64,000 nucleotides of DNA from Cristatella mucedo (taxonomy: Eukaryota > Bryozoa > Phylactolaemata > Cristatellidae). The position numbers and the translations under genes were made by a program. The DNA is taken from NCBI GenBank assembly GCA_009760855.2, contig WPIO01000011.1, forward strand, positions 479,501 to 543,500, in the 5' to 3' direction. Of this stretch, positions 1 through 64,000 are shown one piece after another. A model generated the notes under the pieces. The model worked only from the letters and a program-made list of their open reading frames with translations, did not search any database and was not told the DNA's origin. The stretch's first letter is position 1. Each line of letters begins with the position of its first letter.

Positions 1-1262
1 AAAGGCAGGTTGTAGAAAGAATTTGAGGTTTGTACGAGGTGAAGATAAGCAGTGAAATTCCGAAATGCTGTCGGTACGATGCTAAGCCTGGTGAGGAAGT
101 AGATCTGATAGGTAGGAAGGGGCCAAAAAATGAAGGGACCTAAAAGTGAGCAACAAACCCTTGCATTCGATGCATTGCTTGACTGAGAGCCAGTGCATGT
201 CATCGAAAAGTGACCTGATGTGGCAACTGGGACACTCACGACAGACAAGCCTAGCTGTAGAGCTTTGCACCAGCTATAAGCATCTGATTGTACATGCCGG
301 TAGGCCAGCAAGCAGTGAATGTCAGAAGTCAAAACGTGATGTCACAAAATCATGGATCAACTTTGATGTGGTATCCTTATCTAAACTAGCCCAAATCATA
401 GCAAATGTTGTGTTGCTAAAAGTAGGCAAACTTGACTGTAGAGCTGATGTGGTCGTCTAATGAAAGGTCACTTTGGAGATGACACCTACATTTCGTGCAG
501 ATTAAAGAGAAGACATTCTGGCCGAGCCGATTTTAAGTGTTAGCCTTTCCAATTTCTGAATGACTCTCAGGTTTGATCATAAATAGTAAGTTTTTTGTAT
601 CCTTATTTACCTTAAGAAAATTTGCTGCCATCAATGTGTGGATGTCATCAATATTTGCAACAAGAGAGTTGAGAGAAATTGAGGTGCTCGAAGGATGGGA
701 GGGATAGAACCAAAGGTACAACAGAGTGTCATTCGCATAGAACTGAAAGACTGTGCTTCGCAATCACACTGGCAAGAAGGAGAGCATAATCCGTAAAAAT
801 AATCAGACCTAGCACTGAGCCCTGAGGTAGAGCATATTTCAGAGGTACCTCGGATGTTCTTTGTCCATCACGTCAATACTCTGGTGTCTCCCAGTGAGGT
901 AGCACCTGAACAATTGAAGAGCAGTTCCAGAGATGCCCAGGCCTGAGAGGTGCTCTAGAAGAACTTGGGGATCGATAGCATCAAATTCAGCCGAAAGATC
1001 GAGTGAAACAAGCAGAGACACTGCACCCATGTCTGCATTCCCAAGTAGGTCGTTGTACACGCAAAGCAATGCTGACTCCGTGGAGTGATTAGCTCTAAAG
1101 CCAGACTGGAACTTACTAGCAAGGTTTGAAGTTTCAATATTTGAGTTAAGCTGGTCCGGCACGACTCTTTCTAGTGTCTCTGATAGGAATGATAGAAGGA
1201 AGACTGGGCGGTAGTTTCTCAAGTTCTTCTGTGAATTGCGATACGTTAGCATTGACTTTCCA
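1..1262 (-). mobile_element. L2/CR1-like LINE fragment with part of the reverse transcriptase
   Basis: Minus-strand open frames give an RT core with LRNYRPVFLLSFLSETLERV, LVSLDLSAEFDAID (motif A) and a decayed YANDT where YADDT is usual (motif C), then the post-RT region (AANFLKVNKDT) and a C-terminal domain (SSTARLVCRECPSCHI...YLSDLLPHQA). Several frames are needed to read it, so it is dead. The element is cut by the window start and fades out near 1,262. Confidence 0.75.
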
Positions 1263-3779
1263 GGCGTTTTTTAATCGATGCTTGTAATAGGGTCTTGTAG
1301 ATTTCCGTAGATTTATTCAAAGCTCAGCACTATGCATGGTTTTATGACTAGTTCTTTGCGTTCTTCGTCACAGAGGTGTCTTTCGAAATTAAATTTTCTA
1401 GATCAGCCGGTCTGTGATATTGTGTGTAGTAGCCTGATTTATTGTTTCTTCGACTCTTTAATTCCTGACATGGCACCAGCCTTTTGCCTTGTAATACTCT
1501 GAGCTCGGGAAGCTTGCATCTACAACTACCCGGTGGGGCCAGGTTACTTATTTGCTTTCCACATAGCTATTTGCATAGAATGCCTAGTATATCATCCAGA
1601 GCCTGGCATATATGTAGCATCTGAGGCTTTAGTTATGTGCAAACTGGCTCGAATAGACTCTAGATGCCCGAAATTTCTTCCATGCAACTATGCAGCATTT
1701 GTGGCACAGGTTTCATGCAAACCTGCTCAAAGTGACTAGAAGCCCAAATTCCTAAGCAATCCTTAAAGCGAAAACCAGTGAGCGAGAAAAGTCAACAAAG
1801 AAAGATAATATTTGTAATAATACATTTGCATTGCATGCTAAGAGCCGCATCTCAATCCAGGCTTTTTCAGATGCTGCATAAAATCAGGAGCTAATGGTAG
1901 TGGTATTTAAATCTTACAAGTCCACTGTGAACCTATCGATATGGTTAGTAGCAGAAGGCATTTTGACGGCAGGCATAAGCATACCATGGACGACTCAGGT
2001 CAAGGTACAGAGTCTATAGAAGCAGTAAGGAATCGATCACTTATTAAATGAGTTAATCTAAGAACTGAAGCATCACATGCCTTATGAAAGCAACAGAACG
2101 CACAAATACCACATGCATAAATCTCATAACTACCAGGTAAGCACAAGACTCGGCTACAAAAAAGACATGTGGAATAGTGTTCGCAATATTTTGCCGTGGT
2201 CTCGATCTATCTGTCACAGTATATTACAACGTTGGAATAAAAGGACGGGGGAAGTAGGTTTTAAAACCGCATTATGTACGACTGGCGTGTGTGAGATACT
2301 GAGCTTTCTTTGGTAGCACCATGAACAAATTTTTATGGACGTCCTACTATAATAATAAGTTTACCCTACCCACTACATTAATTAGTACAGCAATATCAGT
2401 GTTTGGCTATTAATGTGCGTTTAAAAACCATAATAGCCATAGCGAAAAGAAATCTAATAGCTAGTAAAAATGATTTGCACCATGAAAAAAACTTCTTAAC
2501 TATAGTGATGCTCGCCAAAATTTCTAGTGAATTCAAAATGAGGTAGAAGGAAAAGCATCACCAAGTAATTGTGGCCGCATCAGAAATACTCAAACAAGAC
2601 GATTCATCAAAGGTAGAAGCTGTGACTTAGGAAATACATAATTTATGTGTGCCTGCAGCCTCGGCTCCAAAGACTCCAAAAATTAATTTGCATGGCGTGA
2701 TACAAAAACTAGGAAATCCAGCTCAATTAATCACCGAATTATCCTAAATACTAAGCTTGGGTTAAAGTCTCTTAAAGATGTATCGCTTCCTGTTCTTTTT
2801 GTCTGGACACTAGTCTGAGACCAAGTAAAACTTAAGTTGCGACTTTATCTGAAGAATTGTATTGGATTCTTCCATAGTATTGTTATTAATTAAGCTAAAA
2901 ACAACTAAAGATTGATAACAAATTTGGTTTCCAAAGGTAAGTACTTAATTAAAAATTGACAAGAATCAAATTCTGGAAATTATTGATTCTTATCAGTGGA
3001 ATGCAGGCGTTGAGCGCTCGCTTATTTTCTTAAATATTTCTGGAATAACGTAACACCTGCAACTCTAACTTACCAGTTGCCAATACCTTAATCTTACTAA
3101 AATGAAAACCTCGCTGTATGCATTTAAAACTGAATTGAAATAGTCGCCACGGAGTACGTTACAGTATTACATAAAGTTGTGCGTCTAACAATAGTTTGTG
3201 AGAGAAAGTAGTTTCAAAAGCTGTAGAGACCCGACTGTGGATAAAAGCTGAACCTCAGGTATAATGCTTGCTTTGCTAAAAACCTTTCGTGCAATTTAAG
3301 TAACTTCAGTCTGGTTAAAAAACACAATTAAGGTATCGTGCGATGAACCTAAACTTAAATTTGTTTCATCAATTGCATCTTACCAGGGGGTACGATAATC
3401 AAAAACTCCGCCCCAATTTACCTTCACCAAGTCTTGTGTATTTTTCTTTCGATCCAACCGAGAAGCTTGGGCAGATTTTATCTTTTATAATCCCGTGGTG
3501 GTACTCCAGTCAAACCTCACATTTTCTTGGTGGGAAAATTATTCAAAATATATACCTTTTTTATTTGAAAACGATAATTCTTAAAATTGTTTAACTAAAC
3601 AAGCAAAGTTCCTTAGTTATTGGCTTGTAATTTTTCATTTATTATGGGCTTTTCATGTGTTATGCAGCGTCAACATTTTCAGCATTTTTGCTTCCTAATG
3701 TTGACATGTTTTTATGGTAAAATGGAACAGTTTTAATCTTTAAGACATATCTAGCTGATTTAAAATTAATATGTGTACA
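1263..3779. other. No recognised gene
   Basis: This is AT-rich sequence with only short frames. Two donor-like sites (ccag|gtaagc at 2,138 and aaag|gtaagt at 2,935) lack a convincing exon in front of them. Apart from the small duplication near 1.6-1.7 kb I see nothing to annotate. Confidence 0.4.
1611..1745. repeat. Imperfect 77-bp direct duplication
   Basis: The stretch from atgtagcatctgaggc to gactctagatgccc recurs, diverged, from 1,688 (atgcagcatttgtggc ... gactagaagccc). Both halves keep a tgcaaac core. No function is apparent. Confidence 0.35.
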
Positions 3780-3906
3780 GTGGCAGAAGAGCCTAATAGC
3801 GATCACCACTGGTTTCAGTCAACGATAAAGAATCCTCTGCTGCAGGACTCGAACACATGAACTGGCCCGTAGAGAGATACCATATCGATACAGCATCGCA
3901 AGAGAA
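3780..3906 (-). mobile_element. tRNA-like segment, possible SINE head or tRNA pseudogene
   Basis: On the minus strand a perfect B-box-like gttcgagtcc follows an A-box-like stretch (gatgctgtatcgatatgg) at about tRNA distance, with gggcc between them. I cannot fold it into a clean cloverleaf, so a functional tRNA is unlikely. It differs from the main SINE family of the window. Confidence 0.35.
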
Positions 3907-6345
3907 GAATATATAGCTATAAATTAACGCATGATTCATTGACGCTCCTGTTGATATCCGAATCTGCTTTGCAAGCAACAATATGCATACCTAAAAATGA
4001 AAAATATTTGGAAGTTTTTTCTGTCAGTTCTAGCTTCATGTGGGAACTGAGGTTTTGTCGAAAAATTAGCGTAACGATCAGATTGACTCACTCACAGGTA
4101 CATGGTACATCTTCTCAGTAGAACATTCATATCAAATCATTAAAACCTGTACGTGCTTCCAAGCACCCTATGATAATGCTACCGCAATCCGAACATTACT
4201 CATTTGGTTTGGCTGTCTAAAGGCTGATTGAGTGAGCTACTTAGTTTTTATAAATTCTATTATAATTTAGTGTAGGTTTTTATCAGAGGAAAATTCCATT
4301 AAAAGATAGCACCAATAGATATTTAAAATCTTCAAACAGCACTCAACAAAAAGAATAAAACAAATTTTTAGGCACTTTAATTAAATTTTAAATTAGTCAC
4401 GTGCATTTTTAAATACTTTCAAGGCAGAGAATGTTTTTGCCTTAGCATGAGGGTGGTTTCTGGTTTAGGAGTGTATGAATTGAAATCACATGAATTAAAT
4501 GATCCTATAATCATCGGGAAACAATGCTTGGGTTGGATATCCTGGTACTACGATGCGAAGTAGATTCACTTAGTAGGTAGACCAAAGTACCACAATTAAT
4601 GAGCCTAAATTTGCTTAGCCAAATTTGGTCACTACTAGATGCAGATCCATTTCAGAGAGGTGAGAAAATAGGCTATTTGGAATTTGTTACAATCACCAAA
4701 GAATAGCCTGGATATTGGTATGTCATTACCCCAAAGCATCCTATTGCACATTCTAGAATAACAGCAAGCTTGATTAAACTGAAGCTTGAAGATAGCGTTA
4801 AATATGCATAGGCTAATTGACTTTAGTAATAAAACTGGATTCGGATGACTAGTGGAATGATTTCTGGACTCACGACTTGCAATTTTTGTAAAGTAAGTTA
4901 GTTTACAAACATGAAGGGGACAAAAATTGGTTGACAAAGACTTTGAACTGAATAGATCTCTTCTTGGGGACCCAAAGCAAGAACTGACTGAAGCCTATTG
5001 GCTTGTTCATCTTTTTAAAAGTCATTTCAACTCTCAGTCAGATTATGTGCACTGACTGCAGGGTATTCTCTCACCGACCGAATTTCAAGATAGGGCTTTT
5101 ATATTTCCAAACTACAATTGGGTTTTCTGCAGCTTGTTAGATTTTCTAATTTCATCGAGTTTTAAAATGTGTGTCTTCTTTTATGGGCCAATCTCATCAA
5201 TACATTCTGAAAGCAGGTTAGGCGTGTTAGAAAAGAGGGAAAATATGCATAAGAATTAAGAATGGTCTCGTTCATAAAGCGATTAAACGAATACAGTCTC
5301 TATTTAGGCTCCTTTAAATGCAATGCCAGAGAAGCTTTAAGGAATAGCTAATGAAAATCATTAACCATAATTAGGAACGTTTGCAAACGCATCTAACTAT
5401 CACGGAAGGTCAGCATATTAAAGCGCAGAGTAGACGTTCATTGCCCAAGGTTAGTATTACAGCCGGCTAATAATATGCCCTCAATGATGCATACTTAACA
5501 AAAGAAGCAACACATATTTACAGAGACGTAATTCGAGTGCATTTTGTAATTGCCCTTAATCAGGCCGAGCACAGCTTCCCCACATAAATCCCTAAAAGGA
5601 CTGATAGATATAACAGACTAAATGCTCTCTTGCACCCATTGGGTTTTATCTCTTTTTATTTCAATTCTGGAAAATCAGTAAATAGTGCAATTTCAATTGG
5701 AAATGAGTTACAACCTTCAGGGGCTTACTAGTTTCTACCAACTTTCAAGTCAGTTAAGAGCAACCACTAATTTAACAACCTCAGCCAGCGATACAGGACG
5801 ATTACTGCGAAATTAATTCAGATACATAGTAATAAGTTAGAGAATTGAGAAACCTTAATTTATCAAAAAATCCGGAAATAGTTATACTGTATACTAGGCA
5901 GTCAGTTAAAATATTTGAGGGATTTTTGTAACGTGGCAACTGCTACTTTAACTAAGCTTTGCTGCAGATTTTTGCAGCAACTGTAAGCCTCTTGTTAGGC
6001 AAGTCGAAAGATGTGAATCTAGTGAGTTACTGACGTCTTGTTGAGATGTATTGATTGCAATGACTAAAGACCACCACTTAGTCAGCATCAACTTTCAGTA
6101 ACAGTAAATTCATTCCCTCCGAAGGCTTCAGGCTGCTCAAGTCTGAATACCGTGCAATTAGTCTTCATCTCTGTTATAATACTGCCAAATAATTGATAAC
6201 GTGGCTTGTGTTCAAGATAATTTAATCATCAATTTTCAGCCGTGAGCTAGCTATATTTGCAATGTAAACCAAGCTCCGACATTGCTCTCTAGTGCTCTGA
6301 GGGCTGGTAAGCTACTCTATGGTGAGCCACTGTAAAAGCAAGAAG

Positions 6346-6813
6346 CTATTGTTGCACATCTCCATCCTTCACAAAGTCTCTTAAATCTGAAGCAACAATG
6401 AGAAGCATTTTATTCTTTAGCGTAGAGATACTTGCTAATTTTACGAAGCGATCGGCAAAGCTTGCATAGTTTGCAGATCTTGACAGTGTACGGTGCATCT
6501 TTAATAAGATGACGAGGATCTCTCGTCGGCATAGCTTATCGACAGCTCGATAGGCAATCCAGCCATATGAACTGAAACCATAATGACTGTGTAGCGATTG
6601 TGATTTGAGAGAGTGTACCCCAGCATAAGGCATTGCAGCCGGCAAACTGTTGTTTGCCAGCACTAGCCTTGGGGCTGCCCGACTTAGGCTAGCGAATCGG
6701 AGTGCAGCTCTCCTGCTGTTAGGTACTCCCAAAGACTCGATCCGATTGGGCGATGCTTTCTTGAGTGACAGGCGACAGAATTTCCTGTTCGACATAACAC
6801 CAGTAGTAGCCAA
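6346..6813 (-). CDS. Unassigned 155-codon open frame, minus strand
   Basis: The frame reads MSNRKFCRLSLKKASPNRIE and on to a stop; I recognise no domain. It lies downstream of another minus-strand open frame (6,857-7,384), and the two could be exons of one gene, but no convincing donor-acceptor pair joins them. The composition is richer in GC than the surroundings. It may be a transposon relic or chance. Confidence 0.2.
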   Translation of the reverse strand: MATTGVMSNRKFCRLSLKKASPNRIESLGVPNSRRAALRFASLSRAAPRLVLANNSLPAAMPYAGVHSLKSQSLHSHYGFSSYGWIAYRAVDKLCRREILVILLKMHRTLSRSANYASFADRFVKLASISTLKNKMLLIVASDLRDFVKDGDVQQ

Positions 6814-6856
6814 TAATTAGAGATTGTTGAGTACGGTTGCGTACGCTTGCTCCAAT

Positions 6857-7384
6857 TCACTTGCTGTTTAGTAAGACATGTACAATCAACCAAGAACAGT
6901 ATAGCTCGCCAGTAAAAAATAGAGTACAAATCTGATGTGTGCACAATGTACTTTCCTGGATGAAAGATGGATCGAAAAAGGTAAAACATGCACCAAAAAG
7001 ATATGCACATATAAGGAGAGCCCTCGAGAGAAAAATATTAGAGAGCTGGCCAGAATCTAAGAGAGAGTTTTTAGTGACACGAAATTCCTTAATAGTCATT
7101 TGCTCAGGGTCATGGGTGCCTTTTTTCCATCCAATCACCAGGTGGCTTGCACGAGGGAGGTGTGAGACAGTGCACCTAAAGTCCTCCGTAGATTTTTCAA
7201 TATGGAATTGTGTGCCTTTGCCATGCATCAGCTGAAAACACGTTAGTCGCACTGCCCAAACCACCACAGTTGCACCACAGGCAATCAAAGAACCATTTAC
7301 CATTTTACTTTTTCTTGTAACCGTCACTTGTCTGAAACTTACTGCAATAGTGTCATCGAGCCTTAGGTATATAATGGCTAACAA
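6857..7384 (-). CDS. Unassigned 175-codon open frame with Ig-like and hydrophobic parts, minus strand
   Basis: Read on the minus strand from an inner Met near 7,303, the frame begins with a hydrophobic SLIACGATVVVWAVRL that could be a signal peptide or anchor. It then gives EDFRCTVSHLPRASHLVIGW, where Cys and Trp lie 16 residues apart as in Ig B and C strands. No F-strand YxC follows; the rest is hydrophobic. The plus strand of the same DNA also reads an Ig-like NSLIVICSGSWVPFF, so one of the two must be chance. Orientation cannot be settled from sequence alone. Confidence 0.25.
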   Translation of the reverse strand: MLAIIYLRLDDTIAVSFRQVTVTRKSKMVNGSLIACGATVVVWAVRLTCFQLMHGKGTQFHIEKSTEDFRCTVSHLPRASHLVIGWKKGTHDPEQMTIKEFRVTKNSLLDSGQLSNIFLSRALLICAYLFGACFTFFDPSFIQESTLCTHQICTLFFTGELYCSWLIVHVLLNSK

Positions 7385-9439
7385 ACTCGTGTCGCGTTCA
7401 TCACGTAGTAGCTACCAAGGTCCTCAAAGGCAGATAAGGGTTTCCAGCTTTAAAAACGGCTCAATATCATTTAAAGACAGCACAGGTTTTCCCCGCTTCA
7501 CCAATTCTCCGGCTGAGCACAGCAATCAAATAATTAGATGGGCTCCTTACCGACAAGCCAAGCCAAACACGCTAAAGTTACAGCAGGGCAATAGGATCTG
7601 CAATCATAGACATTGTGCTTCGTAGTCTACTGTGACCAAACCTTGGATTAATCGTGCCGTTGGACTGAATATCCATGGGGAAGATGGAGGCTAACGTTGC
7701 TTTGAGCAGGTGATCCTATTCATAGAGCTGATAAAGTTAAATTCATATGAGAGAGATCCAATGAAACTTCGAAGCAAGGAACAGCTTCAAACTCATAAAA
7801 CGTGTCACCAATCTTCTGGGAGTCGTGAGTCTGTTCAAGACTGTCGTAGGTAGAAATTTTGGCGTACATCATCCAGATGAGGCTTGTTACTTTTGTAAGT
7901 GCTCATAGTTATGCACAAGACGCTAACGGTTTGCTGCATTTTAAACAGGCCTTATAAGCTCGCTAGGCTGTACTCCTTTAACTTAAACCTCCAAGCTCTT
8001 CAAACGTCTCAACAGTGTTTTACAGAGCAGCTGGCGGAAAAAGGCTTTTACAAGAAACGCACCCCAGATGGGTTTAACGGTTAACAAGGAGAGGTGATAA
8101 TTTTTTTCAGCGATGCAAAGGGTCCACAAAGAAAGGCTTTGATATTTTGACACTCTAATCTGATTGACAAAATAAAGGATACGCTCTTATAGCCCGTTAG
8201 TTTTACTGCTTGCCGACGTAACAAGGGAATGAACATTCTGCACGGTGCTTTGCATCGCATGTCAGTCATCAGCTCCTCGAACGTCGTACTTTGATTTTAT
8301 TCTGGCATTGGAATCCTTGCTAAGACAGCCCACATTAAGCAGTAGTCTATCACTCTCGGGTATCGATTTCTCCTAAGTCGCAGATTTTTCAGATCTCTTT
8401 CGATTCTGCGTGCAGGAAATTGATCTTTCCTCATTAAGAGAAATTTTTGATATTCACTTAGAAAACACTTCTGAAAATTTCAATACCAAATTTCTTGCAC
8501 TGACTGACTCATTTACTCTTGTGGCTCATGGGTATGAACCTAATAGGATAAAGGATCCCACAATGCACCAAAGTTTTCCAAACTAATGCAAGCTATCATT
8601 GCCGATTATCTTCAAATCCTGCTTGTGTGAAAACATCCGAATCTCATTCCTTATACACTGCCTGCCAAACTTTGCACGAAAATGTGGTCCGCGTATGTAA
8701 TATTAAAAGTGCGTAAATAGTAAAACTTCGAGATTCTGGACACACGTAATGTCCGCTCAAAAAAATCTTCTTTTCTACTGATCAATCACCCTACCGGCCT
8801 GACATAGTTGGGGAGAAAGCTATAACTCGACAATACTTGACAGGAAAGACGAGTTCACACGCACCTCTGATTGAGCTCACTTTGCATCCTCGCCCAGAAG
8901 GAACATGGTTTACCCCAGACGTTAAACTAGCATAAGTCTACTAAACTCAGTGTTGAAAAAGCATACAAGCAATCAAGACTGAGTGTCATTCTACTGACAT
9001 ACAAAGAATAACGTGGATCGCAACAATCGATCTTAGAAAATACCATATCTATAAAAAATAGCTAAATAACAGATGCGAAATCCAAAGATGCTGATGCCTA
9101 CTATCAATCGCCTCCTTAGCCGCTGCCACATTAGGTCCTTTGCTAGCGTTCCTTGTGGTAATCTCTCCGACCCCTTCTCTAGCTTATGTGTCAACGAGAT
9201 ATACAAGATCAGTTTGGCCATCTCTAGGTTGGCTGCATCTCCTCAGGTATCCTGTCCCTAAATTACGTGTTGCACCTTTACGTCGAGATTCGAGAAGGCC
9301 ACGAGTGACCTCATCGTGGAGTCCGTATCATAATGGAAAAAGACAACTAGTCATCTGAACTGCATTACTACTGTCCTATTTGAACGACGCTAAGATCTGC
9401 TACATAACTAATCTCGTAGCTTAATCCTTATAGTCCGAC

Positions 9440-11090
9440 CAGGTCCCGGTACGTTTCAAAATCCTACAGTTAGGCCACTATTCAAGGAAGCTACACTGGA
9501 GCAAGAAAAATTAAGCTGCTTCTTACCAGTATCCCTTCTACCATTCCTATCACAGACTCCGGAACGTTTCGTGGCAGACCAGCTGAACTCTCACTTTCAA
9601 ATTGTTAACCTAGCGAGACAATTCCAGCTTGCTTTTTCGAAATAAGCTCCATTAAGAGTCATTATTTCTAAGGTTCTACAATGACTCTCTAGGAATGCAG
9701 ACTTAGGTAGAGCTTCTAAAAATAATTTCTCGTTTTTTTCTGAAGCTTGTGATGCTATCAATCATAAATTCATTCTCGAGTGCTTTTGATCTTGCCTGGG
9801 ATTCACTGGCACGGCACTGAAGTGGTTGAGATCCTATCTACGCGCGAGACTCCTCCTAGTCCTGACGTAATCAGAAAAAGGCCAGCCGAGGGATCGCTGA
9901 AGTGTGGCGTACAATCTCAGGGCTCTTTGCTTGGTACTTCTTTTTACGGTTTACACTCTACCTCTACCGCCTGTGTGAATAAAACTCGCAACCTAGGCTT
10001 TCATTTCTATGAATATGACAATTAGTTTTACTTTTGCTGTGATCCCTCCCAGCGCTCCAGCACGTTTGAGTTCTCATCATTTCTCTTTTGCATGTATTGA
10101 AGATATCCACACATAGATGGCAGCAAATTTTCTTCGAGTTAGCGATGATAAAATCAACTAACTATTTGCTGAAAACCAAGCGAGATTCCTACAAGAAAAA
10201 GCCTAATACTCAAAGTCGGAGCTTCCAGCATATTTCTTTCTGAATCTGCATGAAATCTAGGTCTCTTGTTTCAAAGTGATCTTTCATTGGACGACCTAAT
10301 CAGTTCTACAGTAAATTGTTCCTACTGTCAGCTAAAAGATGGCTGAAATTCGGGCTTGCTTAGACAGTGATAGTACATCTAAATCGGTTCTTGCATATGC
10401 GATATCATCTCTAAACTTCTGCAACTTATTGCTTGCTGGTCTTCCGGCCAGTGAAGTCACGCTCTTACAGCTGCTTTCAGACTATGCAGCTAGGCTTGTC
10501 CGGCATGAAAGTTGCAGTCGCCAAATCACACCACCTCTCACTGACCGGCACTGGCTCCCAGTCAAGAATCTAATCGACTTCATCGTTTTTGTACTCACAT
10601 TTAGAATAATCCTTTCTTTGGCTCTACCTGTCAGATCTACACCCTACCAGGCTAGCTATCGCACCACCTGCTATTCGGAGTCAAATCGTTTAACTGCATT
10701 TCGTGCGAGATTCAAATTCTTTTAAAACCCTGTCATTAGTTCGTGTGCACTCGCTGCCTGGAACTCACTTTCGACTGGCATTATGGAATTCCTTGACCCA
10801 TGGCGGAATTTTACAGAGATTCAAAAAATGCATCTATTTATCAAAGCATTTAGTGGGTCCACTAGATTTTTCGGTGGCGTTCCTAGTGTGCTGATAATTT
10901 GAATGTTGCCACTAACCATATTCAAATGCCAACCCTTATGCATGTCACCCCTGTGTTCTGCTTGTTGAAATTTAGCAAGCTTACAAGAACCATTTGATCA
11001 TGCTTCCTTTCCAGCAAATGCATAGTTAATATAGAGAGATTAAGTGTTTTAAAGGTCCTATGGAAATTTTTATCATTATTATTCCTTTTA
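9440..11090 (+). mobile_element. L2/CR1-like LINE, decayed copy
   Basis: Plus-strand remnants follow the LINE order: VADQLNSHF (before motif A), FDAINHKF-like motif A near 9.74 kb, LGFHFYEYDN (decayed motif C) near 10.0 kb, then the C-terminal domain ARLVRHESCSRQITPPLTDRHWLP at 10.35-10.73 kb and a degenerate 3' end (agagagattaag, then attattatt) near 11.03-11.09 kb. Many stops and frameshifts mark it as old. Confidence 0.7.
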
Positions 11091-11596
11091 CCCTAGTGTC
11101 TACAGCTACAGCAAAAACCATAATTGTAATTTATTCAAAACCTAGCACGTCTCAATGTCAGATTCACAAGCACTTGCCTTTTGCCAAAGCAATCGTATGC
11201 ATGTAGTTCTGCATATTTATGTGTACATTGAGTGCTTCTCTTGTAAAAAAACTGGTTTAGTACCGTTGAACATTGTAATATTTTTTTGAATAATCAAACC
11301 GCACGAAATTTCAAACACATTGGGGCTATCGGACTGCTTTGTAGTCAAATCGGGAAATATCCTAGCCAGGCCTAAAATTCAAATTGCCTATCAGTAATCA
11401 CTGCTGGTAATTATAACCTCAGATAAAAACTGCATCAAATCTTAGATGACTGCTGTTTTACGTGTCTGCTTGTAATTGATGAATGAAAGTCTAAATACTA
11501 ATAGTTGCAAAACGTTTACACATCGACTTCATTTAACTGAATAAAAACTCCACAGCAACAGTAAACTGAGGCTGTGTACAGAGGCTGTATAGAATA

Positions 11597-11734
11597 TAAT
11601 TCATTTATATAGCGCCCCAAGAGAACTTAATCTCTATTCAGGCGCTTCACATATGCCTCGGGGCTCGAGCCCATGACCTCAGTCAGACCTTGGTCGGGGC
11701 GAGCAACTTAGCCGCTAGACCAAACCAGCTCGGC
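11597..11734 (-). mobile_element. tRNA-derived SINE
   Basis: On the minus strand the head gagctggtttggtctagcgg carries an A box, and gggctcgagcccc is a B box about 40 nt on. The body ends gcgcctgaatagagattaag and ttctcttggggcgct, then an AT-rich tail. Four relatives occur in the window. The 3' end nearly equals the LINE family 1 3' end. Confidence 0.7.
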
Positions 11735-12114
11735 ATAGAAAGCTTGAAACTGATTAACCTAAAATCCGTAAGGCTTTCGTAGGTCTATGAAGGACCCTAC
11801 TAACGAAAACAAATGTGCTGAATAATGTGAAGAACAAATGTTGTATTCCAATCGTTTTAAATAAGTACACGTATTTGTTTTCCACGTAACCATTCATTCT
11901 CAACAACATGATTCAAGTGGCTGAAAAAAGATCAGCCGTGGTTAATGAGCTGTGGCTAACCTTTTTGGAGTTTGTTATGACGCATTATTATTCACTGTGT
12001 ACCCTAGTGCAGCTGGAGTCACTGACATATGTCGAGCTGGGCGTCGCCTTGCCGGCGAAGGGCAAAGCCTGGGGCTATCACCCAGAGGCCAAAGACTGGG
12101 ACTTGGAACGGCAT

Positions 12115-12182
<68 letters not shown>

Positions 12183-14219
12183 CAGAAGCTCTCGACTGGG
12201 TAGACATCTACTCCGACTACCCAAGCAGTTACGCAGCTCGCCGGATCTTTGATGGCGTACGCTTGTACCTCTGGGACGGAGTCGGTACAACCATGACACT
12301 GCTTAAGCCGACTAAGCGACTGACACGATTGTTGGCGCTTGCTGAGTCGTCGTGCGCCCCAATAGTTTACCTTGTGCAGAATCTTCCCTGTAGACCTGTC
12401 TAGACCCTATTCGCGTAGCGAATGCGATATTATAAAGAATATTGACCAGGCTGCCGTTTATATTGACCTTGCTCAGTGGTGTGGTTAGAAGCGGCTTGGC
12501 ATGAGCAAGGTGAGGATTAGCGGGAAATAGCCTCTGCCCCTGGAAATTGACGACAGCTTTACATTCGCTAATGCCAATAGCAGTTTGTTATAATTAGGTG
12601 TACTCGATCGTGTCTTAGTCTGCCCAGATATTCGATCACGGTGCTTGCCCCCTGGAAGTTCTTGAACGTTAAGCTTGTTAAACTTCAGTAAATGAAAGAG
12701 AGGCATAAGAGTAGTCTACAGACATGCAGCATTTCTACATGACTACAATCATAGTCTCATTTATCTTAAGCTAATTATGAATCAGATTACATCACAGATT
12801 CACATTCAACCACATCCTGACTATCCATTGTGGTATGAAACTAACTTTCATTCCCACGTGATGGTTCTGAGTCTACCAGGTGGCAATCTTTCATTTCAAC
12901 CACGATCTTTACACTTTACTACTGGTCATTTCACTCACTTCCATCAAGCTGCCATATGACATCTTCGGTACTTCCATTGAGGTCTAGCCCGACGGACTCT
13001 GACGCCTTCGGTCGTTTCAAATTTCCTCTTATTTAACTAAAATCTTCTGAGGTCAACATTTCAGTTGATGCGCCGAGAAATTCCAGAGCTTGCTTTTGGC
13101 ATAAGACATTGACAGCATAGGCTTTCAATTATTTGAATCTCATTCCAAAGAACTGCATATGTTCCGCTCAATTTCCGCACCAGTGAACTCGTCTAAGTAT
13201 TGGGATATTTTCTGTAGAACCTCATCTAGATCAAAATAAGTACTTGAAGCAGCAGCTTTGCGCTCCTGCGAACAGGCCTCACGGTGACTATTAACGGAAA
13301 CTAAATTTCCCACTTAAAATGATAATCCTAAAAGCTTTAGTACCCCACCATTTTACAACTGCATCTCTGTCTTGCACTGTCCATCACCTTGAACATTGCG
13401 AAGGTAACCTTAAATGCTACCGTGTGCAGTGGTCTGTCATCCAGGAGTGACCAAAAAGCTCTTCGATCCTCTGAATTTAAGGCTAGGTCTTCCGTGGATT
13501 TAGGTCATTAGAGGCACAGCTAAACGACTTGAATCAGAAAAGCAGGTGCTACCGTGCGAAGCCGATAGGCTCTTTTTTGGATTAGTATGAGAGCTAATTG
13601 AAATATGGTACCTTCATGTTGGTGAGGGGAAATTGAAGTCAGTAGGCTGTTTTTGAGAGCCAGTAAGGTTCTATTAGAAATGATTTATTGTGGCACGAGC
13701 GACATTCAAGGCTGATATACCAAGATGCTATGCTTGGTACCAGCTTTAACAGCAAATCGTGTATCAGCTGCAGAAAGACCTGAGTTTTGAGTTTCCGAAA
13801 TATAAAAGGGATATCACGAATGTATGGAAAACCTGGCAGCGTATATTTAATCAAGCATCCATACGTTTTGCCTTCTTAAGCCCGTGAAAGTAAGCGTATT
13901 TTAAAATGAAGACTACGTGGTCATCTAGTGACTTGCATTTTTCTAATGTGACAATCAGGATTTGTGAATGCCCACTGGGTGGCTGTCTCATTTCTGAATA
14001 ATACTTGGTTTACCAATAACCAGTGATTTGATTATATCTTCATTCAATTTGAAATCATTTGCTACCACTGAATGCGAATATTGGCTATGCATGCAACAAG
14101 TTGCTTAGAGAGATTGAAATGCTGGAAATTTACTGCAATCTAGCACATGTACCACTAATTCATTTGCTTATTAATGAAGCATAGATTGCAGTTGCTAGTT
14201 TCTTTTTCCAGAGGGAGAG
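11735..14219. other. No convincing gene; CT microsatellite inside
   Basis: Apart from the CT tract at 12.1-12.2 kb I see no assignable feature. A stretch ending CTA CCA G|GTGGCA near 12,880 (YPLWYETNFH..LPG) resembles the PG| ends of the Ig exons but lacks the B-strand Cys and was not accepted. Confidence 0.35.
12115..12179. repeat. CT microsatellite
   Basis: About 32 uninterrupted CT units. All open frames across it are artefacts of the repeat. Confidence 0.95.
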
Positions 14220-14560
14220 TAATAATAATAGTAATGATAATAGGCATGCGTCTAGTGTAGCACCCTTAGAGAACTCAATATATTTATTGGCTAAATATAT
14301 TTCTAAATTTTGTTTTTACAATTGCTGTAAAGGGAGCGTGATCGAATCTATAGTAGCTTCATGCTTAATGAACTAAAAGTGTAATATGGTAAGAGTTGAC
14401 ATGCACAGGTTCAGGGTGCACATATGGTTAGTGGCAGCATGCACAGTGTCAGCATGTATAGCGACACAAATGGTGAATTACACGGACTCACTGAATTCTT
14501 TGATGAATAGCTGTATAGATTGCAAAATTAATTGGATCAATAATAGATCGTAAATCCCAA
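14220..14560 (-). mobile_element. LINE family 1 3' end, decayed
   Basis: In minus orientation it keeps the ATT-rich tail (aataataatagtaatgataa), a worn hairpin (agcacccttagagaactcaa) and the ggttagtggcagcatgcaca block seen in every copy. Confidence 0.6.
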
Positions 14561-15494
14561 TATGATGGTATCTAGTACTTTAACGTCTTTTCGTGTGACA
14601 TTATCTGGATGAAATCAACCGTGACGAATCTCCCAATTGAGGTTTTACCTGAAACCTTGCAGTGCAAAACCAGTGATCAAAGGTATCAAATGTTACCCAG
14701 GTGACCGGCTGAACTAGCATCGAATGACTGCTAAGTCACGTCAGATTTTCTGAGAAGGAATTATAAATGTAAACTATTATTTCTATTATTTTAACTATTA
14801 TTATTATCATTATATACTATTATTATTTCTATTTACGACTCCAATTAAATTTATTAACCACTTGAACAGCAATTCGCTCGATTTCATTAACATTCATCAA
14901 ACCTATTTACGACTTACCCATGTAGATTAGGTGGTTCAAATTGAAACATTAAGATGTATTATTCGTACTTCCATCAACGTTTTGTCACTGTTAGGAAGCA
15001 TAGCACAAGTCTGCGTCTAATTTCATCTCTTATTCAGATTTCAGTTCTACTTAGACTTGCCAAAGATCTCAACTAATTGTGACTTTTTTATTTTAGTGAA
15101 TTCAGTTACTTGTTATGAAGGCAGCTCATAATTCGCAGAGTTTCTAAGATCTTCGCATAAAATGTATTTGAGTAATTGATTACAGAGAGAATAAGCTTAA
15201 ATTATAGTCACTAGGTTAATGCATTCATAAGCAGATTGTTTTAGCCCGATGCCAAAATTCAACCCCTGGATTTGGTGATCGCGACTTTCTGTCTTCATTC
15301 ATGCAAGCATCAGTTCACGCTTTTTGTTACTTTCTCCAGTCTGCCCCTTAACTTTCCTTTAATGGCTATCGCTCTTGCCTATCTGCCACTCTAAACCTCA
15401 TCTTTTTTCAGGTGAGGGTTACCTGAAAAACGAACTCATATTGGGCTACCAACAATCTTATGCGTGGCGAAGATGCGATCACCTACTCTTGTAG

Positions 15495-15673
15495 GTACCA
15501 TATTGAGAGCTGTCAACCGAAGACGCCAATGCAGTCACATATACCTTTTCTTGCAGCTTGCTGCTAGCCAGATTCAAAAGGAAGCCTATACTTTATTTAA
15601 GGCTCCAGAAATGACTGCAAGCGAGTCATCTGTGCCAGCGACAAGAGAGATGGCAGAGCCACTGGTGGACTAA
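15495..15673 (+). CDS. Last coding exon of IgSF gene copy 0 (cytoplasmic tail)
   Basis: The exon opens after a pyrimidine-rich acceptor (ctactcttgtag) in phase 1 and ends at TAA. A second acceptor at 15,556/15,557 (ttttcttgcag) would give a shorter phase 0 form. The product has a basic start (VNRRRQC) and then EAYTLFKAPEMTASESS. That part resembles the copy 1 last exon, which reads ELYNALEQNAAPEVTSSD: the tyrosine lies in the same place and APE-M/V-T follows. The likely role is a cytoplasmic signalling tail, with only one tyrosine motif (YTLF) here. The rest of copy 0 was not found with confidence upstream. A canonical AATAAA lies about 370 nt downstream. The paralogy is seen in the sequence; the function is inferred. 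Confidence 0.5.
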
Positions 15674-16039
15674 TATTTTGGTGTGTTGACCAGATTGTGT
15701 TAGACGATTACTTCACTGCTGACCTTAGATTTGCAGCGAACTAAGTAAACCCACAAGTCAGACGTAAATTTGAGTCTCCGGGGTTATGTTTCTATCGCAT
15801 TTCAACAAGATTAGACTTATGGCAATAACCTTTCAATTTGGCTGAGTTTGATCCTATTTCAACATACCAGGAAGGCCAGTGGACTTAACAAATAGCAAAC
15901 CACTTTGCCACACAGTCCGGACCTGATCCAGATAATTTCTACTTCCAGATATATAATTAACATTAAATGAGTTTTCTTAAATTAATTAATAGTGCAGATG
16001 AAATTTTATTTCATGAGTATAATCTCCAAGAAACGCCTA

Positions 16040-16045
16040 AATAAA
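16040..16045 (+). terminator. Possible polyadenylation signal of copy 0
   Basis: This is a canonical AATAAA hexamer, the first one noticed downstream of the copy 0 stop codon, about 370 nt away. In AT-rich sequence such hexamers arise often by chance, so only the position supports it. Confidence 0.25.
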
Positions 16046-16082
16046 TGCTTGTAGCTCAGCAGTTAGCAAGAAGTTCATACGG

Positions 16083-16607
16083 TTTTTCCTAGATGACAAA
16101 AAGCTCTTCAGCTGGGCCAGCCAACCAAAAATACTAGTCGTGAAACGGTTATAATATAATGATATTCCCATTCTTCCACCACCTGAGGTCAATTAAACCG
16201 GGAGGCTTAGAATCCAAAGTAACCTGTCGCTCGTTCCTCACTTAATCACAAGAAGCTTTGCATTCGCTCGAGGCCTTTCTCTTTCCCACACCTATCAAAA
16301 AGTATATTGCTTAAGGTGCTGCCAATATGTCACAAATTATGGTAACAGAAATTGCATTATTTTTTTAATCTAATTGTGACATATTTTCAAATGATGAATA
16401 AATTGTTCGTGGTAACAATTTCATTCAGCCTTCGCTTTGATAACCTCTGGACAATATTTTCCGCTGATTTCGGATTATTGGCTGCATCATTTTTTTCTTC
16501 CTCTTCCCACATGCAGGCCACACGTGTATGCGTTTTTTCTAGAAAGCAAAAAGCTCTTAAGCTGGGCCAGCCAGCAAAAACACTAATCAAGAAATGGTAG
16601 AATATTA
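16083..16607. repeat. Pair of 75-bp direct repeats 450 bp apart
   Basis: The segments 16,083-16,156 and 16,534-16,607 share caaaaagctctt, agctgggccagcca and the flanking tttttc-taga and gaaa-ggt. They are too diverged for a recent event. They could be two short elements of an unnamed family. Confidence 0.5.
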
Positions 16608-17852
16608 AATTGTACTGCAACATCTTTACTCTCGATTATATATTCTACCGTAGGTATATCTGCAGATTCTTATTATTGCTCAATATGTATCCGTACTCAT
16701 GCGATCTCAACGAATCCAAAGTTGTTTACCCTTTTGGTATTGTACTCATTCAGTTTTAAACACGAAACTCGTTTAGCCAATAATCCATGTGTTAGTCTAG
16801 AATAGAGCCAATAACACAGTCTTCACAATCATCCATTTCATCTTCACTTATTTTATTAACGTGACAGCACTACACTGATCAACGTTCTATAGATGTTTCA
16901 AGCTATTGACTGAGCGCCACTATCTACTCACTAGATAAGCGACATTGCGGCTTACCAAAGATGTTAAACTAGTAACTAATACTTAGCGTAGCAATAAAAG
17001 CAGACAACCAATAAAATCTGAGATGCTACTCCTAGTTACGTGATTCCACCTTGTGAATGTCAACCCAAGCTTCTGTAAGAATTTAGGGAAATCATAGATT
17101 CAACATCAAAACATGAATATTTAGACCATTAATCATCTCTATCCACGACTGCAATGTAATGTTAGGGAAACGCTTAATATCCAAGAACTGTTTATTTGGG
17201 CTGGCAGTGACCATTCTCTCCTGTTCCTATGTTCGCACTGCCCCGTCTCTGCAGGCCTAACTCATCTTCCATAAAACATACACTCATGAAACATAAATAT
17301 CAGTAAGCCAAAGAGCCACACAATCATAAGACCACAGGATGAGCACCTTAACCATGGGCCAAATTTGAAGCTAAGCATTGTATTGTGAATTCAATTCGAA
17401 AATAATCCCGATCAAGCTTTTGTGCAGAGCTTTATTTAGTTACCTGTTAAAATTCTTAGGAGATTGTTTCTGACTGAAAGGGATAAAATTGAATGGCTTG
17501 ACCAGGACGGCCAGTCTGGGTGACGGTCTGCCGTTAGGTGAGTCATTTAGGTAGTTCCTTTATTTCTGGCCTATAATAAATGTATGGTGTTTTGTATTCT
17601 AATTAAATTGATTGGGTTCGTTTCTAGTAGCCTTTTGGCTGATACGCTTGAAAAATTTAGAGTTGATTTGATTAACGTGTTTAAGTTAGATCCATCAAAC
17701 TAGTCATAATTACCTCATTATTCTTGATCAGCAATACTAAGTTATACGAAAAGTGGTTTTTTTATTAAATAAGATCAGGAGGCATATCACTAATTCAGGA
17801 ATGGTATTAGAGATGGTAAAGGTAAGACTACTACAAGACATGTTAAATGCAG

Positions 17853-17955
17853 ATAATAATCTCATAGTTTCTAACTATGATTTGTCTAAACCAGAGCCAT
17901 ATATAGTTTGTGAAGATGCATATAGTTTGTATCCCACTTTAATCTTGCAATCGTG
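17853..17955 (+). CDS. Candidate first-half Ig exon, copy 1
   Basis: The exon starts in phase 1 after gttaaatgcag. It reads through a B-strand-like PYIVCEDAYS to a Trp whose codon is split by a TG|gt donor (phase 2), 14 residues after the Cys. This mirrors the exons at 30,810-30,924 and 61,447-61,513, which also run from phase 1 to phase 2 and end on a split TG codon. An alternative donor 5 nt downstream (TCT G|GTGACT) would be phase 1. In the cluster it occupies the place that the 51.96 kb exon has in copy 2. The donor gtctgg is weak and the exon is short, so this stays a candidate. Confidence 0.35.
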
Positions 17956-19044
17956 GTCTGGTGACTATTAAATCGGATGGTACTATCGCTTTGAATGCGG
18001 TTATTAATTATTCTACTGCACCATAAGATTCTGAATATCTTTCAAGGCACTTGATATATAAGTTGCATGTACAATAGTATAATTGTATTTGGTTATTATT
18101 AAAAAATAGGATATCAGCACATACGAGCAAGCAAAATGTGATTCATCATATCTTCGGATGAAAATTGTAATATGAATCCTGGGGATTCTAGCTTTTTTTA
18201 AATGTCTTTGGATATCTTGAGGTCGATTGGTAATATTTTCCATACTTTGGGAGCTAGCTCAATAAAGGCCACGTCTCCATAACGCAGGATTTTTGCGAAA
18301 TGCCCGTACAGCTAATGGTCATGAGTCAGAAGGTTTAGTCGTGCGATACGAAACCTGACTATTCAGTACTTCAGACAGTTTGACGGGACCTAGACAATGA
18401 AGAACCTTAGCCGGGATGAAGGAGTGAATTTTAAAGTCAGCATGCTTTTCCATTAAAAAATAGTGCAGATTAGTGAGATAATAACCAGCATGGTTATTAT
18501 CTCACTGTAGACACCCACCATAGACAGGTTTCAACACTGAAAAGCAACTTTCAGCAGCTTATTTGACAGTTTACAAGGCGTGAAAGTCGTGAGCTACTGA
18601 AGTCTAAAAAGACTTCACAATCCATGAACCGTCTCGGCTGTGGTATGATTTCTAAGGAAGCCCAAATTTTATTAGTTTTACTTAGCTCAAAGTAGAAAAA
18701 CCGAATTATTAGCTGAAGTATTTTTTTAACACAATTAGAATGCATGCAGATGTTACACGATTTAAAATGCCCAGCCGAGATTTTTGCGTTTTTCCTCCAA
18801 TTTTGTGATTGGCACTATTTTCATCACAACTGGCTTTAGCCAGTTTTAGAAACGTGGCATCCATTCACATGTAAATTTTAGCAAAACACGATGCTAGGAT
18901 GTTGGAAGACTTATAGATTCTGGATGGCAGGGAAAGATCAAGCTACGGGTTAAGCTGCGTGGTGACGATTGCTTCGGTAATTTTAAGAAAATGCACTGTC
19001 AAAATAAAAAATTACTTTAAATTGATAAAATGGTTATCCTGCAA

Positions 19045-19447
19045 CAGAGGTCGGCAAACTGCGGTCTTTAGGTTGAATACGGCCTAGCTAGTACTCCAGT
19101 CCGGCATAACGCCCCCTAGTTATTTGTTTTAAATACGGCCTAATTGAACAGTCATGGTTGTCTACCAGTTCATTACTGCTGGTTGCAGCTCTAGCTGAGG
19201 TTTGTGTTTATTTGTAGAACTTGTATCAGGCGCTTTTATGAAATAGAAGCAGCTTACTGGTAGATAAACGACGATAAACGGCTACCCCTATAATTGCTGT
19301 GCATGACTACGCGTCTGTTGGGACTTTTTTTTGTGTGGCCTCGCCCACTCCACTAACCGCTGGAGTGAGAGTAGCTTCTTCTGAAGTAATTTGTTTTCTG
19401 ACCTCCTGATATGGCCAGCTAGTCCGATAAGTTTCCCAACCCTTTTT
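19045..19447. mobile_element. Putative non-autonomous hAT-like element
   Basis: It begins cagaggtcggcaaactgcgg, the style of many hAT-type termini, and ends with gataagtttcccaaccctt, whose reverse complement (aagggttgggaaacttatc) matches the start imperfectly. No transposase frame lies inside. The target duplication is not clear. Confidence 0.45.
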
Positions 19448-19778
19448 CTACAATATAGTGGCTGACCGATAGATTAGAGGCTATTTACATCTACACTCAG
19501 GAACCTACTACCGAGATAAGACCTCAAACATTGAAACGTGGCCCAAGTGCTGCCCTGACTGATCAAAGGCTCTACAGTAGAACTGGAGGGTCAATGGTTT
19601 TAAATTATGTCAAAATATCTAATAGAATTACGATAGCGACCTTTCCTACTTCATGATTCCCAAGAAGTGTGCTAGACACTGGCGTCAGAGTTAATTACTG
19701 CAATATTTTTAGTATACAATGTAACTCTGTTTACTTGCTAGGTTAGAAGTGTTGATATGGAAATTATATAAGTGGATT

Positions 19779-19782
<4 letters not shown>

Positions 19783-19827
<45 letters not shown>
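19783..19827. repeat. TA microsatellite
   Basis: About 22 TA units. It lies just upstream of a LINE 3' end. Confidence 0.95.
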
Positions 19828-19828
<1 letters not shown>

Positions 19829-19847
19829 CTCCAGTTAAATTGATAGG

Positions 19848-20640
19848 AATAACAATAGTAATAATGCACTTCATAAAGCGCTCTCAGAGAACTCAATCTC
19901 GTTCTAGGCGCTTTGCATATGCTGCAAATGGAAATGCAATTAAATGGTGAGTATTATCATGTTTGGAAAAAAAAACTTGAATATCATGGTTAGAGGGGTT
20001 ATGCAAAGGGTCAGCATGCAAATGTGGTTAGTGGCAGCATGCACAGTGTCAGCAAACATAAGCACACGGAGGACAAATCACAGAGGCCCTCTAAATGCTG
20101 TCCTATATAGGTGTTTTTAAGTTCTTTTTAAATTTGGTCAAGTCCGGGGATGTTCTGACGCAAGACGGGAAGGAGTTTCAGGCTTTGGGAGCATACAAAC
20201 TAAATGCACCGTCTCCAAAGGATTTGAGGTTTGTACGAGGTATTGGTTGACTGATGGATTCTGAAAAGTGGGTGATACGATGCTTGGCCTGGTGGGGGAT
20301 TAGATCTGAGAGACATGCTAGAGCCAAAGAATGAAATGACCTAAAAGTGAGTGACAAAACCTTGAAGTCAATCCGTTGCTTGACTGGTAGCCAGTGCAGA
20401 TCGGAGAGAAGTGGTGTGATATGGCAGCTGGGACGCTCGCAACAGACAATCCTAGCTGCAGAGCTTTGCTCCAGCTGTAATCGGCTGATTGCACATGCCG
20501 GTAGGTGAGTAAGCAGAGAGTTACAGAAATCAAGTCGGGATGTCGGGATGTTTAGCATAGAGCTATTATCTGTATGGATACTAGGATTAGATCTATCTTT
20601 CTGACAAAGATAGTACAAAACGATCTGGCGATTCTTAGTA
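19848..20640 (-). mobile_element. LINE family 1 3' part with C-terminal domain
   Basis: On the minus strand a long open frame reads SRLDFCNSLLTHLPACAISR, then ARIVCCERPSCHITPLLSDL and LIPHQAKHRI, the C-terminal domain of L2/CR1-like ORF2 proteins. The 3' UTR and the hairpin (tctcagagaactcaatctcg on the plus strand) follow. It has no RT domain and is 5'-truncated. Confidence 0.8.
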
Positions 20641-21520
20641 AGCATTGCAGCATGTGGCTCTGACCCGGATACAGGTAAGGAGCAGGAATATCTTTGATAT
20701 CAGCATTTCTGAGTTCTGCATCAGCATTGCAACTCATTATCACATACACTTCACCTTGATTTACCATTATGAGACAGAAGCTAGACTTGTCATCGGTTAG
20801 AATCGCTTAGCAAAGCCTAAATTAGTTTTCTAATTCCGTGTGGGCTCAGCGCTATAGCTATATCAGCATACGTAGGAAATAATTGGCATTATGTGATACT
20901 TTTGAGATTGTGTGTAGGTAAAAGCTTTCAAAAACTGACAGCTAATTTATTTTGAGTGTTATTTCATGCAGCCATACTTCTTTTACTTATGCAACTAACC
21001 GGTTGACAACAACGATAGTGCATGGCATGCTTTATTGGTGCCACACCTTAAGTTTTTCGGTTTTATTGTTGCATTTCCAAAAATTGTCTACGTACATAGA
21101 ATATGTATTACTATTATGTATAAGAATATGAAGTTTGTTTGTTTTCTAAATTTAATAAATTAGTGCATTGAGGAATATTTACAAAATTTCAAAGCTGCTG
21201 AGTCAGTAATTCATTGTAAGTGCTGATAGGCTTTCTGCTTATCTCAAGGGTGTGAGGATGCCTTATAAAACAGAAATACTCTAAATTGTGACATCTATTG
21301 TGGTGTGATTATCGGAGATTTTTAACCTTGCAAATATAGGCAAATAGCTTGCTAATATTATTATTATTGTTTAAGGTGAAAATGTCAGTACATTTCTTTA
21401 TAAGCAGAATGACAATTATTTTGAATTAGCTCATGCAGAGCATCTTTCATGTTCGCATATCTTCATAATTAGTTACAATATCATCATATGTTCATCACGG
21501 CAGTTTTCTACACGCTTTAG

Positions 21521-21729
21521 TGTGAATCACTTTGGTCGGAGAAGAAAACTGCAAGAAGAACCCGAAATGACTATTGTAAGCAGGATTTCAAGGCATTCTG
21601 TTGGCAGACACCCACTGCAGCATTGGTTCAGCATTCGTCTTGCAACGTCGGTAATTATTTTCAACTGTGTTACGTATGGGGCTGTTACGACATGGTTTCG
21701 AACAAAGACAATCCTCGGTGCTCAGCCAG
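21521..21729 (+). CDS. Ig first-half exon (B to C strands), copy 1
   Basis: The donor is strong (CAG CCA G|GTGAGA, phase 1). The 3' part reads SVIIFNCVTYGAVTTWFR: a B-strand Cys followed after eight residues by a C-strand Trp, with the WFR typical of V-like Ig domains. It ends in AQPG. The paralogous copy 2 exon at 56,698-56,826 ends YRS..VQPG at the same splice phase. The 5' edge is uncertain. The start given follows ctacacgctttag and gives phase 2; phase 0 starts at 21,504 or inside the ORF are also possible. The next exon, 182 nt downstream, is another first-half exon, so the two may be alternatives. Confidence 0.5.
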
Positions 21730-21911
21730 GTGAGATCGTGCTACAGTAATATCATATTCATGACGCTTCTTCCACTAAATTCATTTGTTAATTTAATATA
21801 GTTAAATAATAATAATTTAATATTTAAAATAATGTTTCGCTAGCTTTTGGACTAAAATATGTTTACTTAGTGCCATTTTAGTTGTAATTTAGAGTCACCA
21901 TATCGCTGCAG

Positions 21912-22061
21912 CACCACTACCTATGGCCGAGGTTGATGCCATACGAATAGGAACAGCTCAAAAGCTAACCCTCATCTGCAGACGGTATAATGGTTTGCCT
22001 GTATGGAAGTACAGCAACAGTTACAGAAACCTGCGATTCGTCGAATTGGATACGATTCCAG
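21912..22061 (+). CDS. Ig first-half exon (A to C' strands), copy 1
   Basis: This is a 150-nt symmetric phase 1-1 exon with acceptor tatcgctgcag and donor CCA G|GTATTT. The 49 full codons read as a textbook Ig A-to-C' segment: an A' strand, then KLTLIC (B-strand Cys), RRYNGLPVW (C-strand Trp nine residues later) and KYSNSYRNLRF. It ends IPG, like the QPG end of the previous exon. Joined to the next recognised exon at 25,913 it makes one complete domain, with the F-strand YxC supplied there. This is one of the most convincing exons of the cluster. Confidence 0.7.
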
Positions 22062-22125
22062 GTATTTTAACAGACTGTCATAGCTAGATCTATAACATAT
22101 ATGCTGGTGGCACATCTGTATACAG

Positions 22126-22195
22126 AAACTGCTAAAAACACAACCAATCTTCGCTCAGTATTTCACGAACTGTTGGTTTACATGCACCCTGCAAG
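22126..22195 (+). CDS. Doubtful Ig F-strand exon
   Basis: Between cag at 22,125 and a GTAGAT donor, frame 0 reads QYFTNCWFTCTLQ, which could be an F-strand ending WFTC. The donor would be phase 1 like the rest of the gene, but the acceptor would be phase 0 and so does not join to the preceding exon. The phase 1 frame is also open but lacks the Cys. The pyrimidine tract is poor. It may be a relic or chance. Confidence 0.2.
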
Positions 22196-22824
22196 GTAGA
22201 TATCAAGGGTTTAGATCGGAAGCTAGGTTTTTTAATTTCCTAGCTACTGTATATCATCAGGTAGTGGCAGAAGCTTAACATATCTTGTGTAGTTACTTTA
22301 AAGTTATATGATGGCATTTAATTTATCCAAAGTAAATTATTAGAGTTTGATACTTTAGACGTTTAGCAATAATGATGCATTTATTAAAATTCTCCGTCTC
22401 GGTAAACGTAACCGCTTTTACTTATACCCTGGTTTATTTCGACTGCTACATTACTTTGCCGATTTACCTAAATTAAGAATCGTGCAATAAAAAATATTTC
22501 AATTCACAGGCGGCTCCAACATTGAATAGCTTCGATTACTTAATTCCGCTACTGCATGGAAACCTATTTTCAGACTGTTACTTACTAATTTCTACACTTG
22601 CCCATAAATGGATTGCTTATATGGGCCTAATGCCGATTAGGCGGCGGTTGAATGGAAATGCTGAAGCACTTCCGTACTTGAGTGTGTACTTGAATATTTA
22701 TCTCCGCGGCTAAGCAAGCTTCCTACTCATTAGTAGTGGCATGGGCTCATAAAAACTATGGTCGGACTAGAAGAAGTTTTACACTATCTATGCCTATCAA
22801 ACTGCATCAGCTATAACACTAATT

Positions 22825-23170
22825 TTATTAATAATACATTTGATATAGAGCCCTCAGATAACTCAATCTCTTTCTAGGCACTTTAAAATGTGTAGCAAAG
22901 CAAGCACGATCGAATGGTTAGTGGAAGCTATCTCAATAAAAACAAGAATAAAATGGCTAGGGGTGACATTTACAGAGTCAGCATGAACGTGTGGTTAGTG
23001 GCAGCATGGGCAGTGTCAGCAGGCGTAAGCACATAAAGGTCAAATCATACGGACCCACTAAATACCGTGATAAATATATGCATTTTTGTTTCTTTTTAAA
23101 GGTGAGGTAGTCAGGAGATTTCATGACGCAAGTCGAGAGTAAGCTTCATGCTTTTGGAACATATTCCTTC
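22825..23170 (-). mobile_element. LINE family 1 3' end
   Basis: The conserved block (ccctcagataactcaatctc, then gtggttagtggcagcatggg) is present in minus orientation. Only UTR and a scrap of the C-terminus remain. Confidence 0.65.
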
Positions 23171-23315
23171 GAACTACACGTCGTCAGGATAAATTCACCT
23201 TTATTTTATCTCTGATCCGATGATGGCTAGACTAGCTTAAAGACTGCAGAGGGAGTGCTCACGCCTGCCTAATTATTTAAATTAGAAATCTAAGTTTATG
23301 TGACATATTTTAAAG

Positions 23316-23449
<134 letters not shown>

Positions 23450-23584
23450 CAGTGTAAATGCGAACGATGCTGCAATTATTGTGCTGTATTAGCACAAAGG
23501 AGCTGCTGGCACCACAGTGCGAACTGCCCGGAGATTGCCCAGCCAACGACCTCGGCGACTACGACGACGACTATCGAACCGACT

Positions 23585-24235
23585 AGGGGAGTTCGATCGA
23601 GTTAAGAATAAGCTGCGAGCTGCGAAAGCCTTTCGCATGCTGTGCTCGCCCGATGTGTTCGTCCGTCAAGTCTCCCGTCACTGACTCGATCGGGCAGTCT
23701 CCAGCCTGGATGGCATGCCATTGTCTGATCTGGAGCGTTCGCGATACCTGAGCCCAGCAGACTTTTGCACAGGCAACAGGGTTGCCCCGAGTTCCCTGTG
23801 GTCGGACGTGCGTCAGTGCCTCAAGCGGCTCTCCTGTCGCCTCTCGCTGACCGGTCCTGAAGTGCTGGCTGCCTTGACGTCGTCGAGCACTGGGTCGTGC
23901 CACGAGTGGTCATCACGGAGCTGTGAGAGTTCTCCAGGCTCGTGGAAGGCCGTGCTTGGGCGGCCCAGCCTGCACAATGCAGAGTCAGCCGCTGCCTGAC
24001 CACAGACACATTCGCCATTCGCAGTCACTTCTTGACCATGGGTCTTGGCCAGTCGTTCCGGGCTTGGTGGTTTGTGCACCGAGCACGCCTGGACGTGCCA
24101 CCAGTGGCTGCTGCCAGGAGTCGGCCATACCCTGGGGCGATTAACAGCTGCCGCCTATGCCGCAGGGAGACCGCTTGCCACGTGCTGAGCCATGCCGGTC
24201 GATGCTGCATGACGTCACGACCCAACACAACCTAG
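23585..24235 (+). mobile_element. GC-rich R2-type non-LTR retrotransposon C-terminus, decayed
   Basis: The block is much richer in GC than its surroundings. The last plus-strand frame reads FRAWWFVHRARLDVPP, then NSCRLCRRETACHVLSHAG and C. The C-x2-C...ET-x2-HVLxH pattern is typical of the zinc-binding region after the RT of R2-type elements. Upstream frames (DVRQCLKRLSCRLSLTGPE) need frameshifts. A family 1 LINE fragment begins directly after it. Confidence 0.5.
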
Positions 24236-24279
24236 TTCTACGCCGTCTAATCTGAGCTCCTCCGGTAACCTACCACATC

Positions 24280-25010
24280 TAAGTTAGTCCATGCATTCGT
24301 GACATCCCGTCTCGACTTCTGCAACTCATGCTTACTGGCCTACCAGCACGTGCGATCAGGCTATTGCAGCTGGTGCTAAACTCTGCAGCTAGGCTTGTCT
24401 GTCGTGAGCCTCCCAATTGCCACATTACTTCATTTCTCGCCGACCTGCACTGGCTACCAGTCAAGCAACGGATTGACTTCAAAGGTTTTGTCGCTCACTT
24501 TTAGGTCCCTTCATTCTATGGCTCCAGCCTATCCATCAAGTATACTACCCCACCAGGCCAAGCATCGTACCACCTGCTTTTCGGAATCCAACAGTCTGCA
24601 AATACCTCGTACAAACCTTAAATCCTTTGGAGACCGTGCATTTAGTTAGTATGCTCCCAAAGCCTGGAACTTCCTCCCGACCTGCGTCAAAACATCCCCT
24701 GACCTGACCATATTTAAAAGGAACTTAAAAACACACCTATTTAGGACAAGCATTTAGTGGGTCCCTGTGATTCGTCCTTCATGTGCTTATGGGTGCTGAC
24801 ACTGTGCATGCTGCCACAAACCACATTTGCATGCTGACCCTGTGCATATCGCCCCTAACCATATTATTCATTTTGTTTGTTTTTCACGCACGATTTTACT
24901 TACCATTCAATTGCATTTCCCTTTGCAGCAAATGTAAAGCGCCTAGAAAGAGATTAAGTTCTCTGAGGGCGCTTTATCAAGTGCATTATAGTTATTATTA
25001 TTATAACCAG
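24280..25010 (+). mobile_element. LINE family 1 C-terminal domain and 3' end
   Basis: The plus strand carries the C-terminal region (LDFCNSCLLAYQHVR-like, then a frame with LHSMAPAYPSSILPHQAKHR), the UTR and the full 3' hairpin gcgcctagaaagagattaag with an ATT-rich end. At least one frameshift is present. Confidence 0.8.
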
Positions 25011-25039
25011 GCTCAATTACTAGCCGGCAGGCTGCACCC

Positions 25040-25200
25040 TCTCGCTTTCCGGTGTAATGTAATGTTATGTAATGTAATATATCTCCATCTGTAACTCTAC
25101 AAAGCCATGAAGACTATGTAGAATTGCACAGGAGTTTTGTATAGCTCAATTACAGCCTAAGCTGCTTTCAGTACGCATTCGGAACCCGGGTCAATGCCAA
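25040..25200 (-). mobile_element. LINE family 2 3' end
   Basis: The segment from ggtgtaatgtaatgttatgt to ggaacccgg matches 60,420-60,545 closely (aaagccat, ggagttttgtatagctca, acagcctaag, gtacgcattcgg). Read on the minus strand it ends in TTACA units, a LINE-style pentanucleotide tail. Confidence 0.6.
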
Positions 25201-25211
25201 TAGGTTCATGC

Positions 25212-25393
<182 letters not shown>

Positions 25394-25912
25394 GCATAAA
25401 GCCGTCGCATGACGCAGGGAACGTTGCCCGAGTTTTAATGCAAGATAACTTCTAGCCATTCTGACATTAAATTTATTTCTGGATAACTAGTCATCTGTAA
25501 CGAGTATTTATAATTATTAATTTACCCTAGGCATGACATCGCACCCATAAGAGTGGAAATATATTAGTTTTGTAATTATTGCTTGAAACAACTACTTTAC
25601 TTTCTGAACTCTTGGCATAACAGTTTCGCCGAGCTAAAGCTAGCAATAATAAAATCCGAACGACTGAATTCAGATCGCGAATTTTGCTTCCCTCAATTTT
25701 TTAAAGAGTTAAGTAACAGCACTCTCAATCTTTCTTTCTTAAAGCTGCACTTAAAAACCATCGAGCGATACCTTTTCAATACCATTTCTTCTCACCCTGC
25801 ATTCGTTGTGCCTGCATTTTTTACTCCCTGCCACCTAAGAGTCTAGTAAAGTCACTGAATTCACTGGATTTAGAGCGGCAGTAAAGTTTAATCAGATATT
25901 TATTTACACCAG

Positions 25913-26071
25913 ATTTTGTACGAGACCCAGCGAGAATGCTGGTTTGCACTGAAGGATCATATCCATGCCACGAGCAAACAACCACTGTCGTGTTTCGTCC
26001 AGAACTGGGTGGTGTGTATCAATGTGCCGGCGCACCTAACGACACCTTCAATATTATATGGATCAATGAAA
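25913..26071 (+). CDS. Ig second-half exon (D to G strands), copy 1
   Basis: This is a 159-nt phase 1-1 exon with acceptor tttatttacaccag and donor GAA A|GTAAGT. It carries MLVCTEGSYPCHEQTTT, an F strand ELGGVYQCAGAP and a G-strand-like end FNIIWINE. The copy 2 exon at 59,553-59,702 has the same C-x6-C-x18-C spacing and shares TT, F, LGG-x-Y-x-C and I-x-WIN-x-S. The two Cys before the F-strand Cys suggest an extra disulphide in addition to the usual B-F pair. The join to the exon at 21,912 and to that at 30,810 is in frame. Upstream lies an AT-rich intron with long TA tracts, downstream a 4.7-kb intron with a LINE and an LTR. Confidence 0.75.
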
Positions 26072-27483
26072 GTAAGTTACCACAAAATTGAATTATTTTA
26101 TTATCCATATAATTGTATCGCCAAAGGAGGAAATACATGTGCGACAGCCATTCATTACAAAGCTCGTTTTATTGTTACTACGGATACGCTAGTTAGCGAA
26201 TGCCTGACTTAATAGCAATTTGTTCAGTCAGAGAATTTCGGGATAGCGGTGTTGTGGTTCCAAATGGGAATTTTTTGCAACTTCAGCCGGCCAGTTTCAA
26301 ACTCTATCACGTAGTCCTTTCTAAGAAGCTGAACGCGAATGCTCATTCATTGACCACAACAGAGACGTTGTTGAAGTGACATAGAACGGAAAGTTTTTCT
26401 TTACCTGTCACAACTTCAAGCTGGAGATGTGGCAATGCCCAAAGATCCAAATTTGTAGCCAGTGGCACAGCTTACCACTAACGCATTTGTAGTAGGCAGA
26501 GCTCAATCTTTAACTGTGCAAAAACACCTAAAAATGGCACGGAGGCCATGTGTTGGTATGCTGCCACTTCGGCTATAGCAGGCAGGCACACGCCCGCATG
26601 AAGTTGCATTGAATGCAAGAGAGTACATGAACCAACAAGAAGAAATTTCTTATTCATGACTTGACATCACCAGTCATGTAACGCTCGGCACCAGATGCAG
26701 CATCAACAGTGGCAGCAGAGTTTTATGAAAAGGTTTTGGCAAGCGTCACATCTCAGGCGACCAGTTTGTGAACAAGTAGAACCTGTGCGTTTTACACCAA
26801 CGATCAATTAGCTTTTGGGTTCTTCACTAGTCAGTCGTGCATAGCAACCCTCCTGAAGTGATTGGCTGTTCAGTCAAGCGGGATAATGTGGCCGGCTCAA
26901 TGCCACGTGCTAACTTTACTGTAAAAAGACGGCCACAGCTGCGGAGCGTGACTCGGGGGATGATGGTGTGCTGCTAGGTTGCCTACGGCATCGATATGTT
27001 GATATCATAATCAATGTGTATCGATATCGACATATCGATATCGATATCGATATCAATATCGATATATATCCATATACCACCTGCGGCCGCTATGCCGATG
27101 AGAACTCCTCAGGAATTGCTTGGCGTTTTACTACAGGTGCTTACAAGCAGTGCTTCTATAGTCACGTGCATGCTAGGAAAATAAGTCCCGGACTTCGTAA
27201 CTTCGCATCTAGGTTCGGACTGAGGACTTTCTATAAGTTCTCTGATTTACGTTTTAAATAAGTTTAGCTGATTACAATCATATCGGCAAACTAAGGAGAT
27301 AAAGTAGTTAAAATAATTAAGGTTCTTTTTAATTTCTAGCCTGCTCGGATAGCGTTTTTTGCGATTACGACCATTTTAAGGCCGATCAACCCCCCCCCCT
27401 CCCAGTAACCCATAAGCCGAAATCCCAGCACTCTTAACTGGGAATACCGAGGATTGCAGTATATTAGGGAGACTTAATGCATA
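26072..27483. other. Intron of copy 1 with no clear element; ATCGAT repeat near its end
   Basis: A GC-richer stretch at 26.4-26.95 kb has no readable frame. At 27,020-27,068 the sequence is a perfect or near-perfect atcgat hexamer run. Confidence 0.4.
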
Positions 27484-28148
27484 GTGGAAGAGCCAGCTCA
27501 AAATCTAGTCACTGCTTTTCACTATAAGTCAGCATTGTTTAGGGTGTACAACGACCTACTTAGGAATGCAGACATAGGTAGAGTGTGTTTCCTTGTTCTG
27601 CTCGATCTTTCGGCAGCTTTTGATACTATCGATCACAAAGTTCTTCTAGAAAAACTCTCATCTCGTCTGGGCATCACTGGCACTGCTCTGCAATGGTTCA
27701 GATCGTATCTCAGTGGGAGACTCCAGAGTATTAACGTGAATGAACAAAGATCATCTGAGGTACCTCAGAAATATGAGGTGCGGCAGGGCTCCATGCTGGG
27801 TTCGGTTCTTTTCACTGTCTATACTCTCCCTCTTGCTGATGTGATTGCTAAGCACAATCTAGGCTTTCATTTCTATACGGATGAAACTCAGTCGTACCTT
27901 TCATTTGATCCCTCACAGCCTTCAAGCACCTAGAATTCTCTCAACTCACTTGCTGCATGTATTGACGACATCCTCACATTGATGGCATTAATTTTTCTAA
28001 AACTAAACGACGATAAAACTAACTTACTAGTTATGGGCAAAACTAGTGTGATTCAGAAATTGGAAAGGCTGACGTTCAAAATCGGCTCTGCCAGCATATC
28101 TCCCGTTAAATCAGATCAAAATCTAGATGTCAAGTTCCAAAGTGACCT
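27484..28148 (+). mobile_element. LINE family 1 RT fragment, 5' segment
   Basis: The frame reads a good RT core: FLVLLDLSAAFDTIDHKVLL (motif A), GITGTALQWFRSYLSGR, RQGSMLGSVLFTVY (motif B) and FHFYTDETQ, where motif C should be YADDTQ. The following frame has MGKTSVIQKLERLTF. It is cut at 28,148 by the 892-bp insert and resumes at 29,041. Confidence 0.85.
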
Positions 28149-28303
28149 TGTAACCGCATAGAAGCTCGTTCACCGGTTCTCTACCAGTGGACTGTTTGAT
28201 GCAGTGCTGCAGTGCGGTTAAAACACAGGCGGCCACAACTGGGTGCCGAAAGCAACAGTTTATTGTGGGCCTGTTAGTAGTGGTTACGTGCCGGCGCAAG
28301 CGC

Positions 28304-28441
28304 TTTACGCGGCACGCACCGGGACCGACGGAGTTAACTGCCCGAACTCCCGAAGCCCGAGTACAACCAACTACCCTGTGGGTTTACGCGGCTCGTACCG
28401 GACCGACGGAGTTAACTACACGAACTCCCGAAGCCCGCGTA
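28304..28441. repeat. 79-bp tandem duplication inside the LTR
   Basis: Two copies of tttacgcggc-cgyaccgg, accgacggagttaact and cgaactcccgaagcccg lie 79 bp apart, as often seen in LTR U3 regions. Confidence 0.7.
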
Positions 28442-28762
28442 TAATACACTATACTATGCGCGAGTCGCTAGCGATTGTGAAGGCGGGTTGCTACAGCACC
28501 CCAAGATGCGAGCAGCTGAGTAGCCGGCAGAACACAACTGCTCAGTCTAAGTTGCACTTAGCTGGTCGTCGCCGTAGGTTCGTCTCTCGTGCTCTCGAAG
28601 CTTCGTAGTCTCGCATCGACTACCAAGCTGCAGCCCGAGCTCTCGGGGCGTAGTCTCTGCTCGACTACCCAAGCTGTCCCCCGAGCTCTGTCACTCGTCT
28701 CATTATCTTCTCTCTCCTCTCAACTCCTGACCTCGCCCGCAGCTGCTATTTCTACTTCAGCA

Positions 28763-28985
28763 TATTAGTCGGTGCACATCCTGACCGAAACGTCTGCACC
28801 AGGCTTCATTCTAACTTTAGCGGGTAGACCAGGAGCCGGGCTTGTACTAGGTGTCCAAGTCGAACCCGCTAAGACAACCACGTTAGTCGGTCCATCTCCT
28901 AACCGCATCGCCTGCATAAAGCTCCATTCTAACCTGAGCTAGGTGAGTCCGGAGCTGGGTTGGTGCTAGGTGCATTAGTCGACCC
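28763..28985. repeat. 118-bp tandem duplication inside the LTR
   Basis: The units starting ttagtcgg at 28,765 and 28,883 share cctgaccg/cctaaccg, gcttcattctaac/gctccattctaac and gctgggttggtgctaggt-like ends; a third ttagtc is at 28,975. Confidence 0.6.
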
Positions 28986-29040
28986 CCCTTCCTAAGGCAA
29001 GGGCTCCCGTCGCGGCTAAGCTGAGAGCTGCACCAGTGCA

Positions 29041-29330
29041 ACCTCTCGTTAGACGACCACATCAGTTCCACGGTGAAGTCTGCCTACATTCAGCTACATA
29101 ACATTTCTCAAATTCGGGATTGTTTAGATGAGGATACCACGTCTAAGCTGTTTCATGCATTTGTGACATCTCGTCTTGACTTCTGTAACTCACTGCTTGC
29201 TGGCCTAAAGGCACGTGCAATCAGGCGATTACAGCTGGTGCACAACTCTGCAGCTAGGCTTGTCTGTCTTGATCATCTCAGTTGCCACATTACACCACTT
29301 CTCGCCGACCTGAGGGTTCGGGATGCTTAG
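29041..29330 (+). mobile_element. LINE family 1, 3' segment after the LTR
   Basis: The LINE resumes with acctctcgttagacgaccac and reads QLHNISQIRDCLDEDTTSK, then SRLDFCNSLLAGLKARAI and ARLVCLDHLSCHITPLLADL before it stops. The 3' end is missing. Confidence 0.8.
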
Positions 29331-30180
29331 TAGCTCGCTTCCTCTCCGTAGGCGTAGAATGATTCAAGTGAACTTTATAATGCGTGGCGAATGTTTTTAA
29401 AAAAGCGACAGAGTGAAAGAAACCGGACTTTTATCGTTAACCTCTTACAGTGCTAGGGTCGATCAATATGGAAGGCCCGGAACCAGCTGCCTGAAGGGTC
29501 CGAACGCTACCGGTGCCAGGCCTTCTGCCACCGGCCGCTCCCTCCCCAATTACCAGACCCAGCAGGCTCGAGGTCATTAACTAATGGAGGGCGTCCACCT
29601 GAGGGAAATTCGGCAGCCTTCATTCGCCAGGCGTCGCTTTGTTGCTAAAGCTACCATTCGGCCACTGGCCACCTTGGGCTTCCAGCGTCTTTTTTTGCAG
29701 AGCATGGCAAGATCAACGTTTTTCATGCAAAAAAACTGACTGTTTAGTAAATCCGCATTGAAGCTCTTAAACGCGAAAATCTTGCAGCCAATCACGTACA
29801 TTATTTTAAACATCATTCCATGCGAGTAAACTTAAACAAGCTCACTTCTCAAATAACCTGTGCGATTTTGTTCGAGTAGAGCCTTAAGTGTGTGATAATC
29901 GATGCAGCGACTCAGCTGCCTAGTAAACGGCCGCAAAAACTTATTTCCATCAAAAGGTAGCAACTGATTCCCGACTCCCCCTCAAAGCCGAAATGGCTTT
30001 TGGTGCACCATTGTTTAATTTAAGACCCCATATCTCCATAAATTCGGCCATGTGCTGATCGTGAAATTTTATTTTACGCGCTTTACATTAGTATAAACCT
30101 TACTGTTTGAGCTCTCCGATTGGCTTCAGAAAACTCTCTGGATAATACATGCTTAGTCTTTCCGGATTTGTGGAGTAAAG
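29331..30180. other. Copy 1 intron, no recognised element
   Basis: Short frames only. A minus-strand frame at 29,577-29,816 has no recognisable motif. Confidence 0.4.
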
Positions 30181-30285
30181 AATAATAATAATAATGCAGT
30201 TAATATAGCCCCCTCAGAGAACTTAATCTCTTTCTAAGTGCTTTACATTTGCTGCAAAGTGAAATGCAATTGAATGGTAAGTTCC
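30181..30285 (-). mobile_element. LINE family 1 3' end, short
   Basis: Only the terminal hairpin (ccctcagagaacttaatctc) with an AAT tail remains, about 100 bp. Confidence 0.7.
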
Positions 30286-30809
30286 ATGCCGAGATAATGC
30301 CTGCATGCATTTTAGAATCGTGAAATACCAAATAACATCTCAAAATATTGCGTGTTTGGTAATTTTAGCAATTACTTTAGTCTAAAAGATAAAGAGGGAG
30401 AGGAGGCGTGTGTGAGTTTCTGTGTGCGTGTGTGAGAGAGTGAGTGTGTGCGTGTGTGTAAGCCCCAGCCAATGTAATTGATTAACAATTTGTGACATAA
30501 TTTCATGTTCAAACTCAGCAATTGCTCCTTCGTTTCGTATAGCACCAATAGAGCCGAGATATACACCAACTACATGTCCTAGACACAGTATGGCATTCAA
30601 ATGTACACAATACATCTAAGCCAAGACCTGCGATAAATTGATATCATAATTATGTATAGCTGATGCTCGTATAAATCTTAAAACTTAGTGAAGAATACAC
30701 ACCAAACTATTTTTGGGTTTGAGTACAGCTTTGTTTATTTTGAAAAGTTTCACCTTGTAGATTATAGATTTTGGCTGACAGCAATGCTATAGTTATTTGT
30801 ATTTTATAG

Positions 30810-30924
30810 CAGTGGTAGTCAATCCTCCAGTGATTGCCAAAGAAGCTTACCTAACGAAAGTGTATGTGCCGTGCACGACGTACTTTAAACCACTAGATGC
30901 TCCTTTCTCGAGAGAAGTAAAATG
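30810..30924 (+). CDS. Ig first-half exon ending on a split Trp codon, copy 1
   Basis: The acceptor is gtattttatag (phase 1) and the donor AAA TG|GTAAGT (phase 2, near-perfect consensus). The 37 full codons give an Ig A-to-C segment: VVVNPPVIAKEAYLTK, then VYVPC (B-strand Cys), CTTYFKPLDAP and REVK, with the conserved Trp split as TG|G by the intron. Copy 2 has the same design at 61,447-61,513 (FHPC...FI-TG|). A phase 2 partner that starts with G lies at 31,261. The exon at 33,134 is phase 1 and cannot follow directly. Confidence 0.65.
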
Positions 30925-31260
30925 GTAAGTACGTGATATTCTAAAATAAGCTAAAAGGTCACCTGCCTCATAAGTCATTGCTAAGTCTGCTGATTGATTT
31001 GTTCTTGGTTTTCTTATGCATCCTGAAAACGACTACTTTGACACTAACCAATTGCATGCCCTCCTTTCCATCGAGTGTAAAGTGCATAGACAGGCATAGT
31101 TTAGTTCAACTATAGAGCTTCATTACTAATAATAAATCATTTTATAAAGCGCCTTAAGGGAAATCAACCTATAGGTCATCAGAACCACTTAAGGGCTTAA
31201 GTAAATTATTCTTCTTTGCTTGGGCATGTCTTGCCATTTAATGCATCTGTTCTGCTTTAG

Positions 31261-31327
31261 GGCAGATCCCAAGCTAATTATTAAGAGGAACATTTTATCA
31301 AAATATGCTAAGTTCTTTACGTTGGAT
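31261..31327 (+). CDS. Candidate Ig second-half exon completing the split Trp
   Basis: After a very good acceptor (ctgttctgctttag) the first base is G, which completes the TG|G Trp codon of the exon at 30,810. The reading continues ADPKLIIKRNILSKYAKFFT. That fits an Ig E strand (LII), the turn NI and an F strand (KFFT), but Leu stands where the F-strand Cys should be. A stop follows at 31,334. The only late donors are GAT|GTACCA (phase 0, used here) or a phase 2 site, and neither joins directly to the phase 1 exon at 33,134. The acceptor and first half are well supported; the 3' edge is not. Confidence 0.35.
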
Positions 31328-31640
31328 GTACCATGAGTTTTCGGTTTTATTTATAAGCCTTAAGATGCAAGGGTTTATTGATTGCACTATTTATAGAACT
31401 GTTGACTATCGTAGTGAGCAGTACTTAAAGATGATTTCGTGTGGATTTCGTGTGGTTTTTGTGTGGTCTTGCTAGGTGCTAGCTATATGTAACTGAACTA
31501 TCCATGACAAAGGAGCAAGATAAACGTTGTTTCCACAGAGAAAGCCTGGAGTGTAGGCTCCCAAAATAAATCAATAAATAATATAAATAAATGATTCTTC
31601 AATAAATAATTAGAGTTCCTAATCAAAAGTATATGAAGTA

Positions 31641-32395
31641 AATAATAATAATTCACTTGATAAAGCGCCCTCCGAGAATTCAATCTCTCTCTAGGCGCTT
31701 TACATTTGCTGTAAAGTGAAATGCAATTTAATGGTAAGTAAAACCATGCTTGAAAAACAAACGAAATGAATAATATGGTTAGGGGTGACATGCACAGGGT
31801 CAGCATGCAAATGTGGTTAGTGGCAGCATGCACAGTGTCAGCACCCATAAGCACACCAAGGACGAATCACAGGGACCCACTAAATGCTGTCCTAAATAGG
31901 TGTGTTTTTAGGTTCCTTTTAAATGTAGTCAGGTCAGGGGATGTTCTGACGCAGGTCGGGAGGCAGTTCCAGGCTTTGGGAGCATATGAACTAAATGCAC
32001 GGTCTCCAAAGGATTTAAGGTTTGTACGAGGTATTTCTAGACTGTTAGATTCCGAAAAGCGGGTGGTACGATGCTTGGCCTGATGGGGTAGTATATCTGA
32101 CAGATAGGCTGGAGCCATAGAATGAAGGGACCTAAAAGTGAGTGACAAAACCTTGAAGTCAATCCGTTGCTTGACTGGGAGCCAGTATATGTTGGCGAGA
32201 AGTGGAGTAATGTGGCAACTGCGACGCTCACGGCAGACAAGTCTAGCTGCCGAGTTTTGCACCAGCTGCAATCGCCTGATCGCACATGCTGGTAGGCCAG
32301 TAAGCAGTGAGTTGCAGAAGTCAAGACGAGATGTCACGAATACAGACCTTATAGTAAAATCTGTGTCTTCATCCATATCTAGAAGACTTTGTTAG
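31641..32395 (-). mobile_element. LINE family 1 with intact C-terminal domain
   Basis: The minus strand gives an uninterrupted 169-codon frame (31,867-32,376) with SRLDFCNSLLTGLPACAIRR, ARLVCRERRSCHITPLL, WLPVKQRIDFKVLSLTFRSL, LPHQAKHRTTRFSESNS and a conserved NLKTHLFRTAF end, then the UTR and hairpin. It is the least damaged C-terminus of the window and so among the youngest copies. Confidence 0.85.
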
Positions 32396-33133
32396 TATGG
32401 AAAAGTTACAGCAGTGTTACTAGGCAAAGAGAAGCTCAATGTTTAGCATAAATGAAAAAGATTTGGTGAATAAAAGGTTGGAACCAGGTGATCACTTTAT
32501 AGCCTGACGGCCAGCAAGGCTAGCTGCTTTCAACACAGGAGTTGGTCTACAAATGACCCTCCTAATTACACGGTAGATCGGGCAAAAATATTTCGCAAAG
32601 CCATTCACATACCACCTTCGACCAGATCAGAATACGAATCAATATATCTCACTTGAAGTGCTATCATAATACAAAAAATATTTACCTTATTTTTTCTTTT
32701 GAATTACGTCCTTTGTTATGGGTATGCTGTTCCGACAAATCGTTCTAGCGTATTGTGTCCATATGGCTGCTCTTGCAGATCAAGAGCTGTTCCACGTTTA
32801 GCCATTCGTTTAGGCTCAATTTTATTGATGAAATACGTGCATACTGGCTGGGTGCCACCGAAGCAATGAATGAAGGATATTTGAAGTTGGTCTAAAGTCC
32901 ACCCTATATGTGGGGGTAGAGGAAGAGCCTAGATTTTTATCGAGTGGCCAAGACCTGTAAGATTTTCCTGTCAGGGAGGATTGGCAATTGGTGGAAATTT
33001 GGCTTGCACAATAATTGTTTTTATGTGACTCAAGCTCAGCGGCCGTTCATCTATTAGAATTAGGACATACTTTCTTCTTTGGTAATAGTTGGTTATGGTC
33101 ATCCGCCCACTTCATCGTGTTTATTTTCTATAG
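32396..33133. other. Copy 1 intron, no recognised element
   Basis: Nothing assignable. An acceptor near 32,779 (gctgctcttgcag) would create a TGA with the TG| donor of 30,924 and was not used. Confidence 0.4.
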
Positions 33134-33367
33134 AAGCTCATTTGAAGCACGTGACTCCGCGTAGGTTTTTCACTAACCAAATCTATAGATCAGTCGACGT
33201 CAGTGGTTGCTGCGATGGAGACTACTCCTTTGACAGTGGAATATCACCTTCACCGCCCCGGCTAGTGATACACAGCTTCAACGCGTCTCGTCATGCTGGG
33301 ACGTATTTCTGTGCCATGAAAGTGGACTCTTACCCAAGACAAATAGGTGGAACCGGTCAACTATATG
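33134..33367 (+). CDS. Ig second-half exon with GTYFC F strand, copy 1
   Basis: This is a 234-nt phase 1-1 exon with acceptor tttattttctatag and donor TAT G|GTAAGC. It reads a C'-D region (RRFFTNQIYRS...), then RLVIHSFNASRHAGTYFCAM, a classical E-F motif with an N-x-S glycosylation site just before the F-strand Cys. The upstream partner with a B-strand Cys and phase 1 donor is not fixed; 25,913-26,071 could join in frame, as could an undetected exon. A second acceptor at 33,086 would lengthen it. It begins the six-exon chain that is open without interruption to the stop codon at 44,914. Confidence 0.7.
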
Positions 33368-33540
33368 GTAAGCATAAAGAAAGCAGCAGCTGATGTGCTC
33401 TGTGTGACCATTTATGGGGCGAAATTTCTTTGTTATCAAAGAAAGTCTGTGTGCATGCTTCAACACATGTTTCTGCAAATCGCTCGCAATTAAAGAATTC
33501 GCATCAAAAGTAAACCTTTGTCAACCGTTACTCATTTCAG

Positions 33541-33774
33541 CAGAAGCAGTTGTACTATTTGAAATATGGACAGACGGCAAACTGTCTCCATATATTCCCG
33601 GCGGTATAGCTCCAGCATTCATTGGTCGTGACCTCACGGTGTTATGTTTCTCATATGGCAATCCGAGATCAAATAGTCTGGAGCTGACTCAGAAAAGTCA
33701 TCCTCGTCGAGGAACAGTAACAGAAATCGGCTTGGTAGGGATGAAGAGCACTATAAAGATAGAGAATATAGCAG
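33541..33774 (+). CDS. Ig exon (A to E strands), copy 1
   Basis: This 234-nt phase 1-1 exon follows acceptor tactcatttcag and ends GCA G|GTAGCT. The translation holds IGRDLTVLCFSYGNPRSNSL (B-strand Cys and CC' region) and finishes with STIKIENIA, the E strand and E-F turn of an Ig fold. The following exon supplies DNFFC, so one Ig domain is cut between the E and F strands. The flanking introns are only 173 and 80 nt, which keeps the three exons 33,134-34,007 together as a compact block. No C-strand Trp is obvious; LELTQ lies in its place. Confidence 0.7.
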
Positions 33775-33854
33775 GTAGCTGCACCTTACTTAGGCATCCA
33801 GCTTGATCCATTATCGCATCGAAGCAATCGGCTCAATGCTTCGTTTCGTTGCAG

Positions 33855-34007
33855 CTAATTTTGATGACAACTTTTTCTGCACATCGAAGCAAGAAGACTT
33901 CCCCTTTCCTCAACCAAGGCTATCCGCTTCAACGATTACTGTGATGGGCCAGAAAGAAATTAAGTTCCCAAAGGTTGAGAAAAGTGAAAACAAGACGGCA
34001 AACGCTG
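33855..34007 (+). CDS. Ig F-G strand exon and membrane-proximal stalk, copy 1
   Basis: A 153-nt phase 1-1 exon follows tttcgttgcag and ends GCT G|GTAATA. Joined to the previous exon it reads IENIA-ANFDDNFFCTSKQED, so DDNFFC is the F-strand D-x-x-x-C motif of that domain. A hydrophilic, Lys/Glu-rich segment follows (KFPKVEKSENKTANAG) with an N-x-T glycosylation site, which suits a stalk before the membrane. Its donor base G plus the GT of the exon at 39,041 makes Gly, so it can be spliced straight to the transmembrane exon. Confidence 0.7.
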
Positions 34008-34535
34008 GTAATAACCTAGATTTGTATTATTCAATTATCTTTATGTTTAACTCGATGACTTAAACGAGTAAAACTTCTCCAGCCAATTATATCTCTGGTC
34101 TCTGGTAGTATAATCCAGAGAGTTTCTGTAAAATTAACTATGTTGATTTAGTGCTTACAATATCATATTTAAAAGGGCAAATTGAAAAAAGATTCAATGT
34201 CGGTTGTAGTCTGAACGAGGAGATGGCTGTCTACTTTATGTTAAACTTAACAATCATACACAAAGACTCAGTAAACTATTCTTCGGCCGTAGCTCTGCAC
34301 TGGTCCTGCCGAGGTTAGTTCCCGAACCCCCCCCCCTGCAATATACGTATTAGATTAGTGCTGAAGATGCGGTTCACCATCTGTCATGCATATATATTGG
34401 GGCAACACAGAGCCCTATTAAAGTTAGAGTGCCTAGCCTTTGTGCCGGATTTCATAACCATTTAAAATTAATTCTGACAATGTATTTCATGTACATGGAT
34501 GCTGTAATATTGGCTCCAGCCCCGGTTGGATACAG

Positions 34536-34714
34536 GATGGAGACAAATGACAAATGAAAGCTCGGTCACATTCACCTGCTCACTCGGTCGCATTCAGTCA
34601 AACTTCCCATTTGATATTTAGTCGCTGGAGCATATCTTTGGATATAGCTCCTAATAGCTTGGCGGCAAAAGATAATACTGAGGCAGCTCTCATCTTCTGG
34701 GAACCAGAAAACAG
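34536..34714 (+). pseudogene. Frameshifted Ig first-half exon
   Basis: After ggttggatacag the phase 1 frame reads TNESSVTFTCSLGRIQSNFP, a V-like B strand with its Cys, and then meets TAG near 34,609. In the next frame the same Ig segment seems to continue as FSRWSISLDIAPNSL and runs to a donor AAC AG|GTGGGT (phase 2). A single-base indel around 34,600-34,610 explains this. With it, the exon would be another phase 1 to phase 2 first half like that at 30,810. It lies between the stalk exon and the transmembrane exon, and skipping it leaves the frame intact. It is a decayed exon or an assembly indel. Confidence 0.45.
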
Positions 34715-36779
34715 GTGGGTCCACTACAAACGGCAGCACTGCTGGCGTCGCCCAACGCTCTAAAATGACGTGGGTTTTGTGGCATATGTGGAGATTTTCA
34801 TATTTGTGGCCAATCAAGGCATTTTCTCTGTCTCCTGAAATGGTAATTTCCTAAGATAGTGGCTGTGGGCTCTCGCCTCTTCGAACCTGAAATCAGGCCT
34901 GGGTGAGCTTTTGGTAGCAACAGTACGTAAATAAATGGTTGCTAGCTACCTTGCATGCCCGGTAGAGCCATTTACCAAGCTTTTCAAAACCAGGTCAGCC
35001 GAATTAGACCTATTGCCTTACTGGACACGTTCACGGGTATCAACGGACGGAAGTGAAACAGCACCTCGGGGTCTGCCTGCGTTTTTACCTGTGGGCTTGG
35101 AGACGCCTGAAGCGACTGTTTGTTGCATTGAGTGAGACAAGTCCATTTTCACGAGAAATATTAGCGGTTCAGAAAGCCACTCCCGACCAAGCCATACACA
35201 AGTCGCTTTGGATGCCAAAGTCGTCCCATTAAAGTCACTGCTGCGTCATTCCCTGATCATACTAAAACGTCTTTGCTTCTCTCGTAACCAACTTCAAAAT
35301 GTTCCTCAAGCTCGTGCATATCTCCTTCCGAGAAGTGTACGAGTCCGTGTGGGTTCCATCCTGATAGGTAGCAGTGACTAAGTTTCGAGCTACTGCAATG
35401 CTTCAAAGCAGTCTTGCCTGAGGTTTCTGAGCATCTAGCCCCAGGAATGTCGTACAATAATCTCTCCACTTTGAGTCACCATTCATTTCGTCGTAGGTGA
35501 GAGCGGCTGTCTTCAGTGACGGCAAACCTTCAAAATATCCTTCTGAGATGCGCCTGGCCGTTCTACCATAGGTGCGCTACGTCGTGGCCTCTCTGCATAG
35601 AGTCGCCATCCAGCGGTCGGCTAGTGCGGAAAAGCCGGAGCTGTTTGCCCGTACTGAGCACACATAGGCATGCCTATACACCTGCATCTCGATGAGCAGG
35701 AAGCGAGCCGCAGCCGATACAGCGAGATCCAGACAGCTTAGCACGAGCTACGTCATGTCTAGACAGTTGGCTGTCCGCACAGAGAACGGATGGTTGGCAG
35801 AAGAACTTTGTGGCAGGCAGCAGGAGTCCCTGCGAGACCTTAGTCTTTTACCGTGGACTCTGACAGCTTGGCCTGATGGCGTGCTATCGGGCGGGAACAG
35901 GCGGACCGTATACAGGGAGTCCAGCCTCTACCAGGATAGTCAAAAGAGAGTCATGCTTTGAGCTTGCATCTCTGTTTTGGAGAATGTCTTCAGCAACATC
36001 AACCCTGGATTAGCCGAAAATCAAAGGTCACCCAGCATTAGATAGTTTTTCCCCAATCTTCCAGCTGAGCACTCTCGTTTGGAGCCGGCTCAGTGGAGTA
36101 GATATCTTTCGCTTGCCATCGATCAGCTTTAGTCCGAATGAAATAGGAAAAGTTTGACGGAACTAGAGAAGCAGACTGCTACAGAAGCAGCTAAAGTACC
36201 TCGCATAACCTGAGAATGTTTTTAGTTTTTCAGCCAGTACGCCGACCGAGCGATGGGAGTCGACCATTTAACATTCTGAGCGACGAGTGAGGAGATAATT
36301 GGCTACCCTGCCAAATCCAAAAAGATGACGAGAGTTGATCACATTGTTCAACGAAATCCGATGCCTGGAGTGCTCACAGGTCTTGGCATATAAGCCACAG
36401 AACGACAGATGAGTCATTGTATGGCCGCTCTATGCAGCCACACAAGTCCCGACTAATGCCTGACTTTCCCGAGGAGAGTGAGAGCTGCAAGTGGGGGATG
36501 CTAATGACTGAGTTCAGCTGAAATGTATAAAGATGCTCTACAGCTAGCTATTGTCTGATCGGCTGTTATCCGTGACTGGGTGAATTACTGCTCAAGGATG
36601 CTTTTGTGCCGAGAGCCATTCAACTTGGTGCAGACCCAGAAGCCAGCCGCTAGCCGGAATGTACCCAACCAGCATAGCAAAGATCAGCACGCTTGGCAGC
36701 GTCTTATTCAAAGAGCCGCAGGCATCTAACCGACCGGCAACTGACGATTATTCAAAGAACGTCACGTTACATTACAGTG
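34715..36779. other. Copy 1 intron with a GC-rich unassigned block
   Basis: From about 35.0 to 36.7 kb the base composition is clearly richer in GC than the flanks. An 89-codon plus-strand frame (35,692-35,961) has no recognisable domain. The contrast suggests an inserted element of unknown type; I found no terminal repeats. Confidence 0.35.
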
Positions 36780-36799
36780 CATTTCATTACATGTACAGG

Positions 36800-36965
36800 T
36801 TCAGCATTCAAGTGCGGTTGGTGGCAGTAAGCAGAGTGTCAGCAGACATAAGCACATAAAGGCCGAATCCCACGGACCAACTAAATACCGTCTTAAATAG
36901 ATGCATTTTTAGTATTTTTTAATGTGGTCATGTCATGGGATGTCATGATGCAAGTTGCGAGTGAG
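36800..36965 (-). mobile_element. LINE family 1 3' UTR scrap
   Basis: The conserved gtggcagtaagcagagtgtc and ccaactaaataccgtcttaa match the UTR of the other copies in minus orientation. Confidence 0.6.
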
Positions 36966-38338
36966 ATCCAACCTTAGGGAGATAAAGGATCTCCCAACAA
37001 ATAATTCACACCCGCGACATCGGGCCAAGGTCGTGAAAAGCAGCCACCTTATTTAGCACTATCACGGCGAACCATCACGGTGCCATCATTTCTCCACTCC
37101 ATGTAGCTGGAAGTGGCGACGTAAATCCAGTATCTGTCACTTCTCTAGACGGACGACAAACATACAGAGTTTTACTAGCACTGAGCTCACGACATAGACT
37201 TCTATTTCAGGAATAGCTTTCTTAAGCTTATTGCAATTCAAAGTGAAGGCGGAAAACCTGAGCCCCTCAAGAATCCGACTCAGATAGGAAGTCGAATAGT
37301 GTCAAAACTAAAATGCTTTTAAAAACCTCATGGGTGCCTGAAGAAGCGAGACCTTTCTCATTCGGGTATCGTGAAGATTTGAATCAGGCATTCTAACATA
37401 GAGCTATTTATTCTGAGGTTGCATCGTTTGCACGGAAGTTAATCATCTGCACTCAGTTTCCAGGCGTTTGGGTATGAAATTTCCTTCGACGATGGCAATT
37501 GCCGATTGAAATAAACCAATGACGACCACCCAGGAAGGCATAATTATCGCCAGTATTATCTTAAAAAAAATTTCTAATTAAGGCTCAAGTAGCACTGTTA
37601 AATATATGCCTCGTTATAAAAAATATCTTGAATATAGATGAGGTTTTAGATGTTGCACTGTGGTACGGTTTTCAGAACGCTGGATTCTTTTGGTAAACCA
37701 GGCAATACTAAGGCTTGCAGAAATAGTGGTTAATATGACTCTTTCACTCAAAAATAATTCCAAAAAAACTACCGTGATGTGGTAATTTTATGCAGGTATA
37801 AGCAAGAAGAACCTGATAAAGTAATTGTTTCAATTTTATATACTTATCGAGATTCTTGAATTATAATGCTCTTCATTCGAACCACCATTGGTGTGTCATC
37901 AAGGACTGCTGTTGCAGCTATAAACTACAAAGGGCTTGCTAACATTGGAAGAACATGCTGTAAAAACTGCAGGTTGTTTAGATCCAATCTAGAGTATCAT
38001 CTTCTATACCTGTAACTTTTAAATACGTTTCATAAAGGCTTTTAAAGTCATTCACTTTTGCTCAGCCATTGGGCCACTATAGCTTATATATTTTATTTTG
38101 ACATTTACTTTCCGCTTGGATGTTTCCTCATCAAAGCACCACGAGTTTGCACATAAGTGAACTAAATTGTCCTTCCTGCTTGCCTAGTTTAATTCTAAAT
38201 GAGACCCCAGGTGCTTAGCATTTCCGACCGATGTAGCGGATCCCAAACCTGCTTCATAATTTTAGTAACTGGAATATTATTTTAGGGTGTTATTCAAATG
38301 AATAATATATATATGTATATGTATACTGCCTGTCTATG

Positions 38339-38373
<35 letters not shown>

Positions 38374-39040
38374 TTATTTATTTATTAAAAGGATGCAGCG
38401 TGGTGCTCGAGATTTCTTATTGATTTCTTGATGTCACAGACTGGTTTACAGAGCTATAGAGAACGAATCCACCTAAATGCTTTATGTTTCTACGTGTGTT
38501 GGTTCGGGTGACAACAATTTCAGGCTCCGTATCAGCTTTGCTTAATGACTATTTTCCGAATGGTAAAATATTTGGTCTAGACTTTTGTGTCCTTATCATT
38601 TACCTTTTGGTTAAATTAATGCAATTACCATTCTAAATCTCCGCTAGCTCAACCATTTATAATAAATAATTACCAAAAATTACATAATTACCAATTAGTC
38701 GTAACGTTGCAGTGGCCCTACATGGGCAATTACGTAGTCGGAATAACTTTTGTGAGCCAATTTCTCTTTTAGTGGTGGGACAGGATTGCATTAGTCAAAT
38801 CAATCACTTTTAGTGTAACTTTATCTCTATTGCTTACTACCTCCCTTATGCTAGCCTCCACGGTTGTCTACACTATTTCAAGGGTATTTCTCTCATACCT
38901 CAGTTTATTCTGTACAATGGGACGCTCTATAATCATGTTTTGTACTGCACTGGTAGTGAAATTTTTAATATTCAATAATTATTTTATTTCAAACTGTTAC
39001 AAATACGCTGGTATTTATGCGATATTACTTCTACCTGTAG
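36966..39040. other. Copy 1 intron before the transmembrane exon
   Basis: AT-rich with a TA/TTTA tract at 38,344-38,386. No exon was recognised. Confidence 0.4.
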
Positions 39041-39157
39041 GTGCTGGTGGGTCGTTAACGGGAATCGTCCTTGGTCCGACGATTGCATTATTCTTCTTCG
39101 TAGGGGCTGGCATTCTCGGCCATTGGTATTACACGAGATTCTTGAAAGAAATCCAAG
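39041..39157 (+). CDS. Transmembrane exon, copy 1
   Basis: A 117-nt phase 1-1 exon follows acceptor ttctacctgtag and has donor CAA G|GTATAC. It starts with a flexible GAGGS, continues as one hydrophobic span of about 23 residues (LTGIVLGPTIALFFFVGAGI and on) and ends with HWYYTRFLKEIQ, aromatic and then charged residues. That is the layout of a single-pass type I helix with a cytoplasmic stop-transfer end. A LINE of about 1 kb begins some 15 nt beyond the donor, so the intron was invaded right behind the exon. The upstream flank is also open for about 200 nt, so the acceptor choice rests on consensus and phase. Confidence 0.65.
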
Positions 39158-39171
39158 GTATACGACTTTTT

Positions 39172-40163
39172 TTAAGGATGGCGGCAAATTTTCTAAAACT
39201 AAATGACGATCAAACTAACTTACTAGTTATGAGCAAACCCAGTGCGATTCAGAAATTTGAAAGGCTGACGCTCAAAATTGGCTCTGCCAGCATATCTCCT
39301 GTTAAATCAGCTCGAAATTGAGGTGTCATGATCCAAAGCGACCTCTCGTTAGACGACCACATCAGCTCCACAGTCAAATCTGTCTACTTTTAGCTACGTA
39401 ACATTGCTAAAATTCGGGCTTCTTTAGATAAGGATACCACGTCCAAGTTGGTCCATGCATTCGTGACATCCCGTCTCGACTTCTGCAACTCACTGCTTAC
39501 TGGCCTACCAGCATGTGCGGTCAGGCGATTGCAGCTGGTGCATAACTCCTCAGCTAGGCTTGTCTGTCGTGAGCCTCGCAGTTGCCACATTACTCCACTT
39601 CTCGTCGACCGGCACTGGCTACCAGTCAAGCAACGGGTTGACTTCAAGGTTTTGTCGCTCACTTTTAGGTCACTTCATTCTATGGCTCCAGCCTATCTCT
39701 CCGACATACTCCCTAATCAGGCCAAGGATCGTACCACCTGCTTTTTGGATCCAACAGTCTACTAATACTTCGTACAAACCTCAAACCCTTTGGAGACCGT
39801 GCATTTAGTTTGTATGCTCCCAAAGCCTGGAACTCCCTCCCGACCTGGGTCAGTACATCCCCAGACCTGACCACATTTGAGAAGAATTTAAAAACACACC
39901 TATTTAGGACAGCATTTAGTGGGTCTCTGTGATTCGTCCTTGATGTGCTTATGCGTGCTGACACTGTGCATGCTGCTACTAACCACATTTGCATGCTGAC
40001 CCTGTGCATGTCACCCCAAACCATATTATTCATTTTTGTTTTTTATCAAGCATGATTTTATTCACCATTCAATTGCATTTCCCTTTGCAGCAAATGTAAA
40101 GCGCCTAGAAAGAGATTAAGTTCTCTGAGATTGCATTATCCAGTGTACTATTATATTATTATC
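39172..40163 (+). mobile_element. LINE family 1, 5'-truncated, behind the transmembrane exon
   Basis: The plus strand reads AANFLKLNDDQTNLLVMSKP, then SRLDFCNSLLTGLPACAVRR and CREPRSCHITPLLVDRHW, the UTR and the 3' hairpin gcgcctagaaagagattaag with an ATT tail. Its 5' end is only about 15 nt past the donor at 39,157. It lies in an intron of the receptor in sense orientation. Confidence 0.85.
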
Positions 40164-43100
40164 AATAGCTCGGGATTTATTTGTACCAAAGTGGACTTAA
40201 TTTGACGATTTCAGGTAACACTGTCGTTTACCTCACTCTCACTGATGCTATTCTTAGATTCACAGAATCTGTGGAATGAAGTTGGATTTAGAAAACTCCA
40301 CAGCTTTTTGAAATTTTCTTAAAGATGCTCCTGCCCTAGCAGTTTTAATTGTTCTTCTTGCATACCATTTTACATGCGATTTATGTGTACACATCTTTCC
40401 GGTAAAGCTAAGGTTACACTTTTGACATATCTGCTGATCAACGTCATTTCATTGCGACTCCGATTTGGCTGTTTATTCTAGAATCAGAAGCAGGAAAAAA
40501 CCAAGTGGCCAATACCAAATCGCGCCAACTTACGGAAAAGTCTACCGTAATATTATTTTTATTTATAAAGTCCAAATTTGCTCAAATAACTAACCAAAAC
40601 TGAATAATGTTGGGTGAGTCCATCGTCAATAAAATGCTGACTGGTGCTTATACCAGCCACTAAATTTAGTTTTCATCCATAAATACGGTTATTGAGGTCC
40701 TGGAAAGAAAATAATTAGAGAAACGATCAAGTTCTCCAGGGCAATGAGGGAGTCTTATCGTTCCACCTAAGGCTGCTTCGTTAGTGGATAGGGGTGATAC
40801 CCGGTCAAAAAATGCCTACGATCCACATCGACGAGCCCAAGTAAGTTCTACCTCCAGCCGAGAGGACTCTGCCCCATTGTGCAAAATTAGGCATCACTAA
40901 ATTAGTCTAGAATTGCTATGAATCGATTCGTGTAGCCGCAGGCATTGATGGTGCCGAATCGGTAAGTCGGCGGTGCTTACTTAGCTTCAATTTTCTTGTG
41001 GAATATCTTGACATACTCTGAGTTTAGTAATCTTGTCTTTGCTGCTATGAAAGCCTTAAGTCAAGGACGATCTGAGCCTTCTGGCCGCAACTTTATACCT
41101 TGGTGATGGAACAGATGACTCGGGACCTTGCAAGCACCGGACGGAGGCCCTACGAAGGCTCAGACTGATTAAGCATTGGCAGACTCTCGAGCGGTTGATG
41201 AATGGATAATGACTGTCAGTGAATGACTCGGTAGTCCGGCCCAAATCCATGCATTGGTGGCATCCGTGAGGAAATCTATCTACCATACACTGCCGCCAGC
41301 TGTCGGGCAAGTTTGGTACGATCGATGGCTCGACAGTGCAAAAAACAAAGGATGCATGATATATAAGAGCCGTCAAAAGAAAATGGAGAGGGCTAGAGCT
41401 CTCGATGCCGGCAGCCATCTAGATTGCATTGACTGGGCTTGATTGGCGTGGTTTTCTGAATTAAGTGCTTGGTGTTGAAGCTAGGAGACTTTTTGTCCTG
41501 TCACGCTACCCAGCCCGATGACAGATCGTTAAGATGGCTGCCACAACCTTGCTTGCCGGTGTGGAGATGACTCGCTATAAATTTAAGATGTATCCCCTAA
41601 GCGTAATTATTCACTCCAACAACTAAACACTTATAGAAACACTTTAGATTAAGTTCTCTTGGTGTGCTATACAAATGAATTATATTTATATTTATTTATT
41701 TAATCTCTATTCAGGCGCTTCACATATGCCTCAGGGCTCGAGCCCATGACCTCAGTCAGACCTTGGTCCGGGCGAGCACCTTAACTGCTAGACCAAACTA
41801 GCTCGGCGTAAATCTCGGTACCCTGTAAATCGACCACGTGATAAAAAGGGTTGGTACAATTCTAGAAAACATTTCGAAAGGATAAAGGACACTGGCAAAA
41901 ATGTATCTCAAACCTAACCAAAATCTAGTTATCCTAGAAGGATTTATCGAAGTTTGACTCGGCATCCAGATCAAGGTCATTTATAGCTAAATTCACATTT
42001 ATTGTACCTGAATTTTGTGCTTGATTGCGTTTTGAAATGAAAATATGAGCTTAGTCGAAATTGCTCTGTACAACTTATCACAAATGTCTGAGACATCAAG
42101 CTTACAAAAGATGGCCACTTTTTCGAAAAGGAATTACTACAAACACAGTATGCTGCTTCCACTTCCAGTCAGAACAAGGCTGCAAGCGAAACACTCGTAG
42201 CAGTGCTAGTTTCAGCCGACTCGCGACAAATACCGATGGTGCTTGAACATGTTCGCACGGCTAGTTGCTTGTGGGTGCTGCACAAATGCATGCAGGTATG
42301 CCGACCGTAGCAGAAACGCAGCAGCGATGACGAGTGCTCCTAACTTTGCATATCAAGTCCATACCCATTATGTAGACAAGTCTATTTGACAGCAGTGAAC
42401 GGTCACAGGCCTTACACAATGGCCATTAAGTAAACCTACAGTTTCCGGCCTAGAGGTAATACGCTCCAATTCCAATGCCCCAAGTCTCAAATCTTTACTA
42501 CCCACCTATCTCAGGGCAACGGCCTTTTATGCAGCATCAGCAATAAGCTATCGTAAAATTGCGAATAATAATTAACCACCATAATTTGGTTGGCGTAGCT
42601 GGCTCCACCTTTAGGGCATTGTTGCTAGTCATGAGGCGAGCATCTTAAATCAAGTGACTTTAAATATGAAGTTACGAAATTCACGTACGGCATCAAACAT
42701 GATATTTTCTTGAAAATGTAAACTCACATATGATTATTTTATATTGATATGTAAACTAAAAGCCAAGCTGTGTCAAATATTCAAACACGTGGTGAGTTTA
42801 TTGATGAAAGGTGCTACAGTCAGAGCACAATCTCTCTGAACACGTAAATCAGATGGCAAGATTCAAAAAGCACAAAGAGACCGTCAAACATTTTAGAAAC
42901 AGAAAACCCAGCAAATTAAAATTCCATGTTTATCGGATCCCTACTTGTCGATCTGAGACGTTGTTACACCACACTGTGACTGTCCCATTACATACTGGTT
43001 TGCGTGGCCTACCTGGCGACATCAAAATGGAACTCATAATTTGACTTGGCGCTTAGAGTTCACTTACGATCGAGATTCCTCTATACCCGCCAGAACCATT

Positions 43101-43358
43101 TTTGAACTGGCGAAACGGGCATTTTCTCGTAAAAGTGTCGCCGGTGAGCACGCTGTAAGTCGGGGCAGCTGGCCAATGGCGGGCCTACATTACAGTATGC
43201 ACATCCAGCTAAGAAGTTATGCAGCTTTAATAATGTAGCACAGTTTTAGTACGAAAGGCAACCGCTTTCGAGTGTACCTATGGCAGTTACTAGGCTGGCA
43301 ATTGCCTCTTTCAGAAACTGTTGATCGCAGGCCGCTAATAGATGCTCATATCTTTCAG
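40164..43358. other. Copy 1 intron, apart from one SINE
   Basis: Short frames only. A 120-codon minus-strand frame (41,056-41,418) and a 77-codon plus-strand frame (42,811-43,044) show no recognisable domain or good splice pairing. Confidence 0.4.
41701..41808 (-). mobile_element. tRNA-derived SINE, tail rearranged
   Basis: The A box (tagtttggtctagcag) and B box (gggctcgagccc) read on the minus strand. Its tail is cut at 41,700, and a plus-oriented tail piece (agattaagttctcttggtgt) lies just outside at 41,645-41,683, so two inserts face each other or one was inverted. Confidence 0.65.
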
Positions 43359-43451
43359 AAGGAACAACCAGTGCCACAACGTCATCTAAGAAACGCAGAG
43401 CCCATAAAAGAGAGCCAAAGAAAGCGGCTTTAAAGAAAGCTTCCGATAGCG
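43359..43451 (+). CDS. Basic juxtamembrane cytoplasmic exon, copy 1
   Basis: A 93-nt phase 1-1 exon follows gctcatatctttcag and has donor AGC G|GTAAGA. It reads GTTSATTSSKKRRAHKREPK and continues KKAALKKASDS: a Ser/Thr stretch followed by about a dozen Lys/Arg in 25 residues. In a type I receptor this would sit at the inner membrane face, as a stop-transfer and possible phospholipid or nuclear-import-like patch. Both splice sites match the consensus well, and the joins to the transmembrane exon (G+AA) and last exon (G+GC) are open. Confidence 0.6.
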
Positions 43452-44642
43452 GTAAGATAGACTTTGCTCTCCAAGTCTTCTGGAGTTAACACTCCCGCCT
43501 CTAATGACGTGTCTGTTACTATTTCTTGGTGATTTTTTTATCAAATTTCACTGGCTCTGGTTGATGGTTAGGTAATATTCCATCCCTTTAGCTAGCCAAT
43601 AACTTTTTTTAAATGACTGCGCATCCTATAGAAAAATTTCCTATATTTGGAGAGCCTAATAATTCGATCTAGAATCTTAACGCTTCGGTTTTCCTACTCA
43701 GCTGACTCTTGAAAATTGTCTCTAGTGGGCAATTGAATTCTCTATAGTGAATCGCTATTAGTAGTTTCAAAATGGATAAACTTTCTTCCACGGGCCTTGC
43801 TGCTCTGAATATCTGCAGGTCAGCCTTGCAAGTTGATTGTTGAATTTCAAAAGCTTTCATAAACTTGCTGGTCTTCAAGCCAGCCTTAAAGTCACGGAAA
43901 AAAGCTTGCCCTCCTCACGTGTTCTGGAGCAGACTTCAGCAGCACTGAAGCTCGACAAGCTAAAAATCTAGTTTCCGCTCTCTGGATTCACCTGAATTGT
44001 GGAGCAGCTAGTCGGCTGCTAGACACGCCTGGGATCTCACATAACAAGCAAGAGTCTGCTGCTGTACCAGACTAGCTAGCTAGGGGCCTGACCCAAGAGT
44101 GCTTGTTGACCAACCGTTAAGCGTGCATGGAGATTAATCAGCTGCTCAATGCAGAGCCTGCTAATGAGCACCGAGATTACCAATGCGAACCCAGGTAGTT
44201 AGTCGACAGGTATTCGGGCCGCCCTGGCCTCGCACTTGGACTTGCTCTGTAGAGGTACCAGTGACCTATTGAAATAACGCATGCATGAGTCGGTTACCCA
44301 TCGTGAATATCTCCGTCTCCAAGAAAATAATTACTTTGACGCTGAAATGCCCTGGAGCTTGCTTTATTTCTGGAGAAACGCTTGAGCCGCAGTCGAGGTC
44401 AAAGTCTCAAATTAGCCAAGGCGTCAGGCTAATTTGACATTGGAATGACGGCTAATGCACAGTCAGATTTCTTAGACATACGATGCGAATTCTAACCTCC
44501 CTGTTGTTAACTACCTGTTTCCCTGTTTGTAGTAGTTTAGGTTCTTCCTCAACTGATTTCCTTGGACCACAATAACTTAATCAACTACTTATATAATTAT
44601 TTGGCATTGCATTGTTGTGCAAGCGTTCTTTTGTACCAAAAG
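43452..44642. other. Last intron of copy 1
   Basis: Nothing recognised. If the phase 0 acceptor of the last exon is the true one, a small exon of 3n+2 nt should lie here; no convincing candidate was found. Confidence 0.4.
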
Positions 44643-44914
44643 GCAAATTAAATTTTTCGCAGTCTTCGAAAGCGTTACATCGCATACCAAAGATTTCCCT
44701 ATCTAGCATTGAATTATATAATGCACTAGAACAGAACGCGGCTCCTGAGGTAACTTCATCAGATTTTGACTACTTGAGGCTACGAGAAAGCGAACAAAGT
44801 CAGTTCACCTCGAGAAGGCCTATGAGTCTAGATGGGGGACTAGTAGACGCCCACCACGACGTTGTAACGTCACGTGGTGCGCAGAGTGTAGCCCTGTTGA
44901 GAGACATTAATTAA
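44643..44914 (+). CDS. Last exon with two YxxL motifs (ITAM-like tail), copy 1
   Basis: The frame is open to TAA at 44,914. The acceptor after ttttgtaccaaaag is phase 1 and fits the preceding exon; an alternative at 44,662 (tttttcgcag) is phase 0. The product contains IELYNALEQ and DFDYLRLRES, two YxxL motifs with 14 residues between them. A classical ITAM has 6-12, so this is ITAM-like only, and neither motif is a strict ITIM. Downstream lie SRRPMSLDGG, a possible basophilic kinase site, and a hydrophilic end. A GAG|GTAACT inside could act as a donor and remove the second motif. Part of it aligns with the copy 0 tail (APE-V/M-T). Confidence 0.55.
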
Positions 44915-45599
44915 TAATGTCGTTAATATAGAGATTTCTAAGACATTTGTATGGCATCCTAAGATAATTATCTCTCTCTCTTTACATTAGAGCTTCAGAG
45001 AGCCTGTGGCAGTTATCATTTTCTCACAGTCTCACTGGGCACGAATACGCTTGCACCGGTGCAGTATAATCAGCACATGTACTCACTATTAGCAGATTTA
45101 TTCTGAGACATGCATCGCACTCAATTCTAATTGGAGCAAGTCAATAGTGAAGTAAGTGGCCATTCGTTTGCATGAGGACGTTGAAAGTATCTGGTGTGCC
45201 CGATGAGCTTCTTGTTGAGCAGTATGGAGGTCAGGTAGGCCAGAAGCAGCCTAAGAGCCAAGGCCAACTTTAACAGGCATTTCAGAAAACTATTCACACT
45301 CTCGTCGACAGATATATAGGTCAAGCCTATCTTAGCCAATTCTCACCACTTTCACGGCGATTTCATTTCCGTGATGATGTTAGCCTCGAACCTGTATTTT
45401 ATTTTCGGATTTATTAATTTAGTTTGCCTACTGTTCTTTCTGTCTGACAGCCCAGTTCGCTTTTTTATAGCCTCCGGTCCGACCTAGATGATTAACTAAG
45501 AATCAACGGAATATATAAGCATACACGTTTTTCTGAAATTATCCCATGCAAGTATTTGTACGGTTGCAATTAAACTATTTTTTAAACGCTGTATAATAA

Positions 45600-46305
45600 T
45601 TCATTTGTGACATCCTGTCTTGACTCATGTAACTCACTGCATGCTGGCCTACCTGCCTGCGAAATCAAGAGCCTATAGCTGGTACAAAGCTCTGCAGTAG
45701 GCTATTCTGACGTGAGTCTCGCAGTTGCCACATCACAGTACTTCTAGCCGACCTGCACTGGCTCCTAGTTAAGCAACGCATTGACTTTAAGGTTTTTAGT
45801 CGCTCACTTTTAGCTCCATCTACTTGGTCCAGCCCGCCTATCAGATTTACTCCCCCACCAGGCTACGCATCGTAGCACTTTTTTTTCGGAATCTAATTGT
45901 TTATCGATACTTCTGTGAACCTCAAATCCTTCGGAGACTGTGCCTCCAGTCCGTGTGCTGGGAAAGTCTGGAACTCACTTCCGACTTGATTCAAGACATC
46001 CCCTGACTTATTCGTCCTCACATTTAAAAAGATGCTAAAAATGCTGTTTTCATTACATCATTTAGTGGTTACATGTGATTCTTCCTTCCTGTTCCTATGC
46101 GTGCTTACCCTGTACACGCTGCCACTCACCATATTAACATGCTGACCACGTGCCAGACATCTCTAACCATGTAATGCCTGTTCTTCATTGAGCATGCTAC
46201 CGCTAAACATTCAATCTTGATTCCATAACGCAGAATTTAAAGTGCCTAGAAAGAGATTTATTTCTCCGAGGGCCTATAAAAAATTTATTATAATTAATAT
46301 TAATA
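45600..46305 (+). mobile_element. LINE family 1 C-terminus and 3' end, decayed
   Basis: Degenerate but collinear: tgacatcctgtcttgactca, ctggctcctagttaagcaac and the closing gtgcctagaaagagatttat with an ATTAATATT tail. Confidence 0.7.
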
Positions 46306-47039
46306 TTATGCAATGTTTTAAAAATTATATTTTAATTACAATTGTTCAAATACTTGCATAAGATCATTCTGGCAAAACGTGTATGCCTATATCTTTTGTG
46401 CACCTACAGCTGCTGATAATGTGCTTGCTCACACTGTATGTGTCCCCCCAAAATAACCATAAATGCAGAATTTCTCTTAATTTTATGGTGTTTTCTAGTA
46501 AGGTTTAACCTTTGACTCTTTTTAGCCATCTCAAATTCAACTGCTACTTCGGCCGCTTCAACAGCCGCTCTATAAAACTTCATGTCAAGATGTGAAGTAC
46601 AAAACCCAAGGAAATTATTTATGTATTTCTTTTGGTAACACTAATCTATACTTATTTTTTTAATAAATGGAAATGTCGATGGTGCTTCTGCTGAATCATT
46701 TTCTATTACCCGCTTTTGTAGTCCTCTACTATCAAATTTATAAAGTGCAACTAATCAATAAGTGAGAAAGCATTACACGTTTCAGCACTTGCAGTAACGT
46801 AAGGAATTCTGTGAACAGTAAGTTTTTTATTTGCGGACTTTCAAAAGTTGAAATTGGAAATAAATGGGCATGCTGCACCAGCCTCTTTGACTAACTTATC
46901 GTGTCGTCAAGCGAAGCCTGTTAACTCACATTTAATTGACCTCCCAAAACTCTGCTGAAACGCCAAGTACGAGTTATATGCCAATCTTTTTTCTATTTAT
47001 TCCTCGCTAACATATTGACAAATGCTAATATTGTATAAC

Positions 47040-47990
47040 AATAATTTATTGTTATTTTTCTACAGCTCTCTCGGCAAACTTAAATCTCTGTCTAGGCACT
47101 TTATATTTTCTTTTAAAAGAAGCATTTTCTGACGGTTAGAGGGTAAAATGCACAGTGCCAACAAGAATAAAATGATTAAAGGAGACATGCACAGCGTCAA
47201 CAAGTGCAATATGGCTAGTAGTAGAATACACAGTCTTAGCGACTATAAGCACATAAACGGTGCATCACGAGGACCAACTAAATTCTTTCATAAATGGATG
47301 CGTTTTAATTTCTTAATTTGGTCAAGTCAATTATGTCCAACGACATTCTAGAGGACTGAACTCCGGGCTTTAGGAGCATGCCACCTAAAGGCACGGTCTC
47401 CAAAAGATTGACGTTCTTACCAGGTATAGCTATACGATTTTAGTCGGGAAATCGGGTGGTACTATGCCTTACCTGGTGGTGAGACTTGTTCTGATAGGTT
47501 AGAGCCAGAGAATAAAGGCACCTAAAAGTAAATATCAAAATCTTGAAGTCGATGCGCTATTTGACTGTGAGCCAATGCAGGTTGGCAATAAGCGGTATAA
47601 TGTGGCAACTGCCACGCTCACGACAGGCAACCCAGAGCTGCATAGCTTTTTACCTACGGTACGGCAAATGATTGTACAGGCCTTTGAGAGGCAGGAAGCA
47701 GAAAGCCGCAAGCGGATGTCGCAATTGTATGGATTTACTTGAATATAATATCCCTGCCGAAGCAATCCAGAATTCTAGCTGTTTCACGCAGCCGGCTGTC
47801 GGCAAACTTTACAGCGGAGCTGCCGAGGTCGTTTAGTGAAAGGTCAATCTCGAAAAGGACACCTAGATTGCATGCAGATGCAACAGGAGACCTATTGACC
47901 CAGTCAATTTTAAATTCTAAGCTTTTTAATTTCCGAGTTGCACTTGGTCTGCCCAAAAATATATTTTTCCCATTACAAACCTAAAACCTA
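47040..47990 (-). mobile_element. LINE family 1, decayed
   Basis: The minus strand has the 3' hairpin, the UTR blocks, a C-terminal remnant (SVAVATLYRLLPTCIGSQSN) and the post-RT part MGRPSATRKLKSLEFKIDW, which matches MGKTSVIQKLERLTFKIGS of the 27.5 kb copy. Confidence 0.7.
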
Positions 47991-48930
47991 TTTTGGTGCT
48001 ATCTTCGTATGCCATGTTTGTAGTAAGTGACTTAACTGTCTTTGGGTGCTATGGAAGTTTCTCAGTATTATTTTGTTAATTTTGTTAATAATACTTTGCC
48101 ACATTAAAACAACCGCATTTTTGTTTTGAAATGTGCCAAGCTTTTTCTGTCAACAAGATCATAATCAATGTTAGCTTTCATTACGTCGGCCAAATAGCTT
48201 TTATCTGCACCCGTGTACTAGAGTACCAATTGCAAATCACAGCAGTGTATTAATTTTAATATAAATTTGAATAGCTCTGAAAGAAAGAAATCTCATTCAA
48301 TGTATTTTAAAACTGCTGAAAACTCAGCATTCCTGCTGATTTTATTGGCGGTTCTTCAGATAGTCCGCCGTTAGATGTAGTTTCCTAACAGGGACCAATA
48401 GATCAGAAAACAATTAACGCACAGCGAATGGTTAATTGATTTGGATGCGAGCCAGGGACGCCTTGATGCTAGTTGCCGTTTCCAGCTCTTATTTCTTCAG
48501 TGTTGAAGTGCTTGGTGAAACGATAGCACTAGCATAGAACCTCGATGCACATAACTTAATTAAATTGAAGCCGCAGTGAAACGGATAATAGCCCTCATCA
48601 GCCACCGTTTGGTACTATTTTTCCAAGTAGTATGACTGCGATTTTTCATGCTTAATTTAAAAAAAAACATGCTTTTATGAAACGTGCGAAGGCAGTCAAG
48701 CTTTCATCAACAGCAACTATGTTTTCCTCTTGAGTTGTCAATCCCACCTGAGTGCCTGCTATCAAGCAGAAACTGTTCAATTTGCTTGATAAAAATTTAT
48801 TTTATAAAACGTTTTTATCCTTGAGCTCATATAATACATTTCTCTGATATTGCGACCGGCAACTAAGTTTTGTTTGCTCAGAAAAAGGCAAATCTGGGCT
48901 TTTTCAGTGGTGTTTTTCGTATTATTTCAG

Positions 48931-49019
48931 GTACAACAATCTTTATTTACTCAAATATAAAACTGGCATTTATTTATTTATTCATGTACAAAATCTTCCA
49001 TTATTTGACGTACAGTCAA
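48931..49019 (+). CDS. Ambiguous exon candidate between copies 1 and 2
   Basis: Strong splice sites (ttcgtattatttcag and CAA|GTAAGT) enclose 89 nt open in two frames. One frame (phase 2 to 1, starting with a G that could complete TG|G) reads KYKTGIYLFIHVQN, like an Ig F strand TGIYLx with Phe for Cys. The other (phase 1 to 0) reads a hydrophobic TTIFIYSNIKLAFIYLFMYK that could be a membrane helix. Nothing decides between them, and splice sites of this quality also occur by chance in AT-rich sequence. Confidence 0.25.
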
Positions 49020-49156
49020 GTAAGTATTATTTGGAACATCTCCTTAAATCTCCTGACTCTCTGTTCTTACCTGAATTGTTTGTGAATTCATTCCTGTACA
49101 ATAATTTGCCCCGATCTCACATGTGTGGCAATAGAGCTCTGCTTAGTGAGCACTTT

Positions 49157-49290
49157 GAGCTGGTTTGGTTCAGCGGTCAAAGTGCTCGGCCCGACCAAGG
49201 TCTGGCTGAGGTTGTGGGCTCGAGCTCCGAGGCATATGTGAAGCACCTGAATAGAGATTAAGTTCTCTGGGGCGCTGTAAAAATTAATTA
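49157..49290 (+). mobile_element. tRNA-derived SINE
   Basis: The copy is complete in plus orientation: gagctggtttggttcagcgg (A box), gtgggctcgagctcc (B box), gcacctgaatagagattaag and a short A/T tail. It lies between gene copies 1 and 2. Confidence 0.7.
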
Positions 49291-49694
49291 TAAAATTATA
49301 GCCATTTCTTGTCCAAGTAGTCTGGTCACGCTGCGTTGGCAACACAGTTGTTTGTGATTTTATCCAAGTAATTCCTCACCCAACACATAACTTCTTTCAG
49401 GCTAGGCTTCACCGAGCTTCCACACTGATTTATTTCCGTTCTTATTTATATTTAGTCATTTATTTCCACGCGCAGTATTTGAATGGATTTATATATTATT
49501 TATTATTCTATTATTTATATATCTTGAGTCAGGAAATAATCAGGCATTCCTGCGTATCATCATTCAATTTTTTCTGAAAAGAATTTCTTCATGTTTCTGG
49601 CGCGGTGTGAGATCTGGCTGAATCCCAGACTAGGAGACTTCACTGGCGCCCCGGCCAATATGCGGTAGCGTTAAACCAACCCACTTCCTTTTGA

Positions 49695-50276
49695 ATGTTT
49701 TTGTGTAACAGTTTTTTCGACGTCAAGAGCACAAACGCCCGAAACACGTTTAGTCCTATTGTTCGTACCATTGGTGTAGATTTGAGGTGGGGCTGCTTTT
49801 GGGGGTCGGGCTCTTTCTGCGAGCTTGCCGAAAATCATGCGAATGCCATTTTTCCGGTTAGGTCTTATTTTCAGGGAAATACGGGAATATCTTTCCAGGC
49901 TCTCGATATAGCTGGAAATAAGCCATGTCAAAATGTTGGTGCCATAAGAGTTTTCCACCGTCAGTGCTCGACGCGAGAGCGGCACGAGATGGACGCGCCG
50001 AGGAGCGAGCTAGCTCTGATAAATGGGCAGGGCCTTCAGCTCGATTCGTGTCCCTACATGCAGCTATTGCCAGTCAGAGCGGATGACAGTCCAAGAGGGT
50101 CAGGAATTGTCGCCACTGCACTTATTAAGATAGGCAAACCTAACGACCGAACCACGCAACTTCTGTTAGCACGCTGTTGCACAGGCAGGAACATGTTCGA
50201 GGAGCGACTCAATGACGTCTGGAATGCATGCATCAATAATGGACGGACTAATTCGGCTCTGCGACCAAATATTTAA
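49695..50276 (+). CDS. Unassigned 193-codon open frame
   Basis: This is the longest plus-strand open frame outside repeats. I recognise no family for the whole. One part, GISFQALDIAGNKPCQNVG, faintly recalls an Ig E-F region with AGNKPC for the usual AGxYxC, and it lies upstream of the copy 2 Ig exons. A phase 2 acceptor (ttgtgtaacag) is near its start. The second half (RERHEMDAPR... to NSALRPNI) has no recognisable motif. There is no good donor at the end of the Ig-like part. It may be a real exon, a transposon fragment or chance. Confidence 0.25.
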   Translation: MFLCNSFFDVKSTNARNTFSPIVRTIGVDLRWGCFWGSGSFCELAENHANAIFPVRSYFQGNTGISFQALDIAGNKPCQNVGAIRVFHRQCSTRERHEMDAPRSELALINGQGLQLDSCPYMQLLPVRADDSPRGSGIVATALIKIGKPNDRTTQLLLARCCTGRNMFEERLNDVWNACINNGRTNSALRPNI

Positions 50277-50589
50277 GTAAATCAACATTTTTGCAATTTA
50301 ACCACGGATTTAAACTAGTATATGTTCTAAGGAGAACATTTGTATAAACTTCTTCTCTTTTCTTCTCTCAAAATAATTCAAACCTGCTGTTATCTCAGTC
50401 GGACACACCCAATGATATTTTAAGTCTCGGCTTTTTCGCACTGCTACTCCATGGGTCAAAGATTAAGCCATCTTTGCCATCTATAATTGCAAATATGGCT
50501 TCTATTTTTCTATTTTTGACTTCAGATGCTAGCGTATCTATCGGCCCCACGTTTTTAGCCTCTTTCTAAGTTCTCCAAACAGCTTCGCA

Positions 50590-51400
50590 AGACAAGTCGC
50601 TAATACTGACGTCAGCAGTAGCGCCAGCGAATAGGGCCGCTGCGAAGTGTCGGAACGACAATACGGTAAGTTGCATGGCCAAATGTTACACACCATTCTG
50701 CAACTCTGGCTCGCAGGCTGGCAGCTATTTTAGTCAAGAAAAATACCAAAGTCTGAAAATGAAGTGTTCAACGTTCGAAAGAACTCACCGGCATCCTCAC
50801 CGTTGAGCCGTCCGGTCCGAAGGAGCGAATTAACCAGTCTTATCCAAAAGGGAAGCTTGTCCGCCGTCAATCAGTCGCTCCGAGGCGTAACGTGGAACCA
50901 CGGCCAAAAAGCTACAACCTGTGGGTCACATGATAACCCCTGGAAATAACATGGAAACCCAGTAACAATGAGCGACGATGGCCTCGGCAGGAGACATCGG
51001 CCATTAAGATGCTCCGGTGAGCCATGCCTCTCGCCCTTTAACGGGTGGCTTATTTGGGCCAGCCAACTCTTACCTAGGATCTCCAGCTCGCAGAGGCAGC
51101 CGCCTCCGGCCAAAGCCGGGCGGCTTCGCCCTTTGCCAGTCAAACGAACGCAGCGAAGGCACACTAAAAGCCACATCAACCTGGCGTGAGCGCGACATTC
51201 GTCCGCCATCGAGCCAGCCGGCGAATCCGGCCCGGTCGGGCTCGGTAGCGCTCAAATCCAGAACGTCGAGCCCGGCACGGAGTAGGAAGTCGTCTTTACA
51301 GGAGCCGGAAAGAAGGGAAACTCTCTTCCGCTAGGTCAGAATTGCCGCCACAGTCCCGAGCCGCGGACCCACGGGAACCTGCCAGATAGCTAGCTACCTG
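50590..51400. other. GC-rich block upstream of copy 2 Ig exons
   Basis: The block is strongly enriched in CpG and GC compared with its flanks, with overlapping frames on both strands and no recognisable protein. It could be a promoter-type CpG-rich segment for copy 2 or an LTR/other element; no terminal repeats were seen. Confidence 0.3.
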
Positions 51401-51717
51401 CCTTGATGCAGTGCGTCCATTTCCCGTTGACAGTTGCAGTTGACTCTAGCGAGCGCTGCCGTGTCAGGGTTGCGCTGAGATTTAACATGCTCTGGGTGGA
51501 AGGTGCAGTCGGGAAGGCTGCTTCGGGAAGCCCGGCGGCAGTACAGCATCCACGGCTGAGCACCAGCTGAGGCTATGCAAAGCTTCATAGAAACGCGTCG
51601 GCATAAAGCTTCATAGCCAAATCTATCGCTCATGACTACCCTTTGCGACTTATTCTGTGCAGCAAAGCATACCATTCAACTTTTGTGTTCAACATTCAAC
51701 AAGTGTTCATCTAAAAG

Positions 51718-51894
51718 CTGGCAGCGTAGTACTGGGTGTTTGCCAGCCGTCAATGAACACTTCCGACCTCACAGATTGTAGAGAAATAATAGGAACAGGA
51801 GGCGAGGCATTGAACTTGAACAATGTAGCAGTGCGGAATTACTCGGCATGCATATGCTATTTGAAAACCTCCGAAATCATTGTTGACTTTTGCA
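51718..51894 (+). CDS. Ig exon, copy 2
   Basis: A 177-nt phase 1-1 exon follows gtgttcatctaaaag and has donor TGC A|GTGACT. It reads GSVVLGVCQPSMNTSDLTDC, then ALNLNNVAVRNYSACICYLK, a clear E strand plus F-strand Cys, and ends SEIIVDFC. The end corresponds to FNIIWINE and TILWINK in the second-half exons at 25.9 and 59.55 kb: same phase, same A|GT split, preceding hydrophobic strand. A first Cys pair precedes the F-strand Cys as in those exons. The following intron is only 64 nt long. It looks like the first Ig exon seen of copy 2. Confidence 0.55.
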
Positions 51895-51958
51895 GTGACT
51901 CGTTTGCTAGTCTTTGCTCACAAACGATCCCACGGTCTCGGTATACAATTAATTGAAG

Positions 51959-52104
51959 CAGTACCCATTTGCGTACATCCTGGTGCAATTATCCATAAAA
52001 CCAAAGACATCTCGCTTGCTAATGGCAATTCGTGTACTACTACTATAATCTTAGAACCGCCTCACGCTCTGCAAAAACATATAAAACCGTCGAATATAGC
52101 AAAG
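51959..52104 (+). CDS. Ig first-half exon, copy 2
   Basis: The exon starts in phase 1 after caattaattgaag and runs to GCA AAG|GTATTT (phase 0). The translation VPICVHPGAIIHKTK, then GNSCTTTIILEPPHA, aligns with the copy 1 exon at 30,810 (VVVNPPVIAKEAYLTK..PCTTYFKPLDAP): CTT and a following Pro are shared, but it has no Trp at the end. A 64-nt intron separates it from the preceding Ig exon. The next exon seen (56,698) is phase 1, so at least one exon between them is missing from this list. Confidence 0.45.
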
Positions 52105-53085
52105 GTATTTTTTAATATCAATATTACAATGATTATAGTTGGTATTGCATGCAAGGGCTCCAAGAATACCGAGTCTCTCTCCAGGCTATTTGCAACTCCG
52201 TGGAGGAGGAGCAATAGCTACGAGCTATTGATGGGCAAGGTATAACGCTTAGACAGGCATGCGAAAGCACTATGGAACCTGTTTTGAAAACAATGCAGAA
52301 GTGCATAAGAAAATACTAAGAACCGCTAGTTAGGATGATCCCTGCTTATTCATTTAGTGATGACCGGGTGAGCACGCAAAGCTCTCGCGAACTGAGCAGA
52401 CAGATTCACTCTAGCGCTGAGAAGGCTAAGCGGAACAGATGCGACTATAGACAGGGACAGATTATTCGACTTGCATGCACGTCTTAATAGAAGTAAGAGC
52501 CGATTCCCGAACTTCCTGCACATAATAATCGATTGATCAATGATATTTTAATCTATAGAGAGGAATGGTGAGCCGACTAAATGCATAGGATTTACATCTG
52601 AATGAGCGCTATGGAGGAGCTAGGAGGTTGGATAGGTGGGCTACGTGTTGCTTCGCGTTGCTTCACTCGCCTTTGCAAGCGAATGAAGCAACGCGTAGTC
52701 AAAAGCAGCCGCTGACTGCAGATCAGCCGAGCAGACAAGTTTTGCACCAGTTAAAAACGATTCAGTGCACGCGCCAAGAGTCTCAAATAAATGGAATCTC
52801 TCAAGCGCTTGAGCTCGCCAGGCTGCATTTCTCTTGTCAAATATTGCCCAAATTTTAGCAACTCAGCTCAGCTATAATTATTCCAAATAGGCATATCAAA
52901 GGTGTGGTGCACGTCACGTAACAAGAATTGTCAACGAAGCACATTTAGATTACGATCGGACTTCACTAGAATTCTGCATAAGTGAAATGTTGATGGCGAG
53001 GTCTTCCAGTTTGAGGGTGACATTGGGCTCGCTCATATTTATTAGATTGGACTTATTTTTGGTCATCCTCAGGAATTTAGAGATC

Positions 53086-53119
<34 letters not shown>

Positions 53120-54765
53120 TATTCATTTGTATAATACCCCAAGCGTACTTAGTCTCTATCCAGGCACTTCACATAACATATGTCGTAGGCTCGAGCCCAC
53201 AACCTCGATCGTGTCGATGGCGAGCACCTTATTGCCGGGGCATGTTTAAATCTTTCATATACAGTCTGCATGGGGATTAGTAAGACAAATACAGTGAAAG
53301 GCGAAAAACGATTAAAGAATACCTACATCGGGGTTTAATCGGCATTGAATGAAAGCAAGAAAAGTATTTTGGCTTAGAAGTAACTTTTGCACAGAAATGT
53401 CCTGTATAATAGGTCAGCTTTATAATGCCTTACTCGGTTGAATTTTCAAATGAGATCAGAGTATTGGTTATAATTGTTATCAATACCCAGAAACAAGTAA
53501 AAAGCGTACACTTATTTTGCGAAAGAAAATAAGAAGAATGACTTATAGGATTACAGATATCAGCAACCACAATAAAATCCGTGTTGCTGTAGCTCAATAG
53601 CCGAACACTCTCGGTCTATGTTGCTTTAGGATTTTTACTGCTGTGTCCTTTTTATTTGCTCTGTGTATGCGAATGCGTGCTTACATCGTGCATTTTACCT
53701 GTAACCATATTTGCACCGTGATTTTTTGCATGTTACCTCTGACCTTACTCTGTTTTTTGAAACTTTAAATTTTACCACTGAGAATTTGATCACGATTTTC
53801 TTAAAGTTCGCGGAAAGATATTAAGTTAAATTCTGAGTGCGCTATACGAAATTATTATTACGATTATGATTAGTATTAATATTGGGGGACAAATGCATAC
53901 GTTGAAATTTTGTTTATTTAGGGTTTCGGTGAAATTTACGCTACCTTAAATGGCTTTAAATACATTATGTAATGCTACATAGCCCCAATTGTATCCTCCT
54001 TACTCATGCTTATCAGTCTAGGCACTCAGATTAAGCGTCCCTTCAAAGAACAATCAGAGACCAAAATAACGCTAACGAACATTGAAATCCGGCACTTGCA
54101 ACTTAAGCTGAATAGAACATGCATATACTCAACAATAATTATTAGATTATAAATGCTGTGCTTGTGAAATTGCAAATTCTAAATTTCCATTAAACGTTTG
54201 CCTTTAGACTAATAATCGTTCAGATTTTGAAATGTGGCGTAAAATGTATAATGTTCTTAAAACCTCTACCCTGGTCTCAATTTATAGAATCCATGAATAG
54301 CCTCTTGCAAATCTTCTTAAAAACTCTTGTCACGCAGTATTAAGGATGCATTACAATTATAACTTCTCGTTGTCATATTTACATTGTATGCTTATCTTTC
54401 CTTGCAATATCGTCGGTTGCATACAATAATTTGAAATACCAAACACCTGAATACCTGTTGCCATGAGACTGTGAGCCTAAATACCTTGCCTCCATCCGAC
54501 AATCCGAAAGCTGCAGTTTTGAGGACACGTCCTTTAGAGATTTAGATGACTTTTCTATGCAAAAAGAGTTACTGGACTGTCATTCCAGAATAGTGAACAC
54601 TGACTACATATTGCATTGACCTTGATATTGATAATTAGCCTTGGATAATTTGTTAGCCCCTTGTCCGATATTTTTGACGTAACATGAGTTGTTTTTTTAA
54701 TTTCTTAAATCCATCCCTTCAATTCATAGTCAACTAATGAAGTATGTAACCCGACTCTGGCAGTA

Positions 54766-54821
<56 letters not shown>

Positions 54822-54942
54822 GTAGAATATATATATATATATTATTATGATTTATGAATATTTAGTTATTTAATATGCACCTGCATACAACTCTTTGACG
54901 AATCAATAACTTGTTCAACACTTTTAAGGTTAACCACCATAA
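52105..54942. other. Copy 2 intron with SINE, LINE scrap and TA tracts
   Basis: It contains a SINE (53.12-53.24 kb), a worn LINE family 1 3' end (about 53,630-53,870, gtaaccatatttgcaccgtg) and TA repeats at 53,088-53,120 and 54,769-54,842. No exon was recognised. Confidence 0.45.
53120..53238 (-). mobile_element. tRNA-derived SINE, diverged
   Basis: The B box gggctcgagcct (read on the minus strand) and the tail ctggatagagactaagtacg are recognisable. The head is degenerate. It adjoins a TA microsatellite. Confidence 0.6.
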
Positions 54943-54943
54943 G

Positions 54944-55420
54944 CTATCTCTCCGACATACTCCCCCATCAGGCCAAGCATCGTACCACCCGCTTTTCGGA
55001 ATCCAACAGTCTAAAAATACCTCGTACAAACCTATTACCCTTTAGAGACCGTGCATTTAGTTCGTATGCTCCCAAAGCCTGGAACTCCCTCCCGACCTGC
55101 GTCAGAACATCCCCTGACCTGACCACATCTAAAAGGAACTTAAAAACACACTTATTTAGGACAGCATTTAGTGTGTCCCTATGATTCGTCCTTTACGTGC
55201 TTATGCGTGCTGACACAGTGCATGCTGCCACTAACCACATTTGCATGCTGACCCTGTGCATGTCACCCCTAACCATGTTATTCATTTTGTTTGTTTTTCA
55301 GGCATGATTTTACTTACCATTTAATTGCATTTCCCTTTGCAGCAAATGTAAAGTGCCTAGAAAGAGATTAAGTTCTTTGAGGATGCTTTATCAAGTACAT
55401 TATCATTATTATTATTATTA
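54944..55420 (+). mobile_element. LINE family 1 3' end
   Basis: It starts within the C-terminal domain (ctctccgacatactccccca) and runs through the UTR to aagtgcctagaaagagatta and an ATT tail. It closely matches the 24.3 and 39.2 kb copies. Confidence 0.8.
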
Positions 55421-56057
55421 AGCTGTGGTACTGTAATGCATCCATCTTGGAGTATTTGGTCAGTACATCTTTGTAATTGATTATTTTTGAGCAACCATTA
55501 TTTGTTACAGTTAAACTAATGAGCCAATTTCGAAACATTATCTTTGAGGTGTTTTCGTCTACGAATATTGCTAATATAATTTTCTAGCTCAGCTTATGGC
55601 GCACCCCGGGTGCAAAATTTTTTAGTTCAGTTGGAGAATTTCTTTAATATTTCTAGATGATGCGTAAGCCAGCGGCGCACCATATTAGCTGTGCACTGCA
55701 GCAATCAAAGCAAAGTGAATGAATCAATTCTCATTTAGATGCTAAAGATCGCCGCGTTACCGGTTGGTCTAGGTTTCATTCAATTTCTCGACTCAACTTC
55801 GACCGTATGTGCTCTGGTCAGCTATCGTTGGACCTATAGTTCTGCCACAACTTTTTCGACAGAGTCTCCAATCCAGTGCCTGAATTTTTTGTAAAGAGTA
55901 GACCAGGCTCAGTAGACTGGATAGCTAATAAGCATTGCTACATATAAGACTAATTGAGTGTTATGCTGTAGAGTCATCTAAAGTGAACTCACCTCCAAAC
56001 CAGTTTTCAGTGGGCATACGCTCATCAAATGACTTCGTGGAATGCTGTAAAGACCAA

Positions 56058-56159
56058 GCAGAGACAATAGCTGAGTCAGGAAGCAGAGACAATAGAAGAG
56101 TCAGAAAGCAGAGACAATAGTGAGTCAGGAAGCAGAGACAATAGGTGAGTCAGGAAGCC
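56058..56159. repeat. 25-bp minisatellite, four units
   Basis: Four units of gcagagacaatag followed by ctgagtcaggaa or close variants begin at 56,058, 56,083, 56,108 and 56,132. They contain tgagtcagg, and the last unit contains a full ag|gtgagt donor-like string. Confidence 0.8.
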
Positions 56160-56697
56160 AGTCAAAGAATTTAGTAGCATGAAATTAGCAATGATGGACG
56201 ACTTGAGCACGTGCCACACTTGGCAGCAAATGAGAAGATATCCTTGTATACGGGTATTTCCTTGAAGTTAGTTCCCCATCTATTACCTCAAGAGCAAAAG
56301 TTATAGTTGTTAGCGGTATTTGAGTGAGATTGAAAAACTGACAATTTTCGTGAGAAAAATCTTAAAGGAATTAGGGCTGCAACAAATCAGCTAGGTAGAA
56401 AAACCAAATGGTGGATCTTGAGGTCAGAGTTCGGCTCCGGAGCCGCAGATCAACGCTACGGTAGGTTCGTGACAATCTCAAAAGCAGATGAGAAACTTTG
56501 ATGTGATGAATGTATCGGACTTATTAACCAAACTCGCAGCCATATTCGTGATCATACATAGGGGCTTAATTATTATTTCATGGTAGTTGGACGCGTCTAT
56601 GCTATTCGCAAGTTACATACATTTGCAAGCGCTTTTTTGCTTCTTAACAGCCTGCATTTCAATATGCTTTCCATTGTCGTAGATACCATTTTTGCAG

Positions 56698-56826
56698 ATA
56701 TCATTCATTCCAGAGAAATGGTCTCATTGCGGTCCAAATTGGTAAAGCTGTTGGTCCTAACCATGGGAGACTTCAGCGGATTTCTGGTGGCTTATCGCAG
56801 TCGAGCAACTGTAAACGTACAACCAG
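56698..56826 (+). CDS. Ig-like exon ending QPG, copy 2
   Basis: A 129-nt phase 1-1 exon follows a good acceptor (gataccatttttgcag) and has donor CCA G|GTGACG. It reads SKLVKLLVLTMGDFSGFLVA and ends YRSRATVNVQPG. The C-terminal part lines up with the copy 1 exon ending at 21,729 (hydrophobic B strand, a G-rich turn, F/Y-R-T/S-K/R, then x-QPG at the same splice point). Both hallmark residues are changed: Met stands for the B-strand Cys and Ala for Trp. It is therefore a divergent or decaying paralogue. It joins in frame to the exon at 59,553. Confidence 0.45.
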
Positions 56827-56891
56827 GTGACGAATGACTTTGTAAGCTCTTCTAAATATCCCTATCTATTCATAATTCTTTATCATTTCAG

Positions 56892-56977
56892 TACGCTTAG
56901 TTATTGAAATTTCCAGAGATAGGGCGCATTTGATTAGTGACATACTGTGTGCAATCGATGAGAACGCCAGCTTTTAA
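56892..56977 (+). pseudogene. Ig first-half exon with premature stop, copy 2
   Basis: After a strong acceptor (ctttatcatttcag), only 65 nt behind the previous donor, the phase 1 frame reads RLVIEISRDRAHLISDILCA, an A'-B segment with the B-strand Cys, then IDENASF and TAA. The position and phase match the copy 1 exon at 21,912-22,061 (KLTLIC). Just after the stop another frame gives LKTFSNTH, which loosely resembles WKYSNSYR of that exon, so a small indel may have broken it. Skipping it keeps the chain 56,698 to 59,553 in frame. Confidence 0.4.
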
Positions 56978-59552
56978 AGACGTTCAGCAACACTCACATT
57001 TACTTTGCCCAGTCTCCGGCTACCGCCGGCTCCCAGATATTTTGTAATACGTTTCAGCTCCTCTTCCGGCTATCGAGGCAAGCTCGCTGAGGCTCAGTGA
57101 CGCACAGATTCTGACACTGACTTGCCGTGCTCTTAATGCAGTTCCTCAATGGATGATTAGTACCACTTTTTTAAACCCTACTTTCATTAATCCTATGGAC
57201 AGAATCGATGGCGGTAAGTTTACAGCTGACCTTTGTAACAGAGGATCCTTTGCTCTCCCGCCACTGAATTCTTTGTTTCACTCCTTTCGAGTGAATCTCT
57301 CCTAAGCAGGTAGTTTCATCATAGGGCCATTCTTGGCCCATAATATATCATCATATATAAAGTCGTGATCAGTAAGTTTCATGTGCTAATTTAAGAGTAT
57401 TTAACCAGCAATAAAGCGATAAGGCTGTACTAGTTTCTCTGATTGTTTCTCTAAATCTGCTTTGGCAATTGATTGCTTCGCTCTCATAAAATTTAGTACC
57501 GATTTCTGCAATCACAAATGCTCCATCTTTCACTTCCGTCAGCATCCACGCTGCGAGGTTAGGGAAATATAAAACATTGTAGCTTTTTCCTATGAAGTTA
57601 GGCAAGCCTTGAACGATTCGCGGCAGCAAAGACTACCTCTGCAATTTATACTTCTGGGAAAGGTCAGGTTTTGTCTGTATTGTATGCAAGTGTCTATTTA
57701 ACTTGTAGAAAGTAAAGGATGGCTTTTTTTAATAGAAACAATCTCACTAGCCTTATTTAGAAAGTGCCATTCGAGCCATCACTGCCACTTGCAGTGGGCA
57801 ATACAGGGTTGCCTGCGGGACTCAAAACCAAGAACCTGCGAAGCAAAGTTTGAGCAACTTATCCCTGGAATAAGACCCGGCATTGGTTTATAAACGTGTG
57901 TGTGTGTGTGTTTGCGCATCTGTAAAATCAGCTGGAAAAGCCATTCAGTCGTCCTTCGTCCGCTCAGCACGCCAAACAATGTTTCCCCCCCCCCCTTTTA
58001 GATACTCGCAGCGCTGTCCCATCACCCTCCTGAGCCGCCACCGAAGCTGCCGCGATAGCACTCTCACCTGATCCCACCTGATCTCACCTGCCCTACCACT
58101 GGTTCATAACATCGGCTTCCTCAGCCCTCTCAGTAGGCACTAGTAGACAAAGCTTTAAGAACGCTCAGTAGCGTCGGCGGTAGCTTGCGTTCAAACTTTT
58201 GAAAATCTTCGAGCTAAGCCGGCGCACGAGGAGACTCGCGAGTTAAGCGTTCGCATGTCGTAATGGTACTTCGCTTCCGGGTTGGACATTAGCCCGGAGC
58301 CTGGGGCTCTTGCCTTTCGGGAGTTTCCAAAATCGCCAATTAAACTTGTTGCCCGCTGAAGAAAGTCGGAATTAGTTTTTTTCATCAGTTTTAAACTCCC
58401 GAGTGTCTAAAAAACTGGCAGCTGAATATTGTTTTTTTAATGAGAAGTGCTGCCAATCACTTCTTCCTCCATCGGGCTTTTCTAATCTCGTTTGCGAGAC
58501 AATGCTCGAACGAATGCGTGGTCATTACTTTGAGAATGGAAATTTATTCTCGATTTTGGCTTAGCCATTAGGTCTGAGGATATCCCAGGTGATAATAAGT
58601 TGGCAACCAGCACATGCCTATCTCTGCACGGTAGTCAAAAAACGGCGAGGTAGCATAGCTCTCGCCTTTGAATTTGACGGCCATTTATTCAACTAGTGTT
58701 GTGATAAGAAATTTTCATTTCTTATTGTCATGATATCTCCTTGGTGGATTACTGTTTGGTTCGATAATTCAGGCTTCAAGCTCAGCTACAACTAGAGAAT
58801 GGAAAGGAAATTGAGAACTTTTTTTATAAATTCAAAAAACAGGAATTGCTTTTTTAATACTCAGATACGCACTTTATTATACAGCTGTCGCTGAGTCATC
58901 GTGATGGTTATACATAGTAAAATTTTACAAATGCGGATAGATCAGACCTTTCTCTTCATCTTGGTCATCCTATCTCCGGTTTGCATTGTCCATGATCGAT
59001 AGCATTAACCGTTTACTGCAGAATTAATTCAATGAGGTTACCGAAAGAAACCGACTTCTACACTGGAAGTGTAATAGAAGGGTTTTCTGCAAAGGAATCC
59101 TTATTAAAACGAATACTCTTAATTGATGGTACTATAACTCCCTGCATTTGGCTGAATTAATTTCCCTGTTTTTATTTGAATCTCTGTCTCCCTTTTCCTA
59201 ATAGTATCCTTTCGCATTAGCCGAACTAATTTATATCTGTTTATTTGAATCTCTCTCTCCATTTATTCCAACAGTAAATCCGCCCTCTCACTTTGTCCCA
59301 AGGAATCATGGGTCTCACACCATTGTATCTAGCTTGGAATATATTTCACGGAATCCAGGTCTCTTTGCTTCAGCAAATTGACTACCACTTCAACCACTGG
59401 TCCATTTACTTTATTCACCACGCTGGTTATTGGCTGTTTTAAAAATTAACTGTTGTAACATATTCAATCAGTTGGTAAAATTATTCTGAACGCAAACTCT
59501 TGGTTGATTAAATGTTCACTGTTTACATGAGCAAACCAATTTTCTTGCGTAG
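56978..59552. other. Copy 2 intron, no clear element
   Basis: A short GT tract (57,895-57,911) and a possible minus-strand B-box-like ggttttgagtcccg near 57,820 are the only signals. No exon was recognised. Confidence 0.4.
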
Positions 59553-59702
59553 ATGTCAATATAACGAGCCTGAAGTGTGCGAACTCAGCTGACTCCTGTT
59601 CCCAAGTAATGATTACGACCAAGTTTTACAGTCGTCTTGGAGGAACGTATCTCTGCTCAGCAGTGCCTGAGGAGCGAGTGACCATTCTGTGGATTAACAA
59701 AA
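59553..59702 (+). CDS. Ig second-half exon (D to G strands), copy 2
   Basis: A 150-nt phase 1-1 exon follows ccaattttcttgcgtag and has donor AAA A|GTAAGC. It reads SLKCANSADSCSQVMITT, then SRLGGTYLCSAVPEE and TILWINK. Against the copy 1 exon at 25,913-26,071 it keeps C-x6-C-x18-C exactly and shares S-x-x-C, TT, F, LGG-x-Y-x-C, P and I-x-WIN-x-S; it is three codons shorter at the front. The middle has diverged strongly. Preservation of Cys, frame and splice sites with a changed interior suggests selection on the fold, not a fresh duplication. Confidence 0.7.
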
Positions 59703-60183
59703 GTAAGCCCGCATTTTATTTCTAGCATTATCTAGAAACTATTTCTTTTTGTTTGCGTTCCCTTCTATTTGCCAATACGAACCTCTGCCGCTTAGGTTAG
59801 ACGCAGGGCAGTACATCTTAGCAGCTGCTTCGCTCTCACCGTTCCATTACGCTTTTTCACGATTCTCCACCTGACGTCAGCTTCTGTCAGAATTTCCTGT
59901 GAAGTTACGAGTGCCTGCTGTCGCTGCTGTAGTAGGCCCTTGCTTATGAGCCGTCGTTAGCCACTACTGCGTCAGTGCTCTCCTAGTAAATTAAGCTGCG
60001 CATGCCATTTCTGTTTCCCGGACTCCGATGCTGACCGGTGCTTTTCTCTAATTATTGCAAGCAATAACTCTGTTGTTCGCACGATCAACACAGAAAATTT
60101 TTGGGTTAAAAAAAAGTTTAAATAATAGGGATGGTCCACTTCTGTTGACACGCTCGACCATTATATTTATTATAAGACGGATT

Positions 60184-60320
60184 GCCGAGCTGGTTTGATC
60201 CAGCGGTTAAAGTTCTCGCACCAACCAAGGTCTGGCTGAGGTCGCTGGCTCGAGCCTCGAGGCATACGTGAAGTGCCTGAATAGTGATTGAGTTCTCTTG
60301 GGCACTGAACAAATAAATTA
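60184..60320 (+). mobile_element. tRNA-derived SINE
   Basis: The copy has gccgagctggtttgatccag (A box), gctggctcgagcctc (B box), gtgcctgaatagtgattgag and an AAATAAATTA-type tail. It sits in the copy 2 intron after the exon at 59,553. Confidence 0.7.
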
Positions 60321-60420
60321 AATTTAAATGAATTAAATATATGTTGGCATTTGAGTGCGTGCGTGAGTTGAAATTCAAAATTCTTTTTTAAGCAACTTTT
60401 TGCAAGTGACTTTAAAGGCT

Positions 60421-61085
60421 AATGTAATGTAATGTACCTCCGTCACTTTAACTCCACAAAGCCATAAATACTGTGTTGGTGTTACGCAGGAGAGTTTTGT
60501 ATAGCTCACTCACAGCCTAAGCGGCTTTCGGTACGCATTCGGTAGCCAACAGACTTCGTCTCACGCAACAAAGAGAAAGTGGGAAGCGTAGCAGAGTCAG
60601 GAGAGCAGTAGAGGTAGTGAGTAGCATGGAAGTAGCAGCTCAGGACAGCTGTAAAGGATGAGCCATAGTCGGCAGTAGGAGAGTAGTTGTCGTTGCGTAA
60701 GAATTGTGAAAATGAGTTTCACAGCCTAGGACCTGCAGAGCTAAAGCTTCTGTAGCCAACTGTCTTTAAAGCGGAGGAATGGGACAGCTAATTTATTGTC
60801 CACACAGGACCTGAGGGTGCGAACAGGCTGAAACTGATGCAGCAGTTCAGCTAGGTACGAAGGAGCCAAGCCGTGGCGGGCCTTGTGGGTCAACGTAAGA
60901 ACTTTGCTCTGTATCCTTTGCTCAACCGGCAACCATCCTAGCTCTTTCAGCAGAGGTGACACGTATTCAAACCGCTGGGACTTGAAGACCAACCTTGCAG
61001 CCATATCCATAGCTGTAGTGGCATAATAGATTTCTTTGGTAGCCCAGCCAATAGGGAATTACAGTAATCAAGCCGCGACAGAACT
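60421..61085 (-). mobile_element. LINE family 2 C-terminal domain and 3' end
   Basis: The minus strand reads DMAARLVFKSQRFEYVSPLL, then GWLPVEQRIQSKVLTLTHKA and HGLAPSYLAELLHQF, the C-terminal domain of a second L2/CR1-like family. It differs clearly from family 1 (no LPHQAKHRT block). Its 3' end carries a TTACA tail. Confidence 0.7.
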
Positions 61086-61446
61086 AAGGAGCTAGTTAAA
61101 TTTTTTACAAGCCACTGTGGGAGACAGCTCCTATTCTTGGATAGGGATCGGATGTGATGGCTAGCTGTATGGAACTAGAGCTATATTTCATTCTAAATAT
61201 GGAACGACGAACGTCTTTTGCATTTGTACTGAGATTCCTCAAATTTACGAATTTGTTAACAAAACTTGGCTTGCTTTTCTCTGTTCCTCGTAAATTGTCC
61301 TGACTAAGTAATTGCAAGTTAAGCCTGCATGTATTGCTCGCGCCTGTTGCTCGTTCTTGCGCTTTATAATTCCAAGTTGTATAAGCGCTCTCTGTAATGA
61401 CTAAACTAGATGCAAATAACGATCTGTTTTGTGGCCTCATCCGCAG

Positions 61447-61513
61447 ATAATGACTCACCGGCTGACAGGATTTTCCACCCCTGCAAGTCGTTCGATTACA
61501 AGATATTTATATG
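61447..61513 (+). CDS. Ig first-half exon with split Trp codon, copy 2
   Basis: A 67-nt exon follows gtggcctcatccgcag (phase 1) and ends ATA TG|GTCATT (phase 2). It reads DSPADRIFHPCKSFDYKIFI plus the split Trp. This is the arrangement of the copy 1 exon at 30,810-30,924: a PC at the B-strand Cys, then an xVxW or xFIW end with TG|G. The Cys-Trp distance is shorter (9 instead of 16 residues), and the donor gtcatt is weak. No phase 2 partner starting with G was found before the window end. Confidence 0.45.
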
Positions 61514-61579
61514 GTCATTGACACAAATCGCTTTATTTAAGCATGTGTTTTAGAACAGATTACTAAATTTTAAGTTACA

Positions 61580-62300
61580 AAAATAATTAGCTCATATAGC
61601 TCCCTGAGAGAGGTAAATCTCTATCCTGGTGCTATACAACTAGCTGCAAAAAAGCAATAACCAAGTGTTGATGACATGCACGGTTTCATGTTTTTACCAG
61701 CAAGTAAAAGCTCAAAAGTTAAATTATTAAACCAGTTTTCAAAAGCACACGAGAAGAAAGTCTTACAAACCAATAAGTAGGGCCCTGGCTGTATGCACTT
61801 AATTGTGCTGAGGTAAGCACGCAAAGCACAATAGAATCAATGACAACAAGTTTACCAAAAGAACATTGGCAGCTAGCAGAACATCCATGTCTTTCGCTGG
61901 AACGTCAATAAAGCAGAATAGTTGCAGCTGCTTACTGGCGCTGGAACTGAGCTCTAGACTTTCAGGTCATGGGAGCTGGGAGCCATATTTCAAACAGTCT
62001 TCACTTTAGTTTGAGAAATGTTGAGAGAATCGAAAGCTGAAGAGCGCCTGGTGCGAGTTTGCGGAATAAAAGAGGTCACATATAAGTAGGCATTTGCTAG
62101 CGCAAAAAACGACCTTAAGCCAAAAAGTAAGAGGAAGAGAATATGGCCTCAACTCGTGCTTTACAGCGAGAAAGTTTATCTCGGACACACTTTGTGCGAC
62201 TTTAAAGCTGCGCCCTTGGCTGCTAACCAAATGAGCAGGTGAGTTTACGCCAATTTCAGATAATTTGCACATGCCGGGAGTCCAGCGTAAAGTAAATTAC
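61580..62300 (-). mobile_element. Possible decayed LINE fragment
   Basis: The string ccctgagagaggtaaatctc at 61.6 kb is a worn family 1 hairpin in minus orientation. The minus-strand frame to 62,272 recalls the C-terminal domain only faintly. Confidence 0.3.
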
Positions 62301-62658
62301 AGCAAATCTAAATCTTATTTAAAAAACGCTTAAAGCATTCTATTCTTCCTAGCTTTGTCTAATCAGATCTGATTTTCTGAAAGATTCCGCTGCTGAAAGT
62401 ATGCTGACTTATCAGTGAGTCCAGTGTGCTTATCCAATGGCGAATCCTTGTAGGGAAAATCACGCCCAGATTACGGGCAGACATCGCTGGAGTAATGCTA
62501 GATTAATTAATTTTGGCGCTCGCGTCTTTTAGCTTGAGGACGGTACTAGGTGAAGTTTCGTAATTACATCTTCTGAAAGTAGGTGTACAAATTTAGCTAT
62601 GTCGTCGATGCAGGCTGAATGAGAACTTGGTGACTACAATGCATATTAAGGTATAAAT

Positions 62659-62850
62659 CAGGGGTCTGCAAACTTTTCGGAATATTAGGTTATTTCAGGA
62701 GATCAAAAAAGCACACTAGGCTCAAAGGAACCACGCCCAATCCTACGGACCGGCGGTGTAGGCGTGGCCAGACGAACGAGCAAACAGTAGCAACCGCTAT
62801 TATAGGGCTAGACATTTATTGTTCCTCCCCAGTCCTGAGCTACTGTTTCA
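62659..62850 (+). mobile_element. Possible hAT-like 5' end
   Basis: The start caggggtctgcaaacttttc resembles the 19,045 element terminus. No matching 3' terminus was found, so this may be a truncated copy. Confidence 0.3.
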
Positions 62851-62852
62851 TG

Positions 62853-62853
62853 C

Positions 62854-62888
<35 letters not shown>

Positions 62889-62962
62889 TCACTTGATAAA
62901 GCGCCCTCAGAGAACTTAATCTCTCTCTGGGCGCTTTACATTTGCTGTAAAGTGAAATGATG
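62853..62962 (-). mobile_element. LINE family 1 terminal 3' piece with AAT tail
   Basis: An AAT run of about 12 units (62,853-62,888) leads into cttgataaagcgccctcaga, the exact 3' hairpin in minus orientation. It is only about 110 bp long but little diverged. Confidence 0.75.
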
Positions 62963-64000
62963 CAAGTGCCTGACGTTCGCTCTAAAAATAAACATGGGTC
63001 ACAGCTTGAGCTTCAACCAGCACTAATTAAGGAGAACCAAAACACGACAATTCAATTAGGTCGCAACAATAATTAACCGGGTAATGTTACTCCGGACTGG
63101 AGCACTAGCTAAGCCGTACCTGGCCCGGAGTTTTCTTACCTTTGGCCTGAAGGATAAAGGGATATAAAGGGCTGAGCTCAATTGGTGTAAATATTCAGCA
63201 GAGATGTTTTGCTTAAAAATCAGTATGCAAGAAAATAGATAGTTTTTTCTGTCATCCGCATAAAAATTAAGTCCTACGACGTGATCAGCGAGTACATCTC
63301 AAAGTAGATGTTATAGATTTTGAAATAAATTCAACCAAGCCCAGATCACAATGTTTCAAAGTGCTCCACGATGACCTGTGCCAGTTGACATCAACGAATC
63401 GAAATCTCCAGTTGAGATTGGACCAATATCCTTGCAGAGCAGTTATAGCGATACCTGTATGAGATGGCAAGCGGTCAAGAAAGACTGGGTTATTGATAGC
63501 AAAACACGCTGCTGAGATTTTTAGCAGAGCTAGCACAGTTATCCTATCTACTTCAGGTCTTTCTATACTTGCAGCCATTCCTACTAGGTGGAGCGATAAG
63601 CTGTGAATAATGACTGGAATTTGTATGTTTGATGTAGTTTTTTAACAATTTCTCCTGCGTCTTGAATAGGAAAACCTGTATGGAGTACTCAGAATTTGCT
63701 AAATTTTTGTCTAATTTTGCCATCTTTGAGTAGCCTAAAAATAGTTTTTTTGAAAGATGCCGGACCAGACCTGAGGCTGAATACAAACGGAGCTCTTATA
63801 TCAGCTAAGCAATGCAGTATCAAGTCGATGCATCTTTGACGAATTAAGTGGCACGCACGATCGCGGCATATTGTATAGCTACCAACAGCTGCTAACGCTA
63901 TAGTGGCAGCTGGCTCAGGTGCAGGAATACTGGACACCTGCTGGACACCTGCTGCCAGGGAGCTATGCCGACTGAACTACCGAAATGCCTACTGTACGAC
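62963..64000. other. No recognised feature
   Basis: Two overlapping minus-strand frames (63,285-63,578 and 63,689-63,937) have no recognisable motif. The next exon of copy 2 (one starting with G in phase 2) was looked for and not found. Confidence 0.35.

Follow-up and report, generated by a model that had tools for sequence, protein, structure and literature searches.

A tandem family of putative membrane receptor genes with three immunoglobulin-like domains in the bryozoan Cristatella mucedo

Analysis of a 64,000-nucleotide stretch of the 572 Mb Cristatella mucedo genome (the window, C22:479501-543500) revealed one receptor gene from its signal exon to its membrane exon (21567-39157) and the beginning of a second (56718-59702). 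The flanking DNA places these as copies four (R4) and five (R5) among at least five same-strand genes spread over about 240 kb, and a sixth family member is located on contig C114, separate from the C22 row. The features, in window positions, are as follows.

21567..21729, plus strand: R4 signal-peptide exon, open, with an ATG start and a phase-1 donor (CCAG/gtgaga, donor score 6.8), 182 bp 5' of exon A
21912..22061, plus strand: R4 exon A, first half of Ig1, phase 1-1; paralogous exons in R1, R2, R3, R5 and C114
25913..26071, plus strand: R4 exon B, second half of Ig1, phase 1-1, with an extra Cys pair (C-x5-7-C) and G-x-Y-x-C; paralogous copies
30810..30924, plus strand: R4 exon G, first half of Ig2, phase 1-2; three-way blastp 7e-8 to 4e-7
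33165..33367, plus strand: R4 exon C, second half of Ig2, phase 2-1, with HAGTYFC; copies in R3 (1.8e-11) and R5 (8.4e-7), also in R2, R1 and C114
33541..33774, plus strand: R4 exon D, first half of Ig3, phase 1-1; copies in R5 (9.9e-7) and, by profile, R2 (1.6e-15)
33855..34007, plus strand: R4 exon F, second half of Ig3, phase 1-1, with FDDNFFC; follows D directly in R3 and R5; profile matches in R2 (1e-3) and R1 (5.2e-7)
39041..39157, plus strand: R4 membrane-helix exon, phase 1-1, with a basic stop-transfer; R1, R2, R3 and R5 likewise have a hydrophobic phase 1-1 exon downstream of F
44663..44914, plus strand: candidate R4 cytoplasmic tail with YNAL and YLRL, an open frame alone
56718..56826, plus strand: R5 signal-peptide exon
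57058..57213, plus strand: R5 exon A, first half of Ig1, paralogue of R4 A
59553..59702, plus strand: R5 exon B, second half of Ig1, paralogue of R4 B

The genes follow a common plan in which a signal exon is succeeded by three Ig-like domains of two exons apiece (A and B for Ig1, G and C for Ig2, D and F for Ig3) and then by a membrane exon, giving the order S-A-B-G-C-D-F-TM with intron phases 1, 1, 1, 2, 1, 1, 1. Spliced from signal through membrane exon, the chains of R3, R4 and R5 are open over 421, 431 and 420 residues, respectively, and the donor of exon G splits a Trp codon (TG/G) identically in all three. Exons G and F of R4 were recognized via the relatives in R3 and R5, which likewise place exon C as the second half of Ig2 and not, as initially modelled, as a complete domain.

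The initial annotation proposed plus-strand units whose exons correspond in order and phase, and within the window this is borne out for two units by the A pair (blastp 7e-11) and the B pair (5e-9); all four exons are preceded by AG, followed by GT and bounded by phase 1. Its borders required revision. The first unit, placed at 17.9-44.9 kb, does contain an ectodomain and a membrane exon, but starts at 21567, and the second, placed at 51.7-61.5 kb, contains a genuine second ectodomain, but starts at 56718 and extends past the window end, from C22:543751 to about C22:551404. The tail exon of a preceding unit (15495-15674) has no counterpart in the surrounding 224 kb, where the best other matches of this exon and of the 51.7-kb island have E values of 3.4 and 0.9. 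Two islands read by eye, at 17.9 and 61.5 kb, match none of the exon profiles described below, and an Ig-like end at 19.28-19.38 kb, similar to exon C in another frame (blastp 4.9e-5), nevertheless fits no three-copy profile.

Identity at codon positions one, two and three is 0.57, 0.57 and 0.31 for the A pair and 0.51, 0.55 and 0.29 for the B pair, and the 150-base intron flanks of these pairs show identities of 0.44-0.49. The copies thus appear to be constrained at the protein level, conservation dropping sharply from the first two codon positions to the third. This pattern, together with the fully open chains of R3, R4 and R5, makes it scarcely credible that the genes are decaying pseudogene relics amid retroelements, even though CR1-like fragments abound in the region and no copy could be given a tail exon. 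The copies are old; pairwise identity is 30-36% among the four C22 copies compared.

To extend the family beyond the window, exon profiles built from R3-R5 were run on 60 kb of sequence absent from their construction. All six ectodomain exons of R2 were recovered there in order (A 3.9e-8, B 7.6e-17, G 1.1e-10, C 1.1e-20, D 1.6e-15 and F 1e-3), the best non-R2 ectodomain match in the same 60 kb being 0.093; R2 was spliced only as far as exon A. The profiles then recovered all six ectodomain exons of R1 (3e-18 to 5.2e-7) as well as exons A, B, G and C of C114 (2.1e-16 to 1.9e-7), in which exon D was weak and exon F was not found by profile search. Searches for more copies, which the initial annotation had suggested for neighbouring contigs, added R1-R3 on C22 and one member on C114.

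Signal and membrane exons were chosen by hydrophobicity and splice sites. R1-R5 each yielded a candidate for both exons, and C114 a candidate signal exon. The signal exons of R4 and R5 occupy the same position but resemble each other weakly, with a score equalled or exceeded by 96 of 1000 shuffles. It should be noted that the R4 membrane exon was picked by shape and is outscored by three candidates from one upstream frame, and that a membrane profile run for R2 missed the candidate exon of that copy (best 0.48). These exons bear on whether the row could be one long gene whose ectodomain cassettes are alternatively spliced, as in Dscam. The five units on C22 share strand and exon order, and their phase-1 introns are compatible, which would suit such splicing; however, every unit has a candidate ATG signal exon to itself, and those on C22 each have a candidate membrane exon too, as separate genes would, and we regard a single gene as very improbable.

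Several comparisons bear on membership of the immunoglobulin superfamily. Five spliced ectodomains (R1, R3, R4, R5 and part of C114) were scanned against Pfam, and Ig_3 exceeded the cut-off of 30 bits in three of them (R5 32.6, R3 33.0 and R1 34.8 bits); the Pfam check envisaged by the initial annotation thus succeeded for these copies, but R4 (17.1 bits, E 0.008) and the scanned part of C114 (Ig_2, 15.2 bits) fell under the cut-off. Single exons or first-pass joins gave no Pfam match. Against a purpose-built Ig profile, exon D by itself did not rank as Ig (26 of 60 shuffles did as well), whereas D and F joined fall inside an Ig_3 match. In Ig1 the B-strand Cys, C-strand Trp and F-strand Y-x-C are all present, in register, in the five aligned copies (R1, R3, R4, R5 and C114); in Ig2 of the same five copies, Cys and Trp are invariably present and Y-x-C occurs in three, R1 having F-x-C and C114 L-x-C; and Ig3, aligned in three copies, has both Cys and F-x-C but no Trp common to all. 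For Ig1 the purpose-built profile was equivocal: of 500 shuffles, one reached the score of R5 Ig1 and 34 that of R4 Ig1; in profile comparison, Ig1 was matched by none of 100 shuffles, and by none of 60 for each copy singly. A blind run of this profile over 1629 window frames separated nothing from noise. Comparison with PDB chain sequences returned no Ig protein, only nothing or non-Ig chance matches. Taken as a whole, these sequence features support assignment of the ectodomains to the immunoglobulin superfamily.

The initial annotation also ascribed a tyrosine-motif tail to the genes. This label is unsupported because no cytoplasmic exon matched between copies; an exon of this kind common to copies was sought among five units and none was found, nor were conserved cytoplasmic tyrosine motifs of the ITAM/ITIM type. 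The 44.6-kb frame is open for 105 codons and carries YNAL and YLRL 14 residues apart; against the whole genome it matches only itself at E <= 10, and by our own estimate about a dozen open frames of such length are expected by chance in the window. The strongest acceptor of this frame (44663) has phase 0, at odds with the membrane exon, whose donor is phase 1, and phase-1 acceptor-like sites, judged by eye, lie deeper in the frame, where at most the second motif would be retained. Another open frame, at 44278-44382 with EYLRL, was set aside as it has no acceptor-like site 5' of the motif.

Tandem Ig receptors of one plan are familiar from the vertebrate KIR/LILR and FcR-like families, which the present genes resemble in this respect. 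Among invertebrates, one account describes the Hydractinia Alr genes as 41 members in one complex, with V-set and I-set domains (PMC11999971). Compared by description, both loci group several Ig-protein genes; in the present genes each Ig domain is encoded by two exons and a tyrosine tail is unsupported. The fester co-receptors (FcoR) of Botryllus are described as clustered type I Ig receptors with a signal sequence and membrane helix; their ectodomains combine one V-type Ig and two C2 Ig domains with sushi, and their tails bear ITIM, hemITAM or core tyrosine motifs (PMC12065747). The clustering and type I architecture are shared, whereas the scanned ectodomains contain no Pfam sushi domain and no FcoR-type tail is supported.

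A similar plan is found in fuhc-tm of Botryllus schlosseri, a candidate histocompatibility locus gene described beside a secreted partner, fuhc-sec; it is reported to have a signal, three Ig domains and a membrane helix over many exons, and a tail lacking known signalling domains (PMC3691228). The R3, R4 and R5 chains likewise comprise a signal, three Ig domains and one membrane helix, which could suggest orthology to an allorecognition family already described, fuhc-tm or Alr for example; set beside fuhc-tm and fuhc-sec by description, however, this locus repeats a single plan in five or more tandem copies. Word-based protein searches, which need exact shared words and used an incomplete chain as query, found no homologue, which speaks against orthology. 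The GH6 domain is linked to tunicates, and a search for it gave no match, although its controls likewise gave no signal. We consider such orthology improbable. NCBIfam gave no match, and scans of GTDB and IMG/VR gave no relative, negatives that carry little weight because these are non-animal collections.

Our analysis establishes how the exons are chained and phased, that the ectodomains are of Ig type, that a membrane exon is present and that the genes arose by tandem duplication; very probably the locus encodes type I membrane receptors of one tandem family, with three Ig-like domains. The proposal that several Ig-superfamily receptor genes, perhaps of a family not yet described, make up the locus is supported by at least five tandem genes and one elsewhere, by Pfam Ig matches in three of five ectodomains, by the signal and membrane exons and by the lack of relatives in limited searches. 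Each gene would encode a signal peptide, then three Ig-like domains and a short stalk, followed by a single membrane helix and a cytoplasmic terminus. At the cell surface, the diverged ectodomains may bind protein ligands of other cells or microbes, with signalling either through their own tails or through partner chains, and these copies, old and unequal as they stand in their row, could constitute a germline-encoded recognition set, immune or self/non-self.

Clustered, diverged Ig receptors are a recurrent basis of self/non-self and pathogen recognition in animals, and a recognition or immune role is plausible here, if tentative. The genes could instead be lineage-specific Ig adhesion or guidance receptors of the nervous system or of tissue patterning; the same anatomy, old copies under protein-level constraint and the lack of an ITAM/ITIM tail common to copies would all suit this, which we regard as possible but doubtful. 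Against it, same-strand rows of strongly diverged copies, here at 30-36% identity, are more typical of recognition receptor sets. As a whole, we favour germline-encoded tandem three-Ig recognition receptors as the probable explanation. A more specific version, of a lineage-specific histocompatibility or innate immune complex that evolved independently, with its diversity in germline copies and kin to Alr, fuhc and the vertebrate receptors by Ig fold alone, is speculative and rather unlikely. The signal-to-membrane exon model provides domain borders and a locus for polymorphism and expression work, and the family, so far without relatives in limited searches, may add an independent case of how receptor sets arise.

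Apart from the receptor exons, CR1-like fragments are plentiful throughout the region, and scanning the window for Rfam families and tRNAs gave no matches. Exon-like phase 1-1 segments in the window number 15 on the plus strand and six on the minus strand; for the remaining eight phase classes the counts are 3-11 and 4-7, respectively.

All-against-all blastp of the open frames of the window, from which repeats had been masked beforehand, paired two plus-strand exons, exon A (21.9 versus 57.0 kb of the window, 7e-11) and exon B (25.9 versus 59.5 kb, 5e-9). The window spans C22:479501-543500 (plus strand), and the tandem copies are numbered R1-R5 in their order along contig C22. Both pairs belong to two of these, R4 and R5, and are bordered in phase 1 by AG and GT, so that the matching exons in a common phase proposed by the initial annotation are borne out. 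Between R4 and R5, identity at codon positions 1, 2 and 3 is 0.57, 0.57 and 0.31 for exon A and 0.51, 0.55 and 0.29 for exon B, compared with 0.44-0.49 in the intron flanks. On the basis of these borders and this codon-position pattern relative to the flanks, we regard the A and B pairs as old coding paralogues and not as chance resemblances.

The 224 kb of contig C22 around the window contain a third copy of exon A at 405.8 kb (2.2e-13) and of exon B at 414.3 kb (1.1e-7), counterparts of exon C at 424.5 kb (1.8e-11) and 549.0 kb (8.4e-7), and a counterpart of exon D at 549.4 kb (9.9e-7). Three-way comparison of R4 and R5 with the upstream copy R3 revealed exon G (blastp 7e-8 to 4e-7) and exon F (R3 versus R5, 0.012), the latter convincing from its position, splice sites and motif. 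The predicted ectodomain comprises A+B (Ig1), G+C (Ig2) and D+F (Ig3). In R3, R4 and R5 exon G terminates in TG and exon C opens with G, and the Trp codon of Ig2 is therefore split by a phase-2 intron.

Exon profiles derived from R3-R5 were tested out of sample on a further 60 kb upstream, with 7 kb of overlap into R3 searched alongside. In the new 60 kb each of the six ectodomain exon types matched once, in order and on one strand, which defines copy R2; the best remaining ectodomain match had E 0.093, and no R2 exon emerged with the membrane profile there (best 0.48). Within the 224 kb around the window the profiles recovered their three source copies, as expected, and otherwise nothing below E 0.015. 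Searches of the whole genome (572,011,866 bases, 688 contigs) revealed R1, which carries all six ectodomain exons (3e-18 to 5.2e-7), and a copy on contig C114, as well as a weak match on contig C653 (E 3.3). Outside the window lie R1, R2, R3, the rest of R5 and the C114 copy.

Copies outside the window identified with the R3-R5 profiles
R2, upstream on C22: exons A (3.9e-8), B (7.6e-17) and G (1.1e-10)
R2, upstream on C22: exons C (1.1e-20), D (1.6e-15) and F (1e-3)
C114:171584-188159: sixth family member, outside the array; exons A, B, G and C clear

In the C114 copy exon D is weak (2.5e-4, borders not settled), and exon F gave no match in the C114 stretch examined.

The spliced chains of R4 (431 aa) and R5 (420 aa) contain no stop from the signal to the membrane exon. 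The open chain of R3 spans 389 aa when counted from exon A and 421 aa with its signal exon, that of R1 312 aa from signal to D, and that of the C114 copy 238 aa from signal to C, while R2 splicing covers signal to A only. First joins had stops, and two borders in R3 and three in R5 were shifted by 1-2 bases onto the border common to the other copies. Flanking dinucleotides are AG or GT at 40/40 borders of exons A, B, G, C and D in R1, R3, R4 and R5, which serves as a check rather than a test, because borders were picked on such sites. Over these exons these four C22 copies are 30-36% identical; the C114 copy shares 53% with R1 over A, B, G and C, and 31-37% with the other three. The copies are old, and their origin is therefore not a recent burst of duplication.

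R4 and R5 each have a signal-like exon, bearing a start codon and a phase-1 donor, 182 bp (R4) and 231 bp (R5) upstream of exon A, and these two exons are only weakly similar (96/1000 shuffles score as high); hydrophobic start-codon exons upstream of A are candidate signal exons in R1, R2 and the C114 copy. After F, R3, R4 and R5 each have a hydrophobic phase 1-1 exon followed by basic residues. This membrane exon is the top of four candidates in both R3 and R5; in R4 it was selected by shape, as three candidates from one upstream frame outscore it, the best also phase 1-1. R1 has a single candidate (score 8.6), and R2's is the best of three (3.2). No cytoplasmic exon common to the copies could be paired in comparisons between them. 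The tyrosine-motif tail that the initial annotation placed at 44.6 kb of the window was not upheld: it matched only itself in the genome search, and its best acceptor phase is incompatible with the chain. This frame could be a genuine and unique tail whose linking exon was overlooked, or it could be chance; it is excluded from the model.

The proposed Ig identity gained support from Pfam once chains were spliced, single exons and first-pass joins having given no match. Ig_3 exceeded its 30-bit cut-off in R5 (1.2e-7), R3 (8.7e-8) and R1 (2.5e-8); R4 fell below it (0.0081), and the C114 copy, scanned over exons A-C only, gave just Ig_2 (0.026). For Ig1, our own Ig profile was matched as highly by 0/100 shuffles in profile comparison and, less clearly, by 1/500 and 34/500 with hmmsearch. 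PDB sequence searches matched no Ig protein. In the five aligned copies (all except R2), Cys, Trp and Y-x-C are present in every Ig1, as is an additional pair of Cys in exon B; Cys and Trp are also present in all five Ig2 domains, and Y-x-C in three of them.

This anatomy points to a receptor or an adhesion protein of the cell surface. Clustered Ig receptors occur in allorecognition systems, as described in passages on fuhc-tm (PMC3691228) and FcoR (PMC12065747) of Botryllus and Alr of Hydractinia (PMC11999971), and recognition is for this reason our leading guess, with the present measurements fitting adhesion equally. With a partial 380-residue query (exons A, B and D, exon C wrongly started, the membrane exon and the unproven tail, without G and F), none of 4214 candidate proteins that share words with it reached E <= 1, and with an Ig1 alignment query none of 8 reached E <= 10; since the protein search requires exact shared words, distant relatives may exist.

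A genome scan with Ig_3, in which 150 of 697 candidates were scored, listed at least 149 matches, none of those listed on C22; Ig domains in such numbers identify the genome as that of an animal. Thirteen of them, in open frames of 71-163 residues, lie at 14.10-14.73 Mb of contig C332, possibly another clustered Ig gene family of the same genome. Downstream of R5, an open frame at C22:584360-584930 is similar to the ligand-binding domain of nuclear receptors (14.6 bits with Pfam Hormone_recep, under the cut-off of 23.5); the array may end here. The window is abundant in CR1-like retroelement fragments (e.g. 31870-32391, minus strand); among the 120 listed of 1296 matches, their closest relatives are 67% identical and lie on short nameless contigs, and the named ones are from fish or hagfish at about 50% identity. 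By eye, C22:405470-405730 resembles the 3' end of these elements; it lies in intron 1 of R3, which separates the signal exon from exon A.
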